In this document: positions 1 through 64,000 of the stretch, piece after piece
Position numbering within the stretch: the first letter of the stretch is position 1
How the letters are laid out: every line of letters begins with the position of its first letter
Assembly (NCBI GenBank): GCA_027491155.1
Contig: JAIXWR010000017.1
Location: 1 to 64,000 of the forward strand
Source of the DNA: Verrucomicrobiaceae bacterium
GTDB lineage: Bacteria; Verrucomicrobiota; Verrucomicrobiia; Verrucomicrobiales; Akkermansiaceae
Length of the DNA stretch: 64,000 bases
Reading direction: 5' to 3'
Made by a program: the position numbers and the translations under genes
The notes under the pieces: generated by a model
What the model was told of the DNA's origin: nothing
Seen by the model: the letters and a program-made list of their open reading frames with translations, nothing else
Databases searched by the model: none

Positions 1-639
1 AAGCACCACGAACGCCGCGGGACCTTGTGGATGGACCGCTTCAAGAGCGTGCTGGTGGAGGACGGCGAGGCGCTGCGGACGATGGCGCTCTACATCGATT
101 TGAACCCGGTGCGGGCGGGTCTGGTGGAGGATCCGAAGGACTACCGGTGGACGGGCTACGGGGAGGCCTGCGGCGGGAGCAAGCGGGCGCGGCGGGGGCT
201 GTGCCGGGTGATGGAGGCACCGATGGATTCGTGGGACGAGAGGCGGGGAAGCCTGACCCCTAGAGAGGCCTACCGGTGCTGGTTGTTCGGTGAGGGTTTG
301 GAGGCGGGAGGGCAGGCAGTGGAATCGGGAGAACGGGCGAGCCGCCCGTTCCACTCTTCCCCGGAGTCCCCTGCATCGCGGCGCGGCTTCTCGAAGGAGA
401 AGGTGGAGTCGGTGCTGAAGAGCAGCGGGAAGCTGTCGCGTGCGGAGCTGCTGCTCTGCCGGGTAAGGTGGTTCAGCGACGGGGTGGCGATCGGGAGCAA
501 GGGTTTCGTGGAAGGGGTGTTCAAGGGCTGTCGAAGCCACTTCGGAGCAAAGAGAAAGACCGGGGCACGGCAGATCCGCGAGGACGAGGCGGGGAGTCTG
601 CATGCGCTCCGGGCACTGCAGGTGGAAGCGGTGACCTGA
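1..639 (+). CDS. REP-associated tyrosine transposase (RAYT/IS200-like), 5' end outside window
   Basis: This is the C-terminal part of a Y1-type transposase of the COG1943 group that mobilises or maintains REP palindromes. The reading frame is open from base 1, so the HUH half lies upstream of the window. The visible part starts KHHERRGTLWMDRFKS and contains the family signature YIDLNPVRAGLV. It is near-identical to residues 189-430 of the full copy at 26484-27776, except for the linker (about residues 100-125 here), which differs in sequence and length. The C-terminal domain (GKLSRAEL..RWFSDGVAIGSKGFV) is conserved. Homology between the copies stops at the stop codon. The linker contains a palindrome at 331-351. 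I am confident of the family but not of activity. Confidence 0.85.
   Translation, partial: KHHERRGTLWMDRFKSVLVEDGEALRTMALYIDLNPVRAGLVEDPKDYRWTGYGEACGGSKRARRGLCRVMEAPMDSWDERRGSLTPREAYRCWLFGEGLEAGGQAVESGERASRPFHSSPESPASRRGFSKEKVESVLKSSGKLSRAELLLCRVRWFSDGVAIGSKGFVEGVFKGCRSHFGAKRKTGARQIREDEAGSLHALRALQVEAVT
331..351. repeat. REP-like palindrome inside transposase linker
   Basis: Perfect inverted repeat GAACGGGCG - AGC - CGCCCGTTC, 9-bp arms and a 3-nt loop, lying in frame in the variable linker of the transposase. The other copy (26484-27776) has no equivalent at this place. RAYT proteins act on such palindromes, so this may be a REP unit that inserted into the gene of its own transposase. That last step is inference. 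Confidence 0.55.
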
Positions 640-661
640 GGACCGGGCCGCGGGCAGGTTC

Positions 662-1162
662 TCACGGGGCTTCTCGGAAGAGCCCGGGTTCCACCGCGGA
701 AAAGCGGGGGAGTTCTTTCGAGAACCTCTTCAGTGCCCGGATGACCTTGGGAACCGCCAGCACCACCAGGCGCACGTTGCCCATGGCGTCGCGGTTCCAT
801 TGGAGCTCGAGTTCGGTGCGGACTCCGTTCACCCGGATCGGGTAAAGGGCGTTGCGAGGGCCTTGGGACTCGATCCGCTGGACCATCTGGCGGGCATGCT
901 TTTCCCCGAAACCCGAGTCGATCTGCTCCACCATGCAGTCGAAAACCTCCGGCAAAAGCGGCGGCGGTATCCGCACTTCGAAACTGCGGCGCGAACTGTA
1001 GGCCATCTCGAGTTCGTCGAGCAGTTCCTCGGAACTGGCCTTGTTGCCCCGATCATAACGCCGCTCGAGCCAGCGCGCGATGAGCCATCCGGACACGAGC
1101 CCGATGCCGACGATGGCAAGGACGATGAGTTGGGCTGGAGGCATCGGATCGACAATCAACAT
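662..1162 (-). CDS. Small membrane-anchored protein of unknown function
   Basis: A 166-residue protein with one N-terminal membrane helix (about residues 11-29, AQLIVLAIVGIGLVSGWLIA) followed by basic residues (RWLERRYDRG), so the soluble part is expected in the cytoplasm. The rest is a mixed alpha/beta domain with no motif I recognise. ATG at 1162 is used; a second Met at 1144 just before the helix is also possible. The gene is divergent from the sensor kinase at 1298 with about 135 bp between them, which may hold promoters for both. It ends 23 bp after the convergent transposase fragment. No function is proposed. Confidence 0.7.
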   Translation of the reverse strand: MLIVDPMPPAQLIVLAIVGIGLVSGWLIARWLERRYDRGNKASSEELLDELEMAYSSRRSFEVRIPPPLLPEVFDCMVEQIDSGFGEKHARQMVQRIESQGPRNALYPIRVNGVRTELELQWNRDAMGNVRLVVLAVPKVIRALKRFSKELPRFSAVEPGLFREAP

Positions 1163-1297
1163 TCATCTCGGGGGGAGTGGCGGTTGGAGGGATCTGCGGG
1201 TGAGACCATGAGGGCCCCGCCGGCGTTCAATGTTTGCCCCGGCGGTGTTCCTTCCACGCTTGCATCCGCGGGAGCGGGGCATTTCATCGGAGCCGAG

Positions 1298-3808
1298 ATG
1301 CAACGAATGGACGGGCGGGTGGCGGGAATCGCGGGCTGGCTGGCGGCCTGCGCGCTGGCCACCGCCTCGCCGGCGTTCCTGCCTTACGAGCAGGATGATG
1401 CCACTCTCCACCTCTGGCACCTCGACGAGGCCGGTCCGCCGTTCAAGGACGACGGGGTGAGTCCCACGCCCCTTCTCGGCCTGCTCCACGGGGCCATGGC
1501 GGGAAAAGCACCCTTTCCGGGTTTCGGTGCGGCCGTGTCCTTCCAACAGACATCCGCGAACTTGGGACCCATCCTGCTGGCCAAGCCCGCGCTCGACTAC
1601 GGACCGAAGGACAACGTGGAAGGCCCGTTTCCCATCGCGGGGCCGGACGGGGCCTTCACTTTCGAAGCTCTCATCAAGCTCGACACCCTGCCCCAGGACT
1701 CGCCGGGGCTGGCGCTGGACATCGTCAGCATGGACGACGACGACAGCGCCAACCGCGTGTTCATTTTCCGGATCGAGAAGCCGGGCTTCCTTTCGTTCCT
1801 CCCGATCTCCGGCAATGCGGTGCGGGGCGGGGGACTCGCGACGATCCCGACCAGCGGGCCGCATGCGATGAGCGCCGGCGACTGGTTCCACGCCGCGGTC
1901 GCCTACGACGGGCGGGAAACCGCGGTGAACAACCTCAAGCTCTACTGGACCCGGCTCGGTGCCGGCAACGAGTCGGCCAACCTCATCGGCCAGGGCACCC
2001 TGACGGCGGACTTGAGCGTTCGCCTCGGCGATTTCGCGATCGGAAACTCCGGCGTTCATCCTTCGGAGTTCTTTCCCGGGTCCATCGATGAAGTGCGGAT
2101 CAGCAGCATTGCCCGGGCACCGTACGATTTTTGCTTCGTCAGCGAGGAAGTCAGGGCCCGGGAGGACGAGTTGTCGCGCCGGCAGCCGCCCCGCCAGCCG
2201 GAGCTCGAACTGGAACTCCAGCAGGTCCTGGTCGGGGAAGCCCCGGTGACGATGCCCGGTGCCGGCCGGCCGCTGGTGCTCGGCTCGGGGCTGCACCGCA
2301 TCGACTTCGACTTCAGCTTCCCGCCCGGTGTGAACGTGGACCCGCTGGCGGTCCGCTGCCACCTGGAAGGGCTCGATGAACAATGGTTACCCTCGGCCCG
2401 CGGGATGACCCTGGAGTGGGACATGCTGGATGCCGCCGGCAATCTGCTGGCGCGCCGGGTTTTCCCGGTCACGGGCGCGAGCCGGAAATGGGAGGTCGAC
2501 GCGGTGAGTTCGCCCCTGATGCGGCGGACCGAGCCGCTTTTCGTGCCCGAGGAGACCCGCAGGATCCGCGTTTCGATGTCTTCGGGGACGCCGGACACGA
2601 CCGGTTCCTGGGTGATCGACGACCTTCTGTTGGCGCGCGCCGGCGCCCCGGCCACCAATCTCTGGGCGGACGGTGAGTTCCGGCAAGGCGAGCGGATGAA
2701 CCAGATCGGCGGGATTCCCCTCGGCTGGGAGCGGCGCGGCAGCGAGCCGGCGATCGCGCGGGTGATGCAGCTGGGCGGCAACGAGGCGCTGGGCCTCTTG
2801 GACGCGGCACAAGCCAGCTCCGCCACCTGGACTTCCACCCGCGAGCTGGGAGTCACCCCGGCGAAAGGCGGGGAGACCTTTCTGCTCGGCTGGTCCGAGG
2901 CTTACAACGTCATCCCCGGGGCCTCGCTGAGGGCGACTTACATGAACGTGCCGCCGGGGCAATACGTGTTCCGGGCGATCGCGGTGGGGACCGATTCCCT
3001 GCCGGCGACGACCTACCTGTCCTTCCCGGTGACGGTCGAGCAGCCGTTCTGGCGGCATTCCTGGTTCGCGCCCACCGTCGTGGCCGGCGGCGTGCTTGCG
3101 GCGGGTTTGCTCATGTTCGCAGCCTACCGCCGCCGTTCGCGCCACCGGCTTGCCGCGATCCGCCTGCAGCATGCGGTGGAACGCGACCGGGCGCGGATCG
3201 CGCGGGACATGCACGACGATCTCGGGACGCGCGTCACGGTGCTCAATCTGGCCGCTTCCTTTCTCCGGCGGTCGATCGGAGGGGATCCGGACAAGGCCCG
3301 GCAGCAATTGATCCGGCTGGAATCCGCGGCGCGCGATCTGGTGCACGCCATGGACGGCCTGGTCTGGGCGGTGAATCCGGCCAACGACACCCTCGACCAC
3401 CTCGCCACCCACTTGTCCGCGGTGGCCCAGGAGATTTTCCGCGACAGCCCGGTCCGGCTGAGGATCGACATTCCCGACGACCTGCCGGCGGTTCCGCTGC
3501 GTTCCGATTTCCGCCATCACTTCGCCCTCGGGGTGAAGGAAGCGCTGCACAACGTGCTGAAGCACGCGGGGCCCTGCGATGCGGTGTTCCGCCTGGCCGT
3601 GGAGGACGGCGCCCTGGTGGCGGAGATCTCCGATCAGGGCGCCGGATTCGACCCGGCCTCGCCGCGCGAGGGCAACGGCTTGCACAATCTTGCGTCGCGC
3701 TTCGGCGAGATCGGCGGGACTTGTGTCATCCAATCCGCGCCGGGAAAAGGAACCCGCGCGCTCTTCCGTTGCCATTTGCCCCAGGATCGGCCATTGCCGC
3801 AGCCATGA
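1298..3808 (+). CDS. Sensor histidine kinase with LamG-type and split Y_Y_Y sensor region
   Basis: An 836-residue NarL/DesK-class kinase. It has a signal peptide (GIAGWLAACALATASPA), a LamG/concanavalin-like domain (about 30-270), a Y_Y_Y-type region, a membrane helix near 589-611 and a cytoplasmic HisKA_3/HATPase domain. The phosphoacceptor is His639 in RDMHDDLG; the N box is EALHNVLKHA (Asn752) and the G boxes are DQGAGFD (from 779) and GNGLHNL. The Y_Y_Y domain is interrupted: its first half (HLEGLDEQWLPS) and second half (YMNVPPGQYVFRAIA) are separated by about 175 residues with a carbohydrate-binding-like look. The open frame runs back to 800, but ATG 1298 gives a signal peptide and avoids overlap with the minus-strand gene. 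TGA overlaps the regulator's ATG. The ligand is unknown; a polysaccharide or glycan is plausible. Confidence 0.9.
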   Translation: MQRMDGRVAGIAGWLAACALATASPAFLPYEQDDATLHLWHLDEAGPPFKDDGVSPTPLLGLLHGAMAGKAPFPGFGAAVSFQQTSANLGPILLAKPALDYGPKDNVEGPFPIAGPDGAFTFEALIKLDTLPQDSPGLALDIVSMDDDDSANRVFIFRIEKPGFLSFLPISGNAVRGGGLATIPTSGPHAMSAGDWFHAAVAYDGRETAVNNLKLYWTRLGAGNESANLIGQGTLTADLSVRLGDFAIGNSGVHPSEFFPGSIDEVRISSIARAPYDFCFVSEEVRAREDELSRRQPPRQPELELELQQVLVGEAPVTMPGAGRPLVLGSGLHRIDFDFSFPPGVNVDPLAVRCHLEGLDEQWLPSARGMTLEWDMLDAAGNLLARRVFPVTGASRKWEVDAVSSPLMRRTEPLFVPEETRRIRVSMSSGTPDTTGSWVIDDLLLARAGAPATNLWADGEFRQGERMNQIGGIPLGWERRGSEPAIARVMQLGGNEALGLLDAAQASSATWTSTRELGVTPAKGGETFLLGWSEAYNVIPGASLRATYMNVPPGQYVFRAIAVGTDSLPATTYLSFPVTVEQPFWRHSWFAPTVVAGGVLAAGLLMFAAYRRRSRHRLAAIRLQHAVERDRARIARDMHDDLGTRVTVLNLAASFLRRSIGGDPDKARQQLIRLESAARDLVHAMDGLVWAVNPANDTLDHLATHLSAVAQEIFRDSPVRLRIDIPDDLPAVPLRSDFRHHFALGVKEALHNVLKHAGPCDAVFRLAVEDGALVAEISDQGAGFDPASPREGNGLHNLASRFGEIGGTCVIQSAPGKGTRALFRCHLPQDRPLPQP

Positions 3809-4458
3809 CCGCCGCGAAACGAACGATCGCCATCGTAGAGGACGATTCGCTGCTCCGCGACTCGTTCCGGGAGGCCTTGTCCGCTTCCGAGAAATGGACC
3901 GTCACGGGGTGCTACGGCCGCGCCGAGTCGGCCTTGCCCGCGCTCCAGAAGGAGGCGCCGGACGCGTGCGTGGTGGACATCCAGCTTCCTGGGCTTTCCG
4001 GCATCCAGCTCCTCCGGAAGCTCAAGCCCCTCTGCCCGGCGACCCAGTTCCTGATGGTGACGGTGTTCGAGGACGCGGACCGGGTCTTCGAGGCGCTGGC
4101 AGCCGGGGCTTCCGGCTATGTGCTGAAGCGCGACATCGATGCCAAGTTGCTGGACGCCCTCGACGACGTGGTCGCGGGCGGATCCCCGATGTCGAGCGGC
4201 ATCGCCCGCAAGGTCGTGCAGCATTTCCAGCTCCCGGTCGCCGAACCGGATGCGGAGTATCACCTGACCCAGCGGGAAAAGGAAACGCTCGACCTCCTCT
4301 CGAAAGGCTATCTCTACAAGGAAATCGCCCACGAGATGGGTGTGCGCTTGGAAACGGTGAGTTTCCATCTGGGGAACATCTACCGGAAACTCCATGTCCG
4401 GACGCGCACGGAAGCGGTGCTGAAATACATGAAGCGGGATCCGGACTCCGGCCCCTGA
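3805..4458 (+). CDS. NarL/LuxR-family response regulator
   Basis: A 217-residue regulator paired with the kinase just upstream through an ATGA overlap, so translational coupling is likely. The receiver domain (about 5-125) has the acidic pair in IVEDDS, phosphoacceptor Asp58 in VVDIQLPG, the switch Thr in MVTVFED and Lys104 in YVLKRDID. The C-terminal LuxR-type HTH (about 150-210) shows LTQREKETLDLLSKGYLYKEIA and VSFHLGNIYRKLHV, which bind DNA as a dimer. The ORF continues upstream to 3721, but those residues lie inside the kinase coding region and ATG 3805 fits the family start. Its targets are not visible; the AraC gene and the 5281-16913 cluster downstream are candidates by position. Confidence 0.93.
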   Translation: MTAAKRTIAIVEDDSLLRDSFREALSASEKWTVTGCYGRAESALPALQKEAPDACVVDIQLPGLSGIQLLRKLKPLCPATQFLMVTVFEDADRVFEALAAGASGYVLKRDIDAKLLDALDDVVAGGSPMSSGIARKVVQHFQLPVAEPDAEYHLTQREKETLDLLSKGYLYKEIAHEMGVRLETVSFHLGNIYRKLHVRTRTEAVLKYMKRDPDSGP

Positions 4459-4520
4459 CGCGGGGCGGGGATGCCGCCTGTCAAAGCTCCCGTAACTGCA
4501 AGTATCTGGAGGCGAGCGAC

Positions 4521-4550
4521 TTGGTTTCCCCCTAGTAAAATACATAGGTA
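4521..4550 (+). promoter_or_regulatory. Possible promoter region for the AraC-type gene
   Basis: An AT-rich patch in otherwise GC-rich DNA. TAAAAT at 4536-4541 matches a -10 box at 5 of 6 positions, but no good -35 box sits at the usual distance. The short inverted CCTA/TAGG pair around it (4531-4534 and 4545-4548) could be an operator half-site pair. Weak call. Confidence 0.2.
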
Positions 4551-4615
4551 TCCAGCACGGCGATCTTCAGATACGGGGTCATCGTCGACCGGTCCCGCAC
4601 CGGACGAAAAACCCT

Positions 4616-5098
4616 ATGAAACTCGAGATTTGCCATCTGGACGGCATGGCCGGGGACTCCTCGCCGGCGGAACCCTCGGTTCCGTGCGGGGATGCTTGCA
4701 GTCATTGGCAGCGTCCGGCTCCGCGGCGTCCGGCGTCCGCGAACCCGCAGGCAACCGGGAAATCCGGGATCGAGAAAGCGATCTACATCATCCGCCACGA
4801 GTATCCGCGCCCGCTCACCGTGAGCTCCATGGCGAGGGAGTGCGGGATGTCGGTCAGGACCCTCCACCGCTGCTACCGCTCGGTGACCGGAAACACCATC
4901 GGCAAGGACCTGACCGCGCGGAGAATCAAGGCGGCGGCGGAAATGCTGGAAGTCGACGGCTCGAAGCTCGAGCCGATCGCCCTCGAAACCGGTCTTGGAA
5001 GCGCCAAGAACCTTTGCCGGCTGTTCAAGGAGCATCTCGGGGTCACCCCGGGACAGTGGAAAGAGTCGCGGAATCGCCAACTGGCGGACCGGTCCTGA
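4616..5098 (+). CDS. Short AraC-family transcriptional regulator
   Basis: A 160-residue protein consisting mainly of the AraC/XylS double-HTH DNA-binding domain (about residues 52-150). Family signatures are LTVSSMARECGMSVRTLHR in the first HTH and the C-terminal block from GLGSAKNLCRLFKEHLGVTPGQW. The usual AraC proteins are about 280-300 residues; here the N-terminal ligand-binding domain is replaced by about 50 low-complexity residues (SPAEPSVPCGDACSH), so it either has no effector or acts through partners. It follows the two-component pair by 157 bp and precedes the Verru_Chthon gene by 182 bp, all on one strand, and is a candidate regulator of that cluster. Confidence 0.88.
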   Translation: MKLEICHLDGMAGDSSPAEPSVPCGDACSHWQRPAPRRPASANPQATGKSGIEKAIYIIRHEYPRPLTVSSMARECGMSVRTLHRCYRSVTGNTIGKDLTARRIKAAAEMLEVDGSKLEPIALETGLGSAKNLCRLFKEHLGVTPGQWKESRNRQLADRS

Positions 5099-5280
5099 AT
5101 CAAGGGTCCAGGCCCTTCGTTCCACCCGAATGGAGGAATTCCGCGCGGCACTTCTTCCCCCTTTCTGGCCGTGGAATTGCCAATATTTACAATGACCATA
5201 CAGAAAATGGGTGCTAGATTCCCTTGAGGCTTGAAAGAACCCATTCTTGTCGGTAACGCCTCCCAACCCGTTTGGAACCC

Positions 5281-8200
5281 ATGAACCTTCCAGCTTCCAC
5301 CGCACGCCGGCCATCGCGGGGCTTCGCGCTGGTCATCACCCTCTCGCTGATGGTGCTGCTCACGGTCGTGGCCATCGGCCTGCTGGGCCTTTCCTCGATC
5401 GCCCTGCGGTCCGGAGGCCGCGACGAAATGGCGGCCCAGGCCCGGGCCAACGCCCGGATGGCGCTGATGCTCGCGCTCGGCGAGTTGCAGCAACAGGCCG
5501 GTCCCGACACGCGGGTGACGGCGCGGGCCGACATTCTCGACGAGAAAAACCCGCCGGTGCTCGGCGTCTGGAAGAGCTGGGAAGGCACCAACCACGACTC
5601 CCAGGGACGACCGATCGCGCCCCGCGGCTACAAGTCGGCCAAGGAACAGCGCTTCCTCGCGTGGCTGGCATCCGGCGATCCGAAAACGCTTCCCGACACC
5701 TCAGCTCGCGACGACAGCGTGGTGCTGGTCGGCCCCCGCTCGGTCGGCGAAGGAGGGGACCGCGGCAAGCTGCAGATCCACCTCGAAGCGGAGGAGATCG
5801 ACGCCCCCGCGGGCAAGGGCGGCTTTGCGTGGTGGATCGGCGGGGAGAACCAGAAGGCCCGCCTGCCCTCCCCCGAGGACACCGGCGATTACGAAACCGC
5901 CGATTGGGCGGTGGCGGCGAAAAGCCACACGACCGTCAATCCCGCGCCGTTCCGGATGGACGACCTGCTCGACGATCCGGCCCCGGCCGCCAAGGCGGTC
6001 AGTTTGCAGGGCGGCGACCTGATCGCGGAAAAGCAGGCTCTCAAGGTGTCGCAGGAATTTTTCCACGATCTCTCCACCACTTCGACCGGCCTGCTCACCA
6101 ACACGGCCACCGGCGGCTGGCGCAAGGACCTCTCGCTGGTCACCGAAAACTGGAACAGCCTCCGCTCTTCCAGCCTGCCCTTCTTCCGCCAGACCCCGGC
6201 CCGGGACATCATGTTCTCCAAGCCGACCGCCGCGGACCCGGTGGCATCCCGGTCGATGATCTACCCGTGGTCGGCCTACCGCGGCGATTCGAGTTCGCCG
6301 CCGATCTACCGCCACGGGCCGGTATCGAGCTGGGAGAACCTCGTGGACTACGCCACCGCCTACAAGCGGGTCACCAGCGGTGCCTCGGGCAAAAGCCGGT
6401 TCTCCAGAGGCAACGCCTCGGTGGCGATCGACGACACCGGCAACACCTTCAACTTCCTCCACCGCGTCCGCATCCTGCCGCTGGTGGCCAGGATCCAGTG
6501 GGTCTTTTCCCACAGCGCCGGTCCGCCCACGGTCACCAATCCGCCGCCCCCGGCCGGCAGCCTCGAAGCCCGCCTGCTGCTGACCCCGGTGATCACGATG
6601 TGGAATCCCTACAACGTCGAGATCACCGCGCCGGCCCTCACCTTCTCGATTCCGAGGCCGCTACCCCCGGCGCTCCAATACACGATCAACGGGGTGAAGA
6701 ATTCGACCTACAACTGCCTGACCGCGGGCAGCACGAATTACACGGGGCTCGCAGCGAACACCAATCTGGTGTACACGATCCCGACCGAGTTCGGGCTCAA
6801 GCCGGGTGAAACCCGGGTTTTCAGTCCCGCCGCGAACAATGTCGTCGCGGCCAGCGGCAGCGCCCTTGCCCTCGAGCAAGGCTACCGCGGAACCGGCGGC
6901 CACTTCTTCCAGGTCAAGGACAGCACCGGCCAGGTCGTCGTCGCTGCCGACAGCGCCACCATCAAGGCCGACGCGAAGTTCGACACCGCCTACGACGACC
7001 GTTCGGTGGGTGTGGGCATCTACCTCGACATGTCGGTCGCCGGCCGCCGCCATCTCGTTTACCGGATGGTCTATCCGCCCTCGATCGCCAACGAGGTCTA
7101 CAAGCCGCTCACCCAGCTCGCCGAGTCCACGCTGGGTGCCGCGAGGACGACCCCGGCCCCTTTCCTGTCCACCGTCTTCGGCGCGCGCATGGCCTCCAAG
7201 ACCCACATCCCGGCCAAGGGTTTCGTGCAGTCGAGCCCGCTCGTCAACTACACCGCGATGGGCGGCAAGGACGTGGTCGAAAGCACCATCGCCCGCCACT
7301 ACGGCGGCACCAGCCATCCGGTGAATTCGCCCTTCGACTACAGCTTCATCAAGCACGCGCCGGGCGGCGACAGCCAGCTGCCGAATGCCAGCGACACCAG
7401 CGGCCGCGGCTACATCGTGACCGGCTTCAACAAGTCCGACGGGCTTTCCCGCTGCGTCATCGCCGAACTTCCGACCCGCCCGCTGGCCTCGCTCGGCGAA
7501 CTCCAGAACTGGGACCTCCGCTACGAGAACCCGATCCCGCCCTACGCCTTCAACCTGATCGGCAACAGCGATGCCTCGCCGCTGCTGCCCCCCAACGCCG
7601 TGGTCAACACCGCCGACGCCAGCCTCGGGGTGAACCTCCAGCACGACGACAGCTACTGTGCGAACCACCTGCTCTTCGACGACTGGTTCTTCTCCACCAT
7701 CGCCCCGGACCCCTCGTCCTTCGGACCCACCGGCGGGCGGACCCAGCAGAAGACCTTCACCGATTTCGTCTCCGGCATCGAGCCGCTCGACAACCGCGCC
7801 TACGGGCCGATCGAAGCCGACGCCCGTCTCGCCGCCGCCGATCCGAGTAAAGCCGACGAACTTTTCCGGAACCAGGTGGCGAAGGCCGAAGGCTACCGCT
7901 CCATCGCCTCCCGCATCGAGGTCGAGGGCATGTTCAACGTCAACTCGACCTCGGTCACCGCCTGGCGCGCCCTACTCGGCCACGCCCGCAACCAGAAGGT
8001 TCCCTACATGCAGGAATCCGGCGGCGGCTGGAGTGTCGATCTCTCCGACGAGGTCGACCATCCCTTCAGCCGCTTCACCATCGCGGGCGATGTGGAAGCC
8101 ACCGAACAGGGGTCGTCCGGGGCCTTTCCGGAAGCCGCGGAATTCGCCGGCTACCGGGTGCTCGACGAGAAAGTCATCGCCGAACTCGCCGAGAAAATCG

Positions 8201-8742
8201 TCGAGCAGGTCCGCGCCCGCGGCCCCTTCCTCTCGCTCGCCGAATTCGTGAACCGCCAGCTTTCCTCCGGCGACCTCGCGCTGGCCGGCGCCATCCAGGC
8301 GGCGCTGAACGAACTCGAGAAATCCGCTTCGTCCAACCCCTACAAGGAGATCCAGGCCACCGTCGGTGCCGCCGGCCAGTCGGTCGCCGCGCCGGTCCGC
8401 GCTGCGGAGGCCGAATACAAATTCCCCGCCGCCGCGGCCGGCTACAACGCCTACGGGGTGCCCGGCTGGACCCGCCAGGCCGACGTCCTCCGCCCGCTCG
8501 CGCCGATCCTTTCCGCCCGCGACGACACCTTCACCATCCGCGCCCACGGCGACGCCCGCGACAAGGACGGCAACATCGTCAGCCGCGCCGTCTGCGAGGC
8601 GGTGGTGCGCCGGACCCGCGAGTACGTCGACCCCGCCGACGCGGCGGACGTCACGACGCTGCCGAAGTCCCCGGTCAACACCGCCTTCGGCCGCCGCTTC
8701 GAAATGGTGAGCTTCCGCTGGCTCTCCCCTTCGGAAATCTGA
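5281..8742 (+). CDS. Verru_Chthon cassette protein A (pseudopilin-like)
   Basis: A 1153-residue protein of a family largely restricted to Verrucomicrobiota. The N-terminus has a basic stretch and RGFALVITLSLMVLLTVVA, a hydrophobic type IV pilin-like segment reminiscent of PilX/GspK minor pilins, so it is probably inserted in the inner membrane and may be cleaved by a prepilin peptidase. The remainder is a long exported domain; near residues 975-1000 FLSLAEFVNRQL resembles the GspK helix-hairpin region. ATG 5281 is chosen over the in-frame TTG at 5272. The families named B, C and D of this cassette are not seen nearby. The next gene starts 12 bp downstream, so they are probably co-transcribed. 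Function is not established; a surface assembly or secretion role is inferred from the N-terminus. Confidence 0.88.
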   Translation: MNLPASTARRPSRGFALVITLSLMVLLTVVAIGLLGLSSIALRSGGRDEMAAQARANARMALMLALGELQQQAGPDTRVTARADILDEKNPPVLGVWKSWEGTNHDSQGRPIAPRGYKSAKEQRFLAWLASGDPKTLPDTSARDDSVVLVGPRSVGEGGDRGKLQIHLEAEEIDAPAGKGGFAWWIGGENQKARLPSPEDTGDYETADWAVAAKSHTTVNPAPFRMDDLLDDPAPAAKAVSLQGGDLIAEKQALKVSQEFFHDLSTTSTGLLTNTATGGWRKDLSLVTENWNSLRSSSLPFFRQTPARDIMFSKPTAADPVASRSMIYPWSAYRGDSSSPPIYRHGPVSSWENLVDYATAYKRVTSGASGKSRFSRGNASVAIDDTGNTFNFLHRVRILPLVARIQWVFSHSAGPPTVTNPPPPAGSLEARLLLTPVITMWNPYNVEITAPALTFSIPRPLPPALQYTINGVKNSTYNCLTAGSTNYTGLAANTNLVYTIPTEFGLKPGETRVFSPAANNVVAASGSALALEQGYRGTGGHFFQVKDSTGQVVVAADSATIKADAKFDTAYDDRSVGVGIYLDMSVAGRRHLVYRMVYPPSIANEVYKPLTQLAESTLGAARTTPAPFLSTVFGARMASKTHIPAKGFVQSSPLVNYTAMGGKDVVESTIARHYGGTSHPVNSPFDYSFIKHAPGGDSQLPNASDTSGRGYIVTGFNKSDGLSRCVIAELPTRPLASLGELQNWDLRYENPIPPYAFNLIGNSDASPLLPPNAVVNTADASLGVNLQHDDSYCANHLLFDDWFFSTIAPDPSSFGPTGGRTQQKTFTDFVSGIEPLDNRAYGPIEADARLAAADPSKADELFRNQVAKAEGYRSIASRIEVEGMFNVNSTSVTAWRALLGHARNQKVPYMQESGGGWSVDLSDEVDHPFSRFTIAGDVEATEQGSSGAFPEAAEFAGYRVLDEKVIAELAEKIVEQVRARGPFLSLAEFVNRQLSSGDLALAGAIQAALNELEKSASSNPYKEIQATVGAAGQSVAAPVRAAEAEYKFPAAAAGYNAYGVPGWTRQADVLRPLAPILSARDDTFTIRAHGDARDKDGNIVSRAVCEAVVRRTREYVDPADAADVTTLPKSPVNTAFGRRFEMVSFRWLSPSEI

Positions 8743-8754
8743 TTCCCTTTTCCC

Positions 8755-9447
8755 ATGCGACTTCTCGCCTGCCTGATCTGCCTTTTGCCCTTCGCCGCCC
8801 CCGCCCAGGACGCCGGCGGCCGCACCTGCCGCGTGGTCTTCCTCGGTGCCAGCGAAAAGGACCCGGAAAAACTCCACCTCCACGACGGCACCGCGAGCCG
8901 CGAGATCGACCTGCCGCGGCTCAACCTGTCCAAAGTCTATCCGCTGCCCGGCGGGGAAATCACCCTGCGCCTCCTTCCCGCACCGCCGGCCGAGGGCGAG
9001 GTGCCGAACCCCGCCGCTCCCTCGGTCAAGGTTCCGGAAACCACGGGCGACATCTATCTCCTGGTCAGCCCGGATCCCGCGAACAAGACCGTGCCGGCCC
9101 GCATGCAGGTCATCGATGCCAGCGCGGAGCGCTTCAAGCCCGGCCAGATGCTCTGGTTCAATCTCACCGCCCACGAGGTCGGCGGCCAGGTCGGCCAGCA
9201 GAAGCTGGCGATGAAGAGCCGCTCGAAAGTGATCCTCGATCCCCCCGCCGCCAAGGCCGGCGACTACAACGTCAACCTGTCCTTCCGCATCGCCGGCAAG
9301 GACAGCCTCTATCCGCTCTGCGAGACCCGCTGGGTCCACGATCCTGCCAACCGCACCGTGCTTTTCGTGATCAACGAGCCCGGCAGCCGTGCGCCGAGGG
9401 TGCTCGGATTTCCCGATCATCGCGCGGAAGCCGGAAAGAATCCCTGA
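8755..9447 (+). CDS. Exported protein of unknown function, partner of Verru_Chthon protein A
   Basis: A 230-residue protein with a clear signal peptide (MRLLACLICLLPFAAPAQD, probable cleavage after about residue 17). The mature part looks all-beta (CRVVFLGAS, GDIYLLVSPDP, YNVNLSFRIAG) with no catalytic motif I recognise and only two cysteines after the signal. It sits 12 bp after the Verru_Chthon protein A gene and 32 bp before the large dehydrogenase fusion, so it is almost certainly in the same transcript. A periplasmic or surface accessory of protein A is the simplest idea, but this is inference from position only. Confidence 0.75.
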   Translation: MRLLACLICLLPFAAPAQDAGGRTCRVVFLGASEKDPEKLHLHDGTASREIDLPRLNLSKVYPLPGGEITLRLLPAPPAEGEVPNPAAPSVKVPETTGDIYLLVSPDPANKTVPARMQVIDASAERFKPGQMLWFNLTAHEVGGQVGQQKLAMKSRSKVILDPPAAKAGDYNVNLSFRIAGKDSLYPLCETRWVHDPANRTVLFVINEPGSRAPRVLGFPDHRAEAGKNP

Positions 9448-9479
9448 GCTTCCCACCGTTCCCGGTGCACCTTTTCACC

Positions 9480-12400
9480 ATGCGTTCCCTGATCCCGCCG
9501 GCACTGTTCGCCGTCATCCTCGCACCCTTCCTCGCTCCGGCATCCGCGGCCGAAGCGGAATGGCGGCCGCTTTTCAACGGCCGCGACCTCGCCGGCTGGT
9601 CCGGCGATCCCCGCCTGTGGCGCGTGGAGAACGGCGTGCTGACCGGCGAGACCGACGACAGCGCGCGGAAGGTGGGTGCCAACACCTTCCTCATCTGGCA
9701 GGGCGGCGAACCCGCCGACTTCGAGCTGGAGTTCAAGGCCCGCGTCACCGGCGACAACAACTCCGGCGTCCAATACCGCAGCCGCGTCGTGGACCCGGCC
9801 GCCTGGGCCGTCGGCGGCTACCAGATGGACCTCCACCCGGCCCCGAACTACCTCGGCATGCTCTACGAGGAGCGCGGTCGCGGCATCGCCTGCGAAAGCG
9901 GGCAGAAAGTCGACCTCGCCGCCGGCCCGAAGGTGACCGGCAGCTTCGAGCGGCCCGCGACCACCCTCGCGGACTGGAACGATTACCGCGTCGTCGCCCG
10001 CGGCGATACCCTCGCGCATTTCATCAACGGCAAGCAGGTCGCCGAGATCCGCGACACCGATCCCGCCAAGCGCTCGCCGAAGGGCGTGATCGCCCTCCAG
10101 CTCCACGCCGGCCCCGCGATGAAGGCCGAGTTCAAGGACCTCCGGATGCGCCCGCTTGCCGCCGGCAGCGTCCGCGTGGCGGAGCCGCCCGCCCGCTGGA
10201 TCTGGCAGAATGCCACGCCCGTGGACAACCAGAAGGCCTTCTTCCGCCGCGAGTTCAGCCTGCCGCGCGATGTCGTTTCCGCCGCGGTCACCGTGACCGG
10301 CGACAATTGGCAGCGCATCTGGGTCAACGGCAAGGACCTCGGCTGGACCAGCGAGTGGTCGGCGCCCGCGAACCACGATCTCACCAAGATCATCGTCCCC
10401 GGCGGGCGCAACGTGATCGCCGTCGAAGGCCGCAACCAGGACGGCATCGCCGCGCTGGCCCTCCGCTTCAGCGCGACCCTCAAGGGCGGGAAGAAGATCT
10501 ACCTGGTCTCCGATGAAAAGTGGTCCTCCAGCCTCGAAGGCCCGCACGGCTGGCAGGAAGTCCGCTTCACCCCGCGCGACTGGACCCCGGCGGTGGTCGT
10601 CGCCACCATGGGCGACCCGCCTTGGGGCGAGATCATCGCGCCGGAAGGCAGCGGCAACGGCGCGCCGGTTGACGTGACCGACCAGTTCCAGGTTCTGCCC
10701 GGTTTCACCGTGGAGCGGCTTTACAAGGTCCCGAACGTCCAGGGCTCGTGGGTCGCCATGACCGTCGACGGCGCCGGCCGCCTCTACTGCGCCGACCAGT
10801 ACGGGAAAATCCACCGCGTCACCTTGCCCGATGGACCGGAGGGCGAGACGACCGTCACTCCCACCGCCATCCCGCTTTCCGGCGCCCACGGCCTGCTGTG
10901 GCACCAGGGCGTGCTCTACGTCACCATCAACGAGGGCGGCGACCAGTCCGGCGTCTGGCGCGTCACCGACAGCGACAAGGACGGCGAGCCCGACAAGCCG
11001 GAACTCGTCAAGGCGATGAACGGCCGCGGCGAGCACGGCCCGCACGCGCTGCTGCTTTCACCCGACGGGCAGTGGATTTACTTCGTCGCCGGCAATTTCA
11101 CCGACCTGCCGGAAATGGATGCCTCGCTGGTGCCCCGGGTCTGGGCGGAAGACCAGCTCCTGCCGCGCCGTCCCGATGCCAAGGGCCACGCCCAGGACCG
11201 CATGGCACCCGGCGGCTGGATCGCCCGCTTCAAGCCCGACGGCACGAACTGGGAGCTCTTCTCCACCGGCTTCCGTAACCCCTACGACATCGCCTTCAAC
11301 CACCAGGGCGATCTGTTCACCTACGATGCCGACATGGAATGGGACCTCGGCATGCCCTGGTACCGGCCCACCCGCATCTGCCACGTGGTGCCCGGATCGG
11401 AGTTCGGCTGGCGCAACGGCACCGGCAAATGGCCCGAGTACTACGAAGATAGTATGCCGTCGCAGGTCGACCTCGGCCCCGGCTCGCCCACCGGCCTGCT
11501 TTCCGGCAAGGATGCGAGGTTCCCGGAAAAGTACCAGCGCGCGATCTACGCCTTCGACTGGACCTACGCCACGGTCCACGCAGTCCACCTCACGCCGGAA
11601 GGCAGCGGCTACAAGGCGGAGCGCGAGGAATTCCTCGCCGGCACCGGCTTGCCTCTGACCGACGCGGTGATCGGCCGCGACGGCCACATGTACTTCCTCA
11701 CCGGCGGCCGCCGCACCGCCTCCGCCCTCTGGCGCGTCCGCTACACCGGCGGCGAATCCGTCGCACCCGTCGCCGCCCAGGCCAAGACGCTCGCGATCGC
11801 CCCGCCCGCCGGCGCCTGGGACGGACTGGCCTCGCCGGACCGGATCAAACGCTACGAATCCCGCCTCGCCGTCGAGACCGCCGGCCCCGCCGCCATCGCC
11901 CCGCAGCTCGCCCGCGAAAGCGACCCGTGGAAAGTGATCGGCGGCGCGACGGCGCTCGCCCGCACCGGCTCGGCCGACCACCGCGCGGCCGTGCTCGGCT
12001 CCCTGCTCGGCCTCGATTGGACCAAGCTCGACGTCCAGCAGAAGCTCAACTGGCTGCGATCCGCCGGCCTGCTCTTCGCCCGCCACGGCGCTCCCTCGCC
12101 GGAAGAAACGGCCAAGGTCCTCGCCAAGATCGACAACGCCTTCCCCTCGAACGAGCGCTTCCTCGACCGCGAGCTGTGCCGCATGCTCAGCTACCTCCAG
12201 GCTCCCGGCATCGTCGGCCGCACGCTCGCCCTGATGGACACCACCGGCCCGGCACCCGCCCCTGACTGGCTCGCCGTCGCCAAGCGCAACCCGCAGTACG
12301 GCGCGGATGTCGAACGGATGATCAACAACCTGCCGCCCGCCCAGATCATCCACTACATCTACTGCCTCCGCGTCGTGAAGGGCCCGTGGAGCGAGGATGA

Positions 12401-13067
12401 ACGGAAGCGCTACTTCGCGTGGTTCGACCGCCTGCTGCAAAAGAGCGGCGGCGCCAGCTACGCCGGTTTCATCCAGGACCTCCGCAAGCAATCGCTCGAG
12501 TCCGCCACCCCGGAGGAACGCGCGTGGCTCGAAAAACTGGCACCCGCCGCGGTGCCGCATCCGCTGGAAAACCTCCCGCCGGTCCAGGGACCCGGCCGCG
12601 AATGGACCATCGCAGAGATCGAGAAACTCGCCGCCGGCGGCCTCGCCGGGCGCAACCTCGAGAACGGCCGGAAGATGTACCAGGCCTCGCTCTGCGCCGC
12701 TTGCCACCGCTTCGGCGGCGAAGGCGGATCGGCCGGCCCCGACCTCACCGCGGTCGCCGGCCGCTTCGCGCTGCGCGATCTCGCCGAGGCGATCGTCGAT
12801 CCCAGCAAGGTCGTCTCCGACCAGTACGCCTTCGACACCATCATCAAGCACGACGGCTCCCAGGTCGTCGGCAAGCTGATCGAGGAGAAGGACGAGCACT
12901 GGATCATCGCCACCAGCCCCTTCGATTTCAGCGCCACTTCCGAAATCGAGCGCAGCCTGATCAAAGATATCAAGCCCTCGCCCGTATCGCCGATGCCCGC
13001 CGGCCTGATCAACCGTCTCAACCCCGAGGAGCTCAAGGACCTCCTCGCTTACCTCTTAGGAAAATGA
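9480..13067 (+). CDS. DUF1080 / sorbosone-dehydrogenase-like / cytochrome c fusion
   Basis: A 1195-residue exported multidomain protein. A signal peptide (to about residue 24) is followed by a DUF1080 (3-keto-disaccharide hydrolase-like) domain at about 28-210 (PLFNGRDLAGW; NNSGVQYRSR), a beta-sandwich module at about 235-385 (ARWIWQNA; IWVNGKDL; GGRNVIAVEG), a PVC-type membrane-bound dehydrogenase beta-propeller at about 390-770 (DQFQVLPGFTVERLYKVP), an alpha-helical region, and a C-terminal haem-binding domain with CAACH at 1072-1076. Such proteins are thought to oxidise sugars or sugar alcohols and pass electrons to the attached cytochrome; substrates are not known from sequence. ATG 9480 is preferred to GTG 9465 because it begins the signal peptide. 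The stop overlaps the next start (ATGA). Confidence 0.9.
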   Translation: MRSLIPPALFAVILAPFLAPASAAEAEWRPLFNGRDLAGWSGDPRLWRVENGVLTGETDDSARKVGANTFLIWQGGEPADFELEFKARVTGDNNSGVQYRSRVVDPAAWAVGGYQMDLHPAPNYLGMLYEERGRGIACESGQKVDLAAGPKVTGSFERPATTLADWNDYRVVARGDTLAHFINGKQVAEIRDTDPAKRSPKGVIALQLHAGPAMKAEFKDLRMRPLAAGSVRVAEPPARWIWQNATPVDNQKAFFRREFSLPRDVVSAAVTVTGDNWQRIWVNGKDLGWTSEWSAPANHDLTKIIVPGGRNVIAVEGRNQDGIAALALRFSATLKGGKKIYLVSDEKWSSSLEGPHGWQEVRFTPRDWTPAVVVATMGDPPWGEIIAPEGSGNGAPVDVTDQFQVLPGFTVERLYKVPNVQGSWVAMTVDGAGRLYCADQYGKIHRVTLPDGPEGETTVTPTAIPLSGAHGLLWHQGVLYVTINEGGDQSGVWRVTDSDKDGEPDKPELVKAMNGRGEHGPHALLLSPDGQWIYFVAGNFTDLPEMDASLVPRVWAEDQLLPRRPDAKGHAQDRMAPGGWIARFKPDGTNWELFSTGFRNPYDIAFNHQGDLFTYDADMEWDLGMPWYRPTRICHVVPGSEFGWRNGTGKWPEYYEDSMPSQVDLGPGSPTGLLSGKDARFPEKYQRAIYAFDWTYATVHAVHLTPEGSGYKAEREEFLAGTGLPLTDAVIGRDGHMYFLTGGRRTASALWRVRYTGGESVAPVAAQAKTLAIAPPAGAWDGLASPDRIKRYESRLAVETAGPAAIAPQLARESDPWKVIGGATALARTGSADHRAAVLGSLLGLDWTKLDVQQKLNWLRSAGLLFARHGAPSPEETAKVLAKIDNAFPSNERFLDRELCRMLSYLQAPGIVGRTLALMDTTGPAPAPDWLAVAKRNPQYGADVERMINNLPPAQIIHYIYCLRVVKGPWSEDERKRYFAWFDRLLQKSGGASYAGFIQDLRKQSLESATPEERAWLEKLAPAAVPHPLENLPPVQGPGREWTIAEIEKLAAGGLAGRNLENGRKMYQASLCAACHRFGGEGGSAGPDLTAVAGRFALRDLAEAIVDPSKVVSDQYAFDTIIKHDGSQVVGKLIEEKDEHWIIATSPFDFSATSEIERSLIKDIKPSPVSPMPAGLINRLNPEELKDLLAYLLGK

Positions 13068-15448
13068 AGAAGCTCATCCTGCCCGCCCTGTTACCCTTTT
13101 CGCAAGCCGTCGCCGAAGTCGACTTCGCCCACCAGGTGGCGCCGGTGCTCAAGGAGCATTGCGCGAAATGCCACATGGACACCGCCAAGAAAGGCGGCTT
13201 CTCGATGAACACCCGCGAGTCGCTGCTCGAGGGCTCCGAGAACGGTCCGGTGGTCGAGCCCGGCAACGCCGACGACAGCCTGTTGATCGAGTCGGTCCTT
13301 TCCGACGACAAGACCGAGCGGATGCCCCCGAAAGGCCCGCGCGTCCCCGCCGACCAGGTGGAGGTGCTCAAGAAGTGGATCGACGAAGGCATGAAGTGGG
13401 AGCCCGGCTTCACCTTCGGCAAGCTCGCCTACGAACCGCCGCTCAAGCCGCGCCGCCCGGAACTGCCGCCGGTCGTCGACGGCCGCGAGCACCCGGTGGA
13501 CCGCATCCTCGACCGCCATTTCGCGGAGAACAAGATCACCCGCCCCGAGCCGCTCGGCGATGCCGCGTTCATCCGCCGCCTGACCCTCGACCTCACCGGC
13601 CTGTTGCCCGAGCCGGAGGCGGTCGATGCCTTCGTCGCCGACAAGTCGCCCGACAAGCGCGCCAAGCTGATCGAGGCGACCCTGGCCCGCGACACCGACT
13701 ACGCCGAGCACTGGCTCTCGTTCTGGAACGACCTGCTCCGCAACGATTACCAGGGCACCGGCTACATCGATGGCGGCCGCCGCCAGATCACCAAGTGGCT
13801 CTACCAATCGCTGGTCTCCAACAAGCCCTACGACCAGTTCGCCCGCGAGCTGCTCGCCCCGCCGAACGACGAATCGCGCGGCTTCATCGACGGCATCCAG
13901 TGGCGCGGCCGCGTCAATGCCAGCCAAGTACGGGAAATCCAGTTTTCGCAGTCGATCTCCCAGACCTTCCTCGGCCTGAACATGAAGTGCGCCTCGTGCC
14001 ACGACAGCTTCGTCGACCGCTGGAAGCTCGACGAAGCCTACGGCCTGGCCGCGATCTATGCCGAGAAGCCGCTGGAAATCGCCCGCTGCGACGTGCCCAC
14101 CGGCCGCATGGCCAAGCCCGGCTGGATCTTCCCGGAACTCGGCGAGGTCGATGCCAACGCGCCGCGCCCCGAGCGCCTCAAGCAGCTCGCCGGGCTGATG
14201 ACCCACCCGGAAAACGGCCGCTTCACCCGCACCATCGTCAACCGCCTCTGGCACCGCCTGATGGGGCGGGGGATCGTCCACCCGGTCGATGCCATGGACA
14301 CCGAGCCGTGGAACGCCGACCTGCTCGACTACCTCGCGGTCCGCTTTGCCGACGACGGCTACGACCTGAAGAAAGCCCTCGCCTTCATCGCCTCCTCGCG
14401 GGCCTACCAGTCGCAATCCGTGGTCACCAAGGAAAGCGACGACCCCGCCCTGTTCCGCGGCCCGCTGGCCAAGCGCATGAGCGCGGAGCAGTTCGTCGAC
14501 GCCGTGTGGTCGCTCACCGGCACCGCACCCGCCAAGACCGCCCCCGGCGTCCCGCGCGTGATCCCGAACCCCGGCGGCCAGCTCGAAGCCCGCTGGATCT
14601 GGTCGGAGGCCAACGCCTCGGCCTCCGCGCCCGCCGGCCACACGATCGCGCTCGGCACCGAGGTCGTGCTGCCGGCCGCGCCAAGTTCCGCCCGCGCCGT
14701 TTTCATCGCCGACAACTCGGCGTCGATCTTCGTCAACGGCAAGCCGGTGGTGCAGGAACCGCCGGGCTCCGAAGCGCCGAATCCCCGCTCCATCGAGCTC
14801 AAGCACCTGCGCCCCGGCAAGAACTCGATCATCGTGGTCGCCCGCAACGGCGGCGACTCCCCGAACCCCGCCGGCTTCATCTTCCAGGCCAAGCTGGTCC
14901 TGCCCGGCGCCGACCCGGTGGTCGTCGCCTCGGGGCCGTCGTGGAAATGGACCGCCACCCTGCCCGACGCGAACGGCCGCTTCGCCAGCGCACCGGGCGA
15001 CTGGCAGGATGCGGCGCTCGTCGCCAACCAGAACACCTGGGACTCCTTCGCCTCGGGCCTTGCCGACGGCTTGAACACCGGCGGCGGCCCCATGGTCCGC
15101 GCCGCGCTGGTCCCCTCCGACCTCCTGATGCGCGCCCTCGGCCGCCCGAACCGCGAGCAGATCGTCAGCATGCGGCCGGACAACATCACCACGCTCGAAG
15201 CCATCGACCTCGCCAACGGCGAGCTCCTCGCCGGCCTGCTCCGGAAGGGCGCCGCGACCTGGCACGCAACCAAGGCACCTGCCGGCGAGCTGGTCGACAC
15301 CCTCTTCATGCGGGCCGTCGGCCGCCGTCCCACCGCGGCGGAAAAGTCCGCCCTGGTTGCCGAACTCGGCGCGAACCCGAGCGCCCAGGCCGTCGAGGAC
15401 CTGCTGTGGATGGTCCTGCTGCTCCCTGAGTTCCAGTTCGTCCGTTGA
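13064..15448 (+). CDS. PSD1-type cytochrome c domain protein (DUF1549/DUF1553)
   Basis: A 794-residue exported protein typical of Planctomycetes and Verrucomicrobia. An N-terminal signal is followed by a planctomycete cytochrome c domain with CAKCH (33-37) and MPPKGPR, then DUF1549 (about 145-345) with a second haem motif CASCH (309-313), then DUF1553 (NRLWHRLMGRGIVHPVD). A beta-sandwich module of about 160 residues (around 505-665; RWIWSEA, IFVNGKPV, PGKNSIIVVARN) interrupts DUF1553, which resumes at MVRAALVPSDLLMRALGRPNREQ. The same module occurs in the upstream partner protein. The ATG overlaps the upstream stop; the DUF1501 gene follows after 37 bp. It is thought to act in redox steps of (often sulfated) polysaccharide or sugar use, but the exact reaction is unknown. 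Confidence 0.92.
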   Translation: MKKLILPALLPFSQAVAEVDFAHQVAPVLKEHCAKCHMDTAKKGGFSMNTRESLLEGSENGPVVEPGNADDSLLIESVLSDDKTERMPPKGPRVPADQVEVLKKWIDEGMKWEPGFTFGKLAYEPPLKPRRPELPPVVDGREHPVDRILDRHFAENKITRPEPLGDAAFIRRLTLDLTGLLPEPEAVDAFVADKSPDKRAKLIEATLARDTDYAEHWLSFWNDLLRNDYQGTGYIDGGRRQITKWLYQSLVSNKPYDQFARELLAPPNDESRGFIDGIQWRGRVNASQVREIQFSQSISQTFLGLNMKCASCHDSFVDRWKLDEAYGLAAIYAEKPLEIARCDVPTGRMAKPGWIFPELGEVDANAPRPERLKQLAGLMTHPENGRFTRTIVNRLWHRLMGRGIVHPVDAMDTEPWNADLLDYLAVRFADDGYDLKKALAFIASSRAYQSQSVVTKESDDPALFRGPLAKRMSAEQFVDAVWSLTGTAPAKTAPGVPRVIPNPGGQLEARWIWSEANASASAPAGHTIALGTEVVLPAAPSSARAVFIADNSASIFVNGKPVVQEPPGSEAPNPRSIELKHLRPGKNSIIVVARNGGDSPNPAGFIFQAKLVLPGADPVVVASGPSWKWTATLPDANGRFASAPGDWQDAALVANQNTWDSFASGLADGLNTGGGPMVRAALVPSDLLMRALGRPNREQIVSMRPDNITTLEAIDLANGELLAGLLRKGAATWHATKAPAGELVDTLFMRAVGRRPTAAEKSALVAELGANPSAQAVEDLLWMVLLLPEFQFVR

Positions 15449-15485
15449 TTCCCGCCCGCACCTCGAATACCTTCCACCACCCGCC

Positions 15486-16913
15486 ATGAACGATTCCCTC
15501 AACTCCCGCCGCGCTTTCCTCAAGGCCCTCTCCGCCTCCAGCCTGGCTGCCGCGATGTCCGGTGCGCCTCGCGCTTTCGGCGAAGAGGAAGTGGTCCACC
15601 CCAAGGCCACCGCCGACTGTTGCATCCTGCTCTGGATGGCCGGCGGCATGGCCGCGCCGGAGACCTTCGACCCGAAAGGCTACATGCCCTTCCAGAAAGG
15701 CCTGCCGGTCGAGAAAATCCTCAGCACCTTCCCGGCCATCGACACCGCCGTCGACGGCGTGAAGATCAGCCAGGGCCTCGAGGAGATCGCCAAGGTGATG
15801 GACCGCGCGACGCTGATCCGCTCGCACGTCCAGCCCGACCTCGGCACCATCCTCCACTCCCGCCACCAGTACCACTGGCACACCGGCTACGTCCCGCCCC
15901 AGACCGTCGCCGCCCCGCACCTCGGCTCGTGGATGGCCAAGGTGCTCGGCTCGCGGAACCCGGTCATGCCCGCCTTCGTCAACATCGGCCAGCGGCTCGA
16001 AGGCATCGGCGAAAGCGAGGAACTCAAGGCATTCACCACCGCCGGCTTCTTCGGCGCGGAGTTCGGCCCCTTCAACCTGCCCTTCCCCGACGAAGCCGCC
16101 CGCTCGGTCCGCCCGCCCCAGGGCATGGACGCCGGCCGCTTCGCCAACCGCTACAAGCTCTACCGCAAGCTCGTCGACGGGAACCCGAACCGCGACTTCA
16201 TGAGCGACTACCAGCAGGAGTCGATGATCCGCTCGCTCGACAACGCCCACCGCCTGCTCGGCTCCAAGGACAAGGATGCCTTCGACCTGAGCACCGAACC
16301 GAAGGAATCGCTCGAGGCCTACGGCTCCGGCCGCTTCGGCCGCGGCTGCCTGCTCGCCCGCCGCCTCGCGGAGTCCGGCGCGCGCTTCATCGAGGTGACC
16401 ACCGAATACATCCCCTTCGTCCACTGGGACACCCACGAGAACGGCCACGACACCCTGGCGAAGCTCAAGAAAGAGATCGACCGCCCGATCGCCCGCCTGA
16501 TCCGCGACCTCGAGGAGCGCGGCATGCTCGACCGCACCCTGGTGATCATCGCCACCGAGTTCAGCCGCGACATGATGATCGAGGGCGTCCCCGGTTCCGA
16601 GGCGAAGGACCAGTCGCGCGCCAAGTCCGACACGCTCGAAATGATGAACCACTACGGCCTCCACCGCCATTTCACCGGCGGATCCTCGGTCGTGATGTTC
16701 GGCGGCGGCGTGAAAAAGGGCCACGTCCACGGTGCCACCGCCGACGAGCGCCCGCTGGTGGCCGTCAAGGACCCGGTCACCATCACCGACCTCCACGCCA
16801 CGATCTTCACGGCCATGGGCATCAGCCCGAAGACCGTCTTCGACATCGAGAAGCGCCCCTTCTACGCCACCGAGGACGGCAAGGGCAAGGCGGTCCAGTC
16901 GATCTTCGCCTGA
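15486..16913 (+). CDS. DUF1501 family exported protein
   Basis: A 475-residue protein with a twin-arginine signal (SRRAFLKALSASSLAAAM), so folded and probably cofactor- or metal-loaded export. DUF1501 belongs to the alkaline phosphatase/sulfatase-like superfamily; visible conserved pieces are LLWMAGGMAAPETFDPK, the histidine-rich HSRHQYHWHTGY, HWDTHENGHDTLAKL and FGGGVKKGHVHGATAD. It nearly always follows DUF1549/DUF1553 genes in this phylum, as here, and the two are assumed to form a functional pair. Substrate is unknown. It is the last gene of the five-gene run that starts at 5281; a small hairpin follows at 16976. Confidence 0.93.
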   Translation: MNDSLNSRRAFLKALSASSLAAAMSGAPRAFGEEEVVHPKATADCCILLWMAGGMAAPETFDPKGYMPFQKGLPVEKILSTFPAIDTAVDGVKISQGLEEIAKVMDRATLIRSHVQPDLGTILHSRHQYHWHTGYVPPQTVAAPHLGSWMAKVLGSRNPVMPAFVNIGQRLEGIGESEELKAFTTAGFFGAEFGPFNLPFPDEAARSVRPPQGMDAGRFANRYKLYRKLVDGNPNRDFMSDYQQESMIRSLDNAHRLLGSKDKDAFDLSTEPKESLEAYGSGRFGRGCLLARRLAESGARFIEVTTEYIPFVHWDTHENGHDTLAKLKKEIDRPIARLIRDLEERGMLDRTLVIIATEFSRDMMIEGVPGSEAKDQSRAKSDTLEMMNHYGLHRHFTGGSSVVMFGGGVKKGHVHGATADERPLVAVKDPVTITDLHATIFTAMGISPKTVFDIEKRPFYATEDGKGKAVQSIFA

Positions 16914-16975
16914 CACCGCCCCCCGGCCCGCATGCCGCAATTTGGCAGGGATTGGGAATCCATTTTCTTGGCCAA

Positions 16976-16991
16976 AACGGGTTCGCCCGTT
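16976..16991 (+). terminator. Short hairpin after the DUF1501 gene
   Basis: AACGGG - TTCG - CCCGTT, a 6-bp stem closed by a stable TTCG tetraloop, 62 bp after the DUF1501 stop. There is no T-run after it, so it may be a weak or Rho-assisted end of transcript. The rest of the 16914-17120 gap shows nothing else I can name. Confidence 0.3.
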
Positions 16992-17120
16992 AAAACCCGG
17001 GTCGATTGTAGAGAACCCTCGTCCGGGGCCGGCTTCGTACGGCTTGCGGGCGCGGGGGGCTGATGTGGTCCGTCAGCCCTCCGGCGAAGGAAACACCGAC
17101 CCGCAAAATCCCCTAAACCC

Positions 17121-19508
17121 ATGAAACACAAGTTCATCACCGCCCTGATGGCGGGAACCCTGATCCACGCCGCCCAGGCCGCTCCAGGTGACCTCATTTG
17201 GTCCGATAACTTCGACCTCGGCAGCGACACCACGAACTTCGACGGTGCCTCCCTGGCGGGGCGCCTCGCCGGGCCCCTTGGAACCGCGCCGGATTGCGTG
17301 GCCCGGGCCTCCGGGATCCAGCAATGGATCACCTCGAACCAGCTCAACCTCCGCGGCGGCCGCATCCGCTTCCAGCGCTCGGCGGCCGGCCCCCGCTTCG
17401 ACTGGGCGGGCACCGCGGCCGGATCTTCCGCCGCGAACATCGCCGCCGCGGCCAACATCCTCGATGCGGGCGGCATGAAGATCTCCTTCGACTACGTGCC
17501 GACCAACAACACCAGCACCAACTGGGTGAACGTCTCCGTCGGCATGCCGTCCTCCTTCGATGGTCAGGCGATCAATTACTTCGAAACCGACTACGGGGTC
17601 CTGCTCCGTAACAACGGCGCGACCGAGAGATTCGACAACGGCTTCAACAAGGGCCCCGGAGGCAGCTTTCCCGCGACGACGACCAGCCGCCACGCCGATT
17701 ACTACTACGCGTTCTCCAGCTTCGCCAACGGCACCGAGGTCCGTTCGCGGGTGGTCGTGGACGGTATCCAGGTCGCCGCCGACACCTTCTATCTGGAGAA
17801 CAACGCCGGGGAGTTCTATTTCGTCGTGGAAGTGGGCGAAGTGGGAACCCTCGTGGACAACCTGACCGTCTCCACCATCCCCACCATCTATGACATGGCG
17901 GTGACCGGCGACGAGTTCATCTCCGGCGTCGATCCAGGAGACGCGGTCGCCACCCTTTCCGGTTCGACTTTCGCCAAAGGCCCGGAGGCATCCACCTTCG
18001 TCTTCGTCGCCGGCACCGGCGATGACGACAATGCCAAGTTTGTCATCGACGGTTCCACCATCAAGGCCGGGACCTACGATTTCACGCAGGATCCCGGAGG
18101 CACCGAGTATTTCGTTCGAGTCAAAGGCACCGGCAACGTGACGGGAGGAACGAAGGAATTCGAACATGTCTTCACGCTGATCAAGGACGACGACGCCGAT
18201 GACCTGGTGGACGACTGGGAACTCGACTTTGCCGGGAACCTGACCGCTCTGACAGGTCTCCTCGCGGGTCCCGGTCCGGGTGCCGGCACGGGCGACTTCG
18301 ACGGCGACGGACTCAGCGATCTTGCGGAATACAACCTGAGCCTCGGGGCCTTCCCGACGATCAGCCCGGTCCTCGCCGATACCGACGGGGACACCCTCAA
18401 CGACAACGTCGAACAGAATCCCGTGGCTCCGCGGCCGGTCACCAACCCGCTGATCGCGGACACCGACAAGGACGGCCTGAACGACGGCGTCGAGTCCAAC
18501 ACCGGCACCTTCGCCTCCCCGACGGACACCGGCTCCAATGCCACCGATCCGGATTCCGACGATGACGGTTCCCGCGACGGCTTCGAAGTCGCCAAGGCAA
18601 GCAATCCGGTCGACTTCTCCTCCCGGCCGGTCCTTCCTCCGGCATTCGCCATCGTCCCGCTGACCGACGACGCCAGCACCGGAATCTCGGCGAGCACGAC
18701 TTACACCCACAAGATTAGCGGCGGCGGCCCCGCCACGATCAACGGGGTCTTGCTCGAGGAGCTCAATCCGGTCTCCTCCCCGGCGAACTTCACATGGACG
18801 GTTTCGGCCGGTGCCCCGGCGGAGATCAACCCGATCACCAACGCTTCCTGGTTGCCTGCCAACGGCGGGGTGACCGGTCCCGGGCTGCTCGATCTGTTCG
18901 GCGGTTTCACCTACAACACGAACGGCAACCCGGAAGGATTCCAAACCTACACGCTCAGCGGCTTGGAAATCGGCAAGGCCTACAAGCTGAAGATCTTCGT
19001 GCGCCCCTGGGCAAACAATGTCGCCAGCTTCCGCCCGATCGACCTCCGCTTCACGAACGGGGCCACCGTCGAGGAACCTTTCGGCGGGCTTGCAACCGAC
19101 CGGCCGGGGATCGTGCTGAACAACGGCAACAACAACTCGGCGTTCTACGTCAGCTACGACTACGTGGCGGAAGCCACCGACCTGGTGATCCGCGCGCGGG
19201 TTCACGAAAGCGCGCTCCCTGCCAGCGGTTCCTTCCACCTCTACGGTCTGACCAATGAAGTCGTCCCGGACAACCCGCCCGTGGTCACCGCGGTGACCCG
19301 CGATGGAAGCGGAAACTTCATCATCGATTTCACCGGCGAGCCGAACACCACCTACAACGTGACCAAGTCCCCGGACCTGACCACGCCCTTCGGGCCGCTC
19401 ACCACCCCGCTCACGGCGACGACCAACGGCGCGGGTGTGGGTCAAGCGACGGTGCCGTCTTCCGAAGCGTCCGAGACCCGCGAATTCTACCGCATCGAAA
19501 GCCCGTGA
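17121..19508 (+). CDS. Secreted protein with thrombospondin type-3-like calcium repeats
   Basis: A 795-residue protein with a signal peptide (FITALMAGTLIHAAQA). An N-terminal beta-rich domain (about 22-265) resembles LamG or a similar jelly roll. Then come cadherin-like segments and a calcium-binding block at about 390-495 built from DFDGDGLSDLAEY, DTDGDTLNDNVE, DTDKDGLNDGVES and DSDDDGSRDGFE. The C-terminus (about 720-795; TTYNVTKSPDLTTPFGP ... EFYRIESP) is the beta-sandwich tail also recognisable in the other large secreted proteins here. No enzyme motif is visible. A calcium-stabilised surface or extracellular structural or binding protein is likely. It has its own leader region of about 200 bp and is followed by a strong hairpin at 19577. 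Confidence 0.88.
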   Translation: MKHKFITALMAGTLIHAAQAAPGDLIWSDNFDLGSDTTNFDGASLAGRLAGPLGTAPDCVARASGIQQWITSNQLNLRGGRIRFQRSAAGPRFDWAGTAAGSSAANIAAAANILDAGGMKISFDYVPTNNTSTNWVNVSVGMPSSFDGQAINYFETDYGVLLRNNGATERFDNGFNKGPGGSFPATTTSRHADYYYAFSSFANGTEVRSRVVVDGIQVAADTFYLENNAGEFYFVVEVGEVGTLVDNLTVSTIPTIYDMAVTGDEFISGVDPGDAVATLSGSTFAKGPEASTFVFVAGTGDDDNAKFVIDGSTIKAGTYDFTQDPGGTEYFVRVKGTGNVTGGTKEFEHVFTLIKDDDADDLVDDWELDFAGNLTALTGLLAGPGPGAGTGDFDGDGLSDLAEYNLSLGAFPTISPVLADTDGDTLNDNVEQNPVAPRPVTNPLIADTDKDGLNDGVESNTGTFASPTDTGSNATDPDSDDDGSRDGFEVAKASNPVDFSSRPVLPPAFAIVPLTDDASTGISASTTYTHKISGGGPATINGVLLEELNPVSSPANFTWTVSAGAPAEINPITNASWLPANGGVTGPGLLDLFGGFTYNTNGNPEGFQTYTLSGLEIGKAYKLKIFVRPWANNVASFRPIDLRFTNGATVEEPFGGLATDRPGIVLNNGNNNSAFYVSYDYVAEATDLVIRARVHESALPASGSFHLYGLTNEVVPDNPPVVTAVTRDGSGNFIIDFTGEPNTTYNVTKSPDLTTPFGPLTTPLTATTNGAGVGQATVPSSEASETREFYRIESP

Positions 19509-19576
19509 TTCCGCGGACCCGGTCTTGAAAGGGCCGTGCCGAACGCAGGCTTCCCGATTGATCCATCAAACCCCAT

Positions 19577-19608
19577 GATCCCGCAGTCACTCCCGTGGCT
19601 GCGGGGTC
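19577..19608 (+). terminator. Strong stem-loop between two secreted-protein genes
   Basis: GATCCCGCAGTCAC pairs with GTGGCTGCGGGGTC over 14 positions (12 Watson-Crick, 2 G-T) around a TCCC loop. It starts 69 bp after the 19508 stop. No T-run follows, so it is either a Rho-type/transcript-stabilising hairpin or a repeat palindrome rather than a textbook intrinsic terminator. Confidence 0.45.
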
Positions 19609-19677
19609 GGCATTTCGAGGGACTGCTTCCTGCGGCTCCTTGCCGGATCCCGTTTCCCGAGGTTTCTTCCCTTGTTC

Positions 19678-22600
19678 ATGCACGCCGCCCAACGAATCGC
19701 CTCCTGCATCCTCGCGCCGTTACTCGCCGCGGGAGTCGCGCGTGCGGACAGTCCCGATGCCGTCGTCACCATCAACGAGGTCCACTACAACCCGCCGCTC
19801 ACCCAGGACGCCGAGTGGATCGAGCTCCACAACCAGATGGCGGTCAACATCGACCTCTCGGGGTGGTCGCTGGCCGACGGGATCTCCTACACTTTTCCCA
19901 CCGGCACGGTCATTCCCGCGGGCGGCCATTTCGTGGTGGCGAAACTCCCGGCCCACGCCTCGCTGGCCGGCGTGCCGAACGTCTTCGGTCCCTTCACCGG
20001 CAATCTTTCCAACGGCGGCGAAACCGTCGACCTGCTCAGCCCCACCGGGCGGTTGATGGACCGGCTGACCTACGGCGATGCCGGCTTGTGGCCGGTCACC
20101 CCCGACGGCGCCGGAGCCACCCTGGCCAAGCGCCGCCCCGGCACCGCCGCGGAGGATCCCGCCAACTGGCGCGCCAGCCAGGCCGCGGGCGGCACGCCGG
20201 CAGGACTCAATTTCCTGTCGAACGAAGTGCCGGTGGTCCACGTCTTCACCGACGCCGACACCACCTGGCGCTTCCGCGACACCACCACCGCGCCGTCCGG
20301 ATCGTGGGCGAACCCGGGCTTCGCCGACGGCGCATGGAGCCAGGGCCAGGCACCCTTCGGTTCGACAGGTTCGAGCCCGGTCCTCGGGATCACTTCCGAC
20401 CTGGTGGAACGCTTCCGCGCCGCCGACATCACAGGCATCGCCAACGGCGGCACCTTCAGCCCGTGGAACGACACCGCCACCGGCGACGGGGTCGCGCAGA
20501 ACGCGGTCGCACCTGTTGTGACCAACAACAACCCGCAGTTCTACAACGACACCGCCAACCGCACCCCTTCCGGCCAGCCGGTCGTGGACTTCGATGGCGA
20601 CGACCAGTTCCGCACCTCCGTCTCCCCCGGCATCGCGGCGACCTCCGGCTTCGTCTACTTCATCGTCTGCCGAGCCAACGGCGCGCCGACCAATGGCAGC
20701 GTGACGAGTGGCGACGGCGACTACATCTTTGACCGTGATGCCACCGTGGGGAATCCCCTGGTATCTCTCAAGCCGGACAACAACCGCTACGGCTTCCAGA
20801 AGCGCTACGACGACGGCAGCGCTCTTGGAGGGATGGTTTCCACCACGCCGATCTCCACCACCCAGTTCCAGATCGTCGCGGTCCGCCGCAACCGGACGCT
20901 CAGCCGCTTCGAAATCTGGGTCGATGGCGTGATGGAGGCGACCACTCCGGACACGGGCGGAAACCTCACGCCACAGCCCATCGTGATCGGCAACCATGAA
21001 AACGGCGGGGTCAAGGGTTTCAACGGCGACATCGCCGAACTGCTGATCTACCGCGAGGAGCTTTCCGAATCGGATTTCCAGTCCGTCGGCGCCTACCTCG
21101 AAGGCCGCTACGGCCTCGCCACCGCCTTCCCCGATTCCGTCGCCCGGACCTCGCTCAACGCCAGCGCCTCCACCGCCTACTTCCGGAAATCCTTCACCTT
21201 CTCCGGCGATCCCGCGCGCACCACGCTTTCGCTCGACCACACCCTCGCCGACGGCGCCGTCTTCTATCTCAACGGCCAGGAAATCGCCCGCCACAACCTG
21301 CCCGCCGGCACGATCGGCCACACAACATCGGCCCTGTCCAATGTTGCCGCGCCGCAGTCCACCGGCCCGCAGCCCGTTCCCGCCGGCGCGCTGGTCAACG
21401 GCGACAACGTCCTCGCCGTCTCCGTCCACACCGGTGCCTCGGACAACACCGCCTGGTTCACCGCCAGCCTCCGCGGCGAGGAAACCCTGCCCGACCCCGA
21501 TCTTCCGCCCGCCCTCCAGATCCACGAGATCGCCGGAGCGAGCGCGACACCCTTCTTCATCGAAGTCCGTAACCCCACCGCCGCCCCCGTCTCGACCGCC
21601 GGCTTCACGCTCGAGGTCAGCGGCACGGTCAACGACAGCGACCCGCTGCCGACCGTCACGGTGCCGCCCGGCGGTCTGGTGCACTACACCAACACCCAGC
21701 TCGGCTTCCGCCCGGCCAACGGCGACAAGATCATCCTCCGCTCGCCCGCCGGCCACCCGGTCGATGCCCGCAATGCCGACCTCGTCACCCGCGGCCGCTC
21801 CGACCTCTGGCCGAACCGCTGGCTCTACCCCTCCGCCTCGACCCCCGGCACCGCGAACACCTTCAATCTCCAGCAGAACATCGTCCTCAACGAGATCTGC
21901 TACAACCCGCCCGACGTCTCGTTGGCCAGCGCCGACAAGCAGTGGATCGAACTCCACAACCGCGGGGCCGTCCCGGTCGACCTCGCCGGCTGGCGCTTCA
22001 GCTCCGGCATCGATTTCACCTTTCCCTCTCCCACGGTCCTTGCAGCGGGCGGCTACCTGCTCGTCGCGAAGTTGCCCGGCAACTTCACGCCGGCCCCCGG
22101 TGCCACGGTGCTCGGCCCTTGGTCCGGCAGCCTCTCCGGCGGTGGGGAAAGGATCACGCTGTTGGACGCCGCGGGAAATCCCGCCGACGAGGTTTCCTAT
22201 CTCGACGGCGGCCGCTGGCCCGGCGATGCCGATGCCGGCGGGTCCACCCTCGAACTCCGCGACCCGCGCGCCGACAACTCGCTGCCCGGCTCCTGGGCCG
22301 CCAGCAATGAAAGCTCCCGCCGCACCTGGCAAACCTACACCTACCGCGCCACCGCCGCCGCCAGCACCGGCCCGGACAACCAGTGGAAGGAATTCATCTT
22401 CGGCCTGCTCGACGGCGGCGACGTCCTGATCGACGACATCTCCGTGGTGGAGAATCCCGACACCTCGGCGGTGCAGATGATCTCCAACGGCAATTTCCAG
22501 TCTGGCACCACCGGCTGGCGCTTCCTCGGCAACCACCGCCACGCGCAGGTGGTCCCCGATCCCGGAAGCCCCGGCAACAACGTGCTTCATCTCAGCTCCA

Positions 22601-25395
22601 AAGGCGCCACCGAGCACATGCACAACCACGTCGAAACCACCCTGGCCGGTGGACTTTCGGTGGTGAACGGCCGGGTTTACGAAATCAGCTACCGCGCCCG
22701 CTGGCTCGGCGGATCGAACCGCCTCAACACCCGCCTCTACTTCAACCGCGTCGCCAAAACCACCGAACTCGCCCGCACCGACACGCCCGGAACTCCCGGT
22801 GCCGCGAACTCGACCGCGGTCGCCAACGCCGGCCCGGCCTTCACCGCGCTTTCGCATTCACCGGTCGTTCCGGACCCGGGCGAAGCCGTCACCATCACGA
22901 CCCGCGCCACCGACCCCGACGGCCTCGGCACCTTCACCCTGCACTATTCGGTGAATGGCGGCGCTTTCACCCCGGTGACGATGACCCCGGCCGGCGACGG
23001 CACCACCTTCACCGCGTCCGTTCCCGGCCAGTCCGCCGCCAGCGTGGTGCGCTTCCACGTCGCCGCCAGCGATGCCGCACCGGCTCCCGCTTCCTCCTTT
23101 CATCCCGCGGACGGTCCTTCGTCGCACGCACTCTATCAGGTGAACGAGGGCCTCGCCGCCACCAACGGCCTGCAGAACATCCGCATCGTCATGGACCCCG
23201 CCGACGAAGCCCTGCTCTATCAGACCAACAACCTGATGAGCAACGAGCGCCTCGGCTGCACCGTGATCTACGGCGAGCGGGAGGCCTACTACGACGTCGG
23301 TGTCCGCCTCAAAAGCAGCCAGCGCGGCCGGCCCGCACCCGCCCGGGTCGGCTTCAATCTCGGCTTCAACAGGGACCAGCTCTTCCGCGGAATCCACCGC
23401 GCCGTTGCCATCGACCGCTCCGAAGGACAGATCACCGGCTGCCAGGAGATCCTCTACGACCACATGATGTATGCCAGCGGCGGCGTGCCGGCGGAATTCA
23501 ACGACCTCTGCAAGGTCATCGCGCCCGACCCCGCCCATTCGAGCCACGCCATCCTGCAGATGGCCCGCTTCAACGACGTCTTCCTCGATTCCCAGTTCGA
23601 GAACGGCAGCGACGGCACCGGCTACGAGTACGAGCTGATCTATTATCCCACCACCACCGATGCCAACGGCTTCAAACTGCCCCAGCCCGATCTGGTTATC
23701 GGCACCGACATCACCGACCTCGGCGACGACAAGGAGCGCTACCGCTGGAACTTCCTCCTCGAGAACAACGAGGACATCGACGACTACTCGCGCGTCATCG
23801 CCCTGGGCAAGCACTTCGCCAAGACCGGCACGGCCTTTGAGACCGGTCTCGAAAGCATCATCGATGTCGACCAGTGGCTGCGTGCCACCGCCTACGCCTG
23901 TGCCAGCGGGGCGGGGGACTCCTTCTTCGCGAACGCGAACCACAACGGGATCTTCTACGCCCGGCCGGACGGGCGGATGCTGTTCTTCCCGCACGACATG
24001 GATTTCTCGTTCAGTGCCACGCGGAACATCTTCGAGAATGCCGAGCTGCAGAAGCTCGTCGCCAACGGCGCCCGCCGCCGCGCTTACCTCGGCCACCTGC
24101 ACCACATCTGCACCACGGTCTTCAACCAGTCCTACATGTCGGCCTGGACGAGCCACTACGGCAGCCTGCTGCCCGGTGAGAACTTCACCGGCCACCTGAG
24201 TTACATCAACAGCCGCTCGAACTACATCCTCGGCGCGATCAACACCGACACTCCGACGGTGGCCTTTGCCATCACCACCAACGGCGGTGCCAATTTCTCG
24301 ACCGGCACCAGTCCGGTCACCCTTTCCGGGCAAGGCTGGGTGAACATCCGCGAGATCCGCCTCGCAGGCTCCACGGTACCGCTCGCCAGCACCTGGACTT
24401 CGGTCAATACCTGGCAGGTCGCCGTGCCCCTCACCTTCGGGCCGAACGCGATCACCTTGGAAGCCGTCGATTTCACCGGCGCTGTGGTCGGCACCGACAG
24501 CATCACCGTCACCAATACCGGCGGGATCGAGCCGCCCCAGCCATCCACCCTGGTTGTCTCGGAAATCTACTACAACCCTCCCGGCAATCTCGAGACGACC
24601 GAATACGTCGAGCTCATGAACACCTCCGCCGCGACGCTCGACCTGAGCAACGTGAACTTCACCGCCGGTGTGACCTTCGCCTTTCCCGGCGGCACCCTGC
24701 TCGGCCCCGGCGGCCGGATTCTCGTCGTCAAGGACCAGGCCGCGTTCACGGCGGCCTTCGGCACCGGACTGCCGGTCGCCGGGGTGTTCCCGAACAGCCT
24801 CAACAACGCCGGCGAGCGCCTCGAACTCCGTCGTGCCGACGGTGGCATCCTCCACTCTTTCATCTTCAGCGACCTACCGCCCTGGCCGGTCGAGGCGGAT
24901 GGCGACGGCTATTCGCTGGTGCTTGCCGATCCCCATTCGAACCCCGACCACGGCAACCCCCTGAGCTGGCGCGCCAGCCTTGTCGCGAGCGGCGGCAGCC
25001 CCGGCACCGGCGACAGCCAGTCCTACGCCGCTTGGAAAGCCTCCAACGGCAACCATGCCGATGGCGACGACATCGACGGCGACGGCTTCACCACCCGCGA
25101 GGAATACTTCCTCGGCGGCAACCCGCTGGTCGCCGAGCCGTCCTTGAAGCCGACCTTCCAGATTGAACCCGGCGGGACTTTCCTCATGTCCGTCACCCGG
25201 CGTGTCACCGCCGAGAATGCCGCGGTTCTTCCCGAAATCTCCACCGGCCTCGCGAGCTGGGCACCGGATCCGACCGCGGTGTTTCTCAGCAACACCCGGC
25301 AGCCAGGCAGTCCCGCCGTCGATCGCCTGACCTTCCGTCTCAGCCCGCCGGTTGGGGCCCCGCGCTTCTTCGCCCGCTTTGCCTTCGGGCCGTGA
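19678..25395 (+). CDS. Giant secreted lamin-tail / CotH-kinase-fold protein
   Basis: A 1905-residue protein with a signal peptide (RIASCILAPLLAAGVARA). Lamin-tail domains recur near residues 25-135 (TINEVHYNPP ... AEWIELHN), 735-850 (VLNEICYNPP ... QWIELHN) and 1622-1720 (VSEIYYNPPG ... EYVELMN), with a diverged one near 615-720. A LamG-like domain lies at about 250-480. A CotH domain spans about 1165-1530, with GVRLKSSQRGR, the core DHMMYASGG and the DxD-type site FFPHDMDFSF (about 1436). CotH folds are protein kinase-like and phosphorylate spore coat proteins in Bacillus; here a secreted kinase or adhesin is possible. The C-terminus (about 1785-1905) has DGDDIDGDGFTTREEYFLGG plus a beta-sandwich tail. 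ATG 19678 is used rather than TTG 19672. Confidence 0.88.
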   Translation: MHAAQRIASCILAPLLAAGVARADSPDAVVTINEVHYNPPLTQDAEWIELHNQMAVNIDLSGWSLADGISYTFPTGTVIPAGGHFVVAKLPAHASLAGVPNVFGPFTGNLSNGGETVDLLSPTGRLMDRLTYGDAGLWPVTPDGAGATLAKRRPGTAAEDPANWRASQAAGGTPAGLNFLSNEVPVVHVFTDADTTWRFRDTTTAPSGSWANPGFADGAWSQGQAPFGSTGSSPVLGITSDLVERFRAADITGIANGGTFSPWNDTATGDGVAQNAVAPVVTNNNPQFYNDTANRTPSGQPVVDFDGDDQFRTSVSPGIAATSGFVYFIVCRANGAPTNGSVTSGDGDYIFDRDATVGNPLVSLKPDNNRYGFQKRYDDGSALGGMVSTTPISTTQFQIVAVRRNRTLSRFEIWVDGVMEATTPDTGGNLTPQPIVIGNHENGGVKGFNGDIAELLIYREELSESDFQSVGAYLEGRYGLATAFPDSVARTSLNASASTAYFRKSFTFSGDPARTTLSLDHTLADGAVFYLNGQEIARHNLPAGTIGHTTSALSNVAAPQSTGPQPVPAGALVNGDNVLAVSVHTGASDNTAWFTASLRGEETLPDPDLPPALQIHEIAGASATPFFIEVRNPTAAPVSTAGFTLEVSGTVNDSDPLPTVTVPPGGLVHYTNTQLGFRPANGDKIILRSPAGHPVDARNADLVTRGRSDLWPNRWLYPSASTPGTANTFNLQQNIVLNEICYNPPDVSLASADKQWIELHNRGAVPVDLAGWRFSSGIDFTFPSPTVLAAGGYLLVAKLPGNFTPAPGATVLGPWSGSLSGGGERITLLDAAGNPADEVSYLDGGRWPGDADAGGSTLELRDPRADNSLPGSWAASNESSRRTWQTYTYRATAAASTGPDNQWKEFIFGLLDGGDVLIDDISVVENPDTSAVQMISNGNFQSGTTGWRFLGNHRHAQVVPDPGSPGNNVLHLSSKGATEHMHNHVETTLAGGLSVVNGRVYEISYRARWLGGSNRLNTRLYFNRVAKTTELARTDTPGTPGAANSTAVANAGPAFTALSHSPVVPDPGEAVTITTRATDPDGLGTFTLHYSVNGGAFTPVTMTPAGDGTTFTASVPGQSAASVVRFHVAASDAAPAPASSFHPADGPSSHALYQVNEGLAATNGLQNIRIVMDPADEALLYQTNNLMSNERLGCTVIYGEREAYYDVGVRLKSSQRGRPAPARVGFNLGFNRDQLFRGIHRAVAIDRSEGQITGCQEILYDHMMYASGGVPAEFNDLCKVIAPDPAHSSHAILQMARFNDVFLDSQFENGSDGTGYEYELIYYPTTTDANGFKLPQPDLVIGTDITDLGDDKERYRWNFLLENNEDIDDYSRVIALGKHFAKTGTAFETGLESIIDVDQWLRATAYACASGAGDSFFANANHNGIFYARPDGRMLFFPHDMDFSFSATRNIFENAELQKLVANGARRRAYLGHLHHICTTVFNQSYMSAWTSHYGSLLPGENFTGHLSYINSRSNYILGAINTDTPTVAFAITTNGGANFSTGTSPVTLSGQGWVNIREIRLAGSTVPLASTWTSVNTWQVAVPLTFGPNAITLEAVDFTGAVVGTDSITVTNTGGIEPPQPSTLVVSEIYYNPPGNLETTEYVELMNTSAATLDLSNVNFTAGVTFAFPGGTLLGPGGRILVVKDQAAFTAAFGTGLPVAGVFPNSLNNAGERLELRRADGGILHSFIFSDLPPWPVEADGDGYSLVLADPHSNPDHGNPLSWRASLVASGGSPGTGDSQSYAAWKASNGNHADGDDIDGDGFTTREEYFLGGNPLVAEPSLKPTFQIEPGGTFLMSVTRRVTAENAAVLPEISTGLASWAPDPTAVFLSNTRQPGSPAVDRLTFRLSPPVGAPRFFARFAFGP

Positions 25396-25406
25396 GGAAG
25401 CCGCTC

Positions 25407-25422
25407 AGCCGGATCTCCGGCT
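25407..25422. terminator. Palindrome between convergent genes
   Basis: AGCCGG - ATCT - CCGGCT, a perfect 16-bp hairpin filling the 26-bp space between the stop of the giant plus-strand gene and the stop of the minus-strand isomerase gene. Symmetry and position suit a bidirectional transcript end, but no T-run is present. Confidence 0.35.
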
Positions 25423-26315
25423 CACTCGGGCAGCCACTTCGCAAGCCTCGCCAGGTCCGCTTTCATCGCTTCGAAGGTCTTGCGGGTCCTTTCCTCGCCG
25501 GTGCCTCCGACGTATTCGACATGAAGTGAAACCGGCGTGCCGGCCGGCAGCAGTTGCTTCACCATCGCGCCCGCCTTCGGGCTTACCACGCCATGTCCCA
25601 GCGGGCAGGCCTCCCACTGGCGGCCGTTCAGCCGGTAGTCCTTGAAATAGACCGCCGCAATGTGCGGCGCGGCCCGGCGCAGGTTCAGTTCCCAGGTATT
25701 CGCTCCTTCCACCGTCGCGTGGGCAAAGTCGAAAGCGAGGCCGAGATCGGCGACGTCGATTCCTTCCAGCGCCGAGACCATGTCCCAGATCGGACCGCCG
25801 ACATAGTTGTTGCCGCGGTGGTTCTGATACTGCCCCTGGACGCCGAGCTCGCGGTTCATCGCGGCGAGGTCTTTCAGCTTCGCCTTCACGTCCGCGAGCT
25901 GCGGCGCGACCGGCTTCTTCAGGTCGTAGCGGTAGTGGACCAGCCGGTAGCGCCTGATCCCCAGCGTGGCGGCGGTCCGCAGCAATGACTCGCTGCCGGC
26001 ATCCGCCTGTCCGATGTCGGAAGTCAGGATGTCGATCGTCACCCCGTGCTTTTTCAGTCCTTCGACGAAGGCCGGCAGGCGTTCGGCGGCCGCTTTCGGT
26101 TCGATATGCCCGCCGGCGCGAATCGGGGCCTCGATGCCTTTCACGCCCAAGGCTGCGACCCGCTCCCCTAGTTCTTCGGCGGAGAGGCTTTCAAGAAACT
26201 TCGTGAACACCGCCCGCGGCCTCGGAGCGACCTTGCGTGCTTCCGCGCCCCGCAAGGGTGCGGCACAACCGGCGAGGGCCAAAGCGGAGCGTTCGAGAAA
26301 TTGGCGTCGGTCCAT
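25422..26315 (-). CDS. Exported sugar-phosphate isomerase/epimerase-like TIM-barrel protein
   Basis: A 297-residue protein of the xylose-isomerase-like AP endonuclease 2 superfamily. The N-terminus MDRRQFLERSALALAGCAAPLRG combines a twin-arginine-like motif with a possible lipobox Cys, so it is probably exported. TIM-barrel strands include GVKGIEAPIRAGG, ITDL-like VTIDILTSDIG, LGIRRYRLVHYRYD, VQGQYQNHRG, LAFDFAHAT, HIAAVYFKDYR and VSLHVEYVGG; metal-ligand candidates are the His and Asp in these strands and Glu in HVEYVG. The frame runs to 26351, but ATG 26315 gives the canonical signal. It is monocistronic and divergent from the transposase. Substrate is probably a sugar or keto-sugar; not determinable here. 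Confidence 0.87.
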   Translation of the reverse strand: MDRRQFLERSALALAGCAAPLRGAEARKVAPRPRAVFTKFLESLSAEELGERVAALGVKGIEAPIRAGGHIEPKAAAERLPAFVEGLKKHGVTIDILTSDIGQADAGSESLLRTAATLGIRRYRLVHYRYDLKKPVAPQLADVKAKLKDLAAMNRELGVQGQYQNHRGNNYVGGPIWDMVSALEGIDVADLGLAFDFAHATVEGANTWELNLRRAAPHIAAVYFKDYRLNGRQWEACPLGHGVVSPKAGAMVKQLLPAGTPVSLHVEYVGGTGEERTRKTFEAMKADLARLAKWLPE

Positions 26316-26410
26316 GAATCCGGAATCTGGCGGTTTCGCAGCTCGATTCAATCCGGAGTTTCAGGCTTCCAGTTTCGCTTTATCGAATCACTGAGTCAGA
26401 CAGTGCAGTA

Positions 26411-26423
26411 AATGCCAGGCATT
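26411..26423. repeat. Short perfect palindrome upstream of transposase
   Basis: AATGCC - A - GGCATT, 6-bp arms with a single central base, 61 bp upstream of the transposase start and about 96 bp upstream of the minus-strand isomerase start. It could be an operator or a transposase-related site. The surrounding 26316-26483 gap shows no RNA gene. Confidence 0.25.
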
Positions 26424-26483
26424 CAGTAGTAGACAGCCCCTTAGGAATCTGCTTTCCTCCTTTCCGCCACCGCCTCTCCACCG

Positions 26484-27776
26484 ATGAAAACCAACGACTT
26501 GAAGGAGATCTCGCCCCTTGAGAAAGCCACCCTGCCTACGGCGGCGATGCCGGGGCGGATGGCGAGCATCGGGCGCACGATGAAGCGGCCGCGGCGGCGG
26601 ATCCTCGGACAGTTCGGCGGGGAGAATGCCGGCGGGCAGGCCTACCACGTGATGAGCCGCACGGCGGGTGGGGAGAAACTCTTCGGCGATGTCGAGAAGG
26701 AGGCGTTCCGGCGGCTGATGTGGCGCATGGCGCGCTTTTCCGGAGTGGAGATCCTCACCTACGCTCTGATGGGCAACCACTTCCACATCCTGGTGAAAGT
26801 CCCGGAGCGGGCGAAGTTCCTGGAGCGCTTCGAGGGCGAGGGCGGGGAGGAACGGCTGCTGGAACACCTCTCGCTGCTCTACTCGAAAGCCTACCTGGTC
26901 TCGCTGCGGCAGGAAATCGCCCGGGTCCGGGAAGCGGGGCGGGAAGAAGAGGTCCAGCTCATCCTGGACACCTTCCGCAAGCGCTTCTGCGATTTGTCCT
27001 GCTTCGTCAAGGAGCTCAAAGAGCGTTTCTCCCGCTGGTTCAACAAGCACCACGAACGCCGCGGGACCTTGTGGATGGACCGCTTCAAGAGCGTGCTGGT
27101 GGAGGACGGCGAGGCGCTGCGGACGATGGCGCTCTACATCGACCTCAACCCGGTGCGCGCCGGACTGGTGAAGGATCCGAAGGACTACCGGTGGACGGGC
27201 TACGGGGAAGCCAGCGGCGGGAGCAAGCGGGCGCGGCGGGGACTGTGCCGGGTGATGGAGGCGCCGATGGATTCGTGGGAGGAAAAGCGGGGTGCAGGAT
27301 CTCCGGGGGAGGCTTACCGGTGCTGGTTGTTCGGGGAGGGGTTGGAGGCGGGAATTGAGAAGACGATGACGCCGGGAGCGGGCGCAGGGGTCGTGCGGAG
27401 CGGGTTGGAAGCTTCGAGCGGACTGCCCACTTCGCTGCCCCACTCCGCCGAGGCTACGAGGGACAAGAAGCTACGAGGGCCAGGAAAGTCCGCGGTCCCG
27501 GTCACGCTTCGGTCGAAGAAGGGCTTCACGAAGGAGAAGGTGGAGGCGGTTCTCAAGAGCGGCGGGAAGCTGTCGCGTGCGGATTTGCTGCGGTGCCGGG
27601 TGAGGTGGTTCAGCGACGGGGTGGCGATCGGGAGCAAGGGCTTCGTGGAAGGGGTGTTCAAGGGCTGCCGGAACCACTTCGGAGCGAAGAGGAAGACCGG
27701 AGCGCGCCGGGTCCGCGAGGACGAGGCGGGGAGCCTTCATGCGCTGCGGGAATTGAGAGTTCGAGCCGTGACTTGA
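26484..27776 (+). CDS. REP-associated tyrosine transposase (RAYT/IS200-like), full-length copy
   Basis: A 430-residue COG1943 transposase. The N-terminal Y1_Tnp domain begins near GQAYHVMSRTAGGEKLF and carries the HUH motif in MGNHFHILVKVP, which binds the catalytic metal for single-strand DNA cleavage. The helix with WFNKHHERRGTLWMDRFKSVLVED and YIDLNPVRAGLVKDPKDY follows. At the position where many relatives have the catalytic Tyr (RYK or GYY context) this copy has Phe (DRFKS). A proline/glycine linker (about 285-345) leads to a C-terminal domain conserved with the other copy. Met33 at 26580 is an alternative start at the onset of homology. It is much longer than typical RAYTs (150-250 residues). 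It ends 30 bp from the convergent rapA gene. Confidence 0.9.
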   Translation: MKTNDLKEISPLEKATLPTAAMPGRMASIGRTMKRPRRRILGQFGGENAGGQAYHVMSRTAGGEKLFGDVEKEAFRRLMWRMARFSGVEILTYALMGNHFHILVKVPERAKFLERFEGEGGEERLLEHLSLLYSKAYLVSLRQEIARVREAGREEEVQLILDTFRKRFCDLSCFVKELKERFSRWFNKHHERRGTLWMDRFKSVLVEDGEALRTMALYIDLNPVRAGLVKDPKDYRWTGYGEASGGSKRARRGLCRVMEAPMDSWEEKRGAGSPGEAYRCWLFGEGLEAGIEKTMTPGAGAGVVRSGLEASSGLPTSLPHSAEATRDKKLRGPGKSAVPVTLRSKKGFTKEKVEAVLKSGGKLSRADLLRCRVRWFSDGVAIGSKGFVEGVFKGCRNHFGAKRKTGARRVREDEAGSLHALRELRVRAVT

Positions 27777-27806
27777 TCGCAAGCGAGCGGAAGAAGCGCA
27801 AGGTCT

Positions 27807-30539
27807 TCACGCCGGCGGCGCTTTCCAGATCAAGCGCACGGCATCGATCCGGACCCGGGCACCCTGGATGGCCGCAGCCAGTTCCTGTTGCCGCGATTTC
27901 ATCGCGAGGATCTCTTCCGGCCGGACATGGTCGTTCACCTCGGCCAGGTCCTGGAGCCGTGCGATCTCTTCGTCGAGTTCGGCATGCATCGCCGCCAGCG
28001 CATCGCCTACAATGTTCCGGCTCTTCGCCATGCCGAGTTCCCGAGCCTGCTCCAGCATCAGCGGCAGCACCTTGCGCTTCACCGCCTCGTTGCGCAGCAA
28101 GGCGGCGGGATCGCCGCGCCGGAGCCTGGCGGCTGCCAAGGCGGCATCCTCGGTCTGGTCGCCGCCGGTATGGTCGACCGCGACGCGCAGCGGGGTCTGC
28201 GGCAGGAAGCGTTCGACCTGGAGACGGGCGGGGGCCACGCACTCGACCACCAGCCAGGCTTCCAGGAGCATCCGCTTGCCACCCGGAGCCTCCCACAGGC
28301 CGAAAGAGGCGTTGCCGGACTCCGAACCTAACAGGAGATCGAGCGCGGCCCGGACCATGGGGTGGTCCCAGGTGAGGAAGGCCTCGTGCTCCCGCTCCAG
28401 CGCGCGCCGGCGATCGAGGGTGACGGTGACACCTTCGTTGGGCAACGAAGGGAATGCGTCCGACTTGAGGTTGCCCGGCAGCAGGAAATAGCGGCGGCGG
28501 CCGAGTTCCTCGATGTGCAAGCCCGAGTGCTCGAAGAGTCGCAGCAGGAAGTCCTCGAAGTCCGCATCGTTGTCCCAATCCTGGATCGCTTTCGCCAGGC
28601 GGGCGGACTGTTCCGGCCGGTGGGAGCTGCGCTCCAACAAGCGGTCCTGGCCGCGGGCGAGCCGATCGGCAATCCGCGCCCGGCATTCCTTCGTCGCGGC
28701 GATCAAGGCACCGGTCCCCGACGGCTTCTGCGAGGCCATCGCCAGCAGCGGCGCGACCTCCCGCTGGATCTCCGCCGCACCGTGGGGGCTGGCGCGGAAG
28801 GCATCCATGCCCTCGTGCACCCATCGCACCCGGACTTCTTCCGCCCCGCCTTTCAAAAACGGGACGTGGATCCGTATCGTGCCTCGCTGGCCGATGCGGT
28901 CGAGCCGGCCGATCCGCTGTTCTAACAGATCGATGTCTTCCGGCAGATCGAACAGCACCAGGTTCCGAGCAAACTGGAAGTTCCGGCCTTCGCTGCCGAT
29001 CTCCGAGCACAGCAGAACGCGCGCGCCTTCCTCGTCGGCGAAATACGCCGCATTGCGATCGCGCTGGAGCAGGGTGAGCCCTTCATGGAACAAGGCCAGC
29101 TCGGAGCCGGTGGCGTCGCGCATCGCTTCCATGATCCGTTCCGCGAGTTCCCGGGTCCGGGCGATAACCAGCACTTTCTCACCCGCGGGAAGATCTTCCA
29201 ACAGGCCGACCAGCCACGCCACCTTGGCGGCGATCTCGTCCTTGCCCGCGAGCGGCACCAGCAGCGGCTCGCGCTCGGGGAATCCGCCGAGGCGCGCCCG
29301 GGTGTTGCGGAACATCACGCGGCCGACACCGCAGCCGTCGAGCAGGTCTCGCAGCAGCGCATCGCGCGCGCCCGGCTTGTCGTCACGGAAATCCCGCACC
29401 GCACCTACCAGCCGGCCGCGTCCGGCGACTAGGGCTTCGAGGCGGCCGTCGACCTCGCCATCGCCGGCCAGCGCTTCCACCAGTTCGGCGACTTCCTCGT
29501 AGTGCCGCGTCTCCCCGCGGTAGGCGTCGAGGTCGCCATAGCGTTCGGGATCCAGCAATTGCAGCCGCGCGAAGTGCCCCTCCGGGCCGAGTTGCTGCGG
29601 CGTGGCGGTGAGCAGCAGCAGGCCCTCGGTTTGCTCCGCCAAAGTACGAACAATTTCGTAGGCAGCGCCCGGACAGCCGGGCGACCATTCGAGGTGATGC
29701 GCCTCGTCGACCACCAGCACGTCCCAACCGGCCTCGATCGCCTGTGCGGCGCGGCGCTCGTCCCTGGCCAGGAAATCCATCGCGCAAAGCACCCATTGCC
29801 GCTCGAGGAAAGGATTCGCTTCCGGGTCGCCCTCGCCGATCGCGTCGCAGCGCTCCTCGTCGATGATGTCGAACGAGAGCTGGAAGCGCCGCAGCAGCTC
29901 GACGAACCACTGGTGGACCAGGGCTTCGGGGAGGAGGACCAGCACCCGCGCCGCGCGGCCTGTTAGAAGCAGGCGATGGAGAATCAGGCAGGCCTCGATC
30001 GTCTTGCCGAGCCCGACCTCGTCGGCCAGCAGCACGCGGGGGCGCAGCCGGTTCGCGACTTCGCCGGCGATGTAGAGCTGGTGCGGGATCAGGTCGATCC
30101 GCGCCCCGGCCAGCCCGCGGGCGGGCGAGCGGCGCATGTCGGCGCGCCGTGCCAGAGCCTCGCCGCGGAGGTCGAAGTCGGCGGGATCGTCGAGCTTGCC
30201 GCCGAACAGGCGTTCCTCCGGCTTGCTGAAAGTCATCGAGTCCGCCAGCTCGGCCTCCGCCACCTCGCCGGCCTCGGTCAGGTAGGTCCGCAGGCCGGCC
30301 ACCTCGCGCACGTCCTCGACGGTCAGCTCCACGCCTTCGTGGGTCCGGATCCGGTCGCCGGGCAGGAATTTCACCCGTCGCAACGGCGCGGACTCCAGGG
30401 CGTAGCAGCGGTTTTCACCGGCCGCGGGGAAGACGATCTCCACCCGGCCGTCGCCGCCGCTCAAGATGATTCCGAGCCCGAGTTCCGGCTCGCTATTGCT
30501 CACCCAGCGCTGGCCGCGCGTCCATGTGTGGTTTGGCAT
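27807..30539 (-). CDS. rapA: RapA: RNA polymerase-associated SWI2/SNF2 ATPase
   Basis: A 910-residue protein that lines up with E. coli RapA along its whole length. RapA is a DNA/RNA translocase that binds core RNA polymerase and helps recycle it after termination. The Tudor-like N-terminus starts MPNHTWTRGQRWVSNSEPELGLG and continues FPAAGENRCYA. Helicase motifs: LLADEVGLGKTIEA (Walker A), VVDEAHHLEWS (DEAH), LLTATPQQLGPEGHFARL, LLCSEIGSEGRNFQFA and LLEQRIGRLDRIGQ. The C-terminal RapA-specific domain ends AVRLIWKAPP. The frame extends to 30656 but ATG 30539 matches the family start. It is divergent from the rhomboid gene with 91 bp between. RapA is best known from Proteobacteria, so transfer into this lineage is possible. 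Confidence 0.95.
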   Translation of the reverse strand: MPNHTWTRGQRWVSNSEPELGLGIILSGGDGRVEIVFPAAGENRCYALESAPLRRVKFLPGDRIRTHEGVELTVEDVREVAGLRTYLTEAGEVAEAELADSMTFSKPEERLFGGKLDDPADFDLRGEALARRADMRRSPARGLAGARIDLIPHQLYIAGEVANRLRPRVLLADEVGLGKTIEACLILHRLLLTGRAARVLVLLPEALVHQWFVELLRRFQLSFDIIDEERCDAIGEGDPEANPFLERQWVLCAMDFLARDERRAAQAIEAGWDVLVVDEAHHLEWSPGCPGAAYEIVRTLAEQTEGLLLLTATPQQLGPEGHFARLQLLDPERYGDLDAYRGETRHYEEVAELVEALAGDGEVDGRLEALVAGRGRLVGAVRDFRDDKPGARDALLRDLLDGCGVGRVMFRNTRARLGGFPEREPLLVPLAGKDEIAAKVAWLVGLLEDLPAGEKVLVIARTRELAERIMEAMRDATGSELALFHEGLTLLQRDRNAAYFADEEGARVLLCSEIGSEGRNFQFARNLVLFDLPEDIDLLEQRIGRLDRIGQRGTIRIHVPFLKGGAEEVRVRWVHEGMDAFRASPHGAAEIQREVAPLLAMASQKPSGTGALIAATKECRARIADRLARGQDRLLERSSHRPEQSARLAKAIQDWDNDADFEDFLLRLFEHSGLHIEELGRRRYFLLPGNLKSDAFPSLPNEGVTVTLDRRRALEREHEAFLTWDHPMVRAALDLLLGSESGNASFGLWEAPGGKRMLLEAWLVVECVAPARLQVERFLPQTPLRVAVDHTGGDQTEDAALAAARLRRGDPAALLRNEAVKRKVLPLMLEQARELGMAKSRNIVGDALAAMHAELDEEIARLQDLAEVNDHVRPEEILAMKSRQQELAAAIQGARVRIDAVRLIWKAPPA

Positions 30540-30630
30540 TCGTCGAAGGGCGCGCACCCTAGTCGCCACCACCCCGGGTGCAAGCCGGGTCTTGCTTCCG
30601 CCCGCAAAACCACCGCATCTGGCGGTCGCG

Positions 30631-31317
30631 ATGAGGGAAATCCGCCATGACGCCACCCGCGGCCTGATCCATGCCCAGGGTCCCCTGCTCGGATTGATCG
30701 CGGTGATCTGCGGGATCTTCGTCTTCCAGCAGATCCGCGGGCTGGAGTGGTATCTGCCCTACATGACCGTGCCGGTCCAGGTGGCGGAAAGTTGGGAGCG
30801 ACTCAAGGCAGGTGACGTTTCGGTCGAGAACCTCAAGCGCTTCGGCACCCTGCTGAGCTACGCATTCCTCCATGACTCGCCGCAGCACATCGTCTACAAC
30901 CTGCTTTTCCTGTGGATCTTCGCGGCGCTGGCGGCGGAGCTGTTAGGTCACCGCTGGATGCTGGGGATCTTCGTTTTCACCGCGATCACCGGCTCGATCT
31001 TCCACGTGATGCTCAACCCGGCGGACCTGACCCCGATGCTCGGCGCGTCGGGGGCCTTGATGGGCTTCGAGGGGGCCTACCTCGGCATGGCGATGCGCTG
31101 GCATCTGCCGGAACCGCACGTCTGGCCGATGTCACGCCCGGTGCCTCCGGGGCAGCTCGCCTTGGTCGGCGTCGCCGGGGTGGTCATCGACTACACCTCG
31201 CTGATGAGCCACGCCCCGGGCAATGTCGCCTACGGCGCGCACCTCGGTGGATTCGTCGGCGGGCTGCTGCTGGCCGCGGTCTTCGCGCCGAAGCCGCGCG
31301 GCGCGAAAGTTCGTTAA
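30631..31317 (+). CDS. Rhomboid family intramembrane serine protease
   Basis: A 228-residue, six- to seven-helix membrane protein. The catalytic Ser140 sits in LGASGALMGF, His204 in GAHLGGFVGG, and the conserved HxxxN motif is HIVYNLLFLWIF (residues 86-90), so the Ser-His dyad and oxyanion residues are intact. It would cleave single-pass membrane proteins within the bilayer. A loop of about 35 residues (RWHLPEPHVWPMSRPVPPG) lies between the Ser and His helices. ATG 30631 is chosen; the ORF continues upstream to 30466 but into the rapA promoter and 5' region. The substrate is unknown; sequence alone does not link it to the surface proteins in this window. Confidence 0.92.
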   Translation: MREIRHDATRGLIHAQGPLLGLIAVICGIFVFQQIRGLEWYLPYMTVPVQVAESWERLKAGDVSVENLKRFGTLLSYAFLHDSPQHIVYNLLFLWIFAALAAELLGHRWMLGIFVFTAITGSIFHVMLNPADLTPMLGASGALMGFEGAYLGMAMRWHLPEPHVWPMSRPVPPGQLALVGVAGVVIDYTSLMSHAPGNVAYGAHLGGFVGGLLLAAVFAPKPRGAKVR

Positions 31318-31377
31318 GATAGCCGTTCCAATTCCGCCTCGACCCGGCGGCGGTGCGCGGGTTAAAAGGCGGGTGCT

Positions 31378-31653
31378 ATGAAGAAATCCCCCCTGATTCT
31401 GGCGAGCCTTGCCATCGCGCTGTTCGCCCCTTCCTGTGCGTCCAACATCGGCTACGGCTACCAGGCCGCCGGTTACAGCCCGCGCGACGCCTATTTCCGC
31501 GGCCATGTCGATGGCAGCGGCGACCGTCTCCACGGCCAGGCCTACGATCCGCACATCAACGAGGACCGCACCCTGCCGCGCGCCCACCGCAACGAATACA
31601 TGTGGGGCTACGTCGACGGCTACCGCAAGCCGTCGCACGGCGGCGGGAAGTAA
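31378..31653 (+). CDS. Small probable lipoprotein of unknown function
   Basis: A 91-residue protein. The N-terminus MKKSPLILASLAIALFAPSCAS is a lipoprotein-type signal with Cys20 as the likely lipidation site. The mature part is rich in Tyr, Gly, His and Arg (NIGYGYQAAGYSPRDAYFRGH) with repeated YxxGxVDG-like pieces (RGHVDGSGDR, WGYVDGYRKP), reminiscent of short verrucomicrobial outer-envelope lipoproteins. It sits 60 bp after the rhomboid gene and about 90 bp before the next operon. No function is assigned. Confidence 0.75.
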   Translation: MKKSPLILASLAIALFAPSCASNIGYGYQAAGYSPRDAYFRGHVDGSGDRLHGQAYDPHINEDRTLPRAHRNEYMWGYVDGYRKPSHGGGK

Positions 31654-31746
31654 GGATCGGGCGAGGCGGACATCGTGGCCTGGCGATTGGACCACGACAC
31701 AACTTCCCGCTTGGATTCGTGCGCTTTGCATGGCAAAGCAAAGCGC

Positions 31747-32373
31747 ATGACGAGCCACCAGGAAGCCGCGGAGCAGTTGCGCGTGATCCGCACGATGATG
31801 GAACGCGCGACGATTTTCCGCGCGCTTTCCGGGGAGGCGGCGCTGGTGGGCGGCGCGATGTCGCTGGCGGCGGGATGGATCTCGGAGAGCCGCTCGGGCT
31901 GGGCCTGGGGCGGCATCTGGCTTGGCGGGCTGGCGGTGGCGATCCTGTTCGCGGCCTGGCAACTGATGCGGCTCGCGCATTCCCAATCCCGGCCGGTGTG
32001 GTCGCACGGGCTGAAGGTCGCCTTGCGCGGGGCCTTGCCCTCGCTGGTGGTCGGGGGCTTTCTCGGGCTTTTCTACCTCCGCTACGGCATGTCGGGTTCG
32101 GAGTTCGCCGCGGCCTGCTTCTGGATCATGCACTACGGCCTCGCGCTGCTGGCGATCCGCGAGTTCGCGCCGAAGTCGATGGTGTGGCTGGGCATCGCCT
32201 TCGTCGCCACGGGCCTCGCCGCGTGGTCGGGCGCGACCTTCGTGCAGTCGGTGCGGCCGCTCCTGGACCGCATCGGCCCGTCGGGCCTGATGGCGCTCTC
32301 GTTCGGAGGCTTCCACTTGCTTTACGGCGTGGCCATCGTCACCACCACCCGCCGCGACGGGACGGGCGCATGA
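31747..32373 (+). CDS. Six-helix membrane protein, first gene of a regulator operon
   Basis: A 208-residue integral membrane protein with six predicted helices, e.g. WGGIWLGGLAVAILFAAW, GALPSLVVGGFLGLFYL, MVWLGIAFVATGLAAWSG and GFHLLYGVAIVTT. The N-terminus MTSHQEAAEQLRVIRTMMERAT is soluble and helical. ATG 31747 is used; an upstream in-frame ATG at 31675 would add 24 non-conserved-looking residues. Its stop overlaps the start of the winged-helix regulator (ATGA). Membrane protein plus winged-helix pairs of this size recur in many bacteria, but the signal sensed is not known and I do not assign a function. Confidence 0.8.
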   Translation: MTSHQEAAEQLRVIRTMMERATIFRALSGEAALVGGAMSLAAGWISESRSGWAWGGIWLGGLAVAILFAAWQLMRLAHSQSRPVWSHGLKVALRGALPSLVVGGFLGLFYLRYGMSGSEFAAACFWIMHYGLALLAIREFAPKSMVWLGIAFVATGLAAWSGATFVQSVRPLLDRIGPSGLMALSFGGFHLLYGVAIVTTTRRDGTGA

Positions 32374-32669
32374 TCGATTTCTCCAAGCTCGACAAGACCA
32401 TCCACGAGAAGGCGCGGCTCGGCATCATGACGCTGCTCGCTTCCCGGGTGGAGCCGTGGCCGTTCCAGGACCTCAAGACCGAGCTGGAGATGAGCGACGG
32501 CAACCTGATCACCCACCTTCGAACCCTGGAGCAGGCGGGCTACCTCAGCGGCGAGAAGTTCACCGGCGACGGACGCCCGCAGACGCTCTACACGCTGACG
32601 GCGGCGGGAAAGAAGGCCTTCGAGGACTACCTCGCCATCCTCGAACAGATCCTGAACCTCGGGAAATGA
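32370..32669 (+). CDS. Winged-helix transcriptional regulator (HTH_34-like)
   Basis: A 99-residue stand-alone winged helix. The recognition region is PFQDLKTELEMSDGNLITHL, followed by the wing KFTGDGRPQTLYTLTAAGKKAF, typical of the PF13601-type MarR/ArsR-related regulators. It has no sensor domain, so control probably comes from dimerisation or from the membrane protein encoded upstream, with which it overlaps by four bases. Its own stop overlaps the start of the EEP-family gene in the same way. Autoregulation of the operon is likely but no operator is apparent in 31654-31746. Confidence 0.9.
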   Translation: MIDFSKLDKTIHEKARLGIMTLLASRVEPWPFQDLKTELEMSDGNLITHLRTLEQAGYLSGEKFTGDGRPQTLYTLTAAGKKAFEDYLAILEQILNLGK

Positions 32670-33574
32670 CGAAGCACCGGGTTGTCCGCATCGTGGCCGG
32701 GACCGGGCTCGCGCTGGCCTGTGCGGGATGGCTCTGCCGCGGTGCCGACCGCTGGATGATCCCCGGGGTCCTCTACTACGCGACTCCCTGGTTGTTGCGC
32801 CTGGCCGCCGGCTTGGTGGCGCTGGCCGTGTTCCGGCATCGCGGAGTGCTGGCCATCGCGGGAGCATGCGCGCTTGTCTCGCTGGTCGAGGGCGCACGCT
32901 CGTTCCGATTCGATCGGCCGGAGGTCCGGGCGGAGGCTCCGGTGGTCGCTGTCTGGAACGCCGGGCGCGCGCTGGAGCGAAAGCCCGCCGCCTGGCCGGA
33001 ACTCGGGCTGACGGACCTGTGCGCGGTGATCGAATGCGGAAAACCATCCGGCGAGGAAGGTTGGAGGAGCTTCACCGCCGCCACGCCGGGCCACGAGTGG
33101 AAACGCTTCGACGGAAGTACGATGCTCGGCGTACGTGGCAGGATCCTCTCCCACGAATCGCTCGGGGTGCACGACCTGTTCCGCTGCCACCGCGTCCGGG
33201 TCGCACTGGCCCGCCACGGCGAGCTGACGGTGGTGGTGGCCGATGTCCGCTCGCAGCCGTGGATTTCCCGGGAGCGGGCGATGGCTGCCATCCTGCGAGC
33301 AGCGGGCGACGATCCGCGGGCGATCATCCTCGGCGATTTCAACACGCCGCCGGAGTCGCACTGGTTCGGCGAATGGCGGGAGCGCGGGTTCACGCTCGCC
33401 AACGACGCGCCGCGCCGTGGCTTCCGCGAGACCTGGGCGTACGGCGTGCCGCTGCTGACGCTCGATCACGTCTGGCTGGCGCCGGGATGGCGGGCGGCGC
33501 GATGCGTGAAATTGCGGCTCGGCTCCGATCACCTGGCGGTGAAGGCTAGCCTGCAGCCGGCGGGCGGGCCTTGA
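32666..33574 (+). CDS. Membrane-anchored endonuclease/exonuclease/phosphatase (EEP) family protein
   Basis: A 302-residue protein with about three N-terminal membrane helices (VVRIVAGTGLALACAGWLC, YYATPWLLRLAAGLVALAVF, GVLAIAGACALVSLVEG) and a C-terminal EEP domain from about residue 92. Visible EEP motifs are VVAVWNAGR (metal-site Asn), IILGDFNTPP, LTLDHVWLAP and GSDHLAV, i.e. the catalytic Asp/Asn/His set is present. Members hydrolyse phosphodiesters in nucleic acids, phospholipids or small molecules; the active domain here should face the periplasm. ATG overlaps the upstream stop. It is the last gene of the operon and runs into the terminator at 33608-33637. Confidence 0.88.
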   Translation: MTKHRVVRIVAGTGLALACAGWLCRGADRWMIPGVLYYATPWLLRLAAGLVALAVFRHRGVLAIAGACALVSLVEGARSFRFDRPEVRAEAPVVAVWNAGRALERKPAAWPELGLTDLCAVIECGKPSGEEGWRSFTAATPGHEWKRFDGSTMLGVRGRILSHESLGVHDLFRCHRVRVALARHGELTVVVADVRSQPWISRERAMAAILRAAGDDPRAIILGDFNTPPESHWFGEWRERGFTLANDAPRRGFRETWAYGVPLLTLDHVWLAPGWRAARCVKLRLGSDHLAVKASLQPAGGP

Positions 33575-33607
33575 GCCCGGGACGTGAGACCTCATGCGCC
33601 GCGGCCG

Positions 33608-33637
33608 AAAAAAGGCACCCCGTTTCCGGGGTGCCTT
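33608..33637 (-). terminator. Intrinsic terminator for the oxidoreductase/isomerase operon
   Basis: On the minus strand the stem AAGGCACCCC / GGGGTGCCTT (10 bp, 33612-33621 with 33628-33637) with a 6-nt loop is followed by a run of six T. It lies 18 bp after the stop of the minus-strand oxidoreductase gene. It may also stop the convergent plus-strand operon ending at 33574, although there is no T-run on that side. Confidence 0.9.
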
Positions 33638-33654
33638 GGTTGGAACTTGGAACT

Positions 33655-34779
33655 TCAGCTCAGCGTCCACTCCGGCAGGCGGACGATCTCGCCGCCCTTC
33701 ATCGCGGATTCGTGGGCGAGGATGCCGGTGCAGGTGATGTTCGCGCTCTGGACGGCGTTCGGGTAGGAATCGACGCCGGTCTGGAGCATTTTCACGAACT
33801 GCCAGACGAGGTGCGGGTGGCTGCCGCCGTGGCCGGCGCCCTGGGTGAAGGAGAGGTGTTCCTCGCCGGTCTCGCCGCCGTAGACGCCGCCCTTGGTGAA
33901 GAGCTGGATTTCCTCCGGCAGGTAGTGGGCGAAGTCCGGGCACTCGACTTCCTCGGGGATCTCGGGCTCGGGCTTCTTGGCGGTGTGGATGACGAGAGGG
34001 TCGTGTTCGATGAGCGGCCACTCGACGGATTTTTTGGTGCCGTAAACTTCGAAGGATTCGCGGTACTGGCGGGCGACGTCGAAGAGCGAGCGGACGACCT
34101 GCGCGGAGAGATCACTGTCCTTCATCTTGATGTGGCAGGTCTCGATCGCGAAGGGCGAGCCGTAGCAGGAGTGCATCTCCTCGGCGATGGTGCCGGAGCC
34201 GAAGCAGGAGACGTATTCCGCCTGGCTGCCCATCAGGCCGAGGATGGGGCCGACGCAGTGGGTGGCGTAGTACATCGGCGGTAGGCCGGGCCAGTAGCCG
34301 GGCCAGCCTTCCATGTCCTGCTGGTGGGTGGCGCGGAGGAACTGGACCTTGCCGAGCTCGCCCTTCTCGTAGAGCTCCTTCATGAAGAGGAACTCGCGGG
34401 CGTAGACCACGGTTTCCATCATCATGTACTTGAGACCGGTCTCCTTGCAGAGGTCGATGATCTGCTTGCACTCGTCGAGGCTGGTGGCCATCGGCACGGT
34501 GCAGGCGACGTGCTTGCCGGCTTTCAGCGCCTTGATCGACTGCTGCCCGTGGTCGGGGATCGGCGAGTTGATGTGGACGGCGTGGACTTCCGGATCGGCG
34601 AGGAGGTCGTCGTAGGAGGTGTAGCGCTTGGCGATGCCGAACTTGTCGCCGATCTCGTCCAGCTTCGACTGGGTCCGCTGGCAGATGGCGTACATGTTCA
34701 CGCCCTTGAGGCGCTGGTAGATGGGGATGAACTCGGCTCCGAAGCCGAGGCCGACGATGGCGATGTTGATGTCACTCAT
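33655..34779 (-). CDS. Gfo/Idh/MocA family oxidoreductase
   Basis: A 374-residue NAD(P)-dependent sugar or polyol dehydrogenase. The Rossmann signature is IAIVGLGFGAEFI at the N-terminus; the second domain begins near FLRATHQQDMEGWPGYWPG. Where most family members have the catalytic EKP motif after AGKHV, this one reads CTVPMATSL, so Val95 replaces the usual Lys. Downstream conserved pieces include ATHCVGPILGLMG and GAGHGGSHPHLVWQFV. The frame extends to 34971 but ATG 34779 starts the Rossmann fold. The isomerase gene lies 52 bp upstream on the same strand, so the two are probably one operon for a sugar or inositol-like substrate. A terminator follows at 33637-33608. Confidence 0.92.
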   Translation of the reverse strand: MSDINIAIVGLGFGAEFIPIYQRLKGVNMYAICQRTQSKLDEIGDKFGIAKRYTSYDDLLADPEVHAVHINSPIPDHGQQSIKALKAGKHVACTVPMATSLDECKQIIDLCKETGLKYMMMETVVYAREFLFMKELYEKGELGKVQFLRATHQQDMEGWPGYWPGLPPMYYATHCVGPILGLMGSQAEYVSCFGSGTIAEEMHSCYGSPFAIETCHIKMKDSDLSAQVVRSLFDVARQYRESFEVYGTKKSVEWPLIEHDPLVIHTAKKPEPEIPEEVECPDFAHYLPEEIQLFTKGGVYGGETGEEHLSFTQGAGHGGSHPHLVWQFVKMLQTGVDSYPNAVQSANITCTGILAHESAMKGGEIVRLPEWTLS

Positions 34780-34831
34780 GGAAGAAGATGGGAGATGGAA
34801 GATGGTGGATGAATGGCGGAGCGTGCCGGCG

Positions 34832-35728
34832 TCAAGCGGTGGCGGAGAGGACGGCGCTGCGCGGGATGCGGAGGGGCTTGTCGAAGAGGTCGCGGAGGAA
34901 GGCGAGGCCGCGGCTGGCGAACTCGTCCTGGGTGGCGGTGAAGCGCTTCCAGATGCAGACGGCACCGGCAAGGTCGCGGTTGTCGGGGGTGAAGGACTCG
35001 ATGACCACGGCGCCGGAGTAGCGGATGTCCTTGAGGGCGTCGTGGAAATCCTGCCAGGGGGTGAGGCCGGTGCCGGTGACGCCGCGGTGGTTCTCGCTGA
35101 CCTGGACGTGGATGAGATCGTCGCCGGCGTGGCGGATCGCGGCGCCGATGTCGGCTTCCTCGATGGTCATGTGGAAGGTGTCGATCATCGCCTTGGCGGC
35201 GGGGTGGCCGATGGCGCGGACGAGGCGGATGGTGTCGGCGGTGGTGTTGACCAGGTCGGTTTCGAAGCGGTTGATGGCCTCGATGGCGAGCTTGAGGCCG
35301 CGGTTGCCGGCTTCGGTGGCGACGGTGTGGAGTTCGGCCGCGGCGAGGTCCCATTCGCGCTGGCGCTCGTCGGGCGAGAGCTGGCGGGCCTTGCCGACCT
35401 GGGCATACATCGGGCCGGCGATGAAGGGGACGCCGAGGGCTTCGGCGAGATCCATCAGGCGGGACAGGTAGGCGCGGGTGTTGGCGCGGACGGAGGCGTC
35501 GGAGTTCGTCAGGTCGCGGCCGGGACCGAAGGCGCCGCAGAGGTAGGGCTTGAGGCCGGTCTCCTCGAGGACGGGCAGGATTTTCGCGGGATCGACGAAG
35601 TCCGGGTCCTCGATCGGCAGCTCGACGGCATCGAAGCCGAGTGCGGCGATGCCGCGGAGGAGGTCGCCGTGATCCGAAGTGAACGGCGAGGTCCACAGCC
35701 AAGTGCTTGCTCCAAAAGTGACGCTCAT
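34832..35728 (-). CDS. Sugar isomerase/epimerase (D-tagatose/D-psicose 3-epimerase-like)
   Basis: A 298-residue TIM barrel close to the ketose 3-epimerases. Metal-site residues are visible in LAIEAINRFETDLVNT (catalytic Glu), AMIDTFHMTIEE (Asp, His), HVQVSENHRGVTG and VVIESFTPD (second catalytic Glu). The family interconverts ketohexoses at C3 using Mn2+ or Co2+. No signal peptide is present, so it is cytosolic, in contrast to the exported relative at 25422-26315. It is the first gene of an operon with the oxidoreductase. The sequence CTGACTCA lies about 50 bp upstream of its start and recurs upstream of the other isomerase gene. Confidence 0.92.
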   Translation of the reverse strand: MSVTFGASTWLWTSPFTSDHGDLLRGIAALGFDAVELPIEDPDFVDPAKILPVLEETGLKPYLCGAFGPGRDLTNSDASVRANTRAYLSRLMDLAEALGVPFIAGPMYAQVGKARQLSPDERQREWDLAAAELHTVATEAGNRGLKLAIEAINRFETDLVNTTADTIRLVRAIGHPAAKAMIDTFHMTIEEADIGAAIRHAGDDLIHVQVSENHRGVTGTGLTPWQDFHDALKDIRYSGAVVIESFTPDNRDLAGAVCIWKRFTATQDEFASRGLAFLRDLFDKPLRIPRSAVLSATA

Positions 35729-35834
35729 GGGTTTCGCGGCAGAGTAGGGAAGCGGCGCGGACCGGCTATGATGAATTGAGTCAGGCTGTGTATGATTTGT
35801 CCCGTCGGGCCGGATTTCTTCGGGCCACCGGGAT

Positions 35835-38800
35835 TCACGGGACGGTCGATTCGACCCGCACCCGGAAGAAGCGGGACGAGGGGCCGCCGGGGATGTTCAC
35901 GGTGATGGTGACGGCCGCCGGGGTGGCCGCCGATTCGCCGACCGTGACCCCGGGCGCGGACGAGACGAACGCGGATCCGGAGGTGCTGCTGGCGATGGTC
36001 GACCAGGAGCCGGTGAGGGTGGAGGAGGACTCGATGTGGATCGAAACATCCGAGCGTGCCGGATCGCGCAACAGGGAGAGGGTGATCTGGCCCGGGGTGG
36101 CGGCGAGGGTGAAGGGCGAGGGGTTCGGCTGGCCGGGCGAGGTCAGGAGGGCGTATTCGACGAGGTTTTCCAGCCCGTCGCGGTCCTTGTCGGCGAGGTT
36201 GGCGGCGTCGCCGGTGCCTTCGGTGCTGCCGAAATGGAAATCGCGCCAGGCGAGGAGCGGGCTGCCGGCGATGACGTTCGCGGTGGTATCGTCGAAGGTG
36301 GTGATCGCGCCGTCGCTGGCGGTGAGGCGCAGGCGGTAGTTGCCGGAGGCGTCGAAGCTGACGGCGGTGTCGGGATTCGACGCGTTGGTGAAATTCACCC
36401 CGCCTTCGGGTTGCCAGAGGGTGGCGAGCGCGGCGGGCCGGGCGTCGTCGCTCACGGTGGCGTCCAGGTTCCAAGGGCCGCTGCCGGCGAGGGCGGCGCC
36501 GGCATTCACGGCGGGGCCGATATTGGTCGGGAGGTGGAAGTTCGCCTGGTCGAGCACGGCGGTGGCGGCGGTGGCGGTGACCGCGCTGGTGACGGCGATG
36601 CCGACCAGCGGCGCGGGGCCCATGGCGGGGATGCTTTGGGCGTTGCCGCGCTGGACCCAGGTGATGCCGTCGGCGCTGTGGTAGGCGATGAAACTGTCGC
36701 CGCTGCGGACGAGGCGGAGGTAGCGGGGCAGGGTGTAGGTTTCGCTGCCGGTGCTGGAGTAGGGAGCGGTGCCTGCGGTGAGGCGGGCCTGGTAGGAGTG
36801 GGGGCCGTTGCCGCGGTAATGGGTGTAGGCGTAGGGCGCGTTGGTGGCGGAGGAGGCGCGGGCCATCAGGCCGATGCGGCAGGAATTGCTGCCGCCGGGA
36901 TTGAGGCGGCTGGCGACGCGGACGCTGATGTCGAAGTCGCCGCTGCGCGGGGCGGCGAGGAAGTAGAAGCCATCGCTGGTGCCGGTGGAACTGATGCCGG
37001 TCGAGGCACCTGTGATCGTGAGGGTGCCGCCGGCGAGCGATCCCGGGACGCTGTCGGCCTCGCTCCAGGAGCCGGCGGCGGTGGTGGTGCCGATGGTCTG
37101 CGCGGTGAGGGTCCGGCCGACCTGGACGAAGAGCTCCTCGGTCACGGTGGTCGCATCGACGGTGGCGCTGGCTTGCAAACGGTAGTCGCCCGGAGCGGGG
37201 AAGGTGGCGGTGGTGGTGGTGGCACCGGTGCTTTCGAAGGTGACCGTGCCGGGGCCGGAGAGCGTGCTCCAGACGATCGGGACCGCGACGTTGCCGCCGG
37301 CGGTCTCGCGGGTGGCTTGGGCGACGATCACCAGGCCGGTGCCGTCCGGGATGGCGACTTCGGAGCGGACGGGCGAGGTGATGGCGATGACCGGCGGCGC
37401 GTCGTCGTCGATCACGGTGGTGGCCGCCTGGCTGACCGGGCCGAGGTCGTAGTTCACGTTGGAAGCGATCGTGAGGACGAGGGTTTCGTCGGGCTCCTCG
37501 GTCGCGTCGTCGGCAAGGGTGACGGGCAGGGTGACGCCCGAGGCCCCGGCGGGGATGGTGATGCTGGCTGGCAGCGCGTTGAAGTCGGCGGGCGCGACGG
37601 CGGTGCCGCCGGTGGTGAAGAAGACTTCGAGCGGCAGGGTGGTCGCACCGGGACGGCTGAAGGTGAACTCGACGTTGCCTTCGCTTTCGGCGACGGTGGC
37701 GGGTCCGGCGATGGAGACGGCGGGGCGGTTGCTGTCGCTGATGGTGATGGTGTGGGTGGCGGGCGTGCCGAGGACGCTGTTAGAAGGCGCGTCGAGCGTG
37801 ATGGCGACGGTTTCGGCAAGTTCCGGAACGCCGTCGGTGAGGAGGGCGAAGGGCAGCAGCTTGACGGTCTCCCCGGGGGCGAAGCTGAGCGGGCCGGGGG
37901 CGAGGGTGTAATCGCTGCCGGCGCTGGCGGTGCCGCTGGCGGAGTAGTTGACGGTCGCGGTGGTGGCGAGCGGGCGGTCGAGCACGGCCATCAGCAGCGG
38001 CTCGGTGCCGTCGCCCTCGCCGCGGGTGGTGGTGGCGGTGACGAAGCGGACGCGGGCGGGCGGGTCGTTCGCGTCGCTGACGGTCAGCGTGTGCTTTTCG
38101 AGCGTGCTGGAAAGACGGGCGTGGCGGGCGTTGTTGAGGTCGAGGATGATGGTCTCGTTGCCCTCGGCGACACCGTCGTTGCGGACCTTGATGCGGACGG
38201 TCTGCGAGGTTGTGCCGGGCGGGAAGACGAGGGTGCCGCCGGGGATCGGGGTGTTGGCATTCGCGGCATCGACGAAGGTCCAGTCGATGTCGTCGCCCGT
38301 GGCGGTGCCGCCGCCGGAGGTGTATTCCACGGTGACCGCGTCGGTGCTGGCGGCGGTGAGGGTGACGGCGATGTCGCGGTATTCGCCGAGCGCGCCGGGG
38401 GCCTCGGTGGTGGTGCCGGTGGCGGTCTGGTAGCCGACGCTGATCGGCGGTGTCTCGTTGTCGCCGATGTAGAGCGTGGCGGTGGACGGGATGTCCACGC
38501 CGTAGCCGGTGGCGGCGAGCACCGTGACGGTGACGGTTTCGGTGCCTTCGACGAGGGTGTCGTTGACCGGAGTGATGACGAGGTCCGCGCCGCTCGCGCC
38601 GTCGGGGATGACGATGGAGCCGGTGAGCTGGTCGTAGTCGCTGCCGTTCACCGCGTTGCCGCCGATGGCATAACTCACGGCGAGTTCGCCGGTGGTGTTC
38701 TTGCGGGAGAAGTAGAACTTCCCGGTGTCCGCGGTGGTGGCCTCGGCCACGCTGTCGTGCCAGGCGGAGACCATCACGCGGTCACCGGAATCCTCGTCCT

Positions 38801-41800
38801 CGAGGCGGAGGGTGGCGCTGCCGTCGTTGAAGATCCGGTAGCCGGCGCCGGGGGTGAGGGTCATGACGACGGTCTCGGTGTCTTCCGCGAGGCTGTCGTT
38901 GAGGACGGGGATGTTCACCGTGACCTCGTTCGCGGAGGCGGCGGAGAGGGTGACGCTGCCGCTGGGCGCGGTGAAGTCGCTGCCGGCGGTGGCGGTGCCG
39001 GAGAGGGTGTAATTCACGGTGATGTTGCCGGTGGCGGAGCCGAGGGCGCGGATGATGAAATTGCCGGTGGTGGACGGTTCCGCGGCGGTGGTGTTGGCGC
39101 GGACGGAGATCATCGGCAGGTCGTCGTTGTCGGCGATGTTCACCGTGGCGGCGTAGGCGGTGCCGAGCTGATAGACGCCGTTGTAGGTGGTCAGGTTGAA
39201 GGTGACGGTTTCCGGGTCTCCTTCGCCGAGGTCGTCGTCGTAGGGCGTGATGACGACCGGCACGCTGGTCGCGCCGGCGGGGATGACGATCTGGCCGGTG
39301 AGCGCCTGGTAGTCGGTGCCGTGGAGGGCGCTGCCGGCGACGCCGTAGTAAACGGTGAGCGGGGCGGTGGTCGGGCCGGTGCGGGTGACCAGCAGCAGGC
39401 CGGGGTCGCGGTTGGCCTCGCTGGCGCTGGCGTCGGAGGCGGTGACGGTGACCACGGGCACGTCGTCGTCGGTGATCGTCACCGTGGCGGTTTGGGCGGT
39501 GCTGTCGCGGATGTAGGCGGCGTTGCTGGAGATCGTGAGCGTGGCGTCCTCGAGGCCTTCGGCGAGGGAGTCGTTGATCGCGCCGACGGCGAGGATGGCG
39601 GATGCCTGGCCTGCGGGGATCTGGACGGTGGCGGGGAGCGAGGTGTAGTCGCTGCCGTTCGCGGCGGTGCCGCTCCAGGCAACGGCGACGTTCAGAGCGG
39701 CGGCGGTGGAGCCGGTGCGGGTGATCCGGAAGCTGCCGGTGTCGCCGGGGGTTTCCGAGGCGTAGAGGTCGGTGGCGGCGGCGCTGACGACCGGCAGGGT
39801 CGTGTCGTCGTCGGCGATGGTGAGGATGGCGACGCCGCTACTACGAACCTGGTAGGTGCCGACGGAGAGCTGGAGCTTCACGGTTTCCGGGCCTTCCTGG
39901 AGCGCGTCGTTCACGGCCGCGACGTTGACCGTGAGGGAAGATTGGCCGGCGGGGATGGTGAACTTGTAGAGGGAGCCGTTGGCGACGTAATCGGGGGAGA
40001 AGGTGTAGTCGGTGGTTTTGGCGGCGAGGCCGGTGACCGGCGCGACGTTTACGTCGAGGGCGGCGGTGGTGTCGCCGCTGCGGGTGAGGACGAAGCTGCC
40101 CGCGGCGCCGCCTTCAGCGGCATCGGTGGCGGCGATGGTGACTTCGGTCACGCTGGTGGCGGTCCAGTCGGCGGCGGGGACGGTGGAGTTGACGACGGCG
40201 GTGATCGGATTGGTGAAGGACGGCGTGAAGGTGTAGCCGGCGAGGGTGGCGGTGAGGGTGCGGGCACCGGCGGTGAGGTCGCTGATGGCGTAGTCGCCGT
40301 TGCTGTCGGTGAAGCAGTACTTGCCGTTGTCGCTGGTCACGCGGACATCGGCGAGGGGCTGGCCGTCCGCGGTGATGCGGCCGGTGACGATGCCGCGGCC
40401 GTGGTTGCCGACATTGACGACGACGTGGCGGCGGGTGCTGCCGCCCTTCATGTCGGAGACGGTGCAGAGCACGGTCATCTGGTCGGCGGTGGTGAAGCTG
40501 CGGGTGAAGACCGGGGTGTTGGTGCTGACGACGCCGTCGTTGAAGTCCCAGTGGTAGGCGAGCGTGTCGTTATCGGGGTCCGCGGCGGTGGCGGTGAAGG
40601 TGATGCTGCCGCCGGTGGCGATGGTGGTGGCGGAGGCGGCGAGGGAGAGCGTCGGCGGCTGGTTGCCGGGGAAGGGCCCGCGCTGGTAGGCGACGTCCAT
40701 CGAGGGCGGGGTGGTCGCGTTTTTCGAGAGGACGGTGAAGTGGATGTCGGACTCGAAGTCGCTGAAGGTGCGGCCGACGGTGATGCCGGCATCGCCCTTG
40801 CCGCCGGCGCTGCCGGGAGTGGTGTCGATGAGGTGGCCGCAGTTCGAGCCGAGGCCGTCGATGATCATCAGGACGGAGTTGGCGAGGGCGGTGTTGTAGG
40901 CCGGATGGTATTCGAGGTAGAAGCGGCGCTGGGCGTCCTTTTCGACGCGGAGGGCGTAGCGTTTTCCGGTCTCGATCTGGGGTTGGTCGTAGGCGTGGAT
41001 CCGATAGACGCCGCTGGCCGCGGGCGAGGCGGAGGGGCGGTGGACGTAAGCGTCGTCGAGCCAGCCGAGGTCGCGCTTGCTCTTGGAATTGTAGTGGGCC
41101 GCGAAGCCGCCGCCGCCGCCCATCACGTCGAAGCCGTTGCCGTATTCCTGGTTGCTGCCGACACCGATGGCCGAACCGTCGCTGGTCTGCCAGAAGTTCG
41201 CGTGGTTGCGGCCGAGCGAGTGGCCGGCCTCGTGGTTGAGGACGTCCATGCCGTTCCAGGTGACCCAGACGCGGTCGCCGCCGCCCCAGGAGATGCCGCT
41301 GAGGCGCGGGCCGCCGTTGACGCGGACGATGGTGCAGTTGAACTGGGTCGGGTCGTAGCCGAGCTTGCGGGCTTCGGCGCGGGCGTGGCTGTGGACCAGG
41401 CCGAGGCCGTCGACCTCGCTGTCCTTGGCGATGTACCAGGCCTGCGAGTAGGGCAGGGTGATGACCGGGGTGACGGTGGAGGTGGTGGTCATCCGGCCGA
41501 AGCTGTTTTCCAGGAAGAAGCGCGAGACGTCGCGCATGTCGGAGTGGGCGCGGTCCTCAGTGTTGGGGGCCTTGAGCTGGTCGGGGTAGGTGATGCGGAT
41601 GTAGAGGCAGCGGAAATTGCCGATCGCCCGGGAGGAGGTGCCGGGGTGGGTGTCGTAGAAGAAGCCCGCGCCGGGGTTGCCGGTGGCCATCAGGAACTGG
41701 CTGCCTTCCTCCTCGAGGACGCGGACGTGGGAGCCGTCGCAGAGGCGGATGATCCGTTCGCCGATTTCGACCGTGGGGGTTTCGTCGGTGACCGGTTCCT

Positions 41801-42569
41801 CGGGGGCGGGTTCCGGGGTGGTGGTCTTGGAGACCGGGCAGAATGCCTCCACCTTGGCACCGCGCGGGATGCGTTCGCCGCGTTCGAGGGAGCGGACCGG
41901 ATTGGAAGCGACGGCCATTTCGCGGTCGATCGCGATGCCGCGCAGGGCGACGCCCTGTCTGGAGTTCAAGCTTTCGAGTTCGGCGGAGACGCGGGCCTTG
42001 TAGCTGGAGCCGTCGGGGGTCTCGAAATAGCGCAGGGTCAGCTCGGTGCCCGGGGCGAGGTCACCTTCGGGCCGGCCGCGGTAGACGTTGAGGTCGCCGG
42101 TGGCGGAGACGGGTTTTTCGAGCTGCGCGGCGATTTCGGCGGGAAGGTCCTGGAGGATCACCCGCGGGACGGCCTGGTCGAGGGCCATCCGCGGGTGGGT
42201 GGCGATGAGCACTTTCATCTCCGGGCGGCGTTCGGCGGCGAGCTTCAGGCCTTCGGCGCGCATGGCTTCACGCCCGGCGGGATCGGCGGCCATCCAGCGG
42301 GCGGCCCAGTCGTTGAAAGCGGTCACTTTGGCGAGGTCCGGCTGGCGGGGTGCCTGCATGGCTTCCGCGACGGTCATGGTCAGCGGGCCTGGGTCGCGGG
42401 GCACATCCGGGGAAGCGGGGACGGCGGGTGAGGCCGGGGCCGGAGCGGCGGGCGGCGAAATGGATACGGCCTGTTTTTCAGGAGCTGGCAGCGGGCGGAC
42501 GGGGAATCCGAACCAGGCCGCCAGCAGCAGGAGGAGGGCGGCGAAAACGACGAACTTGGTGGGTTTCAT
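35835..42569 (-). CDS. Giant secreted metzincin-like metalloprotease with eight Calx-beta repeats
   Basis: A 2244-residue protein. The N-terminal signal or anchor (KFVVFAALLLLLAAWFGF) is followed by a Pro/Ala-rich stretch and a propeptide-like region. The protease domain carries HEAGHSLGRNH (446-456), the HExxHxxGxxH zinc motif of metzincins, with the Met-turn FDVMGGG near 482. Then come a PKD domain (about 640-725), a carboxypeptidase-regulatory-like domain (about 730-800), eight Calx-beta domains (about 805-1720; each ends near ITDDD, IADND or similar), a LamG/DUF1349-like domain (about 1780-1990) and a C-terminal module with DKDRDGLENLVEYAL and RFFRVRV. It is probably secreted or surface-bound and calcium-stabilised, degrading extracellular protein. 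A long antisense frame opposite it is a GC artefact. Confidence 0.9.
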   Translation of the reverse strand: MKPTKFVVFAALLLLLAAWFGFPVRPLPAPEKQAVSISPPAAPAPASPAVPASPDVPRDPGPLTMTVAEAMQAPRQPDLAKVTAFNDWAARWMAADPAGREAMRAEGLKLAAERRPEMKVLIATHPRMALDQAVPRVILQDLPAEIAAQLEKPVSATGDLNVYRGRPEGDLAPGTELTLRYFETPDGSSYKARVSAELESLNSRQGVALRGIAIDREMAVASNPVRSLERGERIPRGAKVEAFCPVSKTTTPEPAPEEPVTDETPTVEIGERIIRLCDGSHVRVLEEEGSQFLMATGNPGAGFFYDTHPGTSSRAIGNFRCLYIRITYPDQLKAPNTEDRAHSDMRDVSRFFLENSFGRMTTTSTVTPVITLPYSQAWYIAKDSEVDGLGLVHSHARAEARKLGYDPTQFNCTIVRVNGGPRLSGISWGGGDRVWVTWNGMDVLNHEAGHSLGRNHANFWQTSDGSAIGVGSNQEYGNGFDVMGGGGGFAAHYNSKSKRDLGWLDDAYVHRPSASPAASGVYRIHAYDQPQIETGKRYALRVEKDAQRRFYLEYHPAYNTALANSVLMIIDGLGSNCGHLIDTTPGSAGGKGDAGITVGRTFSDFESDIHFTVLSKNATTPPSMDVAYQRGPFPGNQPPTLSLAASATTIATGGSITFTATAADPDNDTLAYHWDFNDGVVSTNTPVFTRSFTTADQMTVLCTVSDMKGGSTRRHVVVNVGNHGRGIVTGRITADGQPLADVRVTSDNGKYCFTDSNGDYAISDLTAGARTLTATLAGYTFTPSFTNPITAVVNSTVPAADWTATSVTEVTIAATDAAEGGAAGSFVLTRSGDTTAALDVNVAPVTGLAAKTTDYTFSPDYVANGSLYKFTIPAGQSSLTVNVAAVNDALQEGPETVKLQLSVGTYQVRSSGVAILTIADDDTTLPVVSAAATDLYASETPGDTGSFRITRTGSTAAALNVAVAWSGTAANGSDYTSLPATVQIPAGQASAILAVGAINDSLAEGLEDATLTISSNAAYIRDSTAQTATVTITDDDVPVVTVTASDASASEANRDPGLLLVTRTGPTTAPLTVYYGVAGSALHGTDYQALTGQIVIPAGATSVPVVITPYDDDLGEGDPETVTFNLTTYNGVYQLGTAYAATVNIADNDDLPMISVRANTTAAEPSTTGNFIIRALGSATGNITVNYTLSGTATAGSDFTAPSGSVTLSAASANEVTVNIPVLNDSLAEDTETVVMTLTPGAGYRIFNDGSATLRLEDEDSGDRVMVSAWHDSVAEATTADTGKFYFSRKNTTGELAVSYAIGGNAVNGSDYDQLTGSIVIPDGASGADLVITPVNDTLVEGTETVTVTVLAATGYGVDIPSTATLYIGDNETPPISVGYQTATGTTTEAPGALGEYRDIAVTLTAASTDAVTVEYTSGGGTATGDDIDWTFVDAANANTPIPGGTLVFPPGTTSQTVRIKVRNDGVAEGNETIILDLNNARHARLSSTLEKHTLTVSDANDPPARVRFVTATTTRGEGDGTEPLLMAVLDRPLATTATVNYSASGTASAGSDYTLAPGPLSFAPGETVKLLPFALLTDGVPELAETVAITLDAPSNSVLGTPATHTITISDSNRPAVSIAGPATVAESEGNVEFTFSRPGATTLPLEVFFTTGGTAVAPADFNALPASITIPAGASGVTLPVTLADDATEEPDETLVLTIASNVNYDLGPVSQAATTVIDDDAPPVIAITSPVRSEVAIPDGTGLVIVAQATRETAGGNVAVPIVWSTLSGPGTVTFESTGATTTTATFPAPGDYRLQASATVDATTVTEELFVQVGRTLTAQTIGTTTAAGSWSEADSVPGSLAGGTLTITGASTGISSTGTSDGFYFLAAPRSGDFDISVRVASRLNPGGSNSCRIGLMARASSATNAPYAYTHYRGNGPHSYQARLTAGTAPYSSTGSETYTLPRYLRLVRSGDSFIAYHSADGITWVQRGNAQSIPAMGPAPLVGIAVTSAVTATAATAVLDQANFHLPTNIGPAVNAGAALAGSGPWNLDATVSDDARPAALATLWQPEGGVNFTNASNPDTAVSFDASGNYRLRLTASDGAITTFDDTTANVIAGSPLLAWRDFHFGSTEGTGDAANLADKDRDGLENLVEYALLTSPGQPNPSPFTLAATPGQITLSLLRDPARSDVSIHIESSSTLTGSWSTIASSTSGSAFVSSAPGVTVGESAATPAAVTITVNIPGGPSSRFFRVRVESTVP

Positions 42570-42754
42570 GCGGGCAAGGGTGAACGCGGGGACAGCAAAA
42601 AGCCCTGCAGCTCCGGGGAAAGCCGGCAGTCTTGGTTACGGGAAACAGGCCTCGGGCGACGGGTGAGGCGCGCGGGCCGGCAATTCCGGTATCAGTCCCT
42701 GAGCCCCAAGGCAATCCAATGCTTCGGGATTCTGGATCAATGCCCGGGCGGTGT

Positions 42755-43681
42755 TCAGACCTCGAACAGGGAGGTCACCGACTGGCCGCCGTGGATGCGG
42801 CGGATCGCCTCGCCGAGCAGGGGGGCGATGCCGACGGCCTGGACCTTGTCGCCGGAGGCCTGGGGCACCGAGTCGGTGGTGATGATCTCCTCGATGGCCG
42901 AGTTCTTGATCCGCTCCCGGCCGAGGTCGCCGAGCACGGCGTGGGAGACGGCGGCGAAGATCCGGCGGGCGCCGTTCTTGCTGAGGATTTCCGCGGCGGC
43001 GGTCAGGGTGCCGGCGGTTTCCGTCATGTCGTCGACCAGGATCACGTCGCGGCCTTCGACTTCGCCGATCACGTTCATGGCCTCGACGCGGGTGGCGCTG
43101 ATGCGGTGTTTGGCGACGATGGCGAGGTCCGCGCCGAGGGCGTCGGCGTAGGCGCGGGCCATCTTGACGCCGCCGACATCGGGCGACACGACGCTGAGAT
43201 TGGAGGCGTCCGGGTGGCGTTCGCGGAGGTAGCCGATCAGCGCGGGCTTGGCGTAGAGGTGGTCGACGGGGATGTCGAAGAAGCCCTGGATCTGCGGGGC
43301 GTGGAGGTCCATCGTGAGGACGCGGCCGACGCCGGCGGAGGTGAGCAGGTTGGCGACCAGCTTGGCGGTGATGGGGACGCGGGGCTGGTCCTTGCGGTCC
43401 TGGCGGGCGTAGCCGAAGAAGGGCATCACGGCGGTGATCCGGCCGGCGCTGGCGCGGCGCGCGGCGTCCACCATGATGAGGAGCTCCATGATGTTGTGGT
43501 TGGTCGGCGGGCAGCTCGGCTGGATGATGAAGACATCGTCGCCGCGGATGTTCTCGTTGATTTTCACGAAGGTCTCGCCGTCGGGAAAGGCCGTGACGTG
43601 AACGTCGGCGAGGGATTCGCCGAGGGTTGCTGCGATGCGTTCGGCGAGCGTGCGGTGGGCGGTACCACTGATGAGTTTCAT
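42755..43681 (-). CDS. prs: Ribose-phosphate pyrophosphokinase (PRPP synthetase)
   Basis: A 308-residue cytosolic enzyme that makes PRPP from ribose 5-phosphate and ATP, feeding purine, pyrimidine, histidine, tryptophan and NAD synthesis. Key motifs: VTAFPDGETFVKINENIRG, the catalytic loop FFGYARQDRKDQPR, MDLHAPQIQGFFDIPVDHLYA, SPDVGGVKMARAYA and the PRPP-binding loop VILVDDMTETAGT. Length fits class I enzymes (about 310-315). The open frame extends upstream to 44008, but ATG 43681 gives the standard start MKLISGTAHRTLAE. It is monocistronic on the minus strand; the 190-bp gap to the divergent 43872 gene should hold both promoters. Confidence 0.97.
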   Translation of the reverse strand: MKLISGTAHRTLAERIAATLGESLADVHVTAFPDGETFVKINENIRGDDVFIIQPSCPPTNHNIMELLIMVDAARRASAGRITAVMPFFGYARQDRKDQPRVPITAKLVANLLTSAGVGRVLTMDLHAPQIQGFFDIPVDHLYAKPALIGYLRERHPDASNLSVVSPDVGGVKMARAYADALGADLAIVAKHRISATRVEAMNVIGEVEGRDVILVDDMTETAGTLTAAAEILSKNGARRIFAAVSHAVLGDLGRERIKNSAIEEIITTDSVPQASGDKVQAVGIAPLLGEAIRRIHGGQSVTSLFEV

Positions 43682-43871
43682 GCAGGAGAAAGGGGCGGCG
43701 GCGAGGCGGGCGCATCGTCCGCCGGACCAGCGGTCTTCCTCAAGGCGAATTCCCGCCGACCGGAGAAAAGCGGCCGGGACGTGGAATTTCCGGGAGGGTG
43801 AAGATTCCCGGAAACTCCCGGCGGGGGATCTTGATGAAGGGGGCAAATCCGCATCCCGCGGGTCTCCCTGC

Positions 43872-45251
43872 ATGACACCCACCCTTGTTCCGTTTGCCCG
43901 TTCCGCCCGTCCGCTCCTGTTCCAAGTTCCCGCGCTTGCCCTGATATCGGCGGCGGCGCTGCGGGCGGAGATCGTCGAGTTCGACCTCGACCAGGTGCCG
44001 ATGCCCACTTCCGGTTCGGTCGCCCTTGCCCTGCCCTACAACGAGCAGGGGCTCCGTCTGGAGTCTTCGGTCTCGTCGTGTTTCGTGGTGGGACCGATCA
44101 GCAATGCCTTCACCGGGGTGAAGGCATTCACACCCGCGACGCTTTCTTCCGGTCAGACGGTCACCATGCAGCTCTACAGTCCGGCCGGCCGGGTTTTCGC
44201 GGTGCGCTCGGCGACGATCCACCCGTATACCAGCGGGCAGGCGGTGAACGTCGGGTTCACCAGATTCTTCAACGGCAACGGGTCGACCCAGGGCCACTCG
44301 ACCGGCACCGCGCTGGCCGGCACGACGGTGACCTTCAATTCGAGCTTCAACCGGGTGGGCAACCTGAGCTGGCAGATGACTTCAACGGGCGGGATCTACC
44401 AGCGTTTCCAGATCAGCCGGATCGTGGTGGAGTTCGACGGGACCCTGACCACCTCGTCCTTCACCGTGTCCGAGGCGGCGGGGACGGCTGAGGTCCCGAT
44501 CCAACTGGACTCCCCGCGCACCACGGACACGACGGTGAACTGGGAAGTGACGGCGCTGACGGCGAGCCAGCCCGGGGACTTCACGTTTCCCGGCGGGAGT
44601 GCCACGGGAACGGTGACCATTCCCGCGGGGCAGACGGTCGGTTTCGTGAACGTGCCGATCGTCAATGACAGCAGCAACGAAAGCCCGGAGACCTTCCGGG
44701 TCCGCTACACGACGACCGCGACCGGGGTCTTGTTTCCCGGGGGCAACGGCTTCCTCGACGCGACGGTGACGATCGCCAGCGACGACGGCGTGACGACCTT
44801 CCCCAACTGGATGACGGCGCACGGACTGACCAGCACCGCGGCGGATCCCGATGCGGACCCGAACGGCGACGGGATTTCCAACATCGAGTGCTGGCTGTTC
44901 CGCCTGAATCCCGCGGGTCCGAATCCGCCGGCCTGGCTGGCGCGGCGGGCGGTGATGAGCGGCGGAAGCAACGATCCGGGGCTGACGTTCTTTGTTCCGG
45001 TGCCGCTGCCTTCGGACGTGCGGATCATCCTTTCGCAGAGCGCGGACCTGGGTTCCTGGACGGAGCAGACGCGGCGCACGGGCTTCGGGACGGGATCCCT
45101 CTGGACCGGCAGCGGTTCGGGCCGGGTGCTGGAGACCAGCAGCCCGGCGGGGCGGACGATCACCCTGCGTGCCAGCGTGCCGGTGGGGCGGCGGACGAAG
45201 GTGTTCCTGAGAAACACCTACGAGCACGTGTCCGGCGGCGGTGCGTCCTGA
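43872..45251 (+). CDS. Secreted protein with a single Calx-beta domain
   Basis: A 459-residue protein with a signal peptide (FQVPALALISAAALRAE). The N-terminal half (about 35-195) is a beta-rich domain of unknown type (SGSVALALPYNEQGLRLES). A Calx-beta domain follows (about 200-305; FTVSEAAGTAEVPIQLD, GTVTIPAGQTVGFVNVPIVND, ESPETFRV). The C-terminal module (about 320-459) has DADPNGDGISNIECWLFRLNP and the beta-sandwich tail (SADLGSWTEQTR), shared with the giant proteins nearby. It probably works outside the cell; no enzyme motif is present. ATG 43872 is used. Its stop lies 3 bp from the stop of the convergent giant gene at 45255. Confidence 0.87.
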   Translation: MTPTLVPFARSARPLLFQVPALALISAAALRAEIVEFDLDQVPMPTSGSVALALPYNEQGLRLESSVSSCFVVGPISNAFTGVKAFTPATLSSGQTVTMQLYSPAGRVFAVRSATIHPYTSGQAVNVGFTRFFNGNGSTQGHSTGTALAGTTVTFNSSFNRVGNLSWQMTSTGGIYQRFQISRIVVEFDGTLTTSSFTVSEAAGTAEVPIQLDSPRTTDTTVNWEVTALTASQPGDFTFPGGSATGTVTIPAGQTVGFVNVPIVNDSSNESPETFRVRYTTTATGVLFPGGNGFLDATVTIASDDGVTTFPNWMTAHGLTSTAADPDADPNGDGISNIECWLFRLNPAGPNPPAWLARRAVMSGGSNDPGLTFFVPVPLPSDVRIILSQSADLGSWTEQTRRTGFGTGSLWTGSGSGRVLETSSPAGRTITLRASVPVGRRTKVFLRNTYEHVSGGGAS

Positions 45252-45254
45252 GCT

Positions 45255-48200
45255 TCAGGGCTGCTCGACGCGGAGGCGCAGGAAGCTGCGGCCGGGCTGG
45301 ACGGGCAGGCGGCGGGTGACGGTTTCGGTGATGCCGTCGGGATTCGGCGCCGCGCTGCCGCCCGGAGCCCAGGAGGAAGTGGCGTCGGTCCAGGAGCCGA
45401 GCCCGCCGGAGAGTTCCTCGGCGTAGGTCAGTCCGTGGGTGCCCAGCAGGCGCCGGTAGCGGAAGACCAGGTGCGGCGAGCCGTTGAAGCTTTCGATCTG
45501 CCCGGACGGCAGGCCTTCGCGGCTGGGGACGGTGTGGTCCATGCCGAAGGCGTATTCGAGCAGGTTTTCCACGCCGTCGAGGTCCGGGTCGCCGGTCGGG
45601 CCGTTGATGGGGGCGTTGATTTCGGACAGCGGGAAGCGCAGCGCCTGCCAGCGGGCGAAGCCGTTGTCCGCGGGGATGCGGATGCCGGTGGAGGTGTCGC
45701 CGGTGGCGAGGCCCGTGGTCAGGTCGTGGCCTTCCGGGATGCTGAAGACGGAGACGATCTGGCCGGTCAGGCGGTCGCGTTGCTCGAAGCGGCGGACGCC
45801 GTCGGGCAGCAGGTTCGGCACGATGGCGCCCCAGCGGGTGGCCTGGCCGACGACTTCGGATTGGTAGAAGGGCGCGTAGGTGGCATCGACCGCCGCGCCG
45901 CTGGCCTCGACCGGGGTGGCGGCGAGCGGCGGGGTGAGACCGGCGGGGTCGGAGTAGAGGACCATGAAGTTCCGCGCGGTGGCGGCGGAGTCGCCGTGGA
46001 GGGCGGAGCCTTGGCCGCTGGCGGTGCCGAAGGCGATGACCTGCGAGCCGGCGGTGGCGTTGAGGGAGTGGAAGGGCACGTCGCCGCCGGCGCCGTCGTT
46101 GAGCAGGAGGCGCGTGCGGACGGTGTTGCCCGGGGTGAAGCGGAGGTTGCCGGTGGGCTCGAGAACGAACCAGCCGGTGTGGCTGCCGTCGGGCCCGGTG
46201 GTGAATTCGCCGTGGCGCGTGTTGAGGTCGCCGGGCAGGAAGCGCGGGGATTCCGTGCTGCGGACGAAGGCGCCGCTGTTTCCGGTGGCGAAGATCATGT
46301 TGCCCGCGCCTTCCGCCTCGGGGAGGTCGCTGGAGGTGACCATCTGGTTGGCGTAGCGGTAGGTGGCGGAGGGCAGCAGGCCGTCGATGCGCAGCAGGCT
46401 GGCGTGCGGGACGCGGCGGTCGTTCACCGGGTGGCTGCCCTGGATGAAGGCGGGCACGACCAGCTCCGCGAGGCCGGCGACGCGGGTGGGGAAGGGGTAG
46501 CTGGTGCCCGGAAGGCCGGCGCTGGCGGCGGTCAGGGTGAAGGCGCCGGGGGACGGGAAGACGAGGTTGTCGAAGGTGGCGATGCCGTTGACGGCGTTGC
46601 GGGTGACGGTGCCGCCGAGCATGCCGGGCTGGCCGGCGATGGCGAGGGTGACGGGTCCGTTGAAGTTTTCCGCGATGACGCCGTTGCGGCCGAGGGCCTG
46701 GACGGCGACCGCCGATGCGATTCTCCCGGTCTGGGCGGCGGCGGGTGCAGTGGCGATGGCGAGCGTTTCGGCGGCCACGGGGCCGGCGGTCACCTCGATG
46801 CCGTCCAGCCGGAGCTGTGCGCGGGCGCCGCTGGTGCCACTACGGAAATAGTACTTCCAGCGGAGCTCGACCAGCTGCTGGTTGTCGGCGGCGGCCGGCA
46901 GCGAGACGGGGCCGAGGGAGGTCGAGTGGCCTGCATTGGCGTTGCGGACGTATTCCACGGGCGCGCCGCCGGGGCCGGGGACATCGACGAAGGAAGTGGT
47001 GTTGCCGATGCGGTACTGGAGGCGGATGCCGTAGTCGCGTTCGTTCGGCGCGACGGTGCCGCCGGTCCAGCGGACGCGGATGTCCTGGCTGCCGCGGGTG
47101 TCGAGCGCGAGCACGGCGGCCCCGACGAAGCCTGCGCCGGGCGTGAGCTGGGGGCTGCCGGTGTTGATGAAGCCGATGCCCTGCAGGCCGAGGCCGTTGA
47201 TGCGGCTGCGGTCGGTGAGATTGAACGGGAGGGTCCAGGGCAGGTCCATCGGCGCGGCGAGGTCCGGATCCTCGCGGTCGCTTTGGAAGAAGCGCATGTT
47301 CGGCGGCGCGGTGCCGGCCGGTTCGTTCGCGTTCCAGCGGTTCAGGGCGTAGGGACCGGCGGTGGCGAGCGGGTGGGTGACGTTGAAATCGGCGGCCGTC
47401 AGGGCGCTCCAGGTGGTGCCAGAGCGGAGGCGCGCCTTGAGGGTGGAATTGGCGGTGAGCACGACGGATCCGCCGGAGGCGATGGTGAGCGCGGCGGGGG
47501 AGAGGGCGCCGCCGGGCAGGCGGGGATCGGAGCCGTCGAGCGTGTAGTAAATCGTGCCGCTTCCGGCGCTGATGGAGACCGACTGGCCGTTCGACACGCT
47601 GCCGCCGTGCTGGCTGAGGACCGGGGCGTCGAGGGTCGGGTAGAAGCCGCGGGTGCGGAGGAGACCGAGGAGATTGGTGGTGCGTTGCGGGAAGAGTCCG
47701 GTGCGGATGGTTTGCGCGGCGTTCTCCCAGGACGTCGGGGTCTGGTAGCCCCAGCGCGCGCATTCGGCGATCAGGCTGTCCTGGATTTCGGTCATCCGCA
47801 GGTTGAGCCGGGCGAGATTGCGGTTCGGGGTCAGCGCGCCGTTGTTGAAGAAGTGCCGGTGGATGCGGTCGGCGAGGAGGATCTTGAAGTCCGGGTGCCC
47901 CTCGGTGACCAGCGCGCCGAAGAGGCCGCCGGGGCCGGTGTTGGTGGTGGTGTCCAGGGTCAGCGCGGAGGTGCGGAGGAAGCCGTCGCCATCCGCGATC
48001 CAGAATTTGAAGCCGGTGCCGGGCGCGATGGGACCGGCGGCGCGGAACTCGGCCTCGGAGTTGCCGTAGAACCAGATCAGCATGAAGTCGATGAGGTGGG
48101 AGACATCGAGCCGGTCCTTCACCGCGACGTAGGAATTGCGGTCGGCGCGGACGTTTTCCCACGAGTCGCGGTGTTCGGGATCGGGCGTGCCGTTGACGAA

Positions 48201-51200
48201 GGCGTTGCCGACGTTGTCGTTGCCGCGGACGATCAGGTAGTCGTCGTCGGACCCGCCGAGGTAGCCGGCGAGGAAATCGTCGTCGAGCCGCTCGTGGGCG
48301 TTGTACTGGCCCCAGTAGGTGCCGTTGATGTAGACGTGGACGAAGCGGCCGTGGGGATTGAGGCTGCCCATTTCGAGCATGGTGTCCTCGATGAAGCGGT
48401 TGGCCATGTAGAAGCCGCGCTGGTTCATGTCCTGGTTGCCGGCGGAGAGGTCGAGGGTGTCGATCTCGTCGAGCGCCGCCATGCCGCGGTCGAAGCCGCG
48501 GAACAGGGGCGACTCTAGGCGTTTCGCGCCGTATTCGGAGCGGAAGTGGACCCGGTAGCTCTTCTTGGCGAAGAGGGTGTAGGAGCCGCCGAAGCGGGCG
48601 AGGCCGGCATTGACCTGCAGGGGCGCGGAGCCGTCGGGCAGGAAGACTTCGATCGAAGCGGGGCGTTCGATGTAGTCGTCGGGCAGGACCGGGACGCTGA
48701 GGCAGACGGTGGGGATCTGGGTGAGGCTGGACTGGAGGCGCGGGGCGAGCGCGCCCTGGGTGTAGGTCGTGTTCATGAGCGGCGAGCTCATGACGCTACT
48801 ACGGAAGACGTAGGTGTGGGTGACGACGGGCGGGGAGAGGTAGCCGGTGCGGCGGACGGTGGCGCGGACGCCGAGGCTGCCGTTCACGGCGATGGGCGCG
48901 GTGTAGGGAATGGCGGGTTCGGTGCCGTCGGTGGAGTAGAGGATCTGCGCCGCGGGATCGGGGTGGGAGAGGACCAGCGAGAAGGGCGTGTCGTGGAAGC
49001 CGCGGCTGTGGCTGAAAGCGGGTGCTTGCAGCCAGCCGGCGAGCGGGGTGGAGAGGTTGTGGCGGCGGGGGCTGGGGGTGAGGAAGCCGGGGCTGCCGTC
49101 GAGGGCGCGGCCGTAGGCGAGGTCCTCGGTCTGCGCGGGGTAGCTGGCGATCGAATCGATCACGCTGCCGTTGGGCGCGGCGAGGACGACGGATTCGCCG
49201 GCGGAGGAGAGGCTGAAGGAGGCGTGGAGGTTGCCGGCGGGATCGAGCGGCGCGGGATTGCCCGATGCGAAGACCACGAGGTGGCCGTTGGCGGGGATGG
49301 AGGTGCCGGCGGGGAAGAGCCATTTCAGGGGAACGGCGGGATCGTCGCTGAGGCCGTGGCCGCCGAGGTCCAGCGGCGTGGCGTTCCGGTTGTGGATCTC
49401 GATCCAGTCGGGCTCCTGGCCGTAGCCGTCGGCCAGCGAGAAGCGGCTGGAGGCGACGAACTCGCTGATCCTCGGCGGGAGGAGCTGGCCGTTGACGGTG
49501 ACGGTCGTCGCACGGGTGACCGTGCCGTTCGGTCCTTCGCCGACGAGGAGGTATTCGGTGGTGGCGGCGGGGCTGACGGCGAGCGAGCCGCTGCCCTGGG
49601 TGTTGGTTTGGGCGCCGACCGAGCCGATGGCGGGGTGGAGCGAGAGCTGGTGGAGATCGCTCTCCTGCCAGGCGAGGGTGGACGATTGTCCGGCGGTGAT
49701 CTGGGAGGGCGTGGCGGTGAAGCCGGCGAGGCCGGTGTCGCCGAGCGGGAGTCCGAAGGCCTGCACCTCGCGGAGGCGGATCCACCACTCGGTGCCGCCG
49801 GTGGCGGAGGTGCGCTGCTTGTTTTCCAGGCCGACGCGGACGTAGCGGGCGGCGAGCGGGCCGGGCAGGGCGATGTCGAAGGTGGCGGAGGTGCCGTCGA
49901 GCTTCTGCGAGAAGATCGACTCGTGGTTCTCGTCGTAAAGCCGCACGGTGGCGTTGGTCAGCCGGCGCTGGTGGTCGGCGTTGTCGAAGGCGACGACGCG
50001 GATGCTGTGGAGGGCGCGCTCCTGGCCGAGGTCGGTTTCCCAGTAGTAGTCGACGGTGGCGGTGGTGGATTCGGTGAAAGTCGCGTGGTTGCCGTCGTTG
50101 GCGAGCGAGGGGGAGGGCAAGGAGTCGGCCAGCCGGACCATGTAGCACGGGGTGCCCAGCGCGTAGTTGGTGCCGGTGAAAACGGAGACGCCGGCGAGCG
50201 AGACGACGCGGTCGCCGTAGCCGTTGAGCGCGCCGTTTTCGAGGCCGATGCGCAGGTAGCGGGCATCGGCGGTGCCGGCCGGGATGTCGAAGCCCCAGGT
50301 GCCGCCGGCGCCGGGGTGGGAGACGGTGGTGGTGGCCAGGGTGTTCGAGTTGCCGTCGAGCAACCGGACGGTGAGGCCGCTGAGGCGCGGGGAGAAGGCG
50401 CTGTTCGGCGCGACCAGTTCGACGCGGCGGACCGGGCGGGCGCGGTCGAGGGTGAGCAGCCAGTGGCTGTCGGCGATGCTCTGGGTTTCGCTGACGGTCG
50501 CGGCATTGCCATCGATCGCGAGGGCGGCGGTGTTGGTGCCGGTGGTGGAGGACTGGGTGGCGGTGGCGATGGCGGCGAGGTTGAGCGGGCCGACGGCGGG
50601 CGAGGGATCGCCGCGGACACGCCAGTCGGCGAGGGCGATGCGGTGGTCGCCCCGGCCGTTGGTCTGGCCGGGAGGGAGGTCGAGGCGGATCAGGCGGGCG
50701 TCGATGCCGGGCGGCAGGAAGACGGCCCAGGTGCCGCCGGGCTCGACCGAGGTGATGGTGGTTTCAAAGAGCAGCTGGTCGCGCAGGCCGAAGACGCGCA
50801 GGCGGGTGCCGTTGAGGATGCCGGCGTAGTTGGTCCCGGCGGGTGCCACGAGGTCGATGCGGCTGGTGCGGATGTGGCGGTCGAGCTCGAGCTCCAGGAA
50901 GGAGCCCGGGGTGTTGGCGGTTTCGGTGAAGGTCGAGGGATTGCCGTCGATGGTGGGAGCCGTGGCGCTGGCCAGGGTGGGCAGGTCGAGCTGCGGGTGG
51001 GCGGGTGTGGTGGCGGGATCGGCGGTGTCGAAGGTCCAGGTGTAGGTGCCGGTGCGGCCGGCCTGGTCGGTGGCTTCGGCGCGGGCGGTGTAGAAGCGGT
51101 TGGCGAGCAGGGTGGCGGAGGAGGTGACGGTGCGGCTGCTGGTGGTGCCGCCGATGCTGAGGGTCGGCGTGACGTCCGCGCCGTTGAGGAAAAGCCGGAT

Positions 51201-52115
51201 ATTGCCGGGGGCGAGGGTGTTCGGGGAGACGGTGCTGACGGTGAAGCCGATGGGGCTGCCGACGGGCTGGAAGGTGCTTCCCGGGGACGGGGTCGCGTTG
51301 CTGAAGGAGGGCACGCGGTCGATGGGCGCGACGACGATGTTCACCGGCTTGGTGCCGGCGGCGAGGGCACCGATCTGGGCGGAATCGAGGGCGGTGGCGA
51401 AGATCGCTAGATCGTCGATCCTGCCTTTGAGCACGTTGGTTGCGGAATCGAGGGTCCGGCCGAGGAGGACTTCGGTCCAATCGCCGGTGAGGGCGGCGGC
51501 ACCGGAGGCCACGGAAGCGGCGAGCTGGCCGTTGATCCAGATCTGTTTGGCACCGCCGTTCTTGATTAGGGCGATGTGGGTCCATTGCTGCCAGTTGAGG
51601 CCGGGGATCGAGCTGCCGGCGACGGTCAGGCGCTGGGAGGGAACGGCACAGCAGCCGGAATGGTCGTAATAGAGCGTGCCGTCGCCCCACGGGAGGTGGC
51701 CTTGGAAGCCGCGGTTGCCGGTGGCGGCGGAGCGGAACCAGATGCTGGAGGAATTGCCGGTGGTGGCGTCCCAGCGTTGCCAGAAGACGACGCTGAGCCG
51801 GTCGCCGGAGAGGTTGCGGGAATTCAGCAGCCCCATGAAGGCGGCGTTGGTGACTCGGGCGGCGCTGTTGCCGGCGGTGCCGAAATTGAGCGAGCGGTCG
51901 CCTGTTTGGCCGCTGCGGCCGGCGGCGTTGGCGCTGAAGGCGGCGTTGCCTTCGAACACCACCGGCGTGCCGGTGAGGACATCGGCGGACTGGGTCGGCG
52001 ACGCCGTGCTGTCGAAATCCCAGATGCCCAGGGCATCGGCGGGATCGACGGGCGTGTAGGACTGGGCGGTCGTCGGCAGCAGGGCGGTCGATCCGAGGAG
52101 GACGACGCCGAGCAT
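45255..52115 (-). CDS. Giant secreted LamG / discoidin-like / lamin-tail / CotH protein
   Basis: A 2286-residue protein from ATG 52115 (MLGVVLLGSTALLPTTAQ, signal peptide); an in-frame TTG at 52151 is an alternative start. Domains in order: LamG (about 15-235; LALFKN-like IALIKNGGAKQIWINGQ), an Ig/SbsA-like domain (about 260-355), three coagulation factor 5/8-like discoidin domains (about 360-800; DGNPSTFTET, DGNAATVSET, DGNHATFTES), a lamin-tail domain (about 870-980; ISEFVASSRFSLADGYGQEPDWIEIHN is split over this range), a chitobiase-type domain (ILYSTDGTEPA), a CotH region (about 1090-1500; FAKKSYRVHFRSEYGAKRL, YINGTYWGQYNAHER, FWIADGDGFL), a second YYTLDGSDPR domain and the C-terminal module with DPDLDGVENLLEYAFG. 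It probably binds or modifies cell-surface glycans or proteins. Confidence 0.87.
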   Translation of the reverse strand: MLGVVLLGSTALLPTTAQSYTPVDPADALGIWDFDSTASPTQSADVLTGTPVVFEGNAAFSANAAGRSGQTGDRSLNFGTAGNSAARVTNAAFMGLLNSRNLSGDRLSVVFWQRWDATTGNSSSIWFRSAATGNRGFQGHLPWGDGTLYYDHSGCCAVPSQRLTVAGSSIPGLNWQQWTHIALIKNGGAKQIWINGQLAASVASGAAALTGDWTEVLLGRTLDSATNVLKGRIDDLAIFATALDSAQIGALAAGTKPVNIVVAPIDRVPSFSNATPSPGSTFQPVGSPIGFTVSTVSPNTLAPGNIRLFLNGADVTPTLSIGGTTSSRTVTSSATLLANRFYTARAEATDQAGRTGTYTWTFDTADPATTPAHPQLDLPTLASATAPTIDGNPSTFTETANTPGSFLELELDRHIRTSRIDLVAPAGTNYAGILNGTRLRVFGLRDQLLFETTITSVEPGGTWAVFLPPGIDARLIRLDLPPGQTNGRGDHRIALADWRVRGDPSPAVGPLNLAAIATATQSSTTGTNTAALAIDGNAATVSETQSIADSHWLLTLDRARPVRRVELVAPNSAFSPRLSGLTVRLLDGNSNTLATTTVSHPGAGGTWGFDIPAGTADARYLRIGLENGALNGYGDRVVSLAGVSVFTGTNYALGTPCYMVRLADSLPSPSLANDGNHATFTESTTATVDYYWETDLGQERALHSIRVVAFDNADHQRRLTNATVRLYDENHESIFSQKLDGTSATFDIALPGPLAARYVRVGLENKQRTSATGGTEWWIRLREVQAFGLPLGDTGLAGFTATPSQITAGQSSTLAWQESDLHQLSLHPAIGSVGAQTNTQGSGSLAVSPAATTEYLLVGEGPNGTVTRATTVTVNGQLLPPRISEFVASSRFSLADGYGQEPDWIEIHNRNATPLDLGGHGLSDDPAVPLKWLFPAGTSIPANGHLVVFASGNPAPLDPAGNLHASFSLSSAGESVVLAAPNGSVIDSIASYPAQTEDLAYGRALDGSPGFLTPSPRRHNLSTPLAGWLQAPAFSHSRGFHDTPFSLVLSHPDPAAQILYSTDGTEPAIPYTAPIAVNGSLGVRATVRRTGYLSPPVVTHTYVFRSSVMSSPLMNTTYTQGALAPRLQSSLTQIPTVCLSVPVLPDDYIERPASIEVFLPDGSAPLQVNAGLARFGGSYTLFAKKSYRVHFRSEYGAKRLESPLFRGFDRGMAALDEIDTLDLSAGNQDMNQRGFYMANRFIEDTMLEMGSLNPHGRFVHVYINGTYWGQYNAHERLDDDFLAGYLGGSDDDYLIVRGNDNVGNAFVNGTPDPEHRDSWENVRADRNSYVAVKDRLDVSHLIDFMLIWFYGNSEAEFRAAGPIAPGTGFKFWIADGDGFLRTSALTLDTTTNTGPGGLFGALVTEGHPDFKILLADRIHRHFFNNGALTPNRNLARLNLRMTEIQDSLIAECARWGYQTPTSWENAAQTIRTGLFPQRTTNLLGLLRTRGFYPTLDAPVLSQHGGSVSNGQSVSISAGSGTIYYTLDGSDPRLPGGALSPAALTIASGGSVVLTANSTLKARLRSGTTWSALTAADFNVTHPLATAGPYALNRWNANEPAGTAPPNMRFFQSDREDPDLAAPMDLPWTLPFNLTDRSRINGLGLQGIGFINTGSPQLTPGAGFVGAAVLALDTRGSQDIRVRWTGGTVAPNERDYGIRLQYRIGNTTSFVDVPGPGGAPVEYVRNANAGHSTSLGPVSLPAAADNQQLVELRWKYYFRSGTSGARAQLRLDGIEVTAGPVAAETLAIATAPAAAQTGRIASAVAVQALGRNGVIAENFNGPVTLAIAGQPGMLGGTVTRNAVNGIATFDNLVFPSPGAFTLTAASAGLPGTSYPFPTRVAGLAELVVPAFIQGSHPVNDRRVPHASLLRIDGLLPSATYRYANQMVTSSDLPEAEGAGNMIFATGNSGAFVRSTESPRFLPGDLNTRHGEFTTGPDGSHTGWFVLEPTGNLRFTPGNTVRTRLLLNDGAGGDVPFHSLNATAGSQVIAFGTASGQGSALHGDSAATARNFMVLYSDPAGLTPPLAATPVEASGAAVDATYAPFYQSEVVGQATRWGAIVPNLLPDGVRRFEQRDRLTGQIVSVFSIPEGHDLTTGLATGDTSTGIRIPADNGFARWQALRFPLSEINAPINGPTGDPDLDGVENLLEYAFGMDHTVPSREGLPSGQIESFNGSPHLVFRYRRLLGTHGLTYAEELSGGLGSWTDATSSWAPGGSAAPNPDGITETVTRRLPVQPGRSFLRLRVEQP

Positions 52116-52329
52116 CCGGGCGCTCAGGGAATTGAGGGGAGCGAAGGGCAAGCGGGGAGCGGGTGGGTTTGGATCAAGGCTGGACGCAGATTGGCGGGCG
52201 TAAAGAAGGTTTTTCGCGATGGGAGCTGGGGTTCTTCCGTATGGGGAGGCGCGGGAGGAGGCCTTGACGGGTTGAATTTCGCGCAAATGGAACATTGGAC
52301 GCCGGCGGCAAGCCGTCCATGCTGGCGCG

Positions 52330-53415
52330 GTGCTTCCCGCATTGACCGGATACGATCCCGCCGCCCTGGAGGCCTACCTGGCCGCCGAGGGCCAGCCCGC
52401 ATTCCGCGCCGGGCAGATCCTCGACTGGATCTGGAAGAAGAAGGCCGGGTCGGTGGACGCGATGAGCAACCTGCCGGCGGTTTTGCGGGAAAAGCTGTCG
52501 TCGTCGTTCCGCCTCCACGCGCTGGAGCACTCGCGGACCCAGGGCAGCGGCGACACGACCCGCAAGTTCCTCTTCAAGCTGCACGACGGCCGCTACGTGG
52601 AAAGCGTGCTGATCCCGGCGAATCCCGCGCTCTACGGCGAGAAGTCGGACCGGCGGACGCTCTGCGTGTCCTCCCAGGTCGGCTGTGCCTACGGCTGCAA
52701 GTTCTGCGCCTCGGGCTTGGCCGGATTTTCGCGGAATCTCGATGCCTCGGAGATCGCCGGGCAGGTGCTGATGGCGGAGCGGCTGTCGGGCGAGCGGGTC
52801 GACAACCTGGTCTTCATGGGCATGGGCGAGCCGCTGGCGAACCTGGACAACCTGCTCGCCGCGGTGTCGATCATCACCTCGCCGTGGGGCCTGCACCTTG
52901 GCGCGCGGCACCTCACCATTTCCACCTCCGGCCTGGTCCCGCAGATCCGCAAGCTTGCCGAGCACCCGCAGCAGATCCGGCTGGCGATCTCGCTGCACGG
53001 TGCGACCGACGACGTTCGCGGGCAGATCATGCCGGTGAACAAGAAGTGGGGCACCGCGGAGTTGTTCGACGCGCTCGACTACTGGAACTCCCGCAAGAAG
53101 CAGCACCTGACTTTGGAATACATCCTGATCGAGGGCGTGAACGACGACCTGGAGCAGGCGCGGATCCTCGCCGGCCATGCGCGGCGGCTGAAGGCGAAGG
53201 TGAACCTGATTCCCTACAACACGGTGGACGGGCTCGACTGGAAGCGCCCGTCGGAGGACCGCTGCCGGGCCTTCCGGGACATCCTGAAGAACGCGGGGGT
53301 GGCGGCGACCTTGCGGCTGGAGAAAGGCCACGACATCGATGCGGCCTGCGGGCAACTGCGGCTCAAGCAGGAGACGGAAGAAGGGATCATCGAGGCGCCG
53401 GTGAAGGCGCGGTGA
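52330..53415 (+). CDS. rlmN: Dual-specificity 23S rRNA/tRNA adenine C2-methyltransferase RlmN
   Basis: A 361-residue radical SAM enzyme that methylates C2 of A2503 in 23S rRNA and A37 in some tRNAs. The cluster motif is CAYGCKFC (Cys119, 123, 126), the N-terminal accessory domain starts at GYDPAALEAYLAAEGQPAFRAGQI, and the catalytic methyl-accepting Cys near 340 sits in GHDIDAACGQLR. VFMGMGEPLANLDN, LAISLHGA and LIPYN are further family signatures. The start is GTG at 52330; a nearby ATG at 52319 is out of frame. It is divergent from the giant gene with a 214-bp gap and is followed by a cluster of palindromes at 53424-53529. Confidence 0.96.
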   Translation: MLPALTGYDPAALEAYLAAEGQPAFRAGQILDWIWKKKAGSVDAMSNLPAVLREKLSSSFRLHALEHSRTQGSGDTTRKFLFKLHDGRYVESVLIPANPALYGEKSDRRTLCVSSQVGCAYGCKFCASGLAGFSRNLDASEIAGQVLMAERLSGERVDNLVFMGMGEPLANLDNLLAAVSIITSPWGLHLGARHLTISTSGLVPQIRKLAEHPQQIRLAISLHGATDDVRGQIMPVNKKWGTAELFDALDYWNSRKKQHLTLEYILIEGVNDDLEQARILAGHARRLKAKVNLIPYNTVDGLDWKRPSEDRCRAFRDILKNAGVAATLRLEKGHDIDAACGQLRLKQETEEGIIEAPVKAR

Positions 53416-53423
53416 ACAGGGCG

Positions 53424-53529
53424 TGTCGCTTTCAAAGCGACATGGTGATCGAAGAGCCCTTTCGGGAAGCGGAAATCGCGGGCGGCAGGATGCCGCCCAT
53501 CCATCGTCATGTCGCCTCGAAAGGCGACA
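53424..53529. repeat. Cluster of three REP-like palindromes
   Basis: Three hairpins in the 127-bp gap between convergent rlmN and the 53543 gene: TGTCGCTTT-C-AAAGCGACA (53424-53442), GGGCGGCA-GGA-TGCCGCCC (53480-53498) and TGTCGCCT-CGAA-AGGCGACA (53510-53529). The first and third are variants of the same palindrome with compensating changes. The arrangement resembles a bacterial interspersed mosaic element, in keeping with RAYT genes in the same window. They may also end both convergent transcripts. Confidence 0.7.
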
Positions 53530-53542
53530 CTCCCATCTGCGG

Positions 53543-54760
53543 TCACTCCTCCTCCGCCAGCACCTCGCGGACTTCGGCGATGAGGATTTCCACTTCGCCG
53601 AGGATCTCCTGGGTTTCCTGGCGGACAAAGGCGCGCCAGCCGGGAGTCGCGAGGTTTTCCTGATCCGCGGAGTCGAGCCCGGCAAGGGCGTCGTGAAGGT
53701 AGCCGCGGGCTTTCTTCAGGCGGACCAGCACGTTGCCGGCGTAGAGCGGGTCCGGCGGCCACTCGTCTTCATCGACGACTCCCAGCGCGCCGCCGAGCTT
53801 CGCGCTGGCGGTGGTGAGGCCGTTCATCAGCTCGATCAGCGGATGCTCGGCGGAGCAATTCTCCGGCAGCCACTCGCGGGCTTCCTTGTGGATCCGCACC
53901 GCGAAATCGAGGGTGCGCTCGATCAAGGGGTGACGCTCCGGCTCCTCGTCCTTCCATGCGTCCGCCTCGGCTTCGCGGACGGCTTCCTCGCAGATCGCGT
54001 TCATTTCCTCGATCCACCTCGCGCGTTCCGCCTCCTGTTCGGGAGTGATCACCGGTTCGGGCTCGCCCCGCTCACGGCGCATCCGCTCGCGCTCCTCGAT
54101 CATGATTTTCTCAAAGTCGTCATGACCCTCGCGTTCCATCCTTGCCTGGATGCGGTCGAGCAGGGTGTCCATCCGCGCGGCTTCGGCATCGGCTTCCGCC
54201 TCTGCCTTGCTTTGGGGTTCGTCTTCATCTTCCTGGTCCTCCGAGCCACCGGCGGCGAGCAGCATGCGGTCCATGAAGCCGGTCATCGCGGCCTCGTTCG
54301 CGCGGCGTTGCTCGAGTTCTTCCTCCTCGCTCATCGTCCACGCCGCGGTGTCGTCGAGTTCGAGGGTGAAGTCGGTGGTCTCGATCACGACGCGGCCGTT
54401 GCGCTGGCTGAACCATTCGAGGTAGAGCGAGTTTCCCCAATGCCAGGGGAAGGGCTCCTTCTTGCGGTAGCACTCCATCAGCTCGTCCATGGAGATGTCG
54501 GGCACCTTCACCTTGCGCGACGCGGTAATGTCGCCGACCACGCCGAATTGCTCGGCGGCGAGGCCTTCCGGCGGGCCGGCTTTCGGGGCGGGGTTGGTGA
54601 AGCGGAGGAGGTGCCCGGCGAGATCGCGCCAGGGGTTGCCTTCGAGTTCGAGGCGGATGGGTTCGTCGCGTCCGACCAGCCAGAGTTGCCCGAGAACCTG
54701 GCCCGGGGTGCGGTTGTCGATCTCGCCGCGGATCACCTGTTCGTCGATGCGCCATGCCAT
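53543..54760 (-). CDS. Acidic protein of unknown function
   Basis: A 405-residue cytosolic protein. The first 135 residues form a beta-rich domain (MAWRIDEQVIRGEIDNRTPGQ, QLWLVGRDEPIRLELEGNPW, FTLELDDTAAW). The middle (about 155-275) is a highly charged helical or coiled-coil segment rich in Glu, Asp, Arg and Met (EDQEDEDEPQ, ARMEREGHDDFEKIMIEERE). The C-terminal 120 residues are helical (HPLIERTLDFAVRIHKEAREW, VRLKKARGYLHDALAGLD). No signal peptide, membrane helix or catalytic motif is seen. I do not recognise the family. It lies between two repeat elements, upstream and downstream, so it looks like a single-gene unit. ATG 54760 is the only good start. Confidence 0.75.
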   Translation of the reverse strand: MAWRIDEQVIRGEIDNRTPGQVLGQLWLVGRDEPIRLELEGNPWRDLAGHLLRFTNPAPKAGPPEGLAAEQFGVVGDITASRKVKVPDISMDELMECYRKKEPFPWHWGNSLYLEWFSQRNGRVVIETTDFTLELDDTAAWTMSEEEELEQRRANEAAMTGFMDRMLLAAGGSEDQEDEDEPQSKAEAEADAEAARMDTLLDRIQARMEREGHDDFEKIMIEERERMRRERGEPEPVITPEQEAERARWIEEMNAICEEAVREAEADAWKDEEPERHPLIERTLDFAVRIHKEAREWLPENCSAEHPLIELMNGLTTASAKLGGALGVVDEDEWPPDPLYAGNVLVRLKKARGYLHDALAGLDSADQENLATPGWRAFVRQETQEILGEVEILIAEVREVLAEEE

Positions 54761-54809
54761 GGTGGGAAAATGGGGAGATGTTCTTCAGATGGCCAGTCGC
54801 AAGAGGGCG

Positions 54810-54885
54810 TGTACTGGACCGCGGATCTTTAGTCCGCTTGGACGGTTGGGGATTTCGAGCGGACTAAAGTCCGCGGTCCAGTACA
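54810..54885. repeat. Long inverted repeat (REP/BIME-like) overlapping a gene end
   Basis: Arms 54810-54838 and 54858-54885 are complementary over about 27 pairs with one small mismatch/bulge (left arm TGTACTGGACCGCGGA..., right arm ...TCCGCGGTCCAGTACA), separated by 19 bp. An RNA from either strand would form a very stable cruciform-like hairpin. The right arm contains the last codons and the TAG stop (54864-54866) of the minus-strand nucleotidyltransferase gene. It probably also helps to end that transcript. Confidence 0.8.
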
Positions 54886-56696
54886 TCGAACGTTTCGCGG
54901 AGCTCGATGAGGAGGGCGTTCACCTGGTCCCGGTCGGGGGCTTCGGGGAGGGAGGAGGCTTCGAACGCCGACTGCACTTCCACGAGCTGCTCTTCCGCCC
55001 GCGCTACCAGATCTTCGTAAGCGAATTCGCCGGCCCGGACGCGCAGCAGGTAGTCGCGGTTCGGGCGGCGGATGCGGAGCACGCCTTCCCGGGCGATCTC
55101 CCCGGCCATGTCGAGCAGGCGCAGGGTGTGCATCAGGTTCTTCGAGTCGTAGCCGCGGCCGTGGCTGGCGTTGGTGGTGAAGCGCTCCTCGTTCCGGTTG
55201 CGGACCCACTCCCAGTATTCGCGGTGCGCCTTGCAGTGGGCCTGGAAGGCGTCGGCGTTGAAGTGCATCCAGCCGGCGGGCACGGCTTCCTTCGCCACGC
55301 TGCTGAAGACGAGGGTGTCGGGATCCTTCGGAGAGACCAGGCCGCGGGCCTCGCTACGAGGATCATCGTAGATCGCGAACATCCCGGCGGCATGCTGGAC
55401 GGCGGTGAGGCCGCACTTTCTCGGGTCGATCCCGCGGGCGGCGAGCCAATCGAGCACCGGCACGCTGCCTTGGCCTTCCGGGACGTGGCAGAATTCCAGC
55501 ATCGCCTTCCGCTGTTCCGGCTGCGGGTTGACGATCTTCTTGTTCAGCCCGCGGGCCTTGCGGATCTGGCCCATCGCGTATTCGCCGAAGGTCTTCGCGC
55601 AGAGCTTGGAGAGGAAGATCTCCGGCTTCAGCAGCGCGAAGGCCGGATGCCGGTGACGGATGCAGTCGTCCGGCATCGCGAGCAATTCGAGCGCGTTCGG
55701 ATTGTTCTTCAGCAGCAGCGCGACGAAGTGGCCGAGCTCGTAGTAAACCTGGTCGCTGCGTTCGTCGGCGACCTGCTCGATGGCATCGAGCCCGAGAAGA
55801 AAAGCGCGCGGCGCGGCGAAGATCCCGCGGCGGTCCTCGTCGGAGCCGTCGATCGCGGTGCCGTAGGCGTGGCTGCCGGCGACCGTGTCGAGCAGCAGCA
55901 GGTCGGGCTGGCGGACGCGGTCTAGGGTGAAGTCGGCGGGCTTGGGAAGCTCGGCCGGGCGGCGGATCTCGGTGCGGAGCAGGCGGTCGAGAGCGGCGGT
56001 GTCGAGCGGGGTTGGCGGGAGTTCGATGTGCTCCGCGAGCGCTTCGTGCAGGAAGTCATCGAGCACCGGCAGCCGCGGCATGCGTTCGCTTTCCGCGGTG
56101 CGCGCCTTGTGTTCGAGCAGACCGGGAATCAGCTCGCGGACCTCGGGCGGGGCTTCCGGCACCAGCTCGGCGAAGGCGACCGGCGGGATGCCTTTGCCCG
56201 CCGCGATCCAGCGGGCGCAGAGCGTGGCGCGGAGGGCGTAGAGGTAGTCCTTGGCGCGGACCTCGGCGGCGTCGAGCTTGCCGAGCAGCATCTGTTTGGC
56301 GAGGCCAAGATAGTGGTCGCGGGACGCGCGGGGTGAAAATACGGCGCGTGCCGTACTTTGCCATCGTTCGCGGAAGCCGGGCTCGCAGCGGTAGATGACC
56401 GGCGAGTGCAGCCACTCGACCAGAGCGCCGTTGCTCTTTCCGAGCAGCCGCGCGGCCTTGCGGATGTCCCAGCCGCCGGCATCGAGCTCGCCCTCGAGCG
56501 GCAGGTCGATCGATTCGATGCCTTCCTGCACCGAGAGGTAGGTGCTTTCCGGGCGGACGAAGAGGAAGCGGATGTCGTAATCGCTGTCCGGCGACGCGAA
56601 GCCCCAGGCGCGGCTGCCGGATTCGCAGGCGTAGGGGATGCGGACGCCGTGCTGGCGTTCGATGCGGGTGAGGAGCGCTTGGATTTCAGGGAGCAT
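54864..56696 (-). CDS. Tandem RlaP/YcgL-type nucleotidyltransferase-domain protein
   Basis: A 610-residue protein with two DNA polymerase beta-like nucleotidyltransferase domains of the RlaP (PF10127, COG3541) type. Domain 1 (about 1-260) has CESGSRAWGFASPDSDYDIRF with Ser28, Asp39 and Asp41; domain 2 (about 262-610) has VAGSHAYGTAIDGSDEDRRG with Ser275, Asp286 and Asp288. Both active sites look intact. RlaP proteins are usually single-domain (about 250-350 residues) and are predicted to act in RNA repair or nucleotide transfer; substrate is unknown. ATG 56696 is chosen over the frame's upstream 56789. The last residues (VLDRGL) and the stop are encoded by an inverted repeat, so the original C-terminus may have been replaced. 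No neighbouring RNA ligase is seen. Confidence 0.9.
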   Translation of the reverse strand: MLPEIQALLTRIERQHGVRIPYACESGSRAWGFASPDSDYDIRFLFVRPESTYLSVQEGIESIDLPLEGELDAGGWDIRKAARLLGKSNGALVEWLHSPVIYRCEPGFRERWQSTARAVFSPRASRDHYLGLAKQMLLGKLDAAEVRAKDYLYALRATLCARWIAAGKGIPPVAFAELVPEAPPEVRELIPGLLEHKARTAESERMPRLPVLDDFLHEALAEHIELPPTPLDTAALDRLLRTEIRRPAELPKPADFTLDRVRQPDLLLLDTVAGSHAYGTAIDGSDEDRRGIFAAPRAFLLGLDAIEQVADERSDQVYYELGHFVALLLKNNPNALELLAMPDDCIRHRHPAFALLKPEIFLSKLCAKTFGEYAMGQIRKARGLNKKIVNPQPEQRKAMLEFCHVPEGQGSVPVLDWLAARGIDPRKCGLTAVQHAAGMFAIYDDPRSEARGLVSPKDPDTLVFSSVAKEAVPAGWMHFNADAFQAHCKAHREYWEWVRNRNEERFTTNASHGRGYDSKNLMHTLRLLDMAGEIAREGVLRIRRPNRDYLLRVRAGEFAYEDLVARAEEQLVEVQSAFEASSLPEAPDRDQVNALLIELRETFDVLDRGL

Positions 56697-56791
56697 CCGG
56701 CGCGGAGGATGGGGAACCCGGAGCGTGGACGACAAAGTCAAAGTTCCCGGAAAGCGGGCGGTCCATTGCACAAGCCCCGGTGCGGACACAC

Positions 56792-56824
56792 AAAAAGCGG
56801 CAGCCTTGCGGCCGCCGCTTTTTT
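56792..56824 (-). terminator. Bidirectional intrinsic terminator
   Basis: AAAAAGCGGC (56792-56801) pairs with GCCGCTTTTT (56814-56823) around a 12-nt loop that can itself pair. On the minus strand a five-T run ends the transcript coming from the HAD phosphatase gene (stop at 56963), before the nucleotidyltransferase gene starts at 56696. On the plus strand a six-T run follows the stem, so it works in either direction. Confidence 0.85.
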
Positions 56825-56830
56825 GTCAGG

Positions 56831-56937
56831 GTGATGTCCACGGCGGGCCAGGAGTAAAACCCAAGAAACCCCGGACCCGCCGTGGATCACCGCGATGAAG
56901 TGGCGGAGAAACCCAAGAAACCACCCTTTCATCGCGG
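56831..56937. repeat. Twin stem-loops sharing one loop sequence
   Basis: Stem-loop 1: TCCACGGCGGG (56837-56847) with CCCGCCGTGGA (56876-56886), extended by GTGA/TCAC across a 2-nt bulge. Stem-loop 2: CCGCGATGAA (56890-56899) with TTCATCGCGG (56928-56937). The stems are unrelated in sequence, but both loops contain AAACCCAAGAAACC (56857-56870 and 56909-56922), 52 bp apart in the same direction. It lies in the 3' untranslated region of the HAD gene or the leader of the nucleotidyltransferase gene, next to the terminator. Function unknown. Confidence 0.7.
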
Positions 56938-56962
56938 ACCATCCGCTAACCCTGGAAAGCTA

Positions 56963-57763
56963 TCATTGTGCCAACACGGAAAGATTTTCGAAAATAAACT
57001 CGTCCGGAATCCCGCCGACGTTTTCGACGATGAGGTCCGGCTGGTAGGCGAACTTTTTCAGGTCCTGGCGGCGGGTTCCGCCGCTGAGCACCAGCACGCT
57101 GCGGTAGCCCATCTGCACCGCGCCGAGGATGTCGGTCTCCATGGTGTCGCCGACCATGACGACCTCGCCGGTGCGCAGGCCCATCTCGGTGCGTGCGGCG
57201 CGCATCATCACCGGGCTCGGCTTGCCGACGGAAAAGGCCTGCACGCCGGTGGCGCGCTCGATCATCGCGACGATGGCACCGCAGCCGGGGCGCATGCCGT
57301 GCTCGGTCGGGCAGTTGGGGTCGAGGTTGGTGGCGATGAGCCGCGCGCCTTTCTCGACCAGCCGCACGCCGCGCTCGATCATTTCAAAGGTGAGCGTGCG
57401 GCCTTCTCCGACGACCACGAAGTCGGCATCGTCGTCGACCACCGTGTAGCCGTTGCGATGGAGGGCGGCGGCGAGGCCGTGTTCGCCGATGACGTAGGCG
57501 GTGCCGCCGGGCTTCTGGGAAGCGAGGAAGCGGGCGGTGGCCATGGCGCAGGTGAAGACCTCGTTCTCGCTGGCCTCGATGCCGAGGCGGCGGAGTTTCA
57601 ATGCGACATCGCGGCGGGCGCGCTGCGAGTTGTTGGTGAGGAAGCGGAAAGGGATGCCGTGGTTGCGGAGGCGGCGGATGAAATCGGACGCGCCGGGAAT
57701 GAGCTTGGAGCCGCGGTAGATCACCCCGTCCATGTCGAGGAGGAAGCCGATCTTGTGATTCAT
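56963..57763 (-). CDS. HAD-superfamily phosphatase, NagD-like (class IIA)
   Basis: A 266-residue cytosolic hydrolase. Motif I is FLLDMDGVIYRG (nucleophile Asp10, acid/base Asp12), motif II RFLTNNSQRARRD, and motifs III/IV FSVGKPSPVMMRAA and VVMVGDTMETDILGA. The class IIA cap domain (about 75-185) includes AYVIGEHGLAAALHRNGY and FVVVGEGRTLTFEMIERG, typical of NagD and 4-nitrophenylphosphatases that act on nucleotide or sugar phosphates. The frame extends to 58024 but ATG 57763 matches the family start. It is monocistronic; the terminator at 56824-56792 lies downstream. Confidence 0.93.
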   Translation of the reverse strand: MNHKIGFLLDMDGVIYRGSKLIPGASDFIRRLRNHGIPFRFLTNNSQRARRDVALKLRRLGIEASENEVFTCAMATARFLASQKPGGTAYVIGEHGLAAALHRNGYTVVDDDADFVVVGEGRTLTFEMIERGVRLVEKGARLIATNLDPNCPTEHGMRPGCGAIVAMIERATGVQAFSVGKPSPVMMRAARTEMGLRTGEVVMVGDTMETDILGAVQMGYRSVLVLSGGTRRQDLKKFAYQPDLIVENVGGIPDEFIFENLSVLAQ

Positions 57764-58085
57764 GCCATGGAAACAGCGGGCGGCGTGCCATGCCGGATTT
57801 CCGGGGAAATCGTGCGCTGAGGGTTCTTCATGGCAGGGGAGGTTTGGCGTGATTGGTTTGAATGTCTTGATGGATGGGTGGGCTGCACCAGAGGTATCGG
57901 CGTGGAGTGCGATGGCACGACATCGCTTTGGCTCGGGGTGGAGCCCGGCTTGCCTGCGAGGCCGCGGACCGGCCGGGAGGGCGGTTCGTGGCCGGCAGGA
58001 TAAAGCGGCCGCAACCGGAGCCAAAGCTGCATCATGCCGCAGGAGTCCATGGGGCTGGTCCGGCTTTGGCCTGGGGAGTCCGGCC
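57764..58085. other. 322-bp gene-free stretch with repeat remnants
   Basis: No convincing coding frame is seen. The part nearest 57763 must hold the promoter of the HAD gene. The rest is rich in short palindromic pieces: GCGATG-GCACGA-CATCGC (57909-57926), CCGGCC/GGCCGG around 57972-57993, and repeated GGTCCGGC-type blocks near 58058-58084. It looks like decayed REP-type sequence. No tRNA or known riboswitch pattern is seen. Confidence 0.5.
57909..57926. repeat. Candidate REP palindrome
   Basis: GCGATG - GCACGA - CATCGC, 6-bp arms and a 6-nt loop, inside the 322-bp gap between the HAD gene and the SGNH fusion gene. Short and possibly degenerate; the call rests mainly on its surroundings. Confidence 0.35.
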
Positions 58086-60839
58086 CTACCTTGGAGGCTC
58101 GACGTCGAGCGGGAGCTTGCCGGCGAGGAAGTCCGCGGCGCGGGGATTGGCGGAAAGGTCGAGCTTGCCGTCTTTTCTGAGCGCTTCGACGTCGTCGCCG
58201 AGGGTCAGGAAGGCGGTGCGGATGGCGTGCGGCATCCACTGGTCGATCGGGTGCTTGAGCGCCTCCAGCGCGATCCGCGCGCCGTCGGGATTGTCGAGCC
58301 AGGAGGCGGCGACGATGGCTTCGAGGCGGACGCGCGGGTGCGGGTCGTTGGCGGCTTTCAAGAGCAGCGCGGGGTGATCGGGGATCCCGCGCCAGGCATG
58401 GCGGAGGACGCGGACGGCGGCGGCGCGGGCTTGGTGCGATTTCGCATCGAGGCAGAGGCCGAGGATCTCGCGGTCGGTCCGGTGCAGCGCCGAGGTCGCC
58501 CAAAGTGCTTCACAGAGGTGGTGCTCGTGGCGCGGGTCGGCCTTGTCGAGCGTGGCGATCCACGCTTTCGCGGCGGACGCGACGATTTCCGGCGGGTGGT
58601 TGCGGAGTTCGCGGCGGGCGCGGTAGCGGGTGCGGTATTCGGGTTCCTTCAGCGTGGCGAAGAGTTGGGGAATGGAGGCGCCGGCGATGAGCGACGGGGT
58701 GACCGGCGGGCGGGTCTTGTGGGTGACGCGGTAGATGCGGCCGTGGGACTTGTCGCGGTTCGGGTCGCGGGCCGAATGCTCCATCTGGCCGCCCAGCGGG
58801 TCGTGGAAGTCGAGGATGTAAAGCGAGCCATCGGGCGCGAACTCGAGATCGACCGGGCGGAAGTTCGGATCGCTGGAAGTGACGAGATCGCCGGCCGGCT
58901 TGCCGCCGAAGCCGCCTTGGTCGTCATGGATCGCGGTGATGCCGGTGCCTTGGAAACCGATCGCGTGGCAGGTCAGGAGGGCGCCCTGCATTTCCTCCGG
59001 GAAATGGCGCGACGAGACGAACTCGGCGCCGGAAGCGGGCCGGGCGCGTTTTGGGGCGACGGGGGCGACCTTCGGGATCTCGTGGCTGAAGGGAGCCTTG
59101 GCCGAAAGCGGGAGCGCCCACCAGCTTTCGCCTTCGGAGGCATCGGCGATGAAGCATTGCTCCCAATCGTCGAAGGCGATGCCCCGGGGGTTGTCGAAAT
59201 GGGCCTGCACCGCGCGTTCGAGCCGGTGGGACTTCGGATCGAAGCGCCAGATGCCGCTGCCGGTGGAGCGTTGCGGTCCGTAGGCGGTTTCGACCTGGGA
59301 GTGGAGGAAGTCGCCTTCCGCCAGGTAGATCGAGCCCGAAGCGTCGGAGCTGAAGGCACCGATCGCTTGGCCGGTATCGTGGGGGTCGAAGCCGCCGAGC
59401 ACGATGTCGCGGCGGTCGGCCTTGCCGTCGCGGTTGGTGTCTTGCAGCAGCAGCAGGTTGGGTCGCTGGGAAACATAGACGCCTTCCGGCGCGAGCTCGA
59501 AGCCGGACGGCAGGTGGAGGCGGTCGGCGAAGACGGTCTGCTGGTCGGCGCGATGGTCGCCGTCGGTGTCTTCCAGCACCAGGATCTTGTCGTCGGGCAA
59601 GGGATCGCCGGGGCGGTAGTGGGGATAGCTCGGCATCGTGCAGACCCAGAGGCGGCCCTTGTTGTCGAAGGTCATCTGCACCGGGTTGGCGAGGTCGGGG
59701 AAGTCCAGTTCCGAGGCGAACAGGGCGATCCGGAAGCCGTCCATCATCGTGAATTTCCCGAGCGCTTCCTCCTCGTTCAAATAGTCGGCCTGCCCGGTGA
59801 AATTCGACTCCACGGGATCGAGCGGCCGGGTCCTGGCGTCGGCCGCGGCGAGGTCCGGCTGCTTCCCTTCCACGAGGGTCCAGAGCGCCTCGTCGCGGTT
59901 GGCGGTCATCTGGCGGATTTTTTCGATCTCCTGCGGGTAGTGGATGCTGCCGAAGGGCTCCCGGCGCCGGCCGTAGGCTTGGACGCCGTTGGGCATGCGG
60001 TGGTCCTGGTGCCAGAACCATGATTTCTCGACGACGAGGTCGCGGACCTTGTTGGGGTCGGCCTGGAGGAACATCGGTGCGGGCTGGTAAAGCAGGTCGG
60101 CGAGGAGGCTGGCGACGCGCCGGTCACCCGCGTCGTTGAGGGCGAATCCGTTCAGGGTGAGGAATTCCTTGGTCTCCCCGTAGAGTTTCAAGGTCGGGGT
60201 GAAGAGGTCGATGAAGCCGACCTGCCTTGCCGCGGCGGCTTTCCGCATCTCCGCGGTGTAGAGTTCGAGCCGGGCGTTTTCCTGGACGCCGTCCGGGGTG
60301 TCGCGAAGTTCGCGGACGTCCTCGAAGCCGATGGGTGAAACCAGGACGAGCTTGGGGGCGGAGGTCCCGTTGTATTTCTGCGCGAGGGTGTGGGTGACGA
60401 AGGCGTCGAGCTCGGCGCGGAATCTCTCGAGCCCGGCCGGGCCGTCGAAGGATTCGTTGTAGCCGAAGAACGCGAGGATCGTGTCGGGCTTGCAGAGCGC
60501 GAGCCACTCGTCTTCCGACGGGTATTGGCCTTCGCCGCGGTGCCGGGCGAGTTCGGGGCGGAACTTTTCGGCGCCGGGGAAGGCCCAGGGCGAGGAGCGG
60601 CCGGCGCGGGGGCGGTAGGACGGGGTGTCGCCGGGGTGGCAGAGGTTCCGCACGACGAGCCGCTGTCCGGGGTAGCGGAGGTGGAGCTGGGTTTCGAAGC
60701 TGCCGGTGTATTGCAGGCGCTCGCCGAAGCCGTTGCCGATCAGGACGATCCTTTCGTTCTCCTTCGGCGCGGTGTAGAGCGGGGCCGCGCCGGCGTTGGC
60801 GACGAAGGCGGCGGCGAGGAACAGGGCCTTGATGTTCAC
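58086..60839 (-). CDS. Exported fusion: degenerate SGNH-hydrolase domain plus sorbosone-dehydrogenase-like propeller
   Basis: A 917-residue protein from GTG 60839 (VNIKALFLAAAFVANAGAAP, signal peptide). An SGNH/GDSL-like domain (about 28-255) shows the block III motif FFGYNESFDGP, but block I reads IGNGFGERLQ (Gly37 in place of the nucleophile Ser) and block V reads NGFALNDAGD (Ala233 where His is expected), so hydrolysis is doubtful. A PVC-type membrane-bound dehydrogenase beta-propeller follows (about 340-700; FRIALFASELDFPDLANPVQM, GRLWVCTMPSYPHY, EDTDGDHRADQQTVF), then HEAT-like helices (about 740-910). Unlike the 9480 gene it has no C-terminal CxxCH haem domain. It is divergent from the DUF1080 gene at 60904 with a 64-bp gap. 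Probably periplasmic sugar-related oxidation or binding. Confidence 0.87.
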   Translation of the reverse strand: MNIKALFLAAAFVANAGAAPLYTAPKENERIVLIGNGFGERLQYTGSFETQLHLRYPGQRLVVRNLCHPGDTPSYRPRAGRSSPWAFPGAEKFRPELARHRGEGQYPSEDEWLALCKPDTILAFFGYNESFDGPAGLERFRAELDAFVTHTLAQKYNGTSAPKLVLVSPIGFEDVRELRDTPDGVQENARLELYTAEMRKAAAARQVGFIDLFTPTLKLYGETKEFLTLNGFALNDAGDRRVASLLADLLYQPAPMFLQADPNKVRDLVVEKSWFWHQDHRMPNGVQAYGRRREPFGSIHYPQEIEKIRQMTANRDEALWTLVEGKQPDLAAADARTRPLDPVESNFTGQADYLNEEEALGKFTMMDGFRIALFASELDFPDLANPVQMTFDNKGRLWVCTMPSYPHYRPGDPLPDDKILVLEDTDGDHRADQQTVFADRLHLPSGFELAPEGVYVSQRPNLLLLQDTNRDGKADRRDIVLGGFDPHDTGQAIGAFSSDASGSIYLAEGDFLHSQVETAYGPQRSTGSGIWRFDPKSHRLERAVQAHFDNPRGIAFDDWEQCFIADASEGESWWALPLSAKAPFSHEIPKVAPVAPKRARPASGAEFVSSRHFPEEMQGALLTCHAIGFQGTGITAIHDDQGGFGGKPAGDLVTSSDPNFRPVDLEFAPDGSLYILDFHDPLGGQMEHSARDPNRDKSHGRIYRVTHKTRPPVTPSLIAGASIPQLFATLKEPEYRTRYRARRELRNHPPEIVASAAKAWIATLDKADPRHEHHLCEALWATSALHRTDREILGLCLDAKSHQARAAAVRVLRHAWRGIPDHPALLLKAANDPHPRVRLEAIVAASWLDNPDGARIALEALKHPIDQWMPHAIRTAFLTLGDDVEALRKDGKLDLSANPRAADFLAGKLPLDVEPPR

Positions 60840-60903
60840 GGACGGAATCGGACGCAGGCAGGGCGCGCTTGCAAGGACCATCCGCGCCCGGCAGACTGGA
60901 AAC

Positions 60904-61467
60904 ATGAGAACGGTGGCCGTGCTGTTGGGCTGGATGCTGGGGTTCGCGGGCATGGCGGCGGCCGGGTGGGTGGACCTTTTCAACGGCCGCGACCTCGACG
61001 GCTGGGACGCGCAAAGCAAGGTGGACTGGCAGGTCCGGGACGGGGCGATCGTGGCGACCAAAGGGGCGGTGGGCCTGCTGACGACGCGCGGGGTGTATCA
61101 GGACTACGAGCTGGAGGTGGAATTCCGCGCGCCGGAAGGGACCAACAGCGGCGTGTTCCTTTCCACGCCGAAGGAGGTGAGCGATCCGGCGACGGAGTGC
61201 TACGAGTTGAACATCGCGCCTTCGTCCAACCCTTATCCCACCGGCAGCCTGGTCGGCCGGCTGCGGCACGACGGCGGCGAGGCGCCGGAGTGGCGGAGAT
61301 TCCGGGTGAAGGTCGAGTCGGGCCGGGTCGAGGTCTGGCTGAACGGCGCGAAGGTCGTCGATTACAAGGACCGCAAGCCCTTGGCGGGCGGGCACATCGG
61401 CCTGCAGTTCAACCAGGGCCGGGTGGAGTTCCGGAACATCCGGGTCCAGAAGCTCGGGCTGCCGTGA
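60904..61467 (+). CDS. DUF1080 (3-keto-disaccharide hydrolase-like) exported protein
   Basis: A 187-residue protein with a signal peptide (VAVLLGWMLGFAGMAAA) and one DUF1080 jelly-roll domain: [54 protein letters not shown] and HIGLQFNQGRVEFRNIRV. DUF1080 proteins belong to the concanavalin-like fold; characterised members cleave 3-keto-glycosides, which would link them to the sugar-oxidising dehydrogenases of this window. At 187 residues it is at the short end of the family. ATG 60904 is chosen. Its stop overlaps the GTG start of the next gene. Confidence 0.9.
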   Translation: MRTVAVLLGWMLGFAGMAAAGWVDLFNGRDLDGWDAQSKVDWQVRDGAIVATKGAVGLLTTRGVYQDYELEVEFRAPEGTNSGVFLSTPKEVSDPATECYELNIAPSSNPYPTGSLVGRLRHDGGEAPEWRRFRVKVESGRVEVWLNGAKVVDYKDRKPLAGGHIGLQFNQGRVEFRNIRVQKLGLP

Positions 61468-61913
61468 AGCGCGATCCCGATCTTCAGGCCGCGGCGGCGG
61501 AGGTGCGGGCGATTTACCGGGAGTGGGAAGCGCGGCCGATCGAGCGGAACTGCACCGGGCGCGGGGATTGCTGCCGTTTCCGGATGACCGGGCGGACGCC
61601 TTTTCTCACCAAGGGCGAGGCCCTGGTGGCGGCCCTGGCCTGGCGGGCGGCGGGGCGGACCAGCGTGCCGGAGACGGCGGACGGGGCCTGTCCGTTTTTG
61701 AAAGGCGGGCGCTGCCAGATCTACGAAGGCCGCCCCTTCGGCTGCCGGACGCATTTCTGCGAGGCGGCCGGCGGACCGGCGGCGCGGAAGGACGTGCGCG
61801 ACCTGATCCAGCGGCTGGAGGCGATCGATGCCCGGCTCGGTGGAAATGGCGGGGTCAACCTGCCCGGCGCGGTCGCCGCGGCGATGGAGGGGCCGGGGAA
61901 GAAGCGGCGCTGA
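61464..61913 (+). CDS. YkgJ-like cysteine-cluster protein (putative zinc/iron chelator)
   Basis: A 149-residue cytosolic protein of the YkgJ / CxxCxxCC-type family. The cysteine pattern is NCTGRGDCCRF, then ACPFLKGGRCQIYEGRPFGCRTHFC, eight cysteines in the arrangement thought to bind a metal or Fe-S cluster. Start is GTG 61464, overlapping the upstream DUF1080 stop (GTGA), so the pair is co-translated although their predicted locations differ. Function of the family is not established. Confidence 0.9.
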   Translation: MKRDPDLQAAAAEVRAIYREWEARPIERNCTGRGDCCRFRMTGRTPFLTKGEALVAALAWRAAGRTSVPETADGACPFLKGGRCQIYEGRPFGCRTHFCEAAGGPAARKDVRDLIQRLEAIDARLGGNGGVNLPGAVAAAMEGPGKKRR

Positions 61914-61943
61914 GGCGGGTTTTCCGGACTCCGACATCCGGGC

Positions 61944-61978
61944 AAAAAAATTGCCGCCGGGGTCCCACCCCCGGCGGC
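61944..61978 (-). terminator. Intrinsic terminator for the minus-strand DUF1080 gene
   Basis: GCCGCCGGGG (61953-61962) pairs with CCCCGGCGGC (61969-61978), a 10-bp GC stem with a 6-nt loop. On the minus strand it is followed by AA and seven T. It lies about 140 bp after the stop at 62120 and also just after the convergent 61913 stop, so it may serve both. Confidence 0.85.
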
Positions 61979-62020
61979 TAAGATCATCAAGCCCGGCGAA
62001 CCGGAACCTGACAATATGCT

Positions 62021-62089
62021 GTTCACCCTTACATGAAAACTCACGTAAAACGCGGTCTTCATGGATTGAGACCCTTGATCCGGGTGAAC
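62021..62089. repeat. Spaced inverted repeat in the 3' untranslated region
   Basis: GTTCACCC (62021-62028) and GGGTGAAC (62082-62089), 53 bp apart, enclosing an AT-richer stretch than its surroundings. It lies between the DUF1080 stop (62120) and its terminator. A folded RNA is possible but unproven. Confidence 0.25.
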
Positions 62090-62119
62090 GTTCAAAATCC
62101 CTGAAATTTTTTTCCGGCC

Positions 62120-62830
62120 CTATTTCACCACGGGGGCGGTCTGCTCCGGCGTCGCGTTGCCGCCGGGGAGCTCGAGGATCCGGATGTTGCGGAAGTGGAT
62201 CTCCGAGCCTTCGGCCTCGAGGCAGAGGTAGCCCTTTCGGACGCTCGCCCCGCGCATGCCGTTCACGAACTTGCCGTTGATCGAGAGCTTGATGGTGCCG
62301 TCGACGCAGACGACGACGTAGCTGTTCCATTCGCCGACGCCCTTGCAGCGCATCTCGGTGGACATGCTGCGTTCGCCGCGCGGGTTGTCGGGGATGGCGG
62401 TCAGGCCGTTGGCGCCGAAGAGTTCGCCGGAGACGTAGCCGGGGTGGTTCGGCGTGCCGTCGGCTTTGGGGTTCAGCTTCGGCCACTGGAGTTCGAGCAT
62501 CTGGACTTCCATGCCCTTTGGCAGGGGGCGGTCGGCGGGTGCGGTGCCCTCGCTCCAGACGAAGATGCCCGAATTGCCGCCTTCCTTCATGTGCCGCCAC
62601 TCGATGTGGAGGATGAAGTTCTCGTATTGCTTTTCCGACCGCATCACGCCGATCGGCAGGCCGGTGCAGACGAGCAGGCCGTCTTTCACGGACCAGGTGG
62701 CGGGCGAGGTGTTGACGTCGACCCAGCCGGAGAGGTCGCGGCCGTTGAAGAGGTCCTGGAATTTCGGCGCTTCCTCCGCGGCGGCGGCGGTGGCGAGGAC
62801 AAGGGCGGCGGTGAGGAGGCGGAAGGTCAT
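62120..62830 (-). CDS. DUF1080 (3-keto-disaccharide hydrolase-like) exported protein
   Basis: A 236-residue protein with a signal peptide ([16 protein letters not shown]) and a full-length DUF1080 domain: [68 protein letters not shown] and [19 protein letters not shown]. It is the typical family length, longer than the copy at 60904, and the GNSGIFVW motif near residue 86 is conserved. It is probably periplasmic and may hydrolyse 3-keto sugars. It follows the gene at 62877 by 46 bp on the same strand, suggesting one operon that ends at the terminator near 61950. Confidence 0.93.
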
Positions 62831-62876
62831 GGGGGTCTAACGGGGGGATTGCGGGGGATTTGTCGGGCGAGGCGAC

Positions 62877-64000
62877 TCAGCGCCCGGGCAAATGCCCGTG
62901 GTAGAGGTAGAGCGCGCCGTAGGTCCAGTTCGGCTTGGGCATGCCGGGGAAGTTCGCGCGGTCCATCATCAGCGCGATGTAGGGTGCGGGATAGCCTTCG
63001 GGCAGGGGGATGACGTTCGGCCAGATGCGGGTGCCGTTCTGGTCGTTCCAGGGCGGCAGGGTCACGTTCAGTTCCCCGGCGGGCTGGAGGTCCGGATAGG
63101 TCCGGATGTAGATCTTGCGGTCGGCGCTGCCGAAGAGGGCGAAGCGCTTTTCGCCGAAGGTCTGGATCATGGTGCCGGTGCTGTCCATTTCCACCGGACC
63201 GGCGAGGCGGGTGAAGCCGCGGTCCCAGTGGTCGCTTTCCCACATGCCGGCGCGGTAGGTCTTGCCGTGTTCGCACACGAGGAGCCGCCATTTGCCCGCT
63301 GCCTCGTCGTAAACGCCGTGCGGGTCTTCATGAGCCCCGGAGAGACCGATCGGGCGGGCTTTCATGATGGAGAAGCCGCGCCGGGGATCGCGGACGGAAG
63401 AGACCGCGAGGATGGTCTTTTCCTCACCCTTGCCCGTTCCGCCGAGGGCGCTGAAGCCGGTGGTCCAGCCGCGCCATTCGCCGGACTTGGTGTCGCGGAA
63501 AAGATGGGAGGCCAGTTCGTTGCGGAGCAGGCCGTCCGCCATGTCGAAGACGATGATGCCTTCGAAGCGGAGGTCGAAGACGGAGGGGTTGAGCGAAAAG
63601 ACGCCTTGCAGCGGATGGGGCAGGCCGCGGCCGCGGACGGTGATGGTGAACCAGAGCCGGCCCTCGTCGAGAAGCGGCGCGCCTTCCTCGTCGGTGATCG
63701 CCCGGATGTCGGCCTGGCCCGAACCGGGGGTGAGGGAAGAGGAGGCGCCATCTAACAGGAGGCTCGCGCCGGGCTTGAGCTCGGTGGCGACCGCGAAGTC
63801 CATGCGCTGGAACTTCTCGCGTTCGCGGAGGTCGAGGTGCTTGGCGAAATCCGAGTGGCCGACGAGGACGGACGTGCCGGAGGATTCGAGAAGCAGGTTG
63901 ACCCCCACGGCGGACATCTGGGCGCGCAGGGTCAGGTCCTTGGCCGAGGTGCCGGCGGGGACGGGCCAGTTTTTGGCGATGACCTGCTTGCCGCCGGTGG
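62877..64000 (-). CDS. Beta-propeller-like protein (glycoside-hydrolase-like), N-terminus outside window
   Basis: The frame is open to the window edge, giving at least 373 residues; an internal Met at 63917 is not the start because coding-like sequence (AKNWPVPAGTSAKDLTLRAQ) continues upstream. The visible part has repeated blades that recall five-bladed propellers of families GH32/43/62: GLSGAHEDPHGVYDEAAGKW, YRAGMWESDHWDRGFTRL, SADRKIYIRTYPDLQPAG and ALMMDRANFPGMPKPNW. Acidic residues at blade starts could be catalytic, but the pattern does not match a family I can name with certainty. It is probably in an operon with the DUF1080 gene 46 bp downstream, which supports a sugar-related role. 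Confidence 0.72.
   Translation of the reverse strand, partial: TGGKQVIAKNWPVPAGTSAKDLTLRAQMSAVGVNLLLESSGTSVLVGHSDFAKHLDLREREKFQRMDFAVATELKPGASLLLDGASSSLTPGSGQADIRAITDEEGAPLLDEGRLWFTITVRGRGLPHPLQGVFSLNPSVFDLRFEGIIVFDMADGLLRNELASHLFRDTKSGEWRGWTTGFSALGGTGKGEEKTILAVSSVRDPRRGFSIMKARPIGLSGAHEDPHGVYDEAAGKWRLLVCEHGKTYRAGMWESDHWDRGFTRLAGPVEMDSTGTMIQTFGEKRFALFGSADRKIYIRTYPDLQPAGELNVTLPPWNDQNGTRIWPNVIPLPEGYPAPYIALMMDRANFPGMPKPNWTYGALYLYHGHLPGR

Follow-up and report, generated by a model that had tools for sequence, protein, structure and literature searches.

About 100 predicted exported proteins of many kinds in one bacterium have in common a small C-terminal domain, the tail, which sequence comparison and structure prediction indicate to be folded. 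Four of these proteins are encoded in the window, the 64,000-nucleotide stretch of DNA analyzed here. We propose, with a probability of roughly 0.42, that the tail is a portable module that would determine where exported proteins end up, most likely through non-covalent attachment to a shared component of the cell surface or extracellular matrix. It would then be an alternative to the PEP-CTERM/exosortase tag that the same genome places on other proteins. We infer all three elements of this proposal, namely calcium binding by a loop in the tail, a partner common to the tails, and retention as the end result.

The tail is approximately 125 to 140 residues long and shows the same order in the four window proteins (19678, 35835, 43872, and 45255): a helix, an EF-hand-like loop, a second helix, and an Ig-like sandwich. 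Its consensus consists of a Trp-bearing helix, a loop D.D.DG..N..E, a second helix resembling EYALG, a sandwich containing Y.VE.S..L..W, and, near the stop codon, a last strand R.F.RL.V. The Phe (95/97) and Arg (87/97) of this last strand are the most conserved residues of the sandwich. The profile used for the searches, A2, has 30 rows, all of them tails of the window's own genome, with a mean column identity of only 29%; its seeds include the tails of 19678, 35835, and 45255 but not that of 43872. The relevant features of the window are the following.

17121..19508, + strand: protein with a sandwich-only C-terminal end and, apart from it, TSP3-like DxDxDG repeats (from the translation)
19257..19505, + strand: sandwich-only C-terminal module of this protein, ending in FYRIESP (hhalign to A2: probability 91, E = 1.1e-6, sandwich half only, with a three-row alignment assembled by eye on the 17121 side)
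19672..25395, + strand: LTD/LamG/CotH protein with a tail (from the translation and family matches)
25018..25392, + strand: tail of the 19672/19678 protein, 93.5 bits (A2 seed); EF-hand-like loop at about 25069-25104, counted by hand
35835..42569, - strand: Calx-beta/PKD protein with a tail; also a weak M6 metalloprotease match of 28.1 bits, below the cut-off
35838..36266, - strand: tail of the 35835 protein, 107.6 bits (A2 seed); loop at about 36156-36191, counted by hand; pLDDT 94.9
43872..45251, + strand: Calx-beta protein with a tail and a signal-peptide-like start at 43872
44796..45248, + strand: tail of the 43872 protein, 50.3 bits (not a seed); loop without Glu at position 12
45255..52295, - strand: F5/F8C/LTD/CotH protein with a tail and a signal-peptide-like start inside the first 70 residues
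45258..45665, - strand: tail of the 45255 protein, 122.4 bits (A2 seed); loop at about 45555-45590, counted by hand; pLDDT 91.1

The original prediction that 19678, 35835, 43872, and 45255 share a C-terminal module was borne out, given that a single profile matches all four. A calcium-loop-like element had been described in each of them; the motifs are present, but the loop of 43872 is imperfect, with Cys instead of Glu at residue 12. The 17121 protein had been read as carrying the sandwich part after separate calcium repeats, which agrees with the profile alignment of its C-terminal end. This protein gave no A2 match at E ≤ 1, and the sole other own-genome matches to its C-terminal end at E ≤ 0.5 were two A2 tails (E = 0.03 and 0.09). 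Its TSP3_bac match scored 13.7 bits, under the cut-off of 25 bits.

Other features of the window were observed around these genes. They include a histidine kinase (HisKA_3) with a LamG domain (800-3808, +) and a fusion of 3-keto-disaccharide hydrolase and cytochrome c (9465-16913, +), followed by two genes that, by eye, resemble a pair of DUF1549/DUF1553 and DUF1501 genes. Another protein (26484-27776, +), in which an IS200-like transposase domain (Y1_Tnp) was matched, is, we presume, perhaps of the REP-associated kind. The cumulative GC skew reaches its minimum at about 31000-33000, where the main coding strand seems, by eye, to turn from + to -. Between tail-bearing genes lies a rhomboid-family intramembrane protease (30466-31317, +; PF01694, E = 2.8e-21). 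Rhombosortases process another C-terminal tag; since the tails have no membrane helix, a link to this rhomboid is a passing thought.

AlphaFold modeled the tail of 45255 as one compact domain with six strands (pLDDT 91.1) and, from a deeper alignment, that of 35835 with seven strands (pLDDT 94.9, pTM 0.88). The predicted order in both models is helix, loop, helix, and sandwich. Foldseek returned generic Ig folds only, with best E values of 9e-3 and 2.8e-4 (antibody domains in the second case), and VIA returned generic Ig folds with Z at most 7.5; among the matches listed for the two models by either program, none was a specific structural relative of the tail. A sequence search of solved structures gave nothing under E = 0.2. 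The tail is not covered by any family of Pfam or NCBIfam: in a search of both with 30 tails at E ≤ 1, matches were scattered, and no family was matched by more than 3 tails. One tail queried in each of the plasmid and phage collections found no match, and no account of the tail was found in the consulted parts of the literature (including PMC4960237, PMC3048395, and PMC10957091). The generic fold and the very diverged sequence are points in favor of a different explanation, in which the tail is a plain structural or stabilizing end domain that was spread by duplication and 3'-end shuffling and has no role in location. We consider this explanation unlikely, for reasons that follow from the position and distribution of the tail.

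Queried alone, the 45255 tail found 69 places in its own genome at E ≤ 1. With A2, for which the best 150 of 305 candidates were scored, at least 149 places were found at E ≤ 1, and the 139 with E < 0.01 were taken forward. Counting by profile per genome and taxon, as the original prediction had suggested, was extended to the phylum. The window's genome and 28 relatives all contain the tail (29/29 at E ≤ 0.01), with 2 to at least 149 matches each. In a survey of 288 genomes drawn evenly across the phylum, in which at most the best 15 candidates per genome were scored, 149 were positive at E ≤ 1e-6. A pattern scan of a genome collection with NLLEYA[LF]G[TGM], which favors intact loops, yielded 370 stretches, 283 of them confirmed as relatives. 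The best 80 of these 283 places, referred to here as named loci, all come from records labeled Verrucomicrobia (subgroups included), Opitutia, Akkermansia, Chthoniobacter, Pontiella, Kiritimatiellales, or the PVC group.

At 40 bits or more, the own genome has 101 matches in 100 distinct proteins, one tandem pair being counted once. The match ends within 10 residues of the stop codon in 92/101 and at 11 to 40 residues from it in 5/101. This position is found in 30/30 seeds, in 62/71 non-seed matches, and in 31/38 matches of the 40- to 60-bit class. In the named loci, no more than 10 residues separate the tail domain from the stop in 96/103 cases. The module is therefore not found equally at internal positions, and this strong C-terminal bias speaks against a plain structural end.

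The remaining four matches at 40 bits or more are one first copy of a tandem (C23:250818, preceding C23:250392), one match that covers the first half of a tail reaching the stop (C35:113748), and two modules at internal positions with other domains after them (C24:94740 and C35:137665). Below 40 bits there are a second tandem pair (C4:136902, preceding C4:136491), a third internal module (C31:67148), and two loop-only halves within one long protein (C20:84953 and C20:87038). Six tail domains of the named loci lie more than 40 residues from the stop (L174, L175, L203, L235, L227, and L232); those of L174 and L175 are first copies of tandem tails, and L227 and L232 share a further 71-residue end. 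Genuine internal copies are the three own-genome modules and those of L203, L227, and L232. These internal copies weigh against the proposed role and are a point for the plain structural end. Tandem tails, seen in two own proteins and two named ORFs, would fit a binding domain.

The carriers of the tail are varied and look exported. By a simple home-made rule, a signal-peptide-like start was called in 91/100 tail proteins versus 20/53 ORFs of the same stretches that lack the tail (p = 5e-12), and 7 of these 91 have a lipobox-like site. The regions upstream of the tail were surveyed as 99 N-terminal and 87 tail-proximal pieces. Among the matches listed, PATR repeats occurred on 35/87 tail-proximal and 13/99 N-terminal pieces, and LTD on 8 of each kind; LamG, CotH, sulfatase, GH18, subtilase (S8), M10, M66, and GDSL lipase had one to seven members each. 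The NCBIfam choice-of-anchor types D, Q, and Z and GloVer were each found on one or two tail carriers. Judging by their name, the choice-of-anchor families would have differing anchors in other settings; here these domains are carriers, not the anchor, and their presence is a further point against a plain structural end. Unrelated N-terminal domains with the same tail, as originally described, were thus recovered across many families, although part of this spread is gene duplication, given that many carriers have PATR or LTD domains in common. Together, the C-terminal position, the varied exported carriers, and the many copies per genome give the tail the distribution of a sorting or anchoring tag.

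The same position, export-like starts, and diversity of carriers, together with the conserved Phe and Arg of the last strand, would also suit a secretion signal for an outer-membrane export machine, with type II secretion or another machine as the translocon. We hold this to be less probable still than a plain structural end. Matches to GspD-type secretins at E ≤ 1e-5 were found in 48/48 tail-rich genomes (at least 10 tails) but in 29/32 tail-free genomes as well, so that they do not discriminate; the GspD model's own cut-off was passed by 21/80 genomes. The type II secretin was rejected as a discriminating partner because it is present nearly everywhere. SprA was found in 0/80 genomes, which is uninformative since control genomes were equally silent. 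Type IX secretion substrates are varied exported proteins that end in a conserved Ig-like domain (TIGR04183/PF18962), a likeness to the tail, whose sandwich differs in being preceded by an EF-hand-like loop. Both models were presumably present in the libraries searched. Pfam and NCBIfam searches with 30 tails at E ≤ 1 reported none of the type IX C-terminal families, which counts against a secretion signal and led us to reject the tail as a domain of this kind. Internal and tandem copies are, moreover, awkward for a terminal signal.

The loop of the tail resembles those of EF-hand, dockerin, and TSP3_bac (PF18884) proteins in having D.D.DG..N..E between two helices, and differs in being a single loop fused to a sandwich. 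Pfam calcium-loop families were not reported for 30 tails at E ≤ 1. A type I dockerin was dismissed on this ground and because the tail has one loop instead of two, and TSP3_bac was dismissed for want of a match among the same 30 tails. In 98 well-covered own tails, the ligands at positions 1, 3, 5, and 12 are acceptable in 82 and those at 1, 3, and 12 in 84. The losses comprise six tails in which position 1, position 3, or both are lost together with 12, seven with 12 only, and one with 3 only; loss at 1 or 3 is tied to loss at 12 (p = 1e-5, in related sequences). This joint loss suggests that the intact loops do bind calcium. An intact loop was also seen in 98/101 tails of the named loci, which says little given that the scan pattern itself favors intact loops. 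In one genus, probably Akkermansia (g11; L141-L167), 24 of the 26 tails examined, out of 27 found, read like PAGDG..NL.KYATG; in these 24, positions 1 and 3 no longer hold a ligand and position 12 is Lys, and the last strand, approximately RRFLRLKVTR, is kept. Calcium therefore appears to be dispensable for the role of the tail. The loss of ligands in some tails is also a point for a plain structural end.

The closest parallel to the proposed role is the PEP-CTERM/exosortase system (TIGR02595, PF09721), which, like the tail, has many copies per genome, a signal peptide, varied carriers, and a C-terminal position, as outlined in the consulted part of Haft 2006 (PMC1569441). The PEP-CTERM signal is described there as a short stretch that combines a PEP motif with a membrane helix and a basic cluster; the tail, unlike it, is a predicted folded domain that has none of these three elements. 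A [VI]PEP motif in the last 45 residues was found in 1/100 tail proteins, with no hydrophobic stretch after it, and hydropathy of at least 1.6 in a 15-residue window in 1/100 tails versus 8/8 PEP-CTERM ends. The tail is therefore ruled out as a PEP-CTERM signal. A sortase substrate of the LPXTG type was likewise rejected, LP.T[GA] in the last 60 residues occurring in 1/100, just before the last strand and with no helix. The original prediction saw no PEP-CTERM or LPXTG signal, which is right for the five C-terminal ends of the window and does not extend to the genome, where eight proteins have PEP-CTERM ends.

These eight are PATR proteins (L251, L252, L254-L256, L258, L259, and L262). The best 150 of 393 candidates of the PATR search were scored and gave, by hand tally, 56 distinct frames: 43 with the tail (four of them at just 25-39 bits), 8 with canonical PEP-CTERM ends, 2 with sandwich-only ends as judged by eye, 2 running off the contig, and 1 with a tail that is broken, on a short contig. 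Each of the 53 readable ends thus bears one of three modules. This alternation supports, as the strongest evidence from sequence, a tail that does the same kind of job as PEP-CTERM, and it argues against a plain structural end. As a separate observation, L260 (C37) and L261 (C22) are short contigs that end, by eye, in near-identical PATR protein sequence, and C22 also carries a tail broken after the loop; these ends are either repeat-collapsed contig ends or recent duplicates.

The window's genome has one exosortase match. Exosortase (PF09721) was tested in 96 of 149 tail-bearing and 64 of 139 tail-free genomes, chosen by hand, and was found in 94/96 versus 30/64 (p = 9e-15, kinship ignored) and in 48/48 tail-rich genomes. 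The two tail-bearing genomes without it are G140, with two tails, rated 100% complete and in 1 contig, and G308, with one weak tail (E = 7.7e-7) and fragmented into 120 contigs; these two genomes speak against a dependence of the tail on exosortase. Within g11, exosortase occurred in 10/12 genomes with versus 5/10 without the tail, a difference that is not significant (p = 0.17). The link may reflect lineage or lifestyle, and the co-occurrence is compatible with a shared matrix setting.

CotH proteins served as a comparison. Among 40 CotH ORFs from 20 chosen genomes of the phylum, 39 have a visible stop and 10 have the tail; PEP-CTERM, as an alternative end on these carriers, was not seen in the 39 readable ends, a point against the proposed role. 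Five ORFs of family f9 (L274-L278) share a different C-terminal module, NDDW...GAF.L..DAA.L.TL.PG.YTA.V.G...G..L.EIYEV, and their genomes have 0, 1, or 5 tails. Several other CotH ends are sandwich-only, by eye, and small CotH proteins have no end module. The end module on the same enzyme thus varies with lineage; the different f9 end and the bare small proteins are points for a plain structural end.

The original prediction of a secretion or anchoring tag stands in part: the C-terminal bias, the varied exported carriers, and the alternation with PEP-CTERM agree with it, and the internal copies and a calcium loop that is not always kept do not. The tandem and internal copies, the lack of a membrane helix, and the tolerated loss of the calcium site tilt the balance toward a module for non-covalent binding and retention, which we place above both a plain structural end and a secretion signal. 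A wider proposal, that Verrucomicrobiota would have their own C-terminal sorting or surface-display system beside PEP-CTERM/exosortase, in which a calcium-stabilized Ig-like tail is read by a translocon or surface receptor, seems doubtful to us; in lineages rich in tails, such a system would comprise at least 100 tail proteins per genome. Should the tail have a role in sorting or anchoring, a single HMM would pick out a large share of the exported machinery of tail-rich genomes (sulfatases, proteases, CotH, and PATR proteins), and the question would be raised of which component recognizes the tail. Whatever its role, some 100 proteins encoded by this genome gain a shared domain label that is absent from Pfam and NCBIfam.
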